A DNA stretch of 64,000 nucleotides. It comes from Rugalucina vietnamica (Eukaryota > Mollusca > Bivalvia > Lucinida > Lucinidae). How positions within the stretch are numbered: the first letter of the stretch is position 1; every line of letters begins with the position of its first letter. The stretch covers positions 65,515,431 to 65,579,430 of the forward strand of contig OZ024869.1 of NCBI GenBank assembly GCA_964017185.1, in the 5' to 3' direction. Positions 1 to 64,000 of the stretch are shown one piece after another. The notes below the pieces were generated by a model that ran no database searches, was not told the origin of the DNA, and saw nothing but the letters and a program-made list of their open reading frames with translations. A program made the position numbers and the translations under genes.

Positions 1-3000
1 AACACCCCGTCCATGACCCCCTTTTAAAATAGCGCCGAAACGGGGATATATATATACAAGATTAATCATATGTCAGCAACAACTTGCCTTAAATCAATGA
101 ATGTGATATCAAATCGAAGCAAAGATAAACCCCTTTCATCTCATTGAAACATTTCCAAATTATCTAATTTGCATATTCATGAATATTAATGATCACATAA
201 AAATTCACAAAAAAAACCAAGAAAACCACCGTGGTATTCCTGGAGCTAATTTGACCTACCTTGCGCCCAAGGATGATTTTTATTGGGTGCAAAATCGTTC
301 ATTGGGACCCCAGAAATGCTTTTGTTCATAAGGATAAATTTGTTTGCATAATGAAAAAATGCATAGTTTCCATAGCAACCATTAACACGATTTTTGAGCA
401 TGGGCTTACAAAATTGGTCATATATCCGCTATTGTTTATCCTAGACCACTGAATCAGAACTCATTTTAAAGCTTAGACATTGTCCTTTTATCCTATGGTA
501 CGTAGTAACAGTCCTATACATGTACCTCATCTCGTGTAGAGTTTTTGGTACCGGTGTCGATCGTTTCAAGATGGCGGCGAGTCAAACAGGGACTTTGTAA
601 GTCGCCATTCATTCTTAAAAATATTAGTTATTTTCAATGCTAGGGGTCCATCTCAGACACTGTCAGGATAGGAAAAAATCAGATTTTACTATTTTGATAT
701 TGCCATTTCGCAGTCTGGCCATTGTAGCAAGAATTTGGCCAAAACGAGTAAGTGACTTACGTGATTTTAAATCCAAGCGGAGATCGATAAGGCTGTGGCG
801 ACGTTTTGTCGTATCGTCACCTTTCTACAAAATTCTATTAGCCATGACCCTCAAACACTTTCCCTAGCCCTGGTAGCACACAGAAACTTTCCTGGTAGAA
901 AAAAAATAAGCTTGAATTTACCAGTCAGGCTACTGTGAATAGACCATTAAATTTTAGCCAGCAACCGTGTAGACACAAGTAAATTTTGACTATTATGTAA
1001 CTGTGTAGATGCAGATTTTGGATACTGTGTATACGGTCGGGTATATCTACCTGTTGCAATTGCTAGTGGTAAGTTGCAACTGCGGAATTTGGCGAGTACG
1101 CAGATTATACACGAGTATATCAGATTATATGATTGTAGAACATTGTCACAGCAATCATTTGATACCGATTATAGCTCTTTATGTCTATCAGAAGCCAAGA
1201 TGCAGTTGATTATCTATGAATACCGCCTTATTTTTCCGTAATTGTCCTGTGAATTCGAAAGGTTTGGTTAATATTCATAAAACAAAAAGTCAAATGACAT
1301 TGTAGTACAGGATGATATAATTTTGCCCTAGCAACCATTTGATGCCATTTTCAGCATGTTAGGGCTTTTGGTTGTAGGTTTACCCGTTTGATTTTCCCAC
1401 TTTTTCATTACTATTTATGAAGTTTTCATTAAAATTCATGAAATTAAAAATCAGATCATTTTTATATGTGACTTAAGTGCCATAGTACACTGCAATAGCA
1501 TTCAACTGATACTTCTTTCAGCATACTGGGTATGTAAACAGCTATGGCACACGTGATTTTGTGCGTATACCCCATATTTTTCCAAGATTTTTCCTCTAAT
1601 TTTTGTGTTTTATTTATTTTCATGAATATGCAAATTCAATAATTTGTATGATAGGCATTGAGGTTAAACTGCTAAGTCCATGCTTCACTATCAGACCAAT
1701 TTAAGTATTGTAGAGCATGCTATTTTTGATATTTGAATATTTTTGTGTGAGTACAGCCTAGTCTTTAGAATCACACTAGGGGTGGGTGTGGAAACTATGT
1801 AATGTAGCATCATGCAAATGTGTTCATTGTTAAGGACAACATTTATGGCATTGAGGTGGTCCCTCTGACCACACTGGTAGCCATGAAAATTGGTTTCAGG
1901 GATACAATTATGGATATTATAACTCACCCAAAACCTTGCAATGGTTTTCCCTCGTTTATCTTCGATTTTCGATTGTTTTGTTAATATTCATGAATATGTA
2001 AATGAGATTGTTTTCATTTTGGGCCCACAACATCAATAAATATGTCATATGATATGGTTCTATAATAAAGTGTCACAATGATAATTTGATGGTTTGGGCC
2101 TGAAATTGGTTTATTTATGGATTGTTTACGATTTTTCTCTGTCATTTATTAATGTTTTCATTAAAATTCAGGGATATGTAAATTAGATAACTTGCATTTC
2201 TTACAATAAGTTCAAAGGGCAATGTCTAAGTATAAGTATTTCTACCATATAACGATATATACATTGAATTGTAGCCGCATGATAACCAAATATATAAATG
2301 CTGGTATAATATTTTTAGGTTGTGGCCTTTGATCAGTTATCTTGACCTATAGTGATCAAAGCTCAATAGACAGAAATCATTTTTGAAACAATTATTTTGT
2401 AGTACCTTAGTCATGCTTGTAAAATAATCCATCGAATTCGACTAAAATCTTGTCGAAATATTTATTCAAAACAATATTGTTTTGTTAATAAAAAGCTTGG
2501 TTGCTATGGCAACACAATTAGAATAAAGATAAAAGTGAGATTTATATTACAGTCATCAAAATACAAAACATAATTGGTCGCTGTAAGTTATCTTATCTTG
2601 CTCTGGCTCTGTAATCACGTTGTAAAATGAGATTCTTGCGTATATTTTCGACATATGTGAGCGAAATGACCTTGACCTTTCAAATAAATAGTTCAAGGTC
2701 ATATGAGAGTGACATAAGAATTACGGTCAGGTATGTGCTAAAGATTTTACCTAGTTAAAGGGCCGTTTCCAAAAGAAGGCCCCAAAGTGTGACATTGGGT
2801 TAAAACAATAAACCGTGTTAATTTGCAGACAAATCTGGCCTTATTTGTACCGTTATACCACTAATTTAAAACTTTGAATAGAATCAATAAAATATGAAGA
2901 ATGGTTCTTAAAAATGATGGCGTTTCTTCGAATTTTTAGCTGTTAAGTGGAATAAAATCTTACACTCCTTACTTTCTAAACAAACACTCATAAAAATGTA

Positions 3001-3559
3001 AAGAAGTGACAGAGCTAAACCAATTGTTATGTTAACTGAATTGGGGCCTGAGCTTAGTATAAACAGTAAGAAAATAAATGACAACCACAAGTATCAAACA
3101 TTTGCTGACCAATCATTATGAAATCTTACACTCCTTTCTTTTAGACCTTCAGTGGATTTCCGTGCGGTGATATAAAAATCTGAAACTTCTAGAGTGGTGA
3201 TGCTGTTCATTATTTTTATCTATATATGCATATGTTTCATATTTTGTATCTATTTAATTTCTATTCCTTAATTTGATGCAGTATGATAGCTTTCAAATTT
3301 GACTTCATTGAAAAATGTTACACTAAAATCTTAAACACCTTACATCAAATATCTGCATAACTTTTTTTATTTATAAAGTTACATAGTAGGAATTTAGTCA
3401 GATCAAGCCTGTCTGAGCGCTTGTTATTTTGGCATATCACTTGATAATTTCCATGCATACAGTACAGTCTCACTGGGGTCTAAAGCCTCAAAATGGACCG
3501 GGGCCATTTTTTAAACTGTCCTAATATCAAATATACGCAGAGAAGCAACCACCATAAAT
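1..3559. other. Intergenic, no gene recognised
   Basis: AT-rich sequence with only short frames. It contains ATTCATGAATAT-type blocks and TGACCTTGACCTTT ... TTCAAGGTCAT near 2665-2705, plus GGTTGCTATGGCAAC near 2509, motifs shared with the tandem unit at 3.6-4.8 kb. Confidence 0.6.
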
Positions 3560-4790
3560 TCTAGAACCTTGACCTTGACCTTAATCCCGAAATTCGACCT
3601 TGACCTTAAGATGTATGCAGAAAAATGGCAGGAACCATTTCTGAAATCTAAGTGATAAAACAAACATTTTGGTATATTACAACCATGATTGTCTTAAAGT
3701 TCATCAAACAAGATATTAAGCAACTCGATAACTTAACCATTTTCCTTAATTATGCACAGCATGCAAAGGTCATACCATGTCCTGTCATTAACCTTCGTTG
3801 CTATGGCAACTCATTCGGTAGATCGCTGCAACTTACATATATATAGAACCCTACAAGAATACCTACCATATAAAAGGTCTTGAATTCAACCTCCCTCATG
3901 CCTGTCATAGCACGCGCGTAGTTATTTTACGAATTTTTCGTTCTTTTTGGGCAAATTTTGGATAAATGACCTTGACCTTTCAAATGTAGGGCTCAAGGTC
4001 ATTTGGAAATTGCTCTCGGTAATTGCTAAAATGTATTTACTTTCGATATTTTCCAGTTTGCAGCAGATTCACATGGAAGATCAGCCATAAATTTAGAGAT
4101 AGTCATATGCCCTATGTATTTAATAGCCGTGACCTTTGACCTTTGACCTTGACTTTGAAAGTCAACAGAAAAAATGGCAGGAAACATTTTTGAAATCTAA
4201 AATATAAAATAAACGCTTTGGTATATTACAATCATGATTGTCTTAAAATTCAATGAACAATATAAGCATCACGAAAACTTAACCAATTTCCTTAAATATG
4301 TACAGCACTCAAAGGTCATACCATGTCCTGTCATTAACCTTCGTTGCTATGGCAACTCATTTGGACGAACGCTGCAACTTACATACATATCGAACCCTAC
4401 AAGAATACCTACCATATTAAAGGTCTTTAATTCAACCTCCCTCATGCCTATTGTAGCACGCGCGCAGTTATTTTGCGTATTTTGCGTTCTTTTGGGGCAA
4501 ATTTTGGGTAAATGACCTTGACCTTTCAAATGGAGTGGTCAAGGTCATTTGGAAATTGCAATCGCTAGTTGCTTAAATGTTTTTACTTTCGATATTTTCC
4601 AGTTTGCAGCAGATTCACATGGAAGATCGGCCATAAATTAAGATATAGTCATATGCCCTATGTATTTAATAGCCGTGACCTTTGACCTTTGACCTTGACC
4701 TTGAAAGTCAACAGAAAAAATGGCAGGAAACATTTTTGAAATCTACTCATCAACCCGAACATTTTGGTATATAGAAACCCTGATTAACAA
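3560..4790 (+). repeat. Tandem duplication, ~547-bp unit, two full copies plus edges
   Basis: GGTATATTACAACCATGATT starts at 3671 and a near-identical block starts at 4220; a third partial begins near 4766. Each unit contains GTTGCTATGGCAAC, which is an X-box-like palindrome, and repeated TGACCTTGACCTTT with inverse TCAAGGTCATTT. No gene was recognised; two small open frames repeat with the unit. Confidence 0.9.
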
Positions 4791-5021
4791 AAAGTGGCCA
4801 CTATTATTATTATCTATAATAATTATATTTCATGCACACTCGCTATGTGAGAACGCGTATAGTGTACACTAATTTTGAACCTATTACAATGCTCTTATCA
4901 CCTCAGAACTTTGTGAGAACGGAAAATGCATTTAAAAGTATGGGCAGCCGTTTTTCATCCAGACTTTGGTGAGCTGTTATTTCAAGGTATTTTCACGTTT
5001 TAAACTTAGTTTATAGCTCAC

Positions 5022-6115
5022 ATCAGCCGTCCGGCTCACACGTTGAGCTTATAGAATAGGCAAATTAAAACATCATTTGATCACCCATCAGTCGTCCGTC
5101 CGTCGTCGTCCACCACTTTAGCTCACCTGAGCCTAAGGCTCATGGGAAGCTTACAGGATTGTACTCGAGCCGGCGTCCGTCCGTGCGTCTGTCCACATTT
5201 ACAAAGTTCTCTCTGAAACCACTTGACTAATCAAAGCCAAATTTTTATATGAAAGCTGATGAAGGTTCGTTACCCGAAATTGTACAATATGGCCCATCTC
5301 TCGCTTTGAATGTTTTACTGCTTCCAAAGGATCTAACAATTATTTTATTATAATAGTCAATTATAAGGAAATGGCGCAATCAGAAAAAGATTCCAACTCC
5401 AAAAAACCGAGATGGGAAAATAACAAAATTAACAATCAGGTACTCACACTAAGAAAACATATCGTAAGCCGAGTGAACAGCTTTTTTTCCAAACAGGCGG
5501 CCACTCAGTTACCCAAGCTTAACTAAAACTATGAAAACGTACGTAAGGTGATAAAAGCACAAGAATTCAAACCCAAGGCATAAAAAATAAGAACCACCAC
5601 AGAAGTGTCGCCTTGAAACGATCAACTGGTGGGCTTAAACTAGTTTTACAGGATCCTAACATCACCCTCAGCTTCTGCATTGGCTCACAACATTTAGTTA
5701 ATTGTTCGGTCCTCGTAGTAAAACTCTTAACTCGCAAATGAACTCGTCAAATTTTACATGAAGGGGAAACATTTTGTATATAAATAATTTAGATCACATG
5801 ACCAAGATGGTCGCCATGTCCATATTATTATGGTTAAAAACCCTTCAAAATCTTCTCCAGAACAGGTAAGCCGATTTCAAAGAAATTTGGCATGAAGCAT
5901 TGATGACTCAAGTACTACAATGTATATATAAATCATGACACTGTGATGACCATGACTTATCTTACAGCAAGGTCAACTTAGGTCGCATATGCATTGAAAT
6001 GGGGAAAACTGTTAAAATTCCATTTGAAGGGAAAATCTTCCAGGAAATGGGCAGTGGGACTGAATATCAATGATTCTGAACATAAAATTTGACTCCAGGG
6101 ACTCATTTGCCCCCA
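5022..6115 (+). repeat. GAGCC-family composite repeat with embedded R1
   Basis: It begins with TTAGCTCACCTGAGCC and a CCGTCCGTCCG-type run, followed by GGGAGC-type blocks, an R1 copy at about 5360-5660 and GATCACATGACCAAGATGG. The same terminal hairpin and the CCAAGATGGCCGCC block occur at 19.5-21.7, 44.0-46.1 and 58.6-59.4 kb. This is a typical bivalve dispersed repeat; the class is uncertain. Confidence 0.7.
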
Positions 6116-6401
6116 CCCCGGTACAATATATTTGTATATTACCATACTATTCAAACATCATTTCCTCTGAAAGCGCTTATAATGCCAGTATAATGAATAA
6201 TAATAATAAAAAAAGGTAAACGTTCGTTGTCCTTTGGCTTATTGTGAAAGATCATCTCCACTAAAACTGCTTCGTCAATCAAATGCGAAATTCTTAGACC
6301 GGGAGAATCAGAAATTGTATACATGGTCCAGGTCACGTAACCGAGAAAGACGTAGTCATGTCAAGATAAACGTTTAAAATTTTCTTCAGAACCATATTAT
6401 A

Positions 6402-6540
6402 CAATTATTGACTTCAATGAGGTAGATATAAGGATTTATCAACCTGAAAAAGTGATATTCACCAAGGCCGCAGGCCGAGGTGAATATCACTTTTGAGGGT
6501 AGATAAATCCTTATTTCTACCGAAATTGAAGTCAATAACT
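6402..6540. repeat. Hairpin repeat, ~65-bp arms
   Basis: CAATTATTGACTTCAATGAG...AAGTGATATTCACC is followed by AAGGCCGCAGGCCGAGG and then its reverse complement. This is a MITE-like palindrome with no gene. Confidence 0.85.
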
Positions 6541-8920
6541 GTTTTGTTATATGACTTTTCAACTGTTTTAATATTCATTTTATATTTTCATTAAAAGAAA
6601 TAAACAAACAAAATCATAACAGATGTTAAAGAAGGCTAATGAGGATCAATTTATTATAATTGAAGAATAATATTGTTAGTTCTCAATAAAACCTATGTTG
6701 TGGGTACTCATAAAAATCACCACTACGAGACAATTTCAATACGTACTAACAAAATAGGTTCTTATTAAAAGTAAACAAAATTATCCCTTAATTATCACCA
6801 AATACATCTCATTATCTAGTGCTTTGTTTACCTGTGAAGTTTGTTACAGCAAAGCATGTACATTTCATTCAGGCTATTTATAGCTAACTGGCAGGTTTTA
6901 TACACATACAGCAAATTATGTCAATTTCACCTAGCCCATGCTAATTTCATGGTGATGCTATTTTAGGGTACTCAGGAGCGTAATATAGATTTTGGAAGTT
7001 AATATAAAAAAAAAAAAAACTGTCAAAATAATTTACCTCGAGGAACTGGTTTGATCTGGTTTTCATCAGTTTGGTCCTGTTTTAAAGCAAAAATTAGGAT
7101 TTATTTAAAATGAATGAGCCAATCAGAAGACAGGATTTTCTTAAGTCATATAACAATATAAATTATATCAACTGCAGTCACGCCACTTGAGGTTGATAGG
7201 AATTAAATATGTATATAGAGAAACAAAAACAAAGCAGGATGTGTTGTACGTTTGTTTATATTGATGCTTTACGTCCAATTCAACAGCTAAGGTCATGTTG
7301 GGACGTTTCCTCCATTTTTGGGACTTTTACCCAAAGTGAGAATGTCATTACATCCAACAAATGTTTGGTTTAAAATATTAATCGGTGATCAGATGATCAG
7401 TCATAAGCATATACATGTACATGTATAAGCTTTGCCTGGAGGCACAAGCAGCCAATTTTTTCTTTAGGTCCTAATGGGCGGGGTCCCCCTGACTTAACGT
7501 TTTCCTCTGAGTATATGGAGACAAAAAACAAAGCAGGATGTTTTAGAGATTGATACAATTTACTGAATTTTTTTTATCTTCTTTCTGACTTTTCATGTAA
7601 AGAAACGGCAAAAAATAAAAAGTGTAATACATAAACGATATTTTTCTACAACTTGACACTCTATTCATGCCACAGGTTTGTTAAAAAAAGGGAACGTGGT
7701 TATTTTATATAATACTCACAAACGCCATTTTGGCGATGCACGGTGGTAAAACTCATCAAATTTGGAAGACACAAAAATTATGTTAAAAAGTGTCTTTTTG
7801 AGCATTTTTGTGGGAAAACATCAAAGACGTATCAATCTGAATTCGTTTTGCTATAACTGACTAATACATATTTAGAAATAAACATAAAATGCGCTTTGGG
7901 GCAATAAATGCATTTTAGATGGACTCAGAGGCAAATAATTGTAAAGGTAAAATGGCAAAATTGGGGTTCGATCAATGAAATGTCTATGAAACGACAACCA
8001 CTGCATGCAAAGGAGCATCCTTGATACGAATGCTGATACAGATGTTAGTCATTATATCTGCCGAATCTTGGCCAATTTACTTAATTCTGGTGGAAGTTAT
8101 TCGATAGTTTATCAATCTTATTTTTCACAAGTACTTAATGGGCCACCGTAGAAAAACGCCTGCTGTGTTGTTATGCAAATCGATCGTGATTTCTATACAG
8201 TGGTTTCAGATACCCCATATAATAACCTTTTCAACCATATAAAATTCAGCCATATTATTTTCGGGTGCAAGGGTTAGCCAAAATCTCTCCTTGGTTCCCC
8301 AACTATACTGTACTGAGTTGATTATTTTATCATGAACGCATTAAATAACTTTGAAGTACCAGAATCGACAAAAACTGATAAAGACGAAAACGACAGGAGT
8401 AAATGTAGCCACTGCTGAAAATACCTAACAGGAAGCTCGAAAGTCATATCGAATTTCATTTTGACATTAATTTTAAAAGTAAGAAGCGTAACAGCGAAAT
8501 TTTACAAGTAAAGCGAGCTGTGACATAAGAAAACCTACAGTTTTCAAATATAAACTAAAAGCAGCTGATCATCGCCTCCTAATTTCCTGCAAGCATGTTA
8601 ATAGGAATAAATCTTTAATTCCTAAATACAAAAGTGATATACCTTGCTAGCATCACTGTGTTTTGTCAGAACTGGCTGAAAATCTCAGAAATAATACATG
8701 GTATTGATTAAACGTTCAATGAAGATACATGTACATTCTAGCGTTGAACTGTCTCAGTTGTATTTTCAAAATAACCTGAAAAAATAATGTCATCGCCATT
8801 GCAATGTCTTGTTTAAAAATGCCAATACAGTGCTTTGTTTTTAAGAAACTAGCTAATTGCAATGCTAATTAAACGTATTAAATCAGAAGTATTGCTTATG
8901 ACAATGCATTACTTCGCTAA
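6541..8920. other. Intergenic, no gene recognised
   Basis: AT-rich. An inverse GTCATATAAC near 7138 mirrors GTTATATGAC near 6547, hinting that a larger degraded element starts at the hairpin at 6402. A SINE family 3 fragment is near 7260-7310. Nothing else supported. Confidence 0.5.
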
Positions 8921-9100
8921 GCGGCCCGCTGTGTCTGGTGTTGGTTCGAGCGCCGCACTGGCCGAGACAAGCCAAGTTCTGCTTGCGGGTGTACCAGGTG
9001 TTTTTTCTCGGGGTTCTCCCGTTTTCGCCCACCTACTAGTTTGCCCGTCTCATATGAGCTGAAATAATATTGAAAGGGACGTAAAACTGACTTAAAAAAA
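8921..9100 (+). mobile_element. SINE family 1, head truncated
   Basis: It has TGGTTCGAGC (B-box region), GCCAAGTTCTGCTTGCGGGT, CGTTTTCGCCCACCTAC and CATATGAGCTGAAATAAT. The A-box end is missing. A 66-residue open frame over it is not a gene. Confidence 0.85.
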
Positions 9101-9880
9101 TACTTCGCTAACTAATGCTGCCCAAGCCTAATAGTCATGCGTCTCAATGAATCATTTTACATGTTTATAAACATGTAAACAGTTGGTCGTCGTAATTTTG
9201 AAATTGGTGTTTACCATCGCTTTCTTCTTTAATTACACGCCGGTTGGTCTGGCGTCAGAATCTGTGATGGCGCCTACTTAAGACTATTAATTTTAGTTGG
9301 TTGGGGCTGGAGCTTCTTGTCTCCTGCTTGGCCAACCGGTATTAAACTGTTTTTTTTTCTTTTTCGAGAAAAAATAAAGTATAATTTCCAAGGAATTACT
9401 GAAAGTTAAAAAAAAATATATTCTAAACTAGGTGTAGTGAGTAACGAAAGTTACTTTTGCTAGTGGGGTTCGAAACCACGACCTTCTGATCATTATTCTC
9501 ATACTCCAAATGAATTTGAATGCTATACGTTTTAGACAGCCTGGTATTTTACAAGAAATTCGAATTGCATCACTTTCTCCGTCTTTGTTCAGTTTCAGTA
9601 AACATGTTCAGGCATGACCGACAGAGCAACCACTTCCTGTAAACGTTAGTAGTGAAGACACACACACTTGAATCTCAAATTATTCACGCTATGTGGCGGC
9701 AATATTACATCTTAAAAGTTGTTAAATTTATTACGCTAATGGGGTCGGGCCACAAGTTCTCTCAACATACATGTACGTTTCCCATATACGTTTTAAATCT
9801 AGGGACATCTGTGTTGCAGTGATTAAGCCATTTGCCTTGTACAACTAGGGTCATGGATTCGAGCTCGGGCTTCTCTGACT

Positions 9881-11045
9881 CTTAAAGGATCTCAGTTTTA
9901 TTTTTATTTGCTATTACTGCAGCTGGTGTTATGCCGTGTGGCGGCCCTAAAAAGTATCCCCGTACATCATCCATAGTGCAGATTATATTTTCCTTTTGGT
10001 CCTTTGAGATCGGGGGGATATTCTGAGAAATCAGAAATTCATCAGCGGTTTAGATTAATTTTCTAACCAAAGATTTATTTATTTGGCTCTGTTTGGATAA
10101 TACTAGTCTTTGTATCGACTATCCCGTTGAAAGTTGTAAAATTCAGTAATTCTCTTTGGCTCCATTTTGCCAAATCTAAAGGGTCACTGAAGAGGCTTTA
10201 GTAGCCGAAACCATGGTATGGCCCACCCCTTTTCTCATTAATATGCTCACTGCTCTTAAAGGATATCAGTTTTATTTTTATTTGCTATTACTGCAGCTGG
10301 TGTTGTGCCGTGTGGCGGCCCTAAAAAGTCTCCCCGTACATCATCGATAGTGCAGATTATATTTTCCTTTTGGTCCTTTGAGATCGGGGGGGGGGATATT
10401 CTGAGAAATCAGAAATTCATCAGCGGTTTAGATTAATTTTCTAACCAAAGTTTTATTTATTTGGCTCTGTTTGGATAATACTAGTCTTTGTATCGACTAT
10501 CCCGTTGAAAGTTGGTTGTAAAATTCAGTAATTCTCTTTGGCTCCATTTTGCCAAATCTAAAGGGTCACTGAAAAGGCTTTAGTAGCCGAAACCATGGTA
10601 TGGCCCACCCCTTTTCTCATTAATATGCTCACTGCTCTTAAAGGATCTCAGTTTTATTTTTATTTGCTATTACTGCAGCTGGTGTTGTGCCGTGTGGCGG
10701 CCCTAAAAAGTCTCCCCGTACATCATCGATAGTGCAGATTATATTTTCCTTTTGGTCCTTTGAGATCGGGGGGGGGGGGGATATTCTGAGAAATCAGAAA
10801 TTCATCAGCGGTTTAGATTAATTTTCTAACCAAAGTTTTATTTATTTGGCTCTGTTTGGATAATACTAGTCTTTGTATCGACTATCCCGTTGAAAGTTGT
10901 AAAATTCAGTAATTCTCTTTGGCTCCATTTTGCCAAATCTAAAGGGTCACTGAAGAGGCTTTAGTAGCCGAAACCATGGTATGGCCCGACCCTTTTCTCA
11001 TTAATATGCTCACTGCTCTTAAAGGATCTCAGTTTTATTTTTATT
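9881..11045 (+). repeat. Tandem array, ~374-382-bp units, three copies plus a partial
   Basis: CTTAAAGGATCTCAGTTTTA recurs at about 9881, 10255 (variant), 10637 and 11018. Units share GCCGTGTGGCGGCCCTAAAA and a G-run whose length differs: 6, 10 and 13 bases. Related copies occur at 30985-31470 (period 381) and in part at 5265-5345 and 52850-52950. Confidence 0.95.
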
Positions 11046-11767
11046 CTCTATGCTTTTGGATGAGGCTATACACCGAGGTCCCATGACAATTTTCCATGTC
11101 AAGCTGGTGACATGGAAATACTGTGACGAGGTCGGGGACTATTTTGTGCCTAATGTGTTAAGTTCACTCACCCTGATTAATTTCCTTCACCCTTGATATT
11201 TGTCACCACGTACGATGTATACTTCTAAATCAATGAGATTGGACGATGCCAGGTGTTTTCAACATGGGATATAAAAACGGGAATACATTAATTTTCCCGC
11301 CATTTTCACTCTCTTCAGTCGTTTGTTTATGGTAGTCGGATGGATTATCCATTATGGATAGCGAATTTGCTTAACGATGCGGGTGATGCGGGTTCGATAA
11401 CGGGTGGTACATGCCTACATGTGTCATGTTGGTGAATAATGTTCGTCATGACGTAATACAGGCGAGCTGTCGACGGAATATGGTAGGTAGCCCCAAATTG
11501 CAATTGAACATCAGTCGGGATCTCAGAGCGTCGTGAGTTCTTGTTTATACGTGACAAGGAAAGAACAGATCAGTCTGTAACAAATACGTATATTGGAATA
11601 ATATAATAAATGAATTTGATGAAATAATTAAATGCCGCAAAACAATGGTGTTGCTTTTATTCAATACAAAATGGAAATGTAAATAGGAATGTAGCAAAAA
11701 TATAGTAGAAAACTAATGACTTAAATCAATCATTATGTGTATTACAGTATACACCTTGAAGATTGTA

Positions 11768-12956
11768 TACGCTGAAAACCAAAAATCTTGCACCACCCTG
11801 ATTTTTGTTATTTTAAACATGTAGTGAACTATTTTTGTTACTAACATAATTTTTGGTTTAAACTTAATTCATATATCAATTCTTTGACTCTGCAGTAAAT
11901 TCAATAATGTGGAAGGCAATGCAAAATTGTTAGGGCAAACAGTGTAAAATTGTAATTCTTGGGAAAAATTGATTATCAATGAAAATGTTCAATGAATTTT
12001 CATTGTACATGTGATCTACATCATGACAGCAGCTGAAAAGCAATAAAACATCTTGAATTTTAGGGAATTTGGAGTTTTTTACAAGGCATTTTCGGAAAAT
12101 TAACAGGTGGTTTTAAAAATTTCCTTTAAACAGTAAAGAAAACAAACAAAAATGCATTCTTAGGCTATGGCAAATAAGCACATACCCGATGTGACTCTTT
12201 TGACAAATTTCATGATCAGAAATCATATCCGTTTGCTGTACTTCCGGTTTGCATGCAGGAATTTTTAATTTTGATTTTACAACTACCATTTAATAATTTC
12301 TGTTGTTTTTTTTCTGTGCCATTGTACTGTTTTGAGATTGAACAACTTGCTCAAAACAATCATTTTTGGGGGACCAAACAAACAGTCTCAGCAACGCAGC
12401 GTAAAGATAGTGCTTTAATTGGTACAGTTTTACAACAAAGGCAAAGCGCACCACATAAAGCAATAATTTTACGCTGCTTTCCTGGGACAATTTGCTTTGT
12501 TCCTATAAATATATTGTTTTGGACTAGTTGTTCTATCTTCACTCATTACAATGAGACATAAAATTAAAGAAATAAGAAAATGGTAGCTGTAAAATCAAAA
12601 TTAAAAATTCTTGCATTGAAGTACAGCAAACGGATATGACTTATGTTTATGAAACTTTTCAAAAGTCAAATTGGGTATGCGCTTACTTGCCACAGAATAA
12701 GAATGCATTTGTGTTTGTTTTCTTTGCTGTTCAAAGGAAATTTTCAAAACCACCGGTTAATTTTTCGAAAAAGCCATTTTTCAAAATTTTGTAAAAACTG
12801 CAAATTCCCTAAAAATTAAAAAAAGATTGTTGCTTTTCTGTGAAGTCAAAAATGCGTTATTGGAATTGACCAAAAATAATGTTAGAAATAAAAAAAGTTC
12901 TACTTAATCATTAACAATAACAAAAACAGGGTGGTGCAAGATTTTTGATTTCTGTA
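11768..12956. mobile_element. Long foldback element (imperfect inverted repeat, ~520-650-bp arms)
   Basis: The two halves are imperfect reverse complements about a centre near 12430. Ends carry CAAAAATCTTGCACCACCC and its inverse. Internal matches include the CCGTTTGCTGTACTTC block and a block near GCATTCTTAGGCTATGGC. Short open frames on both strands around 12253-12561 mirror each other and are not genes. No transposase was found, so it is a non-autonomous foldback or MITE-like element. Confidence 0.85.
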
Positions 12957-14547
12957 CGAGAGGTGATCGGAAAGTACGTATAAAAATGCTGTAAAATATG
13001 TTTACGTCAACCGATTGATGTGAAATTTTGTACGAATGAACATTGATCCTTTTGTAATAAAATGCCATTGTCATTTTAAAACAATGACGTCAGACGTTCA
13101 TGCATGAGAATCGTAATGACGTCACTTCACGTGACCCGGCGCACCTGTACCCCTGGGTTGACTTTGTTAGTGTATTTGGGGGGTTGGTCGACATTTTACC
13201 TTTTAATGTAAAATAATTTTCTAACATTAATTGACCATTTTTGGCTGGGCCGATGACGGTCCAGCCACTAAATAGGCCCACAATTGAAGATGCTCACGGA
13301 GGGTCATGTGACTGGAAGTCATTATTCATTGCTAAAATTGACTAACATTTGCAATGCAACTGTGATCAGTCATGACTTAAAATAGATTGCTTCTGAAACC
13401 ATTTCAAGAGGTCATTATGTTTAGGTTTAGTTGTTGGCTTGCTGCCAAGAAAGCAAGCTATAGTGGAGTTAGTTTAGTAACCCTGTAGTTATATTTTTTG
13501 GAAACTAGAGTGGGAAGGCTATCCTACCTCATTTTAGATGACCCTGTCCACATCAACATTTTTTAACACTTCCCATTTGGCCTGTTCATATGGAAATGTT
13601 TCATTCTGCCAGGTTCACACGAACAAATTTCATTTGACCTGTCCACATGAGCAATCCATGGTCACTTTATGTTTGCTCCTGTCTACATGAATAATTTTCA
13701 TTTGGCTCGATCAACGTGAACAGTTTTCATTTTGCCCGTTGTCATTTGTCCCTGCTCAAGTTAAAATCATTTGGCCCTATCCACATCCATTTGGTCATGT
13801 GCAATTGACTGTGTATGTGCGTAAAAGTTTGCTATTTGCCATGTCCAGCTCATTGGTGGCTTTTTTAAAAGCAGCCAACTTGTTCGAAAACATATGGCAT
13901 TCTGATGCTTTATCTAATACGGTGAAATTGAATTCAGCAGGTAAGCGTAAAATATTCCAGAACGTCGATTTCCTTTTGTAAACTTGAATTCAATACCTTG
14001 TTTTCTGGCCGATGTTTAACGGAATGATAAAATACTGGCATAAACTATAACTAGTAGAGACAATGCCAAGAATATATATGTTTCGAGTGTGCAGTAAATA
14101 TATCCTTTAGTTAAAAAAATGACCTCCCGAAAATGCAACATTTTCGAAAATCTTAACAAGTTTGTCTATTTGACACAGTCGGTATTTGCAAAACTCTACA
14201 GACAAATCCATTCGATGAACAGCCTCGTAACTTTACAAACATAAGACGTGTACGTTGCAGTTAATGAGTATTAAATAAAATGTGGGCATACGCAATGAAA
14301 ACGGGTGTTACAATACTTTGAACTAAGAAGTATTTTGAAATAAAACTTCGACGTTACGTTGCGCCGCATAACGTTAGGCGGTGTTTCCACAACGACAGCT
14401 GCAACGCACGTGTGCGTATTATGCATGTGTTATTTCAATGGAATAACTGCATATACATTGCTGCATTATTTGATGAAATTTCATCCGGAAATAACAAAAG
14501 ATAAAGAAATGACAACATTTTTATACGTACTTTCCGATCACCCCTCG
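12957..14547 (+). mobile_element. Non-autonomous mariner-like element, copy A
   Basis: The left end is CGAGAGGTGATCGGAAAGTA and the right end is the inverse of CGAGGGGTGATCGGAAAGTA; both are flanked by TA. The TIR similarity continues through CGTATAAAAATG. Internal sequence is shared with an inverted copy at 46921-48133, including the ACAATGACGTCAGACGTTCA block. No DDE motifs were found in any frame. Confidence 0.8.
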
Positions 14548-16209
14548 TATATATAGGTAGAATACATACATGAACGAGACATAAAACGATGAAAGACATT
14601 TCTATGTGCAAAATGACTACGAGAAGATAATTATACAGAAGTTCGAAGACAAAATTAGTAAAGTTTACGAAAGTAAGTAGATTTATCTGAATTTTTATAC
14701 ATAGTAATCATTCTGATATCAATCTAAAACGTGTTCAAAATTTCATTGAAAAGTACAAAGTAATGAGCTGATTACGCGCAGTTCATTAATGCCATATTCG
14801 ACGATGTGCCGCACGACAAATTGTGAAAGGACGTCGCGACGTTAGAATTTTTTTAATGAGTACCCAGCGGTGTTTTGCACTTACGGCGTGTGTCTCATTC
14901 GACAAAAGATGCAAATTCAGTTTCTACATTTTATCAGTCAAAACATTTTTTACAATTTTATTTTCGATCTGTTAGTTTGAATGTTCTAAATTGAGAAAAC
15001 TGAGTGGTTAGTTGTCCATCCAATCCATACACGAGTGTTACAGATACATTAATATAGGTTCTCTGTCGTTTAGAAATAAACAGAAAGTGAGTTAATGGTT
15101 TTGGTAGTAAGACTTTTCTTCTCGCATCGGGACAACAAGCCAGTGCACTGAAACTGACAAATCCATGTCTCGAGCATCATATAGAGGCAAATTTTGCGCA
15201 AGAATTGCGTACTTTAAGAAATCTGACGTGGCCACAATATTTGATTTTTGACGTGCGGCACTTCGACGAACATAGCATCAAACAGTTACATGCCAGTTAC
15301 TCATTTCTTTGAATAGTTCGATCAAAATCGGGTATTTTCAGAGGGGTAACATATAAGATGCATATGAATTTCCAAATGAATCCTATTGATATGTGTAAAT
15401 CTTATTGCATAACTTGTCAACGAACTTCTGGATATCTCCACGTACATATTCTGTTTCAAAAATACTAACATCAAGTATAACATACATGTAACAAGTATAT
15501 TGAGACAATATATTTAACTTGATGAAATGAAAAAAATGCCCCAAACAATGGTGTTGTCTTTGTCCGTTACAAAATAGCAATGTGTAAATAATGTAAACGA
15601 ATTGTTTTAGATTTTCAGTTTTACAGGTAGGGAATTATTTAGAAATAGCAAATTTACTCATTTGGTAGTCAGTAAAACCGTTTAGGAAATATTTGTTGCA
15701 TATGCTACTACATGTGGTATTTCAGCTTTAACCTTCCAATGTGGGTGGCATTACAAAAAAAAACAACAAAACATTCATTGAAGAACTAAATATGAATCCA
15801 CAACACGAATCTCCAATCGTGTCACCACCTTATAATGTAAGATAAGTTTTAGTGAGGTCGGAACAGATGAAAACTATGCGCTGGTTATATAATGTATAGC
15901 TTAATGCTGTCTTGTTGGACAGGTTCCACACAATCTCAACATTCATCATGTAGCCAGAGTAAATAGCTATTACGCATTTTAAAGTTTAATTCACCAACCT
16001 TATTTTATAGCGTTATAGGTGAGAACATGCTTTGCAAACTTTGAAGTCAAACTGATTAAAATGACGAAAAATATTCGCAAACTAAATTGGTGTATTTTCT
16101 TTTGACGTTTAGTCTATTTGTTTCAATAAGCTGGACCAGGTATTTATATACCATAGGACTTTGAAAACGCCTTACTATATATTGGCCGCAATGATGATTA
16201 TTTCTTATA
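14548..16209. other. Intergenic, no gene recognised
   Basis: AT-rich sequence between copy A of the mariner-like element and the Tc1-like element. Short open frames show no motif or splice pattern. Confidence 0.5.
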
Positions 16210-17555
16210 CACTCAGCGGCCATAAAAGAGTTCCCGAAATCAAAATGGCGAACACCTCTTTCAAGAAGTACATACTTTGAATTCAAATTTGACCCGAGTC
16301 ACGAGGAGTTATCGATCGAAATTTACCTGGGTAAATCATTAGGGTATCCAAAGTAACCTGACACCACGTGTCACCATGGCGACTTCCGTAAACAGAATAC
16401 CGGCGCGTAATACGAAATGGCTCCTCACGGTAAAGAACTGACACCAGACATCAAATCGCTCATCGTAGACTTAGAAAAACAAGGTTACAGTCACGGACAA
16501 ATCAGTGAAATTCTTAAAATAAATAGTAGAACAATTTCAAAATTTTTTCAACGTCGAAAATGTACCGGTGATACTGAAAATCAACGTTGAAGTGGAAGGG
16601 AGAAAAAGACGGTTCCAAGGACCGATAGGCAGCTTTTTCATTTGGTTAAACAGAATAGAAGACAGACCCTAAATGATTTGACTGCCAGACATAATGAGCT
16701 ACATAATCAGAATTTATCATCCAGAACTGTATGAAGGAGATTGTTTGATGAGGGATTCCAACGAAGGCGAGTTTCTAAGGTAACGACTGTGTCAAAAGTG
16801 AATAGGGTGAAGAGAATGCAGTTTTGTAGGGAGAAATTCCGATGGACTATTGAAGAAAACTGGAAAAATGTGATATTCAGTGATGAAACAAACGTTGTGA
16901 TTGGTAAGAACAAGAAAATGTATGCTTGGAGAAAACCAGAAGAAAAATACCAACCCCAGTGTGTTGGCCAATATGGCGATATTGAGCGAAAATCTGTAAT
17001 GAGCGTTATGTGTTGGGGCTGTCTGTGTTATAATGGAAAAGGTACCCTTGTAACAGTTGATGGGACAATGGACAGCAATAAATATATTAACACCCCGGAT
17101 ACTCATTTATGGCCTGTAGTTGCTAAACACTTTGGTAATCAGCCATGGCTTTTTATGGAGGACAATGCACCATGCCATGTGTCTAGAGCATCAAATAACT
17201 GGAAAACCCAAAACAATATCGAAACACTGGAATGGCCCCCACAAAGCCCAGACCTTAAACTCAAACTTGACCTAGAGAAAATATTGCATGAAATCAAAAC
17301 CCAGACTGACCTAGTGAGAGTCGTGAACGAAATTTGGAGCTCTCTTTCTCCTGACTATATACAGGGACTTTACCAGACTCTACCTACTAGAATTTCGGCT
17401 GTAAGGAAGGCAAAGGGCTACATAAACAAATTCTGAAGTCAAAAGATAAGATTTCTGTTACAATTTGATGTTTTTACCAGGAAATGTACACCCCTTCCTT
17501 CCAAGACTTTGTCAAAATTTCATGACGTTGGGAACTCATTTATGGCCACTGAGTG
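16210..17555 (+). mobile_element. Tc1-like DNA transposon with terminal inverted repeats, inactive
   Basis: The termini are CACTCAGCGGCCATAAAAGA... on the left and its inverse, with two mismatches over 26 bases, on the right. Both sides are flanked by TA, the Tc1/mariner target duplication. The length of 1346 bp is normal for a complete Tc1-like element. Its single gene is damaged (separate entry). Confidence 0.9.
16417..17436 (+). pseudogene. Tc1-like transposase pseudogene
   Basis: The frame starts MAPHGKELTPDIKSLIVDLE with an N-terminal helix-turn-helix region, then runs through the DDE core to a stop. Two in-frame TGA codons, at 16588 and 16732, interrupt it; both sit where Arg codons (CGA) are expected, so each is a single C-to-T change. 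Core motifs are FSDETN (first Asp), MEDNAPCH (second Asp) and QSPDL. The third catalytic residue, normally the Glu of NPIEN 35 residues after the second Asp, is missing: the sequence reads KLKLDLEK, suggesting a small internal rearrangement. It cannot encode an active enzyme. Confidence 0.9.
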
Positions 17556-19544
17556 TAGAATACAGGATATTTCGGCAAAAATATTTTCAAACAGAAAAGC
17601 ACAGTCAGTCTGCTTCATACCAAAACCGAAACGTCAACGCCAATGATTTACGTCATGCACTATGATTTCAAATGTTACCTAAACTCCAACAATATAACTA
17701 TGAGGACGAAAAATATTTATCAGGCCCAACACGATTTCTGGAAAGCAATAACAAAAGCCAAGCAAATGATCTTAATTGTCTTTCAATTGCACTGACACTG
17801 TAGTAATTACGTCACTTTAACGTTTAATGAAGAAAGTTTAATTTTTGCGTGTAAAACGAATTCGAAAGTTTTCAAACACAATAAATAAACACGGACTTGT
17901 GAAAAATAACCATAACTTATGGAGCTGTACGTAATCGTATGTATGTGTATTTTTATTAATTTAAACTTGATATCAGCGCAACCTTGAACGAAGGTCTCAA
18001 TTTTATTGTTTTTCCTGTGTTTAAGATTGTACGCTACCACTGGAGATGGTTTGTTTTTACACAATGCCTTTTGTGTAGCCTCCCTAAGTTATTTTGGCAA
18101 AATAATAAAAAGTTACGTATCAAGAAAACAGAATAAGCAAACAATTTGGCAAACAAATCTTTATGAATAAATGTTTTATAATTATATCTTTATGAATAAA
18201 TACTGTTTATCATCTTAAGATACACACTATTATTTGTATTTTATATTTCAGATTAATTTCAACCAGTTTTAAGCAAAATGATAACCGAGGTATAGTGAGG
18301 CGTTATCAAAGTCCTTTAGTACACGTTTGCGAAATTTCTGTCTTTGACATACTCGTGGATATATAGCTAAACTAATTTACAAAAATAAGTAGATACATAT
18401 AATAATATACAGAAAATAGTAAAACATAAAGATTCTATATTAGTGTGCATATATAAAGCCTAATACCTTGTCATAAACATTAACGTTGACTACGTGGGTG
18501 ATCCAAGAAGTAATGCCAACACTACTATATTTAAGTAACCAATGCAGATACATTTGAATAATTTGGCATGTTTACACGTGTGTATATATTTGTGCAGTAA
18601 TAAGGTGTAATATCATGAAGTTTGGATGGCGATTTGAGATTTAAGGATAATTTGATTTGTCGACCCGAAGTCGACATGAATGCGAACTTGACTGAAAACG
18701 TCATTTTTGTTTGTGCTCCAATTTATTTTAATTGGCATTTATATACACACAAATCATATTCGTTGTGTTATATATACCTTACGTTTGGAAATAATAGAGA
18801 AAACGAAATGCAAAGATCAGCATGGACTATTCTATGTTGCCTAGCAACGGCATCTGACAAAAATATCACAAGTGCGACAAATACCCATCGTTCACGCGTA
18901 CATTTGACGCCGATAAGGATGTAAATATCGACCTTTATGCCCGTAGCCTATCACAGCGAAAAAAATATTTTCAAAACAATAAATATTGTATGGAGTTTAA
19001 CCTTTTTGGTAAAGTACAAGGGAAATTTAGAGAGATCAAAATTGACTCAAATTCTAGTGGGTACAGAAAGCCAAACCTCAATAATTTGCGCTGCGTTAAA
19101 CTCATTAAGGTATTACAGTAAATCTATGAAAGGGGTTAATTGTACATTGGAATAAAGCGATTATAGACGTAATTGTGCTTTGCATATGACACTTAACCGT
19201 GACCAAGGTCGTTTTCCTTGCATTCTCTTGTTGCTAGGCAACGAGGGTTGCTATGTGATTCAGTCAAAACAGTAATCGGATCTGGAAGAATCCACAGTGC
19301 ATCATAATTCTGATGTAAACTACCTTATAAATGGCAGTGGTAAAGGAAATTACGCACGAGTTCGCATTTCTCCTTGGGTCACCCTCGTTTCCATAGAAGT
19401 CAATCTTAGACTACTAGTTGGGCTATTGTCTTCTCTTGAAAGAAACACCGTGCTTAAGCAGCATAAGACCGTTTAAACACTATATCATCATATCAATCGA
19501 CCAGTGATCATGAATTATAATGTTTATTCCAGGTTTCAAGTATA
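17556..19544. other. Intergenic, no gene recognised
   Basis: AT-rich. Two X-box-like palindromes, GTTGCCTAGCAACG near 18837 and GTTGCTAGGCAACG near 19230, lie about 390 bases apart. Open frames at 18622-18924 and 18937-19155 have no recognised domain. Confidence 0.5.
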
Positions 19545-19605
19545 TATAACAAGAACGATGCTCACCTGAGAGTCAGCATGTACAGCCACTGGACAAAAGA
19601 AAAGT

Positions 19606-19663
<58 letters not shown>

Positions 19664-21680
19664 TATATGGGCATGGCGGACATCTTGGTTAATGTGACCC
19701 GGATCTTAATATGTATTTTAGAGTTTTATGTCATTTCCCTTCTTTTTCCTATAGATGCTTCATATGAAATTTAGCTTTGATTCCTGTATGAAAATTACCA
19801 TGGTAATATACATGGAAATGTATACATATTGCACTGGGGTTGGGGCAGATGAAAAGGTACAAGTAGACAAAGATCAAGAGAAGGCGCAATCAGAAAAAGA
19901 TTCCCACTCCAAAAACCGACGTGGGAAAAAACAAACTAACAATCAGGTACTTATACCATGAAACATATCGTAAGCCGAATGAGCAGCTATTTTCCCAATA
20001 GGTGGCCACTCAGTTACTTTAACTTAACTAAAAATATGAAAACATACATAAGGCGGCAACAGCACAATAAAATTTAAACACCAAGACATAAAACAAAAAG
20101 AACCACCACAGAAGTATCGCCTTGGAACGATCAGTAACACAAAGTTACTGGCGGGCTTAAACCGGTTTTACATGGCCATAACCTTATCCTCAGCTTCTGC
20201 AGTGGTTCAGTGATATACAAGAAATAAGAAAAATCGTATTAAGAAAATACTAAACATAGATACCAACGTTTAACATGAATAACGGAAAGCAGGGTGAGCA
20301 GCTATTGAAGGTATTAGATGGTCACAGTGCTAGCTTGGACAGAACAAGTAAAATGCAGAGGGCTAAGTGCACTGGGTGCTTCCTTCGTCCCGATATAAAA
20401 AGGTTTTGTTTGACTTTTACTATAGGTCCAGAAAGGATTTGGTTTTGTTTGATTCTGGTATCGGATTTTTTTCTACAATAATTCCTAGAATTTGGTCAAT
20501 GATTTGATATGATTCTCATTTATGACGTCATTGAAAGAATTTCAAGTCCTAAAATAGTGCTTTAAATGCAATTTTATTATAAGTTTTTAGTTGATTTATT
20601 AAGAAGTGATATGAATTGAGAAATTAATGTTATTGCCGACTCTGTTTTGTGGAGATTAAATCTGTTAACGTAGTAGAAAAAAATCCGGTACCAAAAAGTC
20701 AAACAAAACCTTGCTATATCGGGACCAAGGAAGCACCCAGTGAAGTGAACAGCCAAATTATACTCGGGTGGCCACAAAGCCATGCAACATGAAACTCGTA
20801 ATTGGAATAACTTAGATAAGTGTGTACCACAACAGTAGAAACGCCTTGGAACGGTCAGTTATAAATAACTAACTATTTTCTATTTCTGCAACGTTTTCCT
20901 TTAAATGACATTTTAACAGTTTATCCCGTTCAAACCATAGGTCAAGGTCATCACAGGATCATGATTTATATATACATTGTAGTACTATAGTCATCTATGC
21001 TATATGCCAGGTATTGTTGCAATGAGTTCAACGGTTATAGAGTAGAATATTTTTTAAAGGTTTTACCGTATATTGGCATGGCGCCCTTTTTTGGTCATGT
21101 GACCTGTATAATATATATACATATTGATTACCCCTTCCTATAGATGGTTCTTTTTGGCCGAGTGGTTTCAGAGGAGGAGATGTTTGAATATTTTTGTAAT
21201 GTAATGTAGTTTGCCCTGGGCGGGGGGCAAATAAGTCCCTGGGGACCAGTTTCTTCCGAAACATTACTATTTAGTCATACTGCCAATTTTCTGGAAGATT
21301 TTAACTTTAAATGACATTTGAACAGTTTTCATTCAAATGCATTGGCAACCTATGTTAACCTAGCTTTACAATATGTCAATATCATCACAGTGTCATGATT
21401 CATTGTAGTACTTGAGTCATTTTACCATACGTCATACCAAAGTTCGTTGAAATCGGTCCGTTGGTTCCAGAGAAAAAGAACTTTTAATGTTTTTACCATA
21501 TATGGGCATGGCGGCCATCTTCGTCATGTAAGCTGAATTATTTATATACCCATTGGTACCCCTTCCTAAAAATGCGTCATATAAAATTTAAAAATGTGAA
21601 CGCACACAAAGACGCACGGACGCTGGCTCTAGTACCATCCTATAAGCTCCCAATGAGCCTTCGGCTCAAGTGAGCTAATA
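19545..21680 (-). repeat. GAGCC-family composite region with R1 and a foldback inside
   Basis: The 3' edge carries GAGCCTTCGGCTCAAGTGAGC next to GACGCACGGACG. Internally there are GGGCATGGCGGCCATCTT blocks, a 52-base T-run at 19608-19659, an R1 copy at about 19860-20215 and an inverted-repeat element at 20370-20742. No host exon was recognised. Confidence 0.65.
20370..20742. mobile_element. MITE-like inverted repeat
   Basis: CACTGGGTGCTTCCTTCGTC at 20370 pairs with its near-exact inverse ending at 20742. The match runs through GGTTTTGTTTGACTTTT and again through CGGATTTTTTTCTAC further in, giving arms of roughly 110 bases. No coding potential. Confidence 0.75.
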
Positions 21681-21900
21681 TAACAAGGTTCAAGTTACAT
21701 ATGTAAAGGTTCAGCTGGCATATTAAACAACGAAAAACGGAAGTTTAATATACATGTATAACGTACAATGATTTCCTGTATGTTATAATTCTTTCACTCC
21801 TAATCTGTTTGTTTGTACATGTACATGCGCGTATGCTATAAATATCAGTCTCACAATATTAGAAACACAGAATAAACTGACATTAAGTTAGGCTTCGAAC

Positions 21901-21981
21901 TTATGAAATTCCTAAGTTTACATAGTTGTCGTTGTCACTCATCATGTCCATTATCACTGAGTGACAGAACTGGTACGCCTC
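21901..21981 (-). CDS. RPTP-like gene: last exon with stop codon
   Basis: The acceptor is cgtgtatttcag, in phase 0. It encodes EAYQFCHSVIMDMMSDNDNY then VNLGIS and TAA. EAYQFCH aligns with the EQYxFCY motif that closes D2 in receptor PTPs. The tail NYVNLGIS occupies the position of the short C-terminal tail that in RPTP-alpha holds the Grb2-binding YANF site. A possible ATTAAA polyadenylation signal lies about 155 bases beyond the stop on the same strand, but this is weak. Confidence 0.9.
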   Translation of the reverse strand, partial: EAYQFCHSVIMDMMSDNDNYVNLGIS

Positions 21982-24900
21982 CTGAAATACACGTATAGTT
22001 ACTTAAAATTTTTAAACTATTGAATGATTTAATATCTTGTCCAGTACTTCGTTCATCGTGATTCCTTTAGTGATTGTGTCGAATTCATCTTTTTCGTTGT
22101 GTTTATACATAGAGAAAATATACCAAAATTAAATCTGGTGTAAGTTAAGAAGCAGTACACATTTTAATGCAAAATTATATTTCTTACTCATATCAATAGT
22201 TATCAAAACACACATCGTGTGGAGCATAAGCGGCAGATAGAATTACAATTAATTCTCTTCAAACCGATGCGGTCTCGTTATTAAAGAAATTGCTGGGGTA
22301 TTTTTGTTCCACAAATACATAAATGGAATACATTTATATTTTATAAATTTATGTATACACTAAGGAATAAGTTAGGGAACACTTTTAGCCCCTGGGGAAA
22401 GTTTGAAAAAAAATGCATTTTTCTTTCGTCTGGCGATACTGAAATTTTAATCACATATATTTCATACTTTGGCCTAGCTACAGACCAATTAATGGAAATT
22501 CACAGACGTGACGCGCGATGTTCGTACAAATTTGTGTAACACAACCTTGACGTTCAATTTGATTTATTTTGCGCTGAGCGATGCATGTAGGTTTCAGGTT
22601 ATTTGATTGTTCGTTTGCAAGTTTGTACTTTCGAGAGTTTTAATATTTCTTCTTTTTTTTCAAGTGATCCTCCTAAACTATTTTTTCTTTCTCCACTGCG
22701 CAGTTCTATTTTAAGAAGCTGAAATGTGTGTTCCAATAAAAGTACGGTATCATGGCGTTCTGTGACGTACATTAACATGCGTTTACGTCAGGTGTGACAA
22801 AATTTCAATCTTGTTAAATAATTTATAAATATAGCATTATTTGTCGCATGGCAATCATTATGAAAATAACATGATTTTAAAGCTTAGAACATGAGCATTT
22901 TAGTAAGAGTATCGTATGTCTTGTTTTATTGCATTAAAATGTCTTTATCTTACAAGAAGGAAGATAACCCACTCAAAAACAACGCAAAAATCGCATGTGT
23001 GACATTTTTTCAGCCAAAAGTAAAGATTTATTAGAGTGAACTTTTCAAAGTACTATAAATATTTCTGCATACATTTCAATCAGCTTTATATGAGCATTTA
23101 TTTGGTATAAAAATTGTCTTACTCGTTAAATTTGTGTAACAACCGTTTATTTTATTTATTTTCCCCAAAGCGTGACACTTTTGGCACCGACTGTTTTTTA
23201 ACTGCCAAAAATGGAAATGCGGTCCGAAGTTAACTAGAATAATGTCATTTATATCTACATGTATTGTCATTATCCCGCCGTATTTTGATGGGATTTGGTT
23301 AAAAAACTTTAGAGATATACGTTTTCTAACCTTTTTAGCAATGCGATTTTGTTACGCGTGACACGCTATTTTGGCGTAAAAACGCATTTTATTTGTATCT
23401 TGTTATAATTTGCGCAATAAAAAAACATGCACGATTGTTGTGATGCAATTGTTCATACGAAGCGGATTATTTTGATATATAAAACATAGATATTGAGCCG
23501 AAACTGAGTTTGTTATTGCGTTTTTACTGATAGAGCAATCATTATTTTAAAATTTGTACGAACTTTGCGCGTCACGTCACAACATTTTGTCTTTGTGCTA
23601 CGGAGGATACAATACGCCATATGTGAAAAACTCCACTTTTACTGAATACAACTTTGCCTTTTTGCTTCTGCACTCTGCAAAACTCATTTTTTTGAAGGCA
23701 AAACAGGAATAAAATGTTGAATCTGATCGTTCTGAATGAATACACGACTTCGGACCTAAAACTTCATGCTTAATCTCAAAACCAACTAATCATACAAAAT
23801 CTTCAGTTTGCATTGATTTCTATGGAAAGCAAACTTCTTGGAAATTTTGCAAATAAAGCCGTAAAAGAATAATTTCGCTAGAACACTATAACCAGAACGC
23901 GCATGTTAAGATTTCTAAAGGGTCATATCGAATATCTGGCCTAACATTTACAACCTGCAAAATGTATACCCAAAGAACAAAACGTGATCATATGAAACCT
24001 ACCCCCGGAAAACTATGGACCTACCGCCAAACAGTCGGTCAGAAAATAAAGAATTTATGATCAAAGTTCAACAAGCAATGTCTCAGCTTTATGCTTACGA
24101 AACATTACGACAATGTGAGTTCAAATAATGAAGTTATCGCAAAGACTAGCAGTGCGTTTCTTAAATTTAGCAAACATTTTCTGAATAAAAGATGGCCGTT
24201 CCCCGCCGCAGTTCTTGTTTGATGCTAACAATTTTCACATAGAAGCAACTTTGGATACTACAGATTTTGACAACTTATCAAAAAAGTTTCATAATTTTTA
24301 AAAAGAAAGATATTCACAGTCTAAAGTTGGTGGTCACATTATTACAGGTGTTCCCTAACTTATTTCCATGTGTATATTTAAGTGGTTAAGTATGAGCTGA
24401 TGATTATTAAAATAATTCATACACTTACAAAGCTTGGTGTAAGATTAGCATTTCTTTCGGTTAGTCGTAGTGTGGTCTCTATTATGTTCACCTCTCCTGT
24501 TAGTCGCACGCGTTGACACTCACACAATACCATATAGAACGCACTGAGCGTGTTCATATGGGACCTTTAAGAAGTTGAACCAAACTTTGAATGAAAGATC
24601 TTTTGTTTCATATTAAAATGAGGAAAGACTAATTAATGAGCAAGATTCATTTAATTTAAAGCAATACATATCCCTGACTATGACCCGTGCATTAGTTTCA
24701 GCAAGGTCATAGGTTAATTTATATTTAGTTTATTCAAGTGATATCAAATGAACAGTGTATACACTATTATGGCTCACGGAAAAATATTCTAATTAGAGTT
24801 GCCCTTTGATAGTCTAAGAATACAATCCTATTTTGAAACAGAACTTAAGTCTGTTGAAAACTTATATGTGACTGTAACGGTTACAAAATGTGCTTTTAAA

Positions 24901-27740
24901 AGAATTATTTAAAACAAAACATAAAAAGGACAAGGCTCATCATTTAAGCTTTGTTTTACTTCATCTAGACTGTTATGTAGGTATCTACCTGTTTATCAGT
25001 AGAACAGGACTTTCTTCGGTTATTTCTGGCTGGCACTTATGAATGGCGCGGATAAATGCTACGACAGATGTAACATTTTGAAGAAGATCATGTTCCCTTT
25101 TCCATTCAAGGAAGTGAACACGTTTTACAGTCTTCACATCTGCGTCAATCTGTGAAAGCGTAGCCCAGTAAATATAAATGCAACATAGAGTCCTGATTGC
25201 GATTATTCTTAATCATTCCTTACTTTTTCCGTTTCAGAGATTTTGGATTAAAGGGATGGCTAGCACTGTTTTCTTTAATGAATTGTGACATTTATTTCAT
25301 AAAGTATCAACAAAATCCGTTGACTTTGAAAATAAAATTTACAGTATAATTGCACTTGTAGAGTCTTGATTTGAAAAGCAAAAATGACACGGTATTGTTA
25401 ACGATGAAACTACGATATTTGTGTTAAGAAATCAGAATTAAATCAAATAGTTGGAGAATATATTTTTGTTTGAATCTTAATTCTAAAAAAAATAAGTCTT
25501 GCAAAAAGGAGAGATAATTATGCGAACCTCCTCCTGTCGTTTGTAGGCGTATGTGTTTATGATATATCCGACTTCCTGCTGAGTGTCCAAAGAACGCACA
25601 GAATAAGACTTGATATCGGGAGTTGAATCATCGATCGAAAAGTGCTGTAACCATAATCATTGAAAATGAAATAAGCCTGTGAGAATCAAATGAATATTTC
25701 CGGTTAGTCAATCCTACCTCATTAGTACGAAAACGACGTCTAATGTCACTTTTATAGCTTTTTTGACCGGACTTCAATTGGTGTAGGTATAATCTGTCAT
25801 TCACATGGATTTTGAAAACTGAAACTACAATGTGTAGCAAGCAAAATGTACAAGCAGGCAAAGATCAGGAAAAGGCGCAATCAGAAAAAGATTCCCACAC
25901 CAAGAACCGAGGTGGGAAAAAACTTCCTAAACTTAACTAAAAATATGAAAACATACATAAGGCGCCAACAGCACAAAAATTTAAACACCAAGACATAAAA
26001 CAAGAAGAACCACAACAGAAGTATATCCTTGGAACGATCAGTAACACACAATTACTGACGGGCTTAAACCCATTTTACATGGCCATAACCTCATTCTCAG
26101 TTTCTGCAGTGATTCATAACATTTACACTGTAGTTAGTTCTTCGGTCCCCGTGGTGAATCTCTAACTAGTCAATGAATCATCAAGAACAAACCAATAAAT
26201 GATGATAAAAATCATGATGAATAAAAAAAACAAGACGCACAGATTGAGTAAGCTGCCCTACGATGGAGATCCCTGGGCGCCGAATAACTTAAAATACAAA
26301 CTCCGGAGCAAAAGAAAAACACCATTTGGACCCCGGTGAGCCAAGCAAGAGACAAAAAGCTCCGACCCCAACCAACTAAAATGAATAACTTTAAGTCGGG
26401 GCCATCATAGAGTCCGACACCCAACCCACCGGCGTGCAATTAAAGAAGGCAGCATAATTATCAACCATGATTGGGTTAAAACTACGCATGCAGACTGTCG
26501 CATAACATTCAAGTTATAACCTATACGTTATAGAAGCATCATAGGCGTAGAGGCTAAGCCATTCGCCTTATAAAACAGGGGTCGTGTTTTAGCTATCGGG
26601 AATCTCAAGTTATTTTGATAAGTCTTCAAATCGATGTCCCGTCTCCATATGACATTAGCTGTTGAATTGGACCATTTTTTTCGACACTGACTCTCTTAAA
26701 CGCATTTAAACGTCAAGTACCTTAACTTGCATTTACGATGATTGTTGTTGCCTTACCATGCTATCTGCATACAAACTGATGACAGTTTTAATTTTCTTGT
26801 CCTCAATTACTCTCCAAAGGTCAAAGGTAGCCGTGTTAGTGTCATCCATACAGGCGAGAATGTACGCATTTTGGTTTGCGTGATTCTGTAATTTAAAAAC
26901 AAAGTTTTATAGATTATTCATGGCAAAAATAGTTCGTTCTATTACATGTAGGTGAGTGATGCTGTTGATATTCAATATCTACATATTTGAAAGGGATATC
27001 TTTGTTTTAATTTTGTTTTGAGATAAGCATTTGTGTATTATGATGTTTTTCATCTTTTTCGACAAACATGTTCATACCGGAAGGTAGAAGAGCTGTGTTT
27101 GTGTTCTAGATGTATTAGGTACGGCTAGAGCTTTGCTGTTTGTTTTTTCTGAAATAATGAAATACTCCTACTGAATGAATATGAACAAGCGAAATCATAG
27201 AAATTATATCCCCCGCCTAGATTGTTTTAGTATGCAAACATAATCTGAGAATAAGGTATATCCAAACCACTGTCTAATTGTAAATACCTGAAAAACGACT
27301 GAATTCTACATGTAAATGCTAAAAATGATAAAAATATGAGCCGCCTCGTGGAAAAACCAACAATGTGGTTTCCGAACAGGTCTGACACAAACCGGCCTGG
27401 GCAGTCATAGAAGCAGGCTAGAAGCTTGAAATTTTGGATTTAGAAAGAAGAGGAATTGTACTAACCGAGTAGCGACAACAAAGGCGCTGATCAGCTTCGC
27501 GGTTACCGCGAAGCTGATTTGCGCCTTTGTTTTTGCCTATGCAGATTGATGGTTTTCTCACGAGGTGGCTCATATATATTCAAACCACTTGCACATCTTC
27601 AAAGCATAGTTTAGGCACCGTAAAGTAAAGTAAAGAATCGGCATAAACTGAAGTGTAAGAGGAATTGTGCACATAACGTACCAAATGTCCATTCACTTTC
27701 ATTGTCAAAATGCTCGAAAAACGACTAAGTTAAAATTGCG

Positions 27741-27775
<35 letters not shown>

Positions 27776-30700
27776 GTCAAATATTAAACTGAGGATAGCA
27801 TCAAAACCACATGCACATCTTCAATGCACAATCAAGACATCCGTAAAGTTTCAAAAGACTCGGTATACAACTGCAGGAGAAGTTAAGCAAAAACGATACG
27901 CACTGTCCATTCACTTACATTGTCAACTTGCCCGCAAAATGACCGAGTTCAAATTACGGAAAAAAGTGTCAAACATAATTTAAGGATTATATTCGAATAA
28001 CATGCACATCTTCGAAGCATGGTGAAGACATTGATAAAGTTTCAAAATAATGGGAATAAAACTGTAGGGGGTGTTGCGCACACAAGGTACACACTACTAT
28101 AGTGGGGCGGAAGGACAGACATTCGAAATGACAGGATGACAAAAGGACGGAAGGAAAAAAAGCAAAAAAAAAAATACTATGTTCCGCCGCTTTTCTTTGA
28201 AAAAAAAAAAAATAAAATAAAATAAGACAAAGAATAGAATATCGTCGATAATTGAACATGTCGCTGGCTATATGAGATCATTTAGAAGCAAATAAAATTA
28301 TATTGTCCTTATAATTTTACAACACAATAGTTAATTTGATTGGTCCAATTAAGATTAGTTCAGTATGTGAATGAAACGCGAAATATTAGGAAGTGATCGT
28401 ATACACACGAGAACCATGTTGGAACTTCACTGATTTTGACATCTATAGGTATAGGTAAACGATGAAAATGTGCTTTTGAAAATGCCTTCAGATGGAATAT
28501 TTACAAGAAACTCGGGTATAAAGTTATTCGTTTCTTTTGCGCTCAGTTACAAAATAATTGTACTATGTCATTAAGATGCGACTGTGTCTGTTGTACTGAC
28601 GACGGTCCTTTTCGTGTTTTTCTTTACACTAAAATGCAGAACACAAGATGTTAGAATTTGAATAAAAACTCACTTTTTGTGCTGTACGGAGATAGATATT
28701 TAGGTCCCTGGTGACTTTCTTGCAAATCCAAGTATTCAGGGTCGCTGCCAAACAATGCCTTAAAAGGTATCAAAACAGATTCCAGTCATATCATGTAAAT
28801 GTGATATTTTGATTAACCATCGATTTGGCAATATCAAAACATAGTGTGGTTTTTGTAACAGTTTACTCTTGGAAATACTATACCGCACCTATCGTTCGAT
28901 TCCTAGCTGTGACTGATACAAAAACTAGCGGTCGAACTATATTTAATTAAGTGACCACTTCGTTACGTTTATCTTACATCCATGCCATTCTATGATAATA
29001 TTTAATATGTAAGTATTTTGTTGTTGTTGTTGTTGTTTTTCCAAATAAATAAGCTCATGGTCTAGTTTTGCACATTCTTACGTTCTGAAGTAAGAAAAAA
29101 TGACTCAAAATGACAGATGCATGTATTAATAATATAAAGTTAAAGATGATATACGAACAATGTACATTCGATAATTCCGATTTAGAATGGTAGTCTGCAC
29201 GAAAGTTGATGCAATTTTCATTTTAACGTACAAAGTGTGTAGTTAGTTTATCGAGATAACAAAGGTATATAAATGTAAGGGTTATAATTTAAATAGAATA
29301 AATCTCTTGCTTGACTTGAGTGTGTGTGTTTATCATTATATCTATTCGACGAAAAGTTTTTGCCAAGCCTCGTAAGTTAAAGACACGAATAAAATTAAAG
29401 TGGACGCATGGATATGTTGCGAAATAATACCTACTTCATATTGTAAAGATAAACCAGTTCGTTCTTTGAATGGGTCCTCTGTCAGTAGAGCTGTGAGAAA
29501 GCTTGAAAATTCTTGGGCACTGACTGGACGAGCTCTGATGTGCAGAGCCTCCGCAAGGAGCTCATAAAGAAGCCCGTATTGTTCCTAAAATCAGACGAAC
29601 TAATTTCGAACCTTGGCCAAGTAAGTACAATCATGCAGTTAATTCGAGTTCAGTGTAACTCCTTTTATGACACACATTTACTGACACTGTCCGAAATTGG
29701 TTGTGCTGCTTATTATATATGAATTATTTTATACTTGTAAAAAATGACAACATGCACTACAGGCCCTGTACAGTGTAACCGCTTTATTTTAGCTACCTCA
29801 CAAGTAGGTCATTCATGATTCCTTGATTGTAAGAGGCAGAGCCATGAAAACACACACACATTGCTTACAGATTTGTACATAATCTGTGCTATTAATAGCA
29901 CCTACACATTAAGAATCACTGCACACTTTTAAATGCATGGTGTTCATAGTTAATAACTTTCAGCTGTTACAACAACAAAACATTCTATCTTTCATGTTAA
30001 TGCAAAGCTTTTGCAATGCTACCAGACTTAGATGCATAAAACTTGCATTACCGCCTGACTGTACAAGAAAACCATACTTTCCGTTACAAAATTAATGATT
30101 CTGTTTCCAAGAAGATATTTTTGACTAGTAAGCATGTTCTGTTTACATATGCTAACACTACACTGGTAATGCAATTTCCATGCATGACCAAACCAGGAAA
30201 TTATGCCAAATGAAAATTGTCCTTGATTTGTAAACACAGAAATTGGCTGAGTGACCTTGATTTGATCTCATTTTAGCCAATTCTGGTTAGTGTAATTATA
30301 TGTGGTAGGGCACATAATACTATAATTATGATCTTAGAATTATGACATTTTGTAAACTTTCCCACGATAATGCTTAAAACAATACTCTATGGGGAGTTTT
30401 TTTTCCAGACTGGTGGACATGCCAAAATGCATGTTTATAATCAAATGCACCTGACTATGCGGACATGCCAAAATGCAGCGTTATAATTAAATGCACCTGA
30501 CTATTTGGACGTGCCAAAATGCAGGGACAATGTTATAATTGAATGCACCATACAATTACTGGCAAATGAATAAAAAATAACTTTAAAGCATGATCAGGAA
30601 ATAAAGACCGTTGAATGCTTGTTTTACATCTTAATTGATAAAACATGCAAAGTATTGCGATATCGTTAGACAAATAAAACAAAAAGAACTTGCTTTGGTC

Positions 30701-33700
30701 TGTAATTGAATTCTACGCTGACTGCATATTTGTCTTATGATTTGACGGGGGTTAACATATCTCTCCGCGTTCGCCTGTGTGTACAGAATGTCCAGTGCCA
30801 AATACAAATCAACGCCCCCATCATCGCTACAAAGATTCATACAGAACTCGTGATCATGAGTAAAACTTTACTCACAGACTTTACAAATGCAACTATTGCA
30901 TTATCAATTCTTTTTGTCAGAATGCAGAATTTTTCCGAAAAACATTTGTTGAACTGAAAAGTACAATAGGTCTGATTAACTTTAAGGGTCACTGATGAAG
31001 GTTGATAACCCGAAATTGTACAATATGGCCCACCTTCTCTCTTTGAATGTTTTACTGCTTCCAAAAGATCTAACAATTATATTTTATTTGCTATTACTGC
31101 AGCTGGTGTTGTGCCGTGTGGCGGCCCTAAAAAGTCTCCCCGTACATCATCCATAGTGCAGATTATATTTTTCTTTTGATCCTTTGAGATCAGTGAAAAT
31201 ATTTGGAGTATTTCAAATATATTGTTTGTTAAAAATACCAATCTTAACAGAATTTAGAATATTTGGCCTCTTTTGGAATATTAGTCTTTGATTTAGACTA
31301 GACTTGTGTAAATTCTAAAAATTGCAGCAATCATGAATGTCTGGCTTTCGCTGCCAGTTTTGTAAAGGGTCACTGATGAAGGCTGATTACCCGAAATTGT
31401 ACAATATGGCCCACCTTCTCTCTTTGAATGTTTTACTGCTTCCAAAAGATCTAACAATTATATTTTATTCAGTACGAACTGCCAGTGTCCGTGATTAACG
31501 CCATGCAACATGATTTCAAGTGTTACACAAAATTCAAGTGTGTTTGCTCACAAGAATATGGTAATTTTCCTCTGCGCCTGAAACAGTTTCGATGGGTTAT
31601 AATTAGCTGTTGTGTGGATACCGCTAGCCAACGTTTAAATTTCAAATATTTTCCAAATCAACGTGTAACACGTTGTGTTTTACGCTGCAATGCAATATAT
31701 GGAAAACAAAGAAGCGGTCCTTAAAGTATTTTGCTGAGTATATTTGACAAGCAGCCAAAATACCTTCCATGGACAAGTATTTGCCCTTCGTGAGCTTTAC
31801 TGATTGAAGTTCTCCAGAACTGAATAAAGCTATTTCGACCAGAATGTATACCACTTGCAAGGGATCCGTTGAATTGCATTTGTGTTACATTCCTTCTCTG
31901 CTGTTTTGGCTGGAACAAATTCATAAATAGAATGTTTTCAAGTATGCAAGCCACTGTAAGCAAAAGTTTTAAAATGCATGGCTTTATTAGGAAAAACACG
32001 ACTGTCACGCGCTTGTTTTTCATTTTAAATGATCAGTTTACTACTAATGCAACATGGTACTACAAATTAATAGAAAATAAGGTATGTTTATGCAAGTATT
32101 AATAATAATTATTATTATTTTTTTATTTCCAATATACAATGTATCTTAAACTTATTATGATTTTTTTCTCTCCTCGTACAGGATGTTCACATTATTAAAT
32201 AGTGAAACAATTTATTTGCAAGGTTTTAAGTATTTGTCTGCTCCGTAATGTTTATCTTATTACTTCCGCTTGCCTAACGCATTCAAAAATTAATTAGCTA
32301 GCTGATGTTCTCGTTTATGGTAAAATGAACAAAAATAATGAATGTATGCATACCTTGGATACTTCGAATTGCCGTGTAACAAAGTCAGTGTTTGTTTTGA
32401 CTTTCACAGTCTTGACAGTTATATTTCCGTATTTTGTCTCCCCTTCGGCTGCCCAGTATTGCATATTTTGAGCCTGAAATAGAGCTGTTGTGTCATAGTG
32501 AACATTGAACGGTATTCATCTCAATCTATTCATTAACATATATTTGCCTGACCCACGATGTCGTGTGATCAATCGAACTTCATTAACCCATATTTGACGA
32601 ATGGATTCTCCCATCATTATCGATTGGGTGAGTCCACTTTCATTTTTAGGGGCTTCGGGTGCGATTTTAAAATTTTATTGAAATTTTCGATGAAATTTCT
32701 CTAAGCAAACAGAAAAGCCCCAGATGGGACGCCGCATTTTGCGGCGTCACATCTGGGGCTATGCTGTTTGCCTATGTCCCATAAAAAGGACGCCAGGCTT
32801 AAATGAGTTAAACCAAAGTATACAGAGCAACAGAGCAATCTAAGTTCTCCTCTTGAAGCGTAAGCGCAACGTCACAGACGTCCTGTTATAAAATGAACAT
32901 TATGCCCGTTCGTTTTGTACAAATAAAAATATAATTCCTAGTGTTAGTGAAAATCTGCGAAATTGGTTTTTAACTGAAAGGGAGTATGATATAAAAGTAT
33001 GATGTTTAACTCTAAAGCAAAAGCAAAAAAAAAGTAAAATAAAACGTCGTTACTCAGCTTGTCTGCAGCTAACGATACGTAATATATCATTACAAATTAC
33101 ATGTACCTTCCCATGTGTTTCGTTTAACATTATTATCAATGATACGTTGGCCTGATAGATCATTTTCCATAACTCATTTTCCTCTGTCTTGTTTGAAGGC
33201 CCTGACGATAAAAATAGTATCGTTAATTTGAAAATAAAACAAAAACGCAATGTAAACAATGAGAATGAACGTTACTACTCAAAATTTGATAGACATAGAC
33301 ATAGAAATTTTATTTTTTGTCGAATATTCACAAACATGTAACATAAGCCCAGTAGTGCTTTTATTTCGACAAACAAGAGTAAAACAACATGCAAAAATAT
33401 CACAGCATGCAATAAAAAACAATACGTACAATGAACAAATTAAGAGAAAAAATACAGAATATGAGGTATATCACAGCATGCAAATTTTGTACATAAAAAT
33501 ATGTCTTTTTTAAAATAGTTGAAAAGAACTGTGGACATGACATCAGTACCGATGCTGATGCCTTTCCCTGCTGTACGGGCAGTCCACACGAGCCTGGGAA
33601 AGACAGCAGCATCAGTAGAGTGCACGAATTGCTACTTTTATGTTGCCTAAGATGAAATTTTAAAATGCAGTGGAAGTAAGACTCAAGTTATTCACAAGTA

Positions 33701-36700
33701 TATAAAGAGAATAAATTAAAGCACACAATCATACAATTTGAGACATAGGTGGCAACAATGATGAACCAGCCTGGCTATAAAGATCAGCATCAAGTATTTA
33801 TTTTAAATTCAATACAATACAAAGCGCATCGAGTTTGATCCAAAAATAATGACAATGCACAAGGACCAAACTGTCGGCCTCATTTGATTTTTCTTAAATA
33901 ATGCCTTGAAGTTTCTGGCTACAAAAAATTTGAAACAGGAAATGGCCTTCCATAGCCCATTGAGCCATTTTAGCATTTTTCGAAAGGTCCTGAAATAATG
34001 GCATTTTTCAAAAAGTCCACAGGAGCACAAAAAATCGACTAAAAATTGATTTCTTAAGGAAAGTCAGTCTGAAGTGCATTCTTACATATGTGTGCAGTGC
34101 GAGATGAAAGCTAGCTTGTAATGATCATGTGTGGGCCAATTTTCAAAGGAAGCACTGCTTTTGTCAAAATTCAAATTTTAGAAGAACTGTTCAACGGAGT
34201 TCGGTAGGACAGTTCTTGTTTCAAATTTGTTTTAGTCGGTAGCTTCGAGACATTTTCTAACAAAAACAAATGGGATTGTCATTCTTGCTCTTTGGGATTT
34301 GCCATTAAATTTGGGTGTGACCCGGTGTGTTTTACACTGTGCTGTATGGAAAATAATATTTGATGCTTATCAAATTTTGAGTAGTATATATCAGCACTGC
34401 AGGAGCTCTATTGAGAGTCTCAGTTAACGATACAATGTTGATATGCTTGTTTGTATAGGCAGTTGCTCCAAGAAAGAAGCCTTACTTTAAAAAAAAGTCG
34501 GTCAAAGGTAAAGACATTATCATACTGGATTTTTGAAAAAGGAAAATACATATGCCGATAGAAAAAAAGAGAAGCGTGAAAAATTGTAGTGTTTGCGATA
34601 TATAAATTATGATAATTGTTTCAAAATATTCAAGAGCTTTTTTCTGTCAATAGGTCTAGGGAAGACACTGCCTACCACAAAATAAGGAAAACGGACTTGA
34701 ACACTGAGCTCGTGTTTTAGGTAGAGTGGATTCTGCCCAGATTATAAATTAGTTTGCGACGTTGGTCCGGACATTTGTGAATTCAATTCAATGTACCTGT
34801 TGCAGCTATGTATCTTCGGCTCTTGTCGTATCCCTGAAGCACGAAAAGGGAATAAGCTTTATGACATTAAACCAGATTTTTTTTATCTTATTTCTAACAT
34901 ATTTTGCTACAAGGTTGTGCTACAAGGTCTTTCAGAATCCGAGTATTATAGCGGCAAGTTGTATGAACGTAGACAAGTGAAATAACAGATTATTGTCATA
35001 AAATTACTCCGGTCCCTGAGGGGTCACTCGTGTGCATTTTCTTTGCTTAACTTGTTGATCGTTACACTCTTTGGAACGTCATAATAATCCAAATTATGCT
35101 AAGGTATGTCGTTACATAAGGAAGTACGTATAGAAAATTAATTTACTGGTTGTAAAGGCACAAAGCAACAAAATGGTCTTCTGTACCTACTGACAAAGCA
35201 TCTCCTAATCATAACAGTCAGTTTACCTCTTTTTCAAATACGTATGTAAGAGAACATTTGAAACTGAAACAGATATGGATCCAGATCTGACAAACGTCGC
35301 CTTATGACCGAAAGTTCAAAGTTAAGATATAAATAACACGTGAAAGACCAATTTTCACTGCGTATTTCCTGAACGTTTGAAGAGATTATCTTTACACATA
35401 GCAAACATATGAGCGCGGAATGGGGTGAAGTTGATGCAATCTTATTTTTTGAAACTTGACGTCATGAAAATTGTCGAGATGGTATTTCGACGTTAATGAC
35501 GTTAACTTCTTTATATCACTGTTACAGTAATGAAATGAAGACTAGAACTCTCAAAATTCAACATGTTTCTTGATATTCAACATCTATACCTCTATGCAAT
35601 AAGCACAAATTCAAACACCGTTTGATAAAACATACATAAGAAAAAGCGTACCTGTTTTTTAAACTGAGGGCACACCTTTTGGTGCAATGCCTGCCATGTA
35701 AAAATACATTACATCAAACAAATATCTTTGTTTCATAAGAAATATATTTGTTTTGAATTACCTTACAATACTAAAGCAGTTTGAATATAAGTGCATTCCA
35801 AATATTTCAAATTCTGATGGTTTTAAAATTTTGATAGCATAAAATGTACTTGAACGCCCGAAGACCCCTTTAGTCAGAATCGTGCTAAAACATGTACGTG
35901 TCCACATCTAAATGAATATGAGCCATGTAAGTATATCTACATGAAGCACTGATAAATCAATTGTGTAATTTAAAGTGATTGCCTTATTGTACAGCGTGTA
36001 ATCCTTTACTGTAAATGTTTAACAATGCAAACAAAGAAATTTGCATGATTTGCATGCTGTTTTAGTAGCAATTTGCATGATTATACAAGGGAGGTTTTCC
36101 GAAACCCATTAAAATGGAATCGCAACCAATTTGAGGATTTTTTCAATTTTCTTTCTTTTGTTTTATTATTTTATCATCAGTTTTTTATTCAGTTTTACGT
36201 CTCTTTCAAGATTATTTCAGCTCATATGAGACGGGCCAAACGGTAGGTGGGGCGAAAACGGTAGATCCCCGAGAAAAACCACCTGGCACACCCGCAAGCA
36301 GAACTTGGCTTGTCTCACATGTGGCCAGTTCGGGACTCGAACCCACACCAGACACAGCGATGAGATGATCGAGTGATTAAAAAACAGCGCTATTAACCGC
36401 TCGGCCACGGGGGCCGCCTTATCAGTTATGTTCAGATTAAGGCATAATCGCATTACATTTAACAATTTTCAAAATCTTTTTACTCATTTTATGAATTTTG
36501 GAATGCAAAAGGATGGTAACATTTTACACTTCTTGTGTGTTTCAGAACAAGGCAGTATGAAAATATTGAAAAGGGTTGCTTCCAAACTACATTTCTGACG
36601 ATGGAGATCCCTGGGCGCCGAATAGCTTACTGAAATTCGGAGCAAATGAAAAACACAAGTTGAACTCCGGTGGACCAAGCAACAGACAAGTAGCTTCGGC

Positions 36701-39700
36701 TCCAACCAACTAAAATGGATAGATTTAAGACGGGACCATCATAGAGTCTAACGTCCGACCCACCGTTGTGTAATTAAAATCATCATAGTTAAATAAAGGT
36801 TATATGTATCCTTTTAAATTAACACATCATCTGGGGAAAATTATGACATCAAACGGAGTCTGAACTTGGAAAACAAAACTGTATCAGTGGCATAAATAAA
36901 CCGAAGGAAACCATAACATATTTTCTATATCCTGTTATCTCACTATATCCCAATCTTATTTTTCTGAGGGAAAGCACTTGTTTGCATGCAGATTATCATT
37001 ATTGAGCTGCCTCTTCTGGGTAATTTGACTTATTGTGGACTGAAAGAGAGTGGGTGATTAGACTTATAGCGGCTTATAGCGGCCTGATTTATTTGAATTC
37101 CAGGTATTTTACAGAACAAGCCATATAAAAAATACCAATAAGTTAATGTTTCACCAAATGTTCTTCTAAATAACTGCACTAGGCATAAAATGTTAAGCGA
37201 AGTTGTTTGTTCAATGGTCAAATTCGGTTTTGAATTAAGGCTTTTGTATGGTCATTTGTATATGCTAAACAGATGTACCTTACCTGGATTTTTTTTCTGA
37301 GACCGCTAAACTGCAATATACTCTGATAATTTGCTTTTTTTTTTTTTTTTTTTTTTTTTTGCATCGTAGATAGCTTATGACCAAAGTGAATTTTGGAAGT
37401 TAAGAGAATTAACATGTAAACGCACTCACTATGAAACGCTTTAAAAATTAATTTCTGGCTTAGATGCAACACAACTCGTCAGTTAAACTGTTTCATGTGA
37501 CTCATATACATGTATATTTGTACCTTTTTTGGTCGGAAATATTATCTTTATACAATTATTAAACGTTAATAAAAGGAAAGTACAATGTACATACAGTGTA
37601 CTTACAGCGTATATGTACATGTATTATGCTCCGAAAACATAAATCGTGAAACAAAGTCACGAGCAATAGGAGAACAGTTATAGTGCGATTAATCTTTTCA
37701 AGAAACATCAAGACATAAGAGAAAATTGATATTTTATTCCAGAATCGTCTGCTAATTGCCATTTAAAGTCGATAAACTTCATGATTTCGGTGTAGAAACC
37801 AAAGCAATGGATTGTAGATACTAGCTGTCGATAAAACAGATTGTATGTAGTGAGCATGATAACTTACATCGATGTAATTTGCGTCGTAGTTGAAGTGCTG
37901 TCCTTTTACGCCTTCAGGACGTGAAACTTCTTCGTGACTGGCTGCAGTAAAGAAAAACAAAACATAATCCAAAAAGGTAGAAGTAATCAATGGTCAGGAA
38001 AACAAATTCTCATTACAAAAATCGAAATGGAAAAAAAACTAAATTGACAATCAGGTACTTATACAAAAAGAACATGTCGTGATTCGATTAAGCATATATT
38101 TCCCAATAGGCGGCCACTCAGTCAACCGAACTTTTCTAAATGTATGAAACCGTATAAAAGGTGCAAACAGCACCCAAATTCATCACCAAAACATAAAACA
38201 ATTAGAACAACAACAGCAGTATCGCCTTGGAATGATCAGTAATAAAAATACCGGGGATGGCTAAGTTCAATTTTACAGGCTTTGTTTTGAAAAATATTAT
38301 TTGTTTGTTAACAATTCTCTTTGAGAAAACTACCAACGGCCAAAGTGTTTACAGTTAAATACTTAAAGGAATAGGTTTACAAACATATTCTGTCTTTTAA
38401 AAAGAAAGAGATCAGCGAGACAAACATTTTGACACCACATTTATTAAAATCCGTTAAGTGGTTTTGAAGATATGAAAGTTCTAAGATTCAACTATTGCCG
38501 CCTATGGTGGCCGCCATTTTGTTTAGCTAGTCACGTGACCAAAGAGGAAAAATGCTTATTAACAGTAGTAGACTTATTTGTTTTATTCGAAAACAGATCA
38601 GTATGATTCTATTAAGTGAAACAACTTTCATACTTTAATATGCATGGAAATAGCAGATATTTATAATTTTGGCCATCAAAATTTTCAAACCGCTATAATT
38701 TTCTTATACCTTGGTTGCTTTTCATGAAATTTGTTGCAAACTGTTCAGCTACATAAAGGCTTTCATAAAAGGCACACACAATAGTTTGTGGGTCTACGTA
38801 TTCCTTCAAATGCACTAAATACTTAAAATGCTAAAATGGTAATTATGATATCAAATAAAACAACGAACACATTCTTGTTCACGGTTTGGTGCATTTTCTT
38901 GAGCAAAATGAAAAACGTAGATTACATGTTAATTCAAAGGTATCGTTATTCGTCTTACTTCTTTCCTGGGCGTCCAGTAGCATCATAATTGACTGAAAAA
39001 GAACAACGATTAAAATCCAATAATATACATGACTTAAACAATATAGATCACACTATCATTAAATATATACATGTACGACACTATAATTCATATTAGGTCA
39101 GCAAACTACGTGCACCATGAAGCTATGATTGTGTCTAAGAGTATGTAGCAAGAACAACCAATTTCATTAGACACTTCCTGCACATTTAAAATTACCTAGA
39201 ACAAAACTCTGGAGATGATTTATGGTACATGTATAAAGTATTCAAATTTTTATACGAATTGATTTGAATTCATAATTATAAATTGTCTGTGACTACTAGA
39301 TGTTTATAACAAACAATGCGCAATGATTCGTTTGGCATTGAACATGTTATTGACTCTGACATTTGTTTGCATTACATAGATGATATTCTTTTTACCTTAC
39401 TTGAATTATGTTCACATTCGATAAGTATTTTGTACGAGGTACAGTCGGAAAGTTCCGGGACTGTTCTTTCTTGTTTTGTTTTCTAAAAAGAAAGTCTTAA
39501 CTATCCACACCAGTGGGAAAACCATTTTTCTACACAATATAATATACAATTTGGGGCTTTTTCATCAAACCACCGAAAATTTAGGGCTCAAGGTATGGAT
39601 ACTAACAGCGTACGGAGCACTTTGACGTTAACAACGTTACTTTGACGTAAACAACATTCATACCTGAGCGTGGCGTCAAACTATTATTTCCGACGACGAA

Positions 39701-42700
39701 AGATCCACCGGGGCTAAATCGGGGATAAATGGTGCATTCCGTAGTCTTTCGTATCTTATGAAATAAAAAAGTCGCCGATGTCTATTACGATCGATGAGCG
39801 GAGTCTTCGTGAAAAATCCGATTTTCTTCAATGTCAAATCCCGACCGTTTCGTCCCTGTGTCTCCCGCTTTCGCGATCGTTATTAATGTCCGCGCGTCCT
39901 TAGCCTATCCCTGTGGGACATAAGACTCCTCAGCATTCTCTTTGTACTTTCCTTGGGCTTCAGGAATTTCCAAATGTTGGTAGGAGTTTAGCCTGCCCTT
40001 TTGACACGCTTGATTACCGCGCGCTGCTCCGTACGTTCCCGAGACGTCGTTTTTCTACGCTCGAAAATTCGTGAAATCAAAACTCGTAAATGTATATTAC
40101 GATCAATGAACGGATGGTGTTGTCTTCATAAAACATCCAATTTTCTATAATGTTTCTTCCCTAGGGCTCCCGCTTTCGCGATCGTAATTAATGTCCGCGC
40201 GTCCTTAGCCTATCCCAGTGGGACACAAGACTCCTCAGCATTCTCTCTGCACTTTCCTTTGGTTTCAGGGATTTCTAAGGGTTGGTATGAGTCTTGTCGG
40301 CCATTTTAATACACTTGATTACCGCGCGCTGCTCCGTACATTCCCGCGACGTCGTTTTTTTTACGCTCGAAAATTCGTGAAATCAAAAATCGAGAATATA
40401 TATTATGATCGATGAGCGGATGGTGTTGTCTTCGTAAAAAATCCGATTTTCTATAAAATGTCAAACCCCGACCGTTTCTTCCCCAGATCTCCCGCTTTTG
40501 CGATCGTAATAAATGTCCGCGCGTCCTTAGCCTATCCCAGTGGGACAAAAGACTCCTCAGCATTATCTATGCATTTTCCTTGGGTTTCAGGAATTTCCAA
40601 GTGTTGGTGGTGTCTTGTCTGCCCTTTAATCACACTTAATTACCGCGAGCTGCTCCGTACGTTCCCGCGACTTTACGCTCGAAAATTCGTCCATGTTTGT
40701 CTTAAACACTGTCAAAATTGTTATTTTTAAGTCATCACTTAGCCTGGCATTCAGGTTATGTATTTAGATATATTTCTCTCTACCAGATAGTCTTAATTCT
40801 TACTGAAAGGTACATAACCAATGAAGGGCTATTACCTTGGTACTTTATTACTTTCCCATTAGCTGAAATACATCACTAAATCTGACTTTGATAGCAAATA
40901 GTTGCGTTCTGAATCTGATGGACATTTCTTGACTTTTAAGTGTTTGTCAAGTGATATTATTTTATTTAGTGGACTGATACCAGTCTAGTCATCACTCTGA
41001 ATCTGTGAAATTGAATTAGAATACTGTTGATATGACATCATGCAAAAAATCACGCCGTTGTGGCGCCGTTTCATAAAGGAATTGACAGCGATTTAAAACA
41101 TCAAAAAATTCGAGTGAGATTTTTTTCAAAGTGTCCCGTATCCTCGTATATTCCGTATGCTAATCGACATTTTAAAACAATTATTGCATTTTTTCTTAAT
41201 TTATCCGAAAAATTAAGGAAATATCTAAAAAAAATCATAGAGAGTGGACGTCAAATATTTTTAAAATGAACCAGCCCGGGAACTTTCGACTGTACCTCGT
41301 GCTATATTACCTCGAACTCTTCACTCAATTTTTGAGAATCATTCTGATACAGTGACTGTACATGATGCCACAGTTGTTCGATAGCGATGGCCTCAGTCTC
41401 TTCGATATCACTTATTTCCTGATGGACACCGTCGCTTGTGTGTTCATCTTCGTCTAGAGGAGAAAATAGTCAAGTTTGTATTGTTCCATCTTGCTATAAT
41501 TGACCAATGTGCTATGATTCACTGTCCGATATTTCAAACATCATTAATGTTAACATAACACGAGTGCATGGCTCCCGAATAAAACAAAATTGAGAGTTTA
41601 ACATTGCATCATTTGCCAGATTTCAATACATATTGGCAAACTTTGCACACCTTGTTCTACAATGGAAGCGAAATATTCACAAACACGTAATTCCAACATT
41701 TATCAATACCACTTACATGTACCAATTGTAGTATTTGCGTAAGTATGATCAGCTTTCAAGTCGTCAGACTGTGTAGATGCTGCTCCATGCTGATACAGAA
41801 CCGTCCCCTCTCCCTCAAATCGCCTGGGTGTGCTTAAAATATATGTTTCCACATACCGTAATTTTTTGCTCAAGTCAAATATAGTGGACAAATGTAAAAA
41901 GAGGCATTTTTACTAGTTCACCTCAATCTAAGATAGGTTGATGTGTATACCAAACTAGGCAACCGTATACTCATGATACTAGTTATAAACATTAACAACT
42001 TATCAGTACTACTGGAGTGATGTTAAACATCATGACGATAATATCCAAACCCACTCCCGGAAGGTACACATATGCAAATATAGAAGCTTTCATGTATAGT
42101 ACGAGTGCCACACTGCAATAACGGAAATGCAATTACTACACACGGACGCAATATATAATTAAATGCGTGAATAGGAAAAAAAACAATATTGAACATTAAT
42201 TGAAATGCCAGGATATTTTATGTGAAGGTTACGGAACATATTTTGCTGGTCGACAGGTCGACGGAAGCCAGATAACCTCGCATGCGTGAAACATAAACTA
42301 GGATATACGCCATACTGAGTGGTCAAAGGGTGTTCGAGGGTAGTAATATTTTGTTGGTGGACAGTTTGATGGAAGCTAAATAAATGCACATGCGTAAAAT
42401 ATAAACGAGGGTTTAGTAAAGCGGTCAATGGACTTTGGAGGGAAATTATGTTTTGCCGGTCGACCGGTCTACCGGACGACGGAAGTTAAGTAACCATGCA
42501 TGTGTTCAACATTAACAAGAATATACTCCATGTTTCATGATGAAACATCACGTGACTTAAATTGATTTTGAGTACAAGTATTCGGAAATAACCAGTGAGC
42601 AAATTGGCCATAGATTTCGTAACAATTAATGAAATTCCATGGGCTAAAGTGCACATACCCTGGCATACTAAGTTCTAAGGTGTTAGTCAACAGACAGATT

Positions 42701-45700
42701 GATGCGAGCTATAGTTTAACAGATTAACCCGAGCAACCTTAATGTTGAAAATATAAATTCATTTTCTCGGGGAAATCTATTAAGATATGGCGCGTATAAA
42801 ATTGACTGTTGTATAACAGCTTAGAACGTATCATTCCGGGGGTATGTGCACTTTTCATTTAGTATTTTTTAATTATCGCTGATTTGGTTACTAGTTCTGT
42901 CCAAATACTGGTACACAATAATTGATTTATGTCACGTAATTGTCCACCTTGATGTTTAGTGGCCAATAAGCGTGGGAGGTGATTTATAAATTTGCTGGTC
43001 CACAGGTCGACGGAAGTCAGAACAGAGCGCATGAACATAATTATGTGATTCAGTATAAATGAAAAAAAAAAAAAAATAGGACTCATATTGACGAGGGTCA
43101 ATGGGCGTGGTATGGTAGGTATTATTTGGTTGGTCGACAGATCGCTAAAATGATTCTGTAGAGATTAAAAATAAAATAAAGACTAAACGGATGTGAGGCT
43201 GAAAGGAAAAGGGTGAATACGGACTCATGGGTGTGGGTGGGTAGTAATATTGTGCTTGTCGACAGGTCGACGGAAGTGAGATGAGAACGCATGCATTCAC
43301 GTAATACTGTAACAAAATGAACGAAGATAAGAGATTAACGCATATGAGGCTGAAAGAAAAAGGGCAGGTAAGGGTCAATGGGCGTTGGAGGTTAGTTATA
43401 TTTTGCTGGCCGACAGGTCGGCGGAAGTGCGATCACAGCGAACGCATACAACTGATACTATAGAAATAAAATAATAAGAGTTAACTGAATTGAGATGTGA
43501 CAGAAAAAAGGCAAATAAGGGCAAACGGGCTTGGAGATATATTTTTCTGGACGACAGATCCACAGAAATAAGCTAACAACGCATGCGCATACGAGATACT
43601 GTGAAGAAAATACTCTATATATAGCCTTGGGTTGCCAGTAGAATGGTTGCTTAGATCACACATGTAGTATACTAAAAATCTTCTATCTTGATCTAGACAT
43701 GACCTACAGCACATTCGCTTAGGAGACGAATGTCATTACTTGTTTTGCTGTGATTTCTTTAACAGCAGTAGACGTAAATTTCTTCCTACTTGAAGCTTGC
43801 AGTCACCAAATACACTAAAATTAGAACAGTTAATGACTTCTATTGATAGATCAGTTTTGACCAAACTAGCACTTTTCGTTAAGATAGTTTTGACAAAATT
43901 TGATTAATTCTGAAACTACCATCTTCCTCTATATTTCAACCTGTGTTGTAACAGAATATGTATGTCTTTTATCAGGCTTTCACCCTGTTTTAGCTCACCT
44001 GAGCCGAAGGCTCACAGGTGAGCTTATAGTATACCCATGCTGCGGCGTCCGTCCGTCCATCGTCCGTCGTCCGTCGGCGTTCACAATTTCAAAGATCTTC
44101 TTCTCTGAAACCGCTAGGCCGATCAAGTTGAAATTTTATGTGGAGCCTCCATGGGTAGGAGGAATGAAAGTTTGTTCACGGGAACTTGATCACATAACCA
44201 AGATGGCCACCGCGCCCATATATGTTAAAAACCCTTCAAAAATCTTCTTCTCAAGAACCGTTGGGCCGATTTCCACGAAACTTGGCATGTAGCATCTGGG
44301 ACTCCACCACATCATAGTTTGATGAAATGATGACCCTGGGTTGACCTTGACCTATTTTACGACAAGGTCAATTTTGGAAACATAGGCTTTTACATGGGAA
44401 AAAGTGAAAACTATGGATTTTTTTGAAAACTATTGGAGCTTGAGGCCTGAAAAGTGGTAGATGAAAACAACTAATGGAGTAGACGAAGGTATGCGATTAA
44501 TTTAGGTCAAGGTCATCTCTTGACCTTGGCCAGTCTGTCGTCCATACACACTTTTCAAAGATCTTCTCCTCTGAAACCGCTTGGCCAATCATGCTGAAAT
44601 TTTATGTGGAGCATCCATGGGTAGGGGTGACGAATGTTTGATCGCAGAATCCAGGTCACATGGCCAAGATGGCCGCCACGCCCATATATGGTAAAAACTA
44701 CTCAAAAATCTTCTTCTCATGAACCGAAAGGCCGATTTTCACGAAACTTGGTATGTAGCATTTGGGACTACAGCCCACCATAGTTTGATCAATTGATGAC
44801 TCTAGGATGACCTTGACCTATTTTACGGCAAGGTCAATTTTGTAAACATAGGCTTTTACATGGGAAAAAGTGAAAATTATGGATGTTTCGAAAACTATCG
44901 CAGCCTGAGGCCTAAAAAGTGATAGATGCAAAACAACTATTTTTTTTTCTTAACAACATGCAAATTGAGGTCAAAGTCATCTCTTGACCTTGACCAGTCT
45001 GTCGTCCATACACACTTCTCAAAGATCTTCTTCTCCAAAACTGCATGGCTAATCAAACTGAAATTTTATGTGGAGCATCCATGTGTAGAGATTATGAAAG
45101 TTTGATCGCAAAATCAAGGTCACATGACCAAGATATCCGCCACGCCCATATATGGTAAAAACCACTCAAAAATCTTCATCTCCAGAACCGGCGGGCCGAT
45201 TTTCATGAATATTGCTATGAAGCATTTAGGACTCCAGCCCATCATTATTTAATCAAATGATGACCCTAGGATGACCTTGACCTATTTTACGACAATTTCA
45301 GTTTTGGAAACATAGGCTTTTACATGGGAAACGTGAAAACTATTGATTTTCTGGAAACTGTTGCAGCCTGAGACCTAAGAAGTGGTAGATGCAAACAACT
45401 AATGGAGTAAGTGAAGGTATGTGATAAATTTAAGTCAAGGTCATCTCTTGACCTTGGCCAGTCTGTCGTCCATACACACTTTTCAAAGACCTTCTTCTCT
45501 GAAACTGCTTGGCCAATCAAAGTGAAATTTTATGTGGAGCGTCCATGGTTGGGGGGAACGAAAGTTTGATCGCGAAATTCGGGTCACATGACCAAGATGG
45601 CCACCATGCCCAACTATGGTAAAAACCACTCAAAAATCTTCTTCTCCAGAGCCGGCTGGCCGATTTAGGCAAAACTTGGTATGAAGCATTTGGGACTCCA

Positions 45701-48700
45701 GCCCATCATACTTTGTTGAAATGATGAACATAGGATGACCTTGACCTATTTTACAGCAAGGTCAATTTTGGAAACATAGGTTTTTACATGGGAAGAGGCG
45801 AAAACAATGAATATTTTGGAAACTGTTGCAGCCTGAGACCTGAAAGTTGCTAGATGCAGACAACTAATAGAGCCAATGAAGGTAAGTTATAAATGAAGGC
45901 TTAGGTCATTTCTTGACCTTGACATAAGGTCATTTAAATATCAAAATTAAAATTATGGTTTTCTCAGAAATCACTTGGTTTGGAAACTTTTGCAGCCTGA
46001 TCTAGAGACCTAAAACTTTGCAGATGCAGACAACTTATAAAGTCAATAAAGGTGCGTGAGTATTCAAGGTCAAGGTCATTTCATGATGACTTAATACTCC
46101 AAGATCAGGCTTCAGGTGAGCGTTCTCAGGACCAATGGTCCTCTGGTTCCTGGATGTTTGCACTCTCTTTAAGAACTCTAGTTATCTTAACTGTAAATGG
46201 CGAAAAATGGGTTGAGTGTGGGTGTCCAGAATAAACAGAGTGTTGGTCCATAATGATGTGTTTCATTCAAAAAACTTTTCTGCAATAGTTTTTCATAAAT
46301 GTGTTTCACGTGCCATTTTTTATGTTTGTATATTATGTTTGTTCATGTTCCATTTTAGCTCCTATGCCTGCAATGGGCCTGGAGTAAATAAAAATCCTGT
46401 TGTTGAAAATCTTGTTGTTGTATGGATATCCGACGACCTGCCAACCTGTCGACGAGCGATTTTCCATACTCCAGGAGACTAATTTTAAAACCATTGAAAC
46501 TTTTGAATCGCTATATTGCACTAACCATATGTCAGCTTTAGTCTGGGAATGTGCCAAGAACATAAATTGGTCGGTGATCAAAGGGATAAGATCAATTTGC
46601 GTGGGGTATGTTTATTTCGGTAGTCGACAGGTAAACTGAAGTGAAAGAATTGCCAATGCATGCAAATTATAGGCAATCATAGGGAATAATGTAGATTAAG
46701 TTCAATAGATGAGGCATTGATTCACAACGGAATGCCTATGAGCAGTACCCCAAATTAGCAAGGACGTTGGTATTTGGTGGAAATGTGGGCGTGGATTTGC
46801 CAACATTGTACCCACATCGGCCCAACGTAATATAGCCATCTAATCTGCTTATGAAATGTATTAAATAACGCCGATATACATGTATAACGAATATCACATG
46901 TTTCTCCATTCAGGCTAATACGTGGGGTGATCGGAAAGTACGTATAAAAAGGTACAAGTAGGCAAAGATCAGGAAAAGGCGCAATCAGAAAAAGATTCCC
47001 ACTCCAAAAACCGAGGTGGGAAAAAACCAAACTAACAATCAGGTACTTATACCATGAAACATATCGTAAGCCGAATGAGCAGCTATTTTCCCAATAGGTG
47101 GCCACTCAGTTACCTTAACTAAAAATATGAAAACATACATAAGGCGCCAACAGCACAAAAAATGTTATACACCAAGACATAAAACAAAAAGAACCACCAC
47201 AGAAGTGGTCATTTCTTTATCTTTTGTTATTTCGAGATGAAATTTCATCAAATAATGCAGCAATATATATGCTATAAATCCATTGCAATAACGCATGCAT
47301 AAAACGTGCACGTGCGTTGCAGCTGTCGTTATGGAAACACTGCCTAACGTCATGCGGCGCAACGTAACGTCGAAATTTTATTCTTATTTCAAAATACTTC
47401 TTAGTTCAAAGTATTGTAACACCCGTTTCGATTGCGTATGCCCACATTTTATTTTATACTCATTAACTGCAACGTACACGGCTTATATTTGTAAAGTTAC
47501 GAGGTTGTTTAACGAATGGATTTGTCTGTAGAGTCTTGCAAATACCGACTGTGTCAAATACACAAAAATGTTAAGATTTTCGAAAATGTTGCATTTTCGG
47601 AAAGTCATTATTTTAAAAGTATATATTTACTGCAAGCTCGAAACATATCTATTCTTGACATTGTCTCTACTACTTATAGTTTATGCCAGTCTTTTATCAT
47701 TTCGTTAAACATCGGCCAGAAAACAAGGTATTGAATTTAAGCTTACAAAATGAAATCGACGTTCTTGCATATTTTACGCTAACCTGTTGCATTCAATTTC
47801 ACCGTATTAGTAGATAAAGCATCAGAATGCCGTATATTTTCGAAAACTGGTCAATCAATGTTAGAAAATTAGTTTCCATTAAAAATGTCGACCAACTTTC
47901 CCAACCCCACCAAATACACTAACAAAGTCAACCCTGGGGTACAGGTGCGCCGGGTCACGTGAAGTGACGTCATTACGCTGCCTCGTGCATGAACGTCTGA
48001 CGTCATTGTTTTAAAATGAGAATGGCATTTAATTACAAAAGGACCAATGTTTATTCGTACTAAATTTCATATCAATCGGTTGACGCAAACTTATTTTACA
48101 ACATTTTTATACGTACTTTCCGATCACCCCTCGTATATTGTGTTATCAATCGCATTTTATAGATTTTACTCTTTCAGAGTACATTACACTGAACCAACGT
48201 TGTACTTACATTGGAAGCAGAACATAATTAGATGAAAACTTATGCACTCATAAAATTAGAGTCATACATCTGAAACACAGTAAAGATTGATTGAAATGAT
48301 CCCATAAACAAAACGGGACCGTTTTAATTTGATGCGTTGGTAAGGTCGGTTAAACGTGGGTTTTCCGACGCTTTGCCCACATTACGATTTAAGATTACAT
48401 AAAAATTGCAAATATTGATGCAGATAAGCAGTAATGACAGAAACTGAAAACAAACAACAGTATTATTTATATTTCCTTCAAAATATGTGTCATGTTAGGT
48501 TGTCATTTACGGTTTATAATACAAAAACATGCAATCACAACATTAACTACATTTACACCTATACGCAATGAAAAATATATTTAATTAATAAAGTATTGGA
48601 GGCAACTAAGACACAGTTTTTATTCTTAAAGTCCTCACTTTAAGCTGCATTTCTTGTGCGGTGAGAGTAACAGTAGTGCATATAAGCGCACTGGGCAAGA

Positions 48701-51700
48701 ATAAGAATCCTCCGTTAAAGGTCTTCCTTAACTTTATGGGAGGATTGTAATTCTGGGCCCAGGGTATTTTCTTCACAAGATGATGCGAAATATGACGGCT
48801 ATAAAAGTTAAAGAAAGAATACAATACTATCTAAAATGTTTGCAATGATAAAATTAAATAAACAACCCTTGGCTCGACTTGGAACCGACAGTCAGGCACA
48901 TGTGGAACCGACGTGGAGCTACCATGAGGGTTCTACGTCGATCCCAAAGGCAAACTTGCGTTGGACCCACGTGGATTGCCGACGTCGTACCCACGAAGTG
49001 AATGTGGGAGGCCAACATCGTACCCACGTGGGTCCAACATACTAAACATAGAAACATTTTAACCATAATATTATACTACACCTATATCAGCTTAAGTCTG
49101 TGTATGTGTCAAAGGGAAATGATCAATAGGTGTGGGAGGGTAGATAGATTTTGCTGGTTGACAAGTGAGATCACAGCGTATGCGTACAACTCCATATATC
49201 AAAGAGATGAAAGACCTGACTGGTTCGAGTCTGAAAGAGGCCAATGGGCGTGGAAGGGTAGGTTTATTATTCTGGTCAATTTGTCGACGAAAGTGAGATC
49301 ATAAGAGATACTGTGAAGAGAATACTCCATATATAGCCAAGTGGTAACCACAGGAACGATTTAGATATCTGAATGTAGTATGAAAAGCGTTTTCTATGCA
49401 TATGTTGACCAGCTCGAGGAGGCGAATTGACTATTGAAACCTTTGAGTCGCCATATAGTGGACATTTGTTTGTTTTTTTATGTGAATACCAAATATATTT
49501 CATCGAGTGAGTTGAAAAGATCAGAATTTTCACGAGATGGAATTTATTTGGTATTCACCGAAAAAGAGCAAGTTTTCTTTTAATTTTATACAATACACGG
49601 GCATTTTCAAATGGCAGGTGGTGAAAATGCAAAAACCAAAATTTTTTGAAAACAGAAAAACGTTTGGTACCACATTGTTCCTGACGTTCTAACTAAGAAA
49701 ATGAATACCCACATTTAATGTTTTCGTTCATGAATAACGAAGTTATAGGCGTTTGAATTTCTGAAGTGAGATACATTTAATGACGTCAAGTAAATGGAAA
49801 GGTCAGAAGTAATCCAAAGTCTACAGTGATGAAATAGGCTGATATCAGTCACTAGAGACTTTTGATATTTGATATCAGTGAGATTTGATGTCAGTGAAAT
49901 TTCATATCAATGAAAATACCAATTTTATCAAGTTTTGATATATACTGAACAAAAAAAAGAAACGCAACAATAGTCCACCGAGGATTTTTGAGTTTAAGGT
50001 AAAACGTTGATAATTTCAGGTATGTTGCTGTATGATTCCAATTCGGGGGATATTAGGGTATATCATGCAAAAACTGATTTTCATTTCAATAAAAATTGAA
50101 TGAGAATTTTTTGTCGTCTTAAATAAGGCAAATCGGGAAAGATTTGCTCTGCGCATGCGCACACTTTTGAATCTCCAAATCACCAAGAAACAATGTCAGT
50201 TGCACCCACATTAAAATTCATGAAAAAGAAATAAAGTTCCATGACACACAAGCTCGTAATTAAAACCATCAAAATCCCTATATGTTTAATTGAAAGGGGG
50301 ATAATTTCAATTTTACTCCTTTTATTTCTTTAAAGTGTGAGTTATCTGCTGAGTGGTACATTGTGATTTTGAATGGGAGTTTATAGCAGATTTAAATCGT
50401 ACCATTATTTTATTGCTCGGGCATTCGCACTGTGTGGCATACTACTTTCAGCATGCCCACGGTCGGCATCGCATAACTCCGTAAATAATCATCAAAATGA
50501 AAATCGGTTTCTTGCATTCGGAAGCCTGACATCTAATACAGAAGTATAAAATGCAATGATTTCTGTTTGTATCATAGTTTGCTCAAAATTTAGTGGAATA
50601 TAATTGTTGCGTTTCTTTTTTTGTTCAGTATACATTGGTTTTCACTGTAAAGTATCGAAAATAACTTCACAGAAGTTACATTATAATTGATTGTAGCCAT
50701 AAGGTAAACAAGAACTCCGCGAAGGTCGATATCGCACCTGCATCGGGCAAAGTCAATAGACCGTGAAATATAGTTCAAGGGCACCGGGTCAAGGTGCGTG
50801 CTTGAAGGGTATGTCAAGGACAATTACTATGCAATGTTTCAGACTCGCAGCTATCTCTGATGTCGAGAAAACCAAACTTAGACATAAACATTTTCAAAGT
50901 CAGTGGACCGTGAAATATAGGTCAAGGGCACCATGTTAAGGTGCGTGCTTGAAGGGTATGTCAAGGACAATTACTATGCAAGGTTTCAGACTTGCAGCTA
51001 TCTCTGATGTCGAGAAAACCAAACTTCGACGTAAAAATTATCAAAGTCAGTGGACCGTGAAATATAGGTCAAGGGCACCGGGTTAAGTTGCATGCTTGAA
51101 GGGTATGTCAAGGACAATTACTATGCAAGGTTTCAGACTCGCAGCTATCTCTGATGTCGAGACAACCAAACTTCGACGTAAAAATTTTCAAAGTCAGTGG
51201 ACCTTTAAATATAGGTCAAGGGCACCGGGTTAAGGTGCGTGCTTGAAGGATATATCAAGGGCAATTACTATGCAAGGTTTCAGACTCGCAGCTATCTCTG
51301 ATGTCGAGAAAACCAAACTTCGACGTAAATGTTGACAAAACTTCGAAGTAAAAATTTTCAAAGTCAAGGGCACCGGGTTAAGGTGCGTGCTTGAAGGGTG
51401 TGTCAGGGACAATTACTATGCAAGGTTTCAGACTTGCAGCTATTTCTGATGTAGAGAAAACTAAACTTCGACGTAAATGTTGACGGACGAACGAACGGAC
51501 GGACGAACGAACGAACGTACGGACGGACGGAAATTTGAACTCCTATATCGCACCCTGCTATAAGCAGGTGCGATAAAAATAAATACGTATTCATATGGTA
51601 CCTATCTCACCTTTCATCGCTATAATACGTTTATGTACTAAACCTACATCACGTTAAGTCTGAGAATTAATGTGTCCAAGAACATAAATTATCCGGTGGC

Positions 51701-52174
51701 CAAAGGGATATCATAAATTGGCGTGGGAGGGTATGTTTAGTTTTTGTGGTCGACAGGTCATTGGAAGTGAAACATTGCGCATTTGTGCAAAACATAGGCA
51801 ATCATTGGGAAGGACGTAGGTAAAGTTCAATGTAGGAGGTAATGATTCACAACGGAATGCCTGGGTGCAAGCCCCAAGATCGATCCCCGCAACAGAATGA
51901 ATATACTCCATTGATAGACATGTTTCCGAAAGTGGTCACAGGCAGTATCGGTTGTTTTCATCACTTAGGAGGAATCAATAAGGATGGTCCGTCTTGATTT
52001 AGATTTAGACTCTACAACGCATGCGCATTATATACTTTATCGTCGATATGTCGACCAGCAATTTAGATACTCATTACTCGTACGTGCGTACGTGATTAAA
52101 ACCTACAGCGCATGCGTATTATATACATATTCGTCTATTTTATGACCATTCCGTAGATCTGTTTTTTTTTTCTT

Positions 52175-52223
<49 letters not shown>

Positions 52224-52542
52224 GAAGCTTGTGTAGGCTTGTCCCCTATAGTTTAAATTTTCTGATCATATACGGCACGAGTCAATTTACAAAGAGCACA
52301 TACGAAATATATAATAGATCAAAGTTTGTCAAAGTAGTAGCCAAGTCACAGATTTTACCGTCACTATTCCAACAGCAAAGCCTTGCGTTTCACGCATTGA
52401 AAGTCTCAACTGGCTTACCGCTTTCGCTTGCACCACAGGACGACGAAAATACAAATCATCACAAAAACTATTGCTGCTAACACTGGTCCAAGTATGATGA
52501 CTATAGAGGAGTCTGCGCCAGGGAGCTGCTCTGACTGAGATT
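21901..52542 (-). CDS. Receptor-type protein tyrosine phosphatase-like gene with two inactive PTP domains (multi-exon, 5' partial)
   Basis: Fifteen minus-strand exons were joined by hand: 52419-52542, 41717-41832, 41311-41453, 38959-38992, 37868-37941, 35652-35690, 33107-33201, 32354-32473, 31764-31909, 30694-30826, 29435-29584, 28674-28758, 26757-26885, 25528-25644 plus 24989-25149, 24429-24564 and the last at 21901-21981 (TAA). Codon phase agrees at every junction except 35652/33107 and 28674/26757. The order is transmembrane helix, juxtamembrane region, PTP domain D1, PTP domain D2, short tail, as in receptor PTPs. Recognisable family motifs are NYID, QGP, LWKMIY, YWAAEG, QTKEQYGLLY (D1), and FDLWRVIE and EAYQFCHSV (D2). 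Both active sites are lost, so hydrolysis of phosphotyrosine is unlikely; a scaffold, decoy or dimerisation role is inferred. The signal peptide and ectodomain are not seen. Introns are up to 10.6 kb and full of repeats. Confidence 0.85.
21982..24428 (-). other. Last intron of the PTP-like gene
   Basis: 2.4 kb, AT-rich, with no recognised repeat of length. A short open stretch around 22030-22090 (minus) has coding-like composition but poor splice sites, and phase already fits without it. Confidence 0.7.
24429..24564 (-). CDS. RPTP-like gene: D2 exon with erased P-loop
   Basis: The acceptor is acttcttaaag and the donor is a consensus gtaagt. Joined to the previous exon it reads LLIN-R-SHMNTLSAFYMVLC where functional or pseudo D2 domains have VVHC..G.GR(S/T)G.F. 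None of Cys, Gly or Arg remains. The continuation GEVNIIETTLRLTERNANLT matches the VDVFxxVxxLRxxRPxMV helix. It exits in phase 0 into EAYQFCHSV. Confidence 0.85.
24989..25149 (-). CDS. RPTP-like gene: D2 exon with degenerate WPD loop
   Basis: The acceptor is cgctttcacag and the donor is gtagat. It encodes 53 residues plus two bases, with VKRVHFLEWKREHDLL where D2 has VxxFxFxGWPxxxxP. Trp is kept, but Pro and the acidic residue are replaced by Lys and Arg. It ends EESPVLLIN, the strand that leads into the P-loop. The two spare bases AG combine with G of the next exon to make Arg. Confidence 0.85.
25528..25644 (-). CDS. RPTP-like gene: D2 central exon
   Basis: The acceptor is gattatggttacag and the donor is gttcgc (weak); both ends are phase 0. 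It encodes 39 residues: HFSIDDSTPDIKSYSVRSLD then TQQEVGYIINTYAYKRQEE. The pattern of a strand ending in VRSLD fits the region after YWP..EG in D2. Placement rests on phase and order more than on strong motifs. Confidence 0.75.
26215..26450 (-). repeat. Dispersed repeat R2, second copy
   Basis: It shares GATGGAGATCCCTGGGCGCC, CAACCAACTAAAATGAATAA and GCCATCATAGAGTCCGACAC with the copy at 36570. It is intronic, next to an R1 copy at 25856-26130. The small minus-strand frame here is not a gene. Confidence 0.7.
26540..26670 (+). mobile_element. SINE family 3 fragment
   Basis: It has GTAGAGGCTAAGCCATTCGC, then CGATGTCCCGTCTCCATATG and AGCTGTTGAATTGGAC. The B box is poor. It is intronic, 90 bases below the D2 exon at 26757. 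Confidence 0.6.
26757..26885 (-). CDS. RPTP-like gene: D2 exon (FWR...V..IVML equivalent)
   Basis: The acceptor is aaattacag and the donor is gtaagg; both ends are phase 0. It encodes 43 residues starting NHANQNAYILACMDDTNTAT and continuing FDLWRVIEDKKIKTVISLY. This aligns with the D2 segment AYI..Q.P...T..DFWRLV......VVML. The next exon follows without the usual YWP..EG sequence, so that motif is either degenerate, on an unseen exon or deleted. Confidence 0.85.
27338..27571. mobile_element. MITE with GAGCCGCCTCGTG termini and strong inner hairpin
   Basis: GAGCCGCCTCGTGGAAAAAC at the left matches the inverse of the right end with few changes. Inside, 27478-27530 forms a near-perfect hairpin with arm ACAAAGGCGC..AGCTTCGCGG. 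Elements with GAGCC...GTGAGAAAACC ends are, from memory, very common in bivalve genomes. It is intronic. Confidence 0.85.
28674..28758 (-). CDS. RPTP-like gene: linker and D2 N-terminal exon
   Basis: Acceptor ataccttttaag and donor gtgagt give phase 0 in and one spare base out. It encodes ALFGSDPEYLDLQESHQGPK then YLSPYSTK. The PEYLDLQ segment sits where D2 domains begin with an EFxxL helix. A closer downstream acceptor (tttggcag) would break the phase, so the upstream AG was chosen. The spare base does not fit the next recognised exon (phase 0 in), implying an undetected exon between them. Confidence 0.65.
29435..29584 (-). CDS. RPTP-like gene: D1 C-terminal exon (EQY...)
   Basis: The acceptor is cgtctgattttag and the donor is gtaggt; both ends are phase 0. 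It encodes 50 residues starting EQYGLLYELLAEALHIRARP and ending ERTGLSLQYE. QTK-EQYGLLY matches the conserved QTxEQYxFLY Q-loop region and final helix of PTP domains, and the tail is the D1-D2 linker. An open frame of similar length on the plus strand is a shadow of this exon. Confidence 0.9.
30416..30553 (+). repeat. 46-bp tandem repeat, three units
   Basis: GACATGCCAAAATGCA starts at 30416 and 30462 and a variant starts at 30508. Each unit also has TTATAAT.AAATGCACCTGA. It lies in the GC-AG intron of the PTP-like gene. Confidence 0.9.
30694..30826 (-). CDS. RPTP-like gene: D1 exon with remainder of degenerate P-loop
   Basis: The acceptor is gaatctttgtag and the donor is a non-canonical but recognised GC type (AAA then gcaagt). 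The first base completes AGC, giving VHG-S-DDGGVDLYLALDIL where active PTPs have VHCSAGxGRTGxFIALD. Neither the P-loop Arg nor the preceding Gly pattern survives. The rest, ANAERYVNPRQIIRQ...QLQTK, matches the helix and Q-loop lead-in (VxxVRxxRxxMVQT). It exits in phase 0 into EQYGLLY. Confidence 0.85.
30985..31470 (+). repeat. Second copy of the ~380-bp tandem family (intronic)
   Basis: AGGGTCACTGATGAAGG starts at 30985 and 31366, a period of 381. The block GCCGTGTGGCGGCCCTAAAA lies between them. It is in the intron separating the two P-loop exons of the PTP-like gene. Confidence 0.9.
31764..31909 (-). CDS. RPTP-like gene: D1 exon with degenerate WPD loop and start of P-loop
   Basis: The acceptor is gaatttgttccag and the donor is gtattt. 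It encodes PKQQRRNVTQMQFNGSLASG and continues to EGQILVHG with two spare bases. The stretch VTQMQF-NGSLASG aligns with VRHFHF-xGWPDHG, so Trp, Pro and the general-acid Asp are replaced. GQILVHG aligns with GP(I/L)VVHC, so the nucleophilic Cys of the P-loop is Gly. Phase agrees with the exons on both sides. Confidence 0.8.
32354..32473 (-). CDS. RPTP-like gene: D1 exon with YWAAEG (YWPxEG) motif
   Basis: The acceptor is atttcag and the donor is gtatgc; both ends are phase 0. It encodes 40 residues starting AQNMQYWAAEGETKYGNITV and ending VTRQFEVSK. This corresponds to the C..YWP..EG...YG.I.V segment and the following VRxFxV strand of PTP domains. Proline is replaced by alanine in YWP, an early sign of relaxed constraint. 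Confidence 0.9.
32583..32811. mobile_element. MITE flanked by TTAA with central hairpin
   Basis: The termini read TTAACCCATATTTGAC and, inverted, TTAACTCATTTAAGCCT. A near-perfect hairpin at 32716-32760 has the arm AGCCCCAGATG..ACGCCGCA. TTAA edges suggest a piggyBac-type target site. It is intronic, 110 bases from the exon at 32354-32473. Confidence 0.8.
33107..33201 (-). CDS. RPTP-like gene: D1 exon equivalent to QGP...FWRMIWE..V..IVML
   Basis: The acceptor is tttttatcgtcag and the donor is gtacat. After two completing bases it encodes PSNKTEENELWKMIYQANVS followed by LIIMLNETHGK. This aligns with the PTP core segment in which a Phe-Trp-Arg-Met motif precedes a buried beta strand ending IVML. 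The exit phase is 0 and agrees with the next exon. The incoming phase conflicts by one base with the 39-nt exon at 35652-35690. Confidence 0.85.
35652..35690 (-). CDS. RPTP-like gene: probable 39-nt D1 microexon
   Basis: The acceptor is acatggcag and the donor is gtacgc. In phase 0 it encodes ALHQKVCPQFKKQ. Between NYID and the following GPSNKT it supplies about 12 residues before QGP, which is the spacing seen in PTP domains (DGY...TQGP). The next exon, however, needs one spare base and this one leaves none. A one-base length change in its A6 run would repair the phase. So either the exon is real with a frameshift or assembly error, or another splice arrangement exists. Confidence 0.5.
36190..36418 (-). 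mobile_element. tRNA-derived SINE, family 1 (Leu/Ser-like head)
   Basis: Read on the minus strand it starts GGCCCCCGTGGCCGAGCGGT (A-box type) and has GTGGGTTCGAGTCCCG (B box). The body has GCCAAGTTCTGCTTGCGGGT, GTTTTCGCCCCACCTACCG and CATATGAGCTGAAATAAT, and the end is GACGTAAAACTG. Other copies are at 8921, 56311, 57421 and 62015. Confidence 0.9.
36570..36790 (-). repeat. Dispersed repeat R2 (SINE-like)
   Basis: GGAGATCCCTGGGCGCCGAA, CCAACCAACTAAAATGGATA and ACCATCATAGAGTC recur in order at 26215-26450, and inverted in part at 9230-9340. No gene. Confidence 0.7.
37868..37941 (-). CDS. RPTP-like gene: D1 exon with NYID motif
   Basis: The acceptor is tttctttactgcag and the donor is a consensus gtaagt. 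It encodes 24 residues (SHEEVSRPEGVKG then QHFNYDANYID). The end corresponds to the NDYINANYID segment of PTP domains. It exits in phase 0. It does not contain the phosphotyrosine-recognition KNRY sequence that normally lies 20-25 residues earlier. Confidence 0.85.
38959..38992 (-). CDS. RPTP-like gene: 34-nt microexon, D1 N-terminus
   Basis: The acceptor is ttctttttcag and the donor is gtaaga. It encodes SIMMLLDAQER plus one base that joins CC of the next exon to make Thr. The phase agrees on both sides, which is the main support for such a short exon. It follows EEFE, where receptor PTPs have a variable helix. The usual KNRY motif of D1 is absent here and in the next exon. Confidence 0.65.
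39434..41300. mobile_element. Mariner-like non-autonomous element with internal tandem repeats
   Basis: The left end is CGAGGTACAGTCGGAAAGTT and the right end is the near-exact inverse. TA is present at the left and TG at the right edge. The TIR resembles that of the copies at 12957 and 46921 (CGAGG...TCGGAAAGT). The centre holds about three units of 305-323 bp. It lies in the intron between exons 41311-41453 and 38959-38992. No transposase was recognised. Confidence 0.8.
39776..40700 (+). repeat. Tandem array, ~305-323-bp units, about 3 copies
   Basis: CGCGATCGTAATTAATGTCC (or a close variant) recurs near 39871, 40176 and 40499, each time followed by GCGTCCTTAGCCTATCCC and CTCCTCAGCATT blocks. 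It is CpG-rich compared with its surroundings and includes ACCGCGCGCTGCTCCGTAC. Open frames in it repeat with the units, so they are unlikely to be genes. Confidence 0.85.
41311..41453 (-). CDS. RPTP-like gene: juxtamembrane exon 2 leading into D1
   Basis: The acceptor is ttctcctctag and the donor is gtaata. After two completing bases it encodes 47 residues, starting EDEHTSDGVHQEISDIEETE and ending NDSQKLSEEFE. The acidic linker followed by SEEFE matches the start of receptor PTP D1 domains, where an EFE/EFxxLP motif precedes the catalytic fold. The donor lies only 11 bases from the right terminus of a mariner-like element occupying the next intron. Confidence 0.85.
41717..41832 (-). CDS. RPTP-like gene: juxtamembrane exon 1
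   Basis: The acceptor is atattttaag and the donor is a consensus gtaagt. It encodes 38 complete residues beginning TPRRFEGEGTVLYQHGA and ending DHTYANTTIGT, plus partial codons at both ends. The segment is polar and follows the membrane helix. The Tyr-Ala-Asn-Thr motif fits the pYxN pattern bound by Grb2-type SH2 domains, which is a motif-level inference. The outgoing single T joins AC of the next exon to make Tyr. Confidence 0.8.
42235..43620. repeat. Degenerate satellite with GTCGAC core, ~100-150-bp spacing
   Basis: The core GGTCGACAGGTCGACGGAAG (or variants) recurs near 42249, 42357, 42458, 42999, 43132, 43258, 43410 and 43552, commonly followed by GCATGCG. Single related units appear near 46620, 49150 and 51750. 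It is intronic, with no gene. Confidence 0.8.
43990..46130 (+). repeat. GAGCC-family element with ~465-bp tandem array, four units
   Basis: It opens with AGCTCACCTGAGCCGAAGGC, then CCGTCCGTC runs. The block CTCTGAAACCGCT (or variant) recurs at 44103, 44569, 45033 and 45497, periods 466, 464 and 464. Each unit has TTTTATGTGGAGC, CCAAGATGGCC, TGACCTTGACCTATTTTAC and AAACATAGGCTTTTACATGG. It closes with CAGGTGAGCG. It is intronic. Confidence 0.9.
46921..48133 (-). mobile_element. Non-autonomous mariner-like element, copy B
   Basis: It has the same TIRs as the element at 12957-14547, in the opposite orientation, flanked by TA. Shared internal blocks include the GACGTCA segment near 48000 and the TTCATCAAATAATGCAGCAA block near 47240. 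About 250 bases near the left end (46951-47200) are a different repeat, inserted directly after the TIR. It lies in the long intron before the transmembrane exon. Confidence 0.8.
46951..47200 (+). repeat. Dispersed repeat R1 inserted in mariner-like copy B
   Basis: It contains GGCGCAATCAGAAAAAGATT, a GGTGGGAAAAAAC block, CAATAGGTGGCCACTCAGTT and GAACCACCACAGAAG. The same ordered blocks occur at about 5360-5660, 19860-20215, 25856-26130 and 37985-38280, all in plus orientation. No coding capacity was recognised. Confidence 0.75.
48855..49045 (+). repeat. Degenerate minisatellite of GTACCCACG / GGCCAAC motifs
   Basis: Short units such as CGTACCCACGTGGGTCCAAC, GGACCCACGTGGATTGCC and GACGTCGTACCCACG recur about every 15-25 bases. 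Single related motifs are near 46800 and 48360. Small open frames on both strands follow the repeat and are not genes. Confidence 0.65.
49945..50628. mobile_element. Mariner-type MITE flanked by TA
   Basis: The left end CTGAACAAAAAAAAGAAACG and the right end are inverse copies over about 30 bases (one indel), continuing as GCAACAAT, with TA on both sides. Subterminal GAAAATC.. blocks are also inverted. The element is 684 bp and has no transposase frame. Confidence 0.85.
50731..51580 (+). repeat. ~147-bp tandem array with GGAC-rich end
   Basis: CCGTGAAATATAG starts at 50761, 50908 and 51054, with a variant at 51203 and a shorter unit after. Units carry GGGCACCGGGTTAAGGTGCG and CTCGCAGCTATCTCTGATGT. 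The array ends in GGACGAACGAACGGACGG and a hairpin built on TATCGCACC / AGGTGCGATA; a TATCGCACC also opens it. Open frames here are translations of the repeat. Confidence 0.9.
52171..52222 (+). repeat. Poly(T) tract
   Basis: A near-pure T run, about 200 bases on the 3' side of the transmembrane exon (minus sense). Confidence 0.95.
52419..52542 (-). CDS. RPTP-like gene: transmembrane exon
   Basis: The acceptor is ...tcatttag and the donor is gtaagc. It takes two bases to finish the incoming codon and leaves two bases (CG). It encodes a short extracellular stretch (SQSEQLPGADSS), then a hydrophobic helix of about 25 residues (from IVIILGPVLAAIVFVMIC through IFVVLW), then a basic CKRKR stop-transfer sequence, so the side coded downstream is cytoplasmic. 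The outgoing phase fits the exon at 41717-41832 exactly, giving CKRKR-TPRRF. The preceding ectodomain exon, which must end with one spare base, was not recognised in the 11 kb upstream. Confidence 0.8.
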
Positions 52543-54025
52543 CTAAATGAGAACAAAACAAAATCTGAAATGATCGCTTTAGCGAGGGAAACTGTGTCGT
52601 TAGTGAAATCATTTAACGGCATTTGCAAGTTCCAGATTGTGTAAACGTTTTACCATTTTATTCGATTTTATCGTGGAAATAAGTGTTCGCTGACTAATGA
52701 CCAGTGCTAATTGCAATGCTTGTTTATTTTCGCGAACATGCATGGCTTTGTCTACATCTTATTGTTCGAAATAATACGTCTTGATAGGTCAGTGTCTTGC
52801 AATAACCACAATCTTATCAAAAATTATATTATAGTAATTTTCGTTGACTCCATGTTGCCAAATCTATAGGGTCACTGCTAAACCGCGGTAACACCCACCC
52901 CACTCCTCATAATATGTTCGCTGCTCTTAAAGGATCTCAGTTTTATTTTTATCATCTTATTTTTGTGACTCAAAGTTTTTTCATATAATTGATTAGATAT
53001 GTCATTCTTGTAGTCGAAGCGGCTCAAATATATATCCGTCCGAGGGACAAAATAGTCTATTTTGAAAGACTGTTTCTTTGTCGATATTACTACGTTTTTG
53101 GCATTAAAACAATGACCATGCAAATGAAAACAAATGTTGTCAATTGTGTCACTTGACAACTAGAATGCTATTAAAGTTTTGAATTGAAAAATGAATTTAT
53201 CGGCCATAGTGAGAGTTAGTAGTTCGCGGTCTTTTTGAGACTTATATTTTTCACCCCCAAATATTTAGATACAGATAGTTGTTTTGTTTTCTAATTTATT
53301 TTTAAAACATGCCCAAGAAATGCGTTTGTTAGCTATTGAATATTTTTAATGACTCTATTCCTGTTAATACTCATTCTTTGTGGTTTGTGTTTAGGGTAGC
53401 ACTGCTGGCTTTATTATTTTGTTCTTTTGTGATAATCCCATGGCTTAAAATGGCGCCGACTTAATATTATGATCAACAAGCCTTTGGCTGATTCAGATCT
53501 CTGAACAGAAACGAAAGTTTACCGTTTCTGTATAGTTTGCTATTAGGTTATTCTAAATAATGAATTAAGCTTCACCAATATCTATTTTCGAATAATAAAT
53601 AAAACGAGAAATGAATAAATGAATTTAAATCTATTTTCACAAATAAACAAAATGAAAATAAAAATAAATAGATAAATTTAAATTTGCCGTTGTCGTGTTC
53701 GAATGTAAGCACACTAAACCATTGCTTCTCGTAAACGTGCATGAATGTGTCACCCTATAAAGCCCAATATTTATTTCTTAAACCTGAATAAGCTCATCGC
53801 TAACCTTTACTACGGTTGATAGGATAGTGATAATATAATATAACTTAGCATTACATATTTATTCAGCATAAAGCAAATATACAATAGTACATGTGTATGA
53901 AAAAGACGGAGTTCAGTGTCAAAAAAGAAGCTCTTCAGCATTGTTACTTTGTTAAGCCAGGGACAAATATCCCTCCTGGTGCATAAAGAATTGTCATTGT
54001 CATCTGTGACGAGAAAAACATTCAG

Positions 54026-54027
<2 letters not shown>
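52543..54027. other. Upstream of transmembrane exon, no exon recognised
   Basis: It contains a fragment of the ~380-bp tandem family (52850-52950) and AAATAAAT-rich sequence. No ectodomain exon could be supported. Confidence 0.5.

Positions 54028-54079
<52 letters not shown>
54028..54079 (+). repeat. (CT)n microsatellite
   Basis: An uninterrupted CT run of about 26 units. Confidence 0.98.
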
Positions 54080-54368
54080 GAATATGCAAGCCTAAGTTGT
54101 CAAACGTGTGATGGAAAGGGAATGTTAATTAAAACACTTACACATATCAGTCCGTGTATTAAATCCGTTTTTGCCACAAAATTTTAATTGTTTTTATTAT
54201 TCTTTTTATGAAACTAGAATCATGTTCTTTTTTTTAATCCGATGTCAGCACAGGTACGGTCATAAACCGACTGATTGAACACACAAGCCGACTGCCGCGG
54301 GACTAAATTAATTCCTTGCCCTTCATAGCGTATTCCCTGCTGTGAAGAAGGAACATTACGAAAACACG

Positions 54369-55162
54369 CCCGTGCAATATACAGGGAATTCTTTCAGCTG
54401 TAAAAATTGAAAATTTCACAAAAAAAAAATAATATTTTTAATACTTTTGCTCAAAACATACATTGTGGGTACACGCTAGAACCGCCTCGCCGAGGCGTTA
54501 GAACCGTCTCGCCGAGGCGGTTCTAAGGAGTACCCACAATGTATGTTTTGGATCAAAAATAACAAAATTAGGTATACCCCTGCAAACCCCAGTTCTTCTA
54601 TATAAAATGGGGTTTAAGGGGGTAAACTTTTCATGGATATGTTTTCCTGATGTATGTATAATAATAAAGGATGTCGGTTATGGACATCACTATTTCAGCT
54701 GTGTCGTAAATTTGTCTTCAAAAACCGAAGCCGTGAAATTGTCCATTTTCTATCATATCAATAGTTATCAGTATTCTTAAAATAGTTATAAAAATATTTG
54801 AACTATCTTCTGAACCATCCTTTTCGAGATAGAGCTTGTGAGAGTGAGAGACATTCCTAGTCCCTCATCTAGTTGCATAAATTCACCTTTCAGCAGGAAA
54901 ACAAGTCCGTGTAATATATACCGCCTTTTCCCCACTTCTATATATCAAAAATGGGGTTTGCAGGGGTATACCTATTTTTCGTATTTTTGCTCCAAAACAT
55001 AGATTGTGGGTACTCATTAGAGCCGCCTTGCCGAGGCGGTTCTACGTGTACCCACGATCTATGTTTTGAGCAAACATATTAATGATATCAAAACTTTTTC
55101 TGATGAAATTTTCATATTTTTACAACTGAAAATATCTCTGTATATTGCATGGGCATATTTTC
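54369..55162. mobile_element. Palindromic foldback element with nested hairpins
   Basis: Arms of about 290 bases run inward from CAATATACAG (left) and the inverse of CAATATACAGAGATATTTTC (right). Each arm holds its own hairpin built on CAAAACATA.ATTGTGGGTAC with GAACCGCCTCGCCGAGGCGG-type stems. The TAGGTATACCCCTGCAAACC block follows on both sides. A related copy lies at 58440-59480. Confidence 0.85.
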
Positions 55163-55233
55163 ATAATGTTATTTTTAAATGAAACAGCTCGAACAAACAT
55201 GTCAGTCCGGTCATGCATAATTTTTTTAACAAT

Positions 55234-55453
55234 GAGGCCCCCCAGGGGTGGGGGGGTCTTTGCTCCCTGCTCCCTCACAGAAAAATGACATTTCTCCCCA
55301 GGTCCCTGAAATGTTTTCCATCAGCCCCCCTGCTCCCTGCTCCCTAAAACCATGCTTTCTCCCCAAATCCCTGAAAATAAATGACCCGTCTTCCCAAATC
55401 CCTGAAAATAAATAGCCCTCTCCCTCAATCCCCAAAACCCCTGGGAGGGCCTC
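55234..55453. mobile_element. Small MITE with strand-asymmetric C-rich body and 6-bp target duplication
   Basis: The ends GAGGCCCCCCAGGGG and, inverted, GAGGCCCTCCCAGGGG are flanked on both sides by AACAAT. The body repeats CTCCCTGCTCCCT and CCCAAATCCCTGAAA, so one strand is almost free of G. A 121-residue open frame on the minus strand is an artefact of this bias. Confidence 0.8.
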
Positions 55454-55654
55454 AACAATGAAGATGCTACAAAGTATTTTACCTATACATGCCTGTGGAT
55501 CAATAGCGTGTATTGAAAAATGTATATTGATATTTTGGATGCTTGTTGTGACTAACTGTTTCTCCGCGGACAATAATATGTAAAATTGCATAACTGCTCT
55601 TCAGTAAATGTCACAACGTTTCACTGTTTCCTCCATAATGGATATTGTCTGCAA

Positions 55655-55980
55655 TAGACATTTTTCACTTTTGAACGTAAATGCTGCTGGCGCTTGCGGT
55701 TACGACTTTGTGTGTGATGGGCGACGACTCGTGAGGGCATATTTGAGACGAAGGCGAGGGGCGATATGAAGAATTACTTAGTCAAAACTACCAACAGCCC
55801 ACCGGATGTGTATTAAATGAGACACGAAAAAAACGAAATTGTCCAAGACGCCTAGCTGAATAGTTCAGTAGGTAGAGAGTAAGACATAGAATCGAAAGGT
55901 CCTGGGTTCGAGTCCGTGTAGGACAAAAATTATTTTTCCTTTTCTTTGTTTCTTCCTTTTTTCGCACCTGTGACATTAAA
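55655..55980 (+). mobile_element. tRNA-derived SINE, family 2
   Basis: The body ACTTTTGAACGTAAATGCTG...GAAGAATTACTTAGTCAAAA is followed by a tRNA-like unit with TAGTTCAGTAGGTAGAG (A box) and GGGTTCGAGTCC (B box). The same order is seen inverted at 61388-61672, so the two are copies of one element in which the tRNA-like part lies downstream of the body. Confidence 0.8.
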
Positions 55981-56310
55981 GCTTAAAAAATTAAAAAGAA
56001 ATAAAAAAAGGAAAAAAGAAAATAAAATTTTAAGAAAATAAAATTTTATCTATTGGCAGATGCAAGAATCACAAAATGCAATGCTGCATTTAATACTAAA
56101 TTCGTAAGTTTCTGGATTAAACTGTCTAGTGAGAAGGCAGACCGCATGTATAGGTTTTTTATAGGTCTTGTTGGAAGCCGAGATATTGATCGTCATTAGA
56201 AGAACGGATCAGCGACCGATCCTAACGTCAACATTTATTTCCTGACTGGCTGGTACAGATAATGTGGATAGGATAAGCTGACCGCCTCTAATGACTAAAA
56301 AAATACGCAA

Positions 56311-56545
56311 GCGTCCCCCGTGGCCGAGCAGTTCAGAGCGCTGTTTCATAATCACTTAATCATCTCACCGTTGTGTCTGGTGTGAGTTCGAGACCCATAA
56401 TGGCCAAATGTGAGACAGGCCAAGTTCTGTTTGCGGGTGTGCCAGGCGGTTTTTCTCGGGGTACTCCCGTTTTCGCCCCACCTACTGTTTGGCGCTTTTC
56501 ATATGAGCTGAAATAATCTTGAAAGGGACGTAAAACTGAATTTTA
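56311..56545 (+). mobile_element. SINE family 1, near full length
   Basis: It has the A-box-like TGGCCGAGCAGTTCAGAGCG, the B box GTGAGTTCGAGACCC, then the family body and the GGGACGTAAAACTGA end. Confidence 0.9.
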
Positions 56546-57420
56546 ACAAATACACAAGACACCAAATCAAAAAGTATAGTCACGGTACATGTTCAGATAT
56601 ATGTGTATTACGTATTAGATGTAAAACTACAGTTTCACGTGCTATCTCGTGAGCGAACGATTTTATTTTGTCGATGTCTCGTTTTGAGTCCATTCGACAG
56701 TAGGAAGAGCGATGGGGGCAATACCCTACATGTAGCTACAATATGCCTAGCCACACAACTGTGTTTGTTAATTGTAGACTTTCAACAGTATTTCTGTCAT
56801 ATCGAGTGCGATGGTTACGATGTAGAAAATTAATTTGGCAAGACATAAGCTTTCGTTCTGATCCTCATTTATTCTGTGTGATAGTATGCGTGTTGTTTCA
56901 CCTGGTTGAATTCAAATAAATAAATTAAAATCAAACTAACACAATTATATTATTTTCATGAGTTTCTAAAGTGTTTCCGTAGATGACGCATAGTGTTTCA
57001 GTCGCCCCATAGTTTACTTTTGATGTTCGCCATTTTCACATACACGTAGAAGCAATTTTGGACACTACACATTCTGTCAAAGTGCACAAATTATTCATTT
57101 GTTTCACAAATAATGGTGTATACAGTCTTCACATTGACACGTGTTTTCTTAAGATTATTGCCTCATGTATTGTCCCTTTTAACAGAATGGACGCTGGTCT
57201 TGTTTGGAAAGAGCTAGTAATTTTGTTTTTTTTATGCCTGTTGTTAAATTGCTTGTGATGTGTTGCACCGCCATGTCTCTCCCGCCTGGTGTCTATGTTA
57301 GGATGGGAAATTTAATTGTATAGATTCTTGGTAATTCTATTGTTACTTGATTACAGATAAGGGTCTCATTGTGCTCATTTCTGATCATAATGATGCGTTT
57401 TTATACAATTTTCGGCCCGT

Positions 57421-57535
57421 TCAAGATTATTTTAGTTCATATGAGACGGGTAAATCAGTAACAGGAGGAAAAGAGGAGAACCCTGAGAAAACGAACTTGC
57501 ACACCCACAAGCAGAACTTGGTTTTGTGTCACCCT
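57421..57535 (-). mobile_element. SINE family 1, 3' fragment
   Basis: The minus strand reads CAAGTTCTGCTTGTGGGTG and CATATGAACTAAAATAATC. The tRNA-like head is missing. Confidence 0.75.
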
Positions 57536-58054
57536 TGATTGTAAGACTGATCAATTGGGCAGCAACCTAAGGCGAAGAGTTCATTGTCTTGGTGTTGGTA
57601 GTTGCCAAAGCGATATTGCTGCGCTGAAGGTTGTTTTAATCCATTTTATCACATGTTGTGTGATGTTGCATCAATCTTTGTTGTAAGGACTTTGATTGTA
57701 TCGCAAGCATATACGATGGTGCTGACACTGATAGACAATACCCGAATACATATATTCATGTACAGTATACCACGCAGACATTTCACGTGTCCATTTACCG
57801 ACCTTTTATACAAACGTACCGCCATTCATGATTCTAATATATATACATGTAACAGGGGAAATTTAATTGTGTTGTGTTTGGCTATTGAAATTTTGTCCTA
57901 GGGCCCAGATCATATCAAGCCGGATCAGTTATCAAACCACATTGCAGCTTGGAAAGCCGAACGCAGTTGGTGTTAAGGGCATGCGTTCTTTTGTCCTTTT
58001 TTAACATTTAAAAGTACGATTTCTATCATGATAAAGTTTATACTGAACCTATTA

Positions 58055-58205
58055 AGCAAGCCTCTATGGTGCAGTGGTTATTTCACGTGCCTTATAAACC
58101 AGAGATGGCAGGTTTGATCCGGGTCTTCTTGAGTCTGTCGGATGAGACTATAAACTGAGGTCTCGTTTCCATATGACCTTTGCTGTTGGATTAACGCTCA
58201 AATCA
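58055..58205 (+). mobile_element. tRNA-like SINE, family 3
   Basis: GGTGCAGTGGTTATTTCACG (A-box-like) and GGCAGGTTTGATCCGGG (B-box-like) are followed by GTCTCGTTTCCATATGACCT and TGCTGTTGGATTAACGCTC. Related fragments are at 9812-9875, 26540-26670 and, inverted, near 7260-7310. Confidence 0.65.
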
Positions 58206-58439
58206 ACAAACCGATTCAATTTATTATTTATTTAAATTCAGATTGAGTAAGAAGCTTATGTGCTTATATGCTTGCCCGATTCCGGACGCAAAGATGGGTC
58301 CGAATGAGTAAGGTTGAGAATGATCAAATGTTGTAGATCTGCCGTCAGCATGTGTAATACATTTGCACTAAAACGGTACCCTATATCATGACGATATCAT
58401 TACAAAACCTTATCAAGTAAAATACAGTGGTTTTTTTTT

Positions 58440-59480
58440 TTTAAGTTGAAAAAAAAAATGAAAATTTTCAATTCAACAGTTTTGATATTTTCTAATTTGT
58501 TCAAAACATAGATTGTGGACACAAGATAGAACGAATACTCACAATCTATGTTTTCAGAAGCATAGACAACCTAAGTTGACCTTGTCTTATAATAGGTTAA
58601 TGTGATCCCTGGGTCATATATAGACTTTGTAGATGCTTCATGCCAAGTTTCAAAATCATAGACCTTTTGGTTGTGAAGAAGAACAATTTTAAAGGTTTTT
58701 CAATTTATAGCCATGGCGGCCATTTTGGTCAAGTTACCTTGACCATTAATACAAACTTTTGTTCCCCTTCCACGAAGTTTGGCTTTGATCGGCCATGCAG
58801 TTGCAGAGAAGATGTTTAAATATTATAGTCATATACATGTATATATCCCCCCAGGCAGGAGCTGACAACCACCCGGGTCTTAATGTTTTCATAAAAATAA
58901 ATCTGCCCATTTGTATTATCATAGCAAGTTTCCACCCATTTAATTACATTTAACTAATTTCCCCATTTAAATGCATGGGCGACCTACATATAAGTTGATC
59001 TTACCGTAAAATAGGTCAAGGTCATCCCAGCGAAGAAATGATTTATACAAACTTTGTAGTGCTTTTAATATTGTTTGATACTTCATGCCAAGTTACAAAA
59101 TCATAGGCCTTGTGGTTCTGGAAAAGAAACATTTTAACGGTTTTTGCTTATTATAGCCAAGGCGGCCATCTTGGTCATGTGACCTGGTCCATTTATGCAA
59201 ATTTCGTTTCCCCTTCCTAAGAATGCTCCGCAAACAGTTTTAACTTTGATTGGCCAAGCTGTTTCAGAGAAGAAGATCATGGTAATTGTTGACAGACGAC
59301 GACGGACGGACGACGGGGCATGGCCATCCTATAAACTCATCGGGCTCATGTGAGCTAAAACTAGATATACCCCTGCATACTCAAGTTTTGCTTTATAAAA
59401 GCGTTGTTCAATGGGGTAAACATGTCACGGACATGTTATCCTGATGAGGATAACAGACCATGCTCGATATTACTTAAAAT
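58440..59480. mobile_element. Second copy of the palindromic element, split by an insertion
   Basis: The left part carries TTCAAAACATAGATTGTGG and its hairpin partner; the right part resumes at TAGATATACCCCTGC. Between them lies a GAGCC-family element of about 0.8 kb. Confidence 0.75.
58562..59357 (-). repeat. GAGCC-family element nested in a palindromic element
   Basis: It contains two ~446-bp units marked by CATGCCAAGTT..CAAAATCATAG and a GACGACGGACGGACGACGGG run. It ends with CTCATCGGGCTCATGTGAGC. The sequences on either side (ending TCTATGTTTTCAG and beginning AAACTAGATATACCCCTGC) are continuous in the related copy at 54.5 kb, so this element was inserted later. Confidence 0.75.
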
Positions 59481-60129
59481 GTGTCAAAACGTTGTAAGGC
59501 GTAGAATAAAAAAAAAAAAAAAAAAACTGCACATAAAATTAAAGATCAACTAAATGTTTCAAATCGTAAATCTTGCCATGTTTACATGTAAAAGGAATTC
59601 TGTGTGTTCACGAAAAACATGTGAAATGTAGCTAAACAGAACCAATGTACGTATATACATGCACCAGTATGTTGAAAGTCACATTGCGATAACAAATAAT
59701 TGATAGTTGTTTTCCCACCAACAGTTATCGTCATATGCAGACGTGATCTCGGTTTATAGTGTCACCATAAAGCCATGGGCAGCTCAGAATTGAACAAGCG
59801 ATCCCTAGTTATACACACGAGTGTCAAAAAATAATATTCTGCACTGGAAGCTGTTTTATTCGCGCCAAGCATTTGTAAGGCCGACTCGCGTTGAACGCGT
59901 AATGTATCTTTAATGGCAATCATGACAGTTGATGATGCGATTTTGTAAACATGTCGTGTCAAAGGCCACTTCTGGTTCATTGTTCAATTAGAATCAGCCA
60001 GTTAACGGGAATACAACAATAAACATTGTTACCATTGCATATGATAACATTGTTTACGATTTATATGTTTAATTGCTGTCTGGATTTCTTTATTTTTGCA
60101 GTTTACCAATGCATATAGGTTTTAAGTTT

Positions 60130-60330
60130 TTATTTATTTATTTTTTTTGTTTTGTCCCAGTCAACATTTTTTTCAGTCATGTCGGGACGGAGCCAACGCT
60201 TCCTGGGTTTAACCAGTTAGTAAGGAGTTAATGTGTCTTGCTCAAGGACACAACACGGCTGGCGCCTGTGGGGATCGAACCCAGGACCTCTCAGGAGTCA
60301 GACGCCCTTTCACTACGCCACCGCGCTCCC
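60130..60330 (-). mobile_element. tRNA-derived SINE, family 4
   Basis: On the minus strand: GCGCGGTGGCGTAGTGAAAG (A box), GTCCTGGGTTCGATCCCCAC (B box), then GTGTCCTTGAGCAAGACACA, a sequence resembling a central block shared by many animal SINEs, and GGTTAAACCCAGGAAGCG. Confidence 0.75.
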
Positions 60331-60440
60331 TAATAATTTTGTACCAGTCTTATATCAACTACATGTACGTATTTATTCTCGACATGTGATTTTACGAAGC
60401 GACTGACTGAACCACTGCGACATGAAGTCATCTACGGAAC

Positions 60441-60448
60441 GTGCGTGC

Positions 60449-60488
<40 letters not shown>
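60441..60488 (+). repeat. (GT)n microsatellite
   Basis: GTGC units grading into a pure GT run. Confidence 0.97.
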
Positions 60489-60489
<1 letters not shown>

Positions 60490-61387
60490 CGCATAAAGAA
60501 TATTGTCGTCCTGTTTTAGGGTAAGCAAGATACGTTATGAAAAAACGAACTGTATGTTTCTCAGTCTATAAACATTCATTTTCTTGAAAATGGTACTGTT
60601 TTAGTTTGAAGTTTAATTATACTCGTATTTATTTGAATTCACCCAGATAAACATCACGCATAGTTCAAGAGAATAAAGGAGGATCAGAAAGGAAGCCTTT
60701 GACTTGGAAAAAAACATCCCAAAAATCGTAATTATCGCATTCAAAATGCTGAAATACTGTGGAAGGTCTACAAAACCTCAACTTATTTCTATGTCTATGC
60801 AAAATGTAGCTAGGATATCGCACTTATGACTTGCAGATGATTGTCTAATGGACTCAAAACGAAACATCAACCGCATAAATAACATCAAGATTTTGAGTAT
60901 CTGTTTGAAGTACATGTATGAACATGCCAAAATAAATTATGTTCTCTCACGAGACAGCACGTGGAACTGTAGGTCTTACACATAGAATAAATATACATAT
61001 ATCTTTACATGTACACTATACAGTGTACTGTTTGAGTTAGTGCCTACGTCCGCGGAAAACATTTTTAAGTCGTTCAGGGTGGCTATCCTTATCCTAGCCA
61101 CATTATGCCTGTACAAGCCTTCAGTATATTCATATTTTCATGTCTCCCAGAAAGAAATATTGAAGCGAGGATAGATCAGCTCTTATACCAAAAATACGAT
61201 CGAGCTCCCAATACAAGAGAAAACATACATGTGGGCTGCCGTCTCAAACTTCAATTCCTTTACGATTTAAGAATTTAATGTAGTAGGGCATTTCATGATT
61301 CTTGCATTTGCCAAAAATATAATCAGCTGATAATATATGTTTTATTTCCAAAGCTTTTTTGTCACAAGAGAGACAAATAAAGAAAAG

Positions 61388-61672
61388 AAAAAAGTGATGC
61401 GTCCGGGACTCGAACCCAGCACCTTTCGCTTTCAATTCCAAGCACGCTAGCTACTGAGCTACAGAGCTAGACGTCCTACGCTATAGCATTTATTGCATGT
61501 CTTATTTAATTCGTCTTCGTCGGGCTATTGGTAGTTTTGACTAAGTAATTCTTCATATCGTCCCTCGTCTTCGTCTCAAATATGCCCTCACGAGTCGTTC
61601 CCCATCACACGGAAAGTCATAACCGCAAGCGCCAGCAGCAGTTACGTTCAAAAGTGAAAAATGTCTAATATA
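61388..61672 (-). mobile_element. tRNA-derived SINE, family 2, inverted copy
   Basis: On the minus strand: ACTTTTGAACGTAACTGCTG, then GAAGAATTACTTAGTCAAAA, then TGTAGCTCAGTAGCTAGCG and GCTGGGTTCGAGTCCCGG. The tRNA-like part keeps both internal promoter boxes, but a full cloverleaf is not convincing. Confidence 0.8.
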
Positions 61673-61846
61673 CACCTGACGTTGAGCTTTATACTTTGCA
61701 TAAATTAAATGGTCATGTCGCAGTATAATAAATCATCGTCATTGATTCGTGCACTGTCCTTATGACTCGATGAAGTACGTGAAGAATGTGTACCCCATAT
61801 CGAAGACATTTTCCTACATTGTTTAACGAAACAACCATATCTCAGA

Positions 61847-61939
61847 ACAGCCATAGCTCAGTGGTTAAGCCACCTGCTTTGTAACTCGGAGGTCCCTCGT
61901 TCGAATCCCATAGAAAGTAAAAAAAAACGAATCCCATAG

Positions 61940-61975
<36 letters not shown>
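61847..61975 (+). mobile_element. tRNA-like SINE with duplicated A-rich tail
   Basis: It has CATAGCTCAGTGGTTAAGCC (A box) and TCGTTCGAATCCCATAGAAA (B box). CGAATCCCATAGAAAGTAAA occurs twice, each time followed by an A-run. Acceptor-stem pairing is lacking, so it is not called as a tRNA gene. Confidence 0.7.
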
Positions 61976-61980
<5 letters not shown>

Positions 61981-62014
61981 TTGTTTTTCGTTTTTCTATT
62001 TCATAATTTTTATG

Positions 62015-62241
62015 CAGTTTTACGCCCCTTTCAAGATTATTTCAGCTCATATGAGACGGGCCAATTAGTAGGTGGGCGAAAACGGAAGAACCCCGAGAAA
62101 AACCACATGGCATAACCGCAAGCAAAGCTTGGCTTGTCTCACATGTAGCAAGTGCGGGGCTCGAACCCACACCAGACACATCGGTGAGATGATTAAGTGG
62201 TTAGGAAACAGCCCTCTTAACTGCTCGGCTACGGGGGCCGC
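62015..62241 (-). mobile_element. SINE family 1, near full length
   Basis: On the minus strand it has GGCCCCCGTAGCCGAGCAGT, GTGTGGGTTCGAGCCCCGC, then the family body through CATATGAGCTGAAATAATC and the GTAAAACTG end. Confidence 0.9.
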
Positions 62242-62642
62242 TTATAAAATAAAATGCTAAATTTTGTTTTATCAAAAGCAATCGCACTGAGTACATGGTT
62301 TTCTTGCTCTTTTTATGCGTCATATCTTGCAACATTATGGGTTTTCAAAACAATCAGATCGACAATATGTCTAAGCAGAAATCACACCATTTTCTGTCTT
62401 CAAAAGCATAATAAATTATTTCAAAGTTTCTGGCGCATTCGAGAAAGGACAGACGCCAGGCTCGGGGTCTTCCGATGACAGCAGCAACAACGAAAGAAAT
62501 ATATTATATTTGAAATTATTTTTGAAATTTTAAATAAATAAAAGTATGAAAGAAGATGTGTACACAAATAGATAAAGGCATAAAAATGATACAAAAAATC
62601 AAATAATATAATACGATTGAGAATGAAAAGCCTACATGAGAA

Positions 62643-62752
62643 AAAAATGCGTGGGACTCGAACCACTGTCTGAACGATTTTAGGTTGTAAAATGTAAATT
62701 GATATCATCTCAATTTGCGATTTCTTCCATTTGAGCTATGCGCTCCTGACGA
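62643..62752 (-). mobile_element. tRNA-like SINE head
   Basis: On the minus strand CGCATAGCTCAAATGGAAGA and GTGGTTCGAGTCCCACGC are about 70 bases apart, longer than in a normal tRNA. No matching acceptor stem. Confidence 0.5.
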
Positions 62753-63559
62753 TGTTATCTAGCAAAGCAATCTTATTAAGACCTTATATACAGATACATT
62801 TACCAAGCTAAATAGTACTAGCAATCACGAAGAGTCAAAAAAATCATACGAACAATCACGAATTGCCCCGAAGATACATTTAGAATTGCAACGAACTATA
62901 ATGATATACTATATGAAGTTCATCCAGTGTGCTTTGCACAGTTTAGCAAGAAATTCGTCAAAATCGCTGATTTCCTTCATTTTTCAAACTGACCCCTTTG
63001 TCAGTTTTTACGCAATCGTAGGCGAAAGCAAAAACGTTTGACTGTTGATACATGAATTCACAGGTCGTCTCTGACAATGGTTTGGAAACATATGTGCGGA
63101 ATTTCAGATGAATCGGCTAAAACCACAAAAAAGTTATTCAGTTTTTAATGTCGAGTTGCGTTGGCAGTGGAACTCTGTACGATTTTATTTAAATACCTAC
63201 ACGCACGCTCGAATTGCAAGCATTAAACGGAAATTAGCCTGTAATCAAATTGGAATAAAATGTACCTGGTGACATTCTACCTTGATTCTGGCCTTATTTG
63301 AAGTTTCTCATTTGGGCAACAGGATAAAACCACAACAGGATTTATTGCTGATGTTCAAAATAATAATAATACTAATAATAATGCGACACCCTATGCCGCT
63401 AAAGTGCCCAAACTTGCGCTTCCACCAATGCATCCCTTAAGGTACCTGTCTAATAGCTGCATACTTCCCTAACGCATGTTTCATGCAAATAAAAAAGTAG
63501 ATGTTAATTATAAAAAGCGCCATCAATTATTCTTATTTTATTTTACTTTTGAGCTTGAG

Positions 63560-63780
63560 TAAGGGGAGACACAACTTACTTTGATTACATGAACTGCCCT
63601 GCCATCCTGGCAAACAGCCTGGGTTCTGACAAGTCCCTTGCGATCTCTCACATGGCAGAGTGTCACTACAGTGGCAGAATTCCTGACAATGTACGCCAAA
63701 ATATCTTGAAGGACAACGCTCTGAAATTCAATATTCTGTTCAGGATGCAACACAAAATTGCTGCCTCTAATGCGATGTAA
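63560..63780 (+). CDS. Possible terminal coding exon, unrecognised
   Basis: After a pyrimidine-rich stretch ending GAGCTTGAG, the frame reads RGDTTYFDYMNCPAILANSL and continues to KIAASNAM and TAA. Base composition and codon use are more GC-rich and more gene-like than the flanks. I do not recognise the protein. The opposite strand is also open over much of this interval, which weakens the call. The words GCAGAGTGTCACTACA recur, with one change before them, at the very end of the window, so a duplicated exon may follow. Confidence 0.3.
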
Positions 63781-64000
63781 ATATGTTATGCTAATATATT
63801 TTAGTATCTCATTTTTTTTTATAATTAAACAAGTATATTCGATAGGTCCTTGGTTTACAGTTTTCAAACTTGTAAGTTCCCGAATTTCCATGTCCATATT
63901 GTTATTTCTATTTGTCATTCGAAATTTAACTTTGCCTACGTGATTGAAGAACTCTAGAACATTTTCACTCTAACATAAAACATGACAGAGTGTCACTACA

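Follow-up and report, generated by a model that had tools for sequence, protein, structure and literature searches.

The window, a 64,000-nucleotide stretch of DNA from Rugalucina vietnamica, holds on its minus strand (21901..52542) a gene whose two protein tyrosine phosphatase (PTP) folds, D1 and D2, are both pseudophosphatases by motif. A twin of this gene lies nearby, and the two copies as a pair have evolved under purifying selection. We put at about even the chance that the gene encodes a real single-pass receptor of the tandem receptor PTP (RPTP) type, which would dock and dimerise instead of acting as an enzyme or a trap.

Exon structure and domain layout

The exon chain, whose introns were read by hand from the transmembrane (TM) exon at 52542 to the stop at 21901, comprises 18 exons and 644 codons (1.93 kb from TM exon to stop). 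All 17 junctions are in phase, and the frame has no internal stop and a single stop at its end. Every splice dinucleotide is kept, with 16 GT donors and one GC donor (AAA/GCAAGT). The exons are, in order of transcription:

52419..52542, minus: TM exon (SSIVIILGPVLAAIVFVMICIFVVLWCKRKR); twin C1:65393244-65393121
41723..41823, minus: juxtamembrane exon with HTYANTTI; twin C1:65389088-65388988 has HSYKNTTF
41311..41453, minus: wedge exon (EAIAIEQLWHHVQSLYQNDSQKLSEEFE); similar exons in genome stretches L018 and L022
38959..38992, minus: short D1 exon in place of the KNRY exon (SIMMLLDAQER); twin C1:65387318-65387282
37868..37941, minus: D1 exon, DYINA region (NYDANYID)
34797..34833, minus: D1 exon GYDKSRRYIAAT
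33107..33201, minus: D1 exon GPSNKTEENELWKMIYQANVSLIIML
32354..32473, minus: D1 exon MQYWAAEGETKYGNITVKTV
31764..31909, minus: D1 WPD-loop exon (QFNGSLASGIH), ending in P-loop ILVHG
30694..30826, minus: D1 P-loop and Q-loop exon (SDDGGVDLYLALD ... LQTK), with the GC donor
29435..29584, minus: exon with the end of D1 and the D1-D2 linker
28674..28758, minus: first D2 exon (GPKYLSPYSTK)
27078..27148, minus: D2 exon, DYINA region, strongly diverged
26757..26885, minus: D2 exon AYILACMDDTNTATFDLWRVI, 129 nt, the length of the exon of paralogue C68
25528..25644, minus: D2 exon HFSIDDSTPDIKSYSV, with a weak donor GTTCGC also in the twin
24989..25149, minus: D2 WPD-loop exon (FLEWKREHDLL ... PVLLIN)
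24429..24564, minus: D2 P-loop exon (SHMNTLSAFYMVL)
21901..21981, minus: last exon, C-tail DNDNYVNLGIS and stop

The ends given in the earlier note, 52542 as the first base of the TM exon (52542-52419) and 21901 as the last base of the stop codon, agree exactly with this chain, as does its description of stop-free exons with good splice sites. Its 15 exons, ~1.6 kb of coding sequence and in-phase state of most junctions were undercounts.

A profile search that allows for splicing recovered D1 with 106 bits and D2 with 37 bits on the minus strand. Maxima over dinucleotide shuffles (24 per region) were 23.8 bits for D1 and 23.9 bits for D2; the plus strand of the same regions gave 16-18 bits and other parts of the window 19-26 bits. 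Several minus-strand exons of the gene were found with the PTP consensus, and Pfam scans of single frames, covering parts of the minus strand, detected no PTP domain. A PTP profile run on the joined exons, the check proposed with the original observation, bore it out: Pfam PF00102 (Y_phosphatase) matched the spliced protein in two stretches with 152.9 bits (E 1.4e-44; cut-off 20.9). D1 alone (117.8 bits) and D2 alone (45.4 bits) had already exceeded this cut-off in the first gene model. By profile, the gene is a member of the classical PTP-fold family; by its layout, with transmembrane helix, wedge, D1, linker, D2 and C-tail in one frame, it fits a tandem receptor PTP. The TM exon reaches a 19-residue hydropathy of 3.17, the next best value being 0.96.

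Several candidate exons were rejected along the way. The exon first chosen for the D1 pTyr loop (39482-39401, minus) belongs to a dispersed repeat with at least 40 genome matches (of 177 candidates, itself included). This repeat (39371-39510, minus) carries acceptor and donor sites and mimics an in-phase PTP exon. The next exon of the gene has only two genome matches, itself and one place in the twin gene. Comparison with the DNA of that place showed the true pTyr-loop exon to be 38992-38959, 34 nt long; it is the top-scoring exon of its phase in the interval and has a 37-nt counterpart in the twin. Exon VIKYQ (40851-40836) was dropped, and D2 exons 26103-26056 and 25644-25573 were replaced by the single exon 25644-25528, which the twin bears out. 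The single-frame open reading frame 63538-63969, considered as a P-loop, overlaps an EGF-like exon in the wrong frame.

Repeats are found in the introns and elsewhere in the window. A 382-nt unit is repeated 3.1 times at 9879-11045, and a relative of it lies at ~31080-31200, in the intron that separates the D1 WPD-loop exon from the P-loop exon. Other introns carry tandem repeats of 464 nt (3.9 copies, 44087-45880), 147 nt (5 copies, 50748-51477) and a ~305-nt unit (three copies, 39847-40681). By eye, tRNA-like stretches resembling SINE heads lie at ~36400 and 62240 (minus), and the open frame 16735-17436 (plus) presumably resembles a Tc1/mariner transposase.

The gene probably continues upstream of its TM exon, where the candidate exon is:

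63580..63720, minus: EGF-like exon (RCPSRYFGVHCQEFCHCSDTLPCERSQGTCQNPGCLPGWQGSSCNQ), phase 1 in and 1 out, putatively of the window gene

This exon lies 11 kb upstream of the TM exon on the same strand and is phase-compatible, so that the two may be joined. Its Pfam scores fall just below the cut-offs (DSL 23.8 against 24.2 bits). A second copy, 91% identical, lies ~20 kb upstream of the window edge (L011:214-351, minus), and a partial, altered copy adjoins that edge (L009:4-48, minus).

Active-site motifs, the twin gene and paralogues

In D1, the pTyr loop KNRY is absent, its exon being shortened to SIMMLLDAQER; the WPD loop has become GSLASGIH, and the P-loop (HGSDD-GGVD) is one residue short and has neither Cys nor Arg. 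The Q-loop QT is retained. D2 has WKREHDLL in its WPD region, and its P-loop, INRSHMNTLS, aligns ungapped with that of PTPRS, with Asn for Cys and Thr for Arg. As far as motifs can tell, the CX5R signature, the WPD acid and the D1 KNRY of a catalytically active PTP are all missing. The earlier note had reported the lack of the WPD acid and of the P-loop Cys and Arg in both domains; all of this is confirmed, and the D1 KNRY is lost too. A six-frame search of the window found no other PTP-like CX5R P-loop or WPD exon.

The genome searched comprises 1.09 Gb in 47 contigs and contains at least 153 matches to PTP exons (247 candidates, of which 150 were scored); gene models were built for those loci whose DNA was retrieved. 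Protein search of this genome revealed the twin gene (C1:65393244-65303778), ~0.14 Mb away and 52-80% identical per exon. It has 18 of 18 exons, an open frame of 642 aa and all splice dinucleotides, including the GC donor, and matches PF00102 in two stretches with 185.1 bits. It shows the same dead motifs, with 19 of 22 D1 catalytic columns identical to those of the window gene, and its active-site exons lie at matching places with high identity.

Three further paralogues were compared. nbrA and nbrB (C1:65.12-65.14 and 65.20-65.23 Mb) are on the same chromosome and strand as the window gene, and C68 (C1:68.06-68.09 Mb) is on the same chromosome. They share its D1 exon plan and phases, two of its exons being fused in nbrB and C68, and by pattern seven EGF-like exons precede nbrB and two precede nbrA. 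Unlike the window gene, all three keep KNRY, WPD and an intact HCSAG(V/I)GR(T/S)G P-loop in D1, which is 32-34% identical between the window gene and nbrA/nbrB. D2 is degenerate in nbrA (L029) and C68 (L020/L031), the latter keeping the Cys with Lys at the Arg place (HCLNGAQK). In the DNA stretch examined for nbrB, D2 was not found (25.5 bits, the null level); the search profile had the D2 sequences of C68 and the window gene among its members, and these scores are therefore not independent.

Since the neighbouring paralogues keep intact D1 motifs, the dead D1 is the derived state, and the degenerate D2 of nbrA and C68 shows that the dead D2 is old in the group. In the D1 tree, window gene and twin are sisters with full support, set apart by a long stem (1.45 changes per column); the nearest rows are the EGF-type paralogues nbrA and nbrB, with weak support (66/43). 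Because the twin shares the dead motifs and pairs with the window gene in this tree, the loss of D1 catalysis most simply predates their duplication. The D1 tree places nearly all change since then on the window copy, 0.29 versus 0.002 on the twin.

Some D1 columns do not vary among nbrA, nbrB and C68. Of these, the window gene retains 3 of 17 in the catalytic set versus 37 of 70 in the remainder (p 0.013), and the twin 4 of 17 versus 41 of 70 (p 0.014). When six references were used, omitting C6a and C6b, the fractions are 3/15 versus 16/31 for the window gene (p 0.058) and 4/15 versus 20/31 for the twin (p 0.027). The fold seems to have been kept by selection while the active site was lost.

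Selection on the pair and on the window branch

Over 641 codons, the window/twin pair has dN 0.153 and dS 0.324, a dN/dS of 0.47 (bootstrap 0.37-0.60). By maximum likelihood the ratio is 0.535, and a value of 1 is rejected (LRT 19.82). Among the segments tested, the wedge exon has the lowest dN/dS, 0.23 (0.07-0.64), which would suit an interaction role for the wedge; its role in RPTP dimers is described as disputed in the excerpted literature. The ratio is 0.42 (0.26-0.70) for D1, 0.49 (0.31-0.77) for D2, 0.50 (0.16-1.65) for the linker and 0.71 (0.37-1.35) for TM plus juxtamembrane region; the 14-codon C-tail, with dS 0, is uninformative. In the 15/18-exon table, the juxtamembrane exon 41723..41823 shows dN 0.47 above dS 0.22 between the twins (ratio bootstrap 0.92-8.83), and despite this the YxN and both tyrosines are kept. 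When both copies were simulated neutrally, a mean of 15.8 stops arose, with at least five in each of 300 runs; none is observed.

The window branch alone is less decisive. With saturated paralogues as outgroups, maximum likelihood gives an LRT of 0.36 against a ratio of 1; if the two copies are given the same neutral time, dN/dS is 0.67 and the LRT marginal (3.49). Polarised differences number 27 on the window side and 20 on the twin side, 82 being unpolarised. Along a neutral window branch (0.27-0.34 per codon), 7.4-9.2 stops would be expected, and 1 of 2000 and 0 of 2000 simulations had none; 6.1-7.7 splice-site hits would also be expected, with probabilities of none of 0.0022 and 0.0004.

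The earlier note had argued that a neutrally decaying pseudogene should carry stops, and this argument holds for the window branch. It had also named a dN/dS near 1 as counter-evidence: such a ratio is rejected for the pair, and for the window branch by itself not decisively. Its wider suggestion, selection for a non-catalytic role, is favoured by the pair ratio, by the open frames of both genes and by the six-frame search of the window, which showed no intact P-loop or WPD exon; the dN/dS of the window branch alone does not decide the matter.

Proposed function, rival explanations and known systems

In the reading we prefer, an ectodomain with EGF-like repeats, itself probable, would sense a ligand or a neighbour, the wedge and PTP folds would self-associate or pair with active sisters, and tyrosines outside the folds (YVNL in the C-tail, YANT in the juxtamembrane region) would, once phosphorylated, recruit SH2 adaptors, Grb2 for example. 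The C-tail YxN reads YVNL (YVNLGIS) in the window gene, YANL (YANLEIS) in the twin and YVNV in nbrA; the C68 C-tail has no YxN motif. Of 29 tyrosines, 26 are conserved between window and twin proteins. Each of the two proteins has five YxN motifs, three lying within or next to the folds; the motif count is therefore not special, and docking is put forward as a proposal and not as a statistical result.

The PTPRA tail carries the motif YANF, whose likeness to the window tail is a lead only. PTPRA has a wedge before D1 and a short C-tail after D2 with one tyrosine, Tyr789, which when phosphorylated recruits Grb2 (excerpts of PMC7959691). PTPRA differs in being catalytically active, and the best sequence matches of the window gene are PTPRS and LAR, not PTPRA.

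Could the window copy instead be a young pseudogene, or a copy losing constraint, with the twin carrying the function? Its longer branch in the D1 tree, its Pfam score below that of the twin (152.9 against 185.1 bits) and the failure of maximum likelihood to reject a ratio of 1 on its branch point that way, and a recent loss of function is possible. We nevertheless consider this unlikely. A disabled frame or disabled splice sites, by which a decaying pseudogene is recognised, are absent from its sequence: no stop or frameshift is present in 644 codons and the splice dinucleotides are kept, against the 7.4-9.2 stops and 6-8 splice-site hits expected had it been neutral since the duplication. 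Only a recent loss, of at most ~0.1 neutral substitutions per codon (estimated on the first gene model), would escape. That the active-site exons were mis-chosen and that the gene uses intact ones instead, as alternative splicing might allow, is scarcely credible to us. The first-chosen D1 pTyr-loop exon did prove to be a repeat; still, the six frames of the window hold no PTP-like P-loop or second WPD exon, and the twin has the same dead exons in place. The possibility raised in the earlier note, that intact active-site exons had been missed, is countered by the twin, which confirms the active-site exons with their dead motifs.

Other rivals accept a functional receptor and differ in what its dead domains do. 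Binding phosphotyrosine proteins without cleaving them, the trap of the earlier note, is very improbable. The Q-loop QT of D1 and, by profile, the PTP fold are kept, but Cys and Arg are gone from both domains, and D1 has in addition a P-loop one residue short and no KNRY. It is established that PTPs hold the phosphate by the Arg and the pTyr loop (also stated in excerpts of PMC7320164), and the trap is disfavoured because both are gone. Rather doubtful, though less so, is a competing pseudo-receptor on the PTPRU pattern, whose D1-D2 surfaces would bind and shield partners or substrates of active sisters, with no part for phosphotyrosine docking. Active-type paralogues of the same exon plan on the same chromosome and strand, and dN/dS below 1 in both D1 and D2, are consistent with it; against it, D1 identity of only 32-34% to nbrA/nbrB makes common surfaces questionable. 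The dimer partner or scaffold proposed in the earlier note fits best among its suggestions, as a possible role.

Of known systems, the closest in kind, though by sequence not in family, is human PTPRU. Excerpts of PMC7320164 describe it as the one human RPTP whose two domains are both pseudophosphatases, its catalytic Cys being present but blocked, and suggest that it acts as a scaffold. It resembles the window gene as a tandem RPTP with D1 and D2 both pseudophosphatases and with non-canonical pTyr and WPD loops; it differs in keeping Cys C1085 and Arg R1091 and in having WPE and GSRQ (PMC7320164, same excerpts), whereas D1 of the window gene is without Cys, Arg, WPD and KNRY and has a shortened P-loop. 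PTPRU belongs to the R2B family, and an EGF-type exon lies upstream of the window gene. Against PDB sequences, D1 scores 168.7 bits with PTPRS and 88.7 with PTPRU, with PTPRS, LAR and alpha all above PTPRU, so by sequence comparison the window gene is not R2B kin. PTPRN and PTPRN2 have a single PTP domain, unlike the window gene. They share with it the state of receptor pseudophosphatases, being listed as such in the excerpted literature. Among the papers searched, none was listed as describing a molluscan receptor with tandem pseudophosphatase domains.

Returning to the docking and dimerising receptor, we tentatively suggest, as a possibility that we hold with some doubt, that window gene and twin form an independently evolved pseudo-RPTP class within an expanded EGF-type family. 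Both domains would have been dismantled before the duplication and kept as protein-binding folds, signalling only through dimerisation and conserved YxN docking and tuning active sisters from the same chromosome region. Another PTPRU-like case, more complete and apparently of independent origin, would show that a receptor PTP can persist wholly without catalysis, and a selected twin with active-type paralogues nearby would offer a natural experiment on the PTP fold, the wedge and the C-tail by themselves. Because oyster hemocytes reportedly express more than 40 receptor-type PTPs (excerpts of PMC13070813), dead RPTP members could matter for the tuning of signalling in mollusc immune cells.
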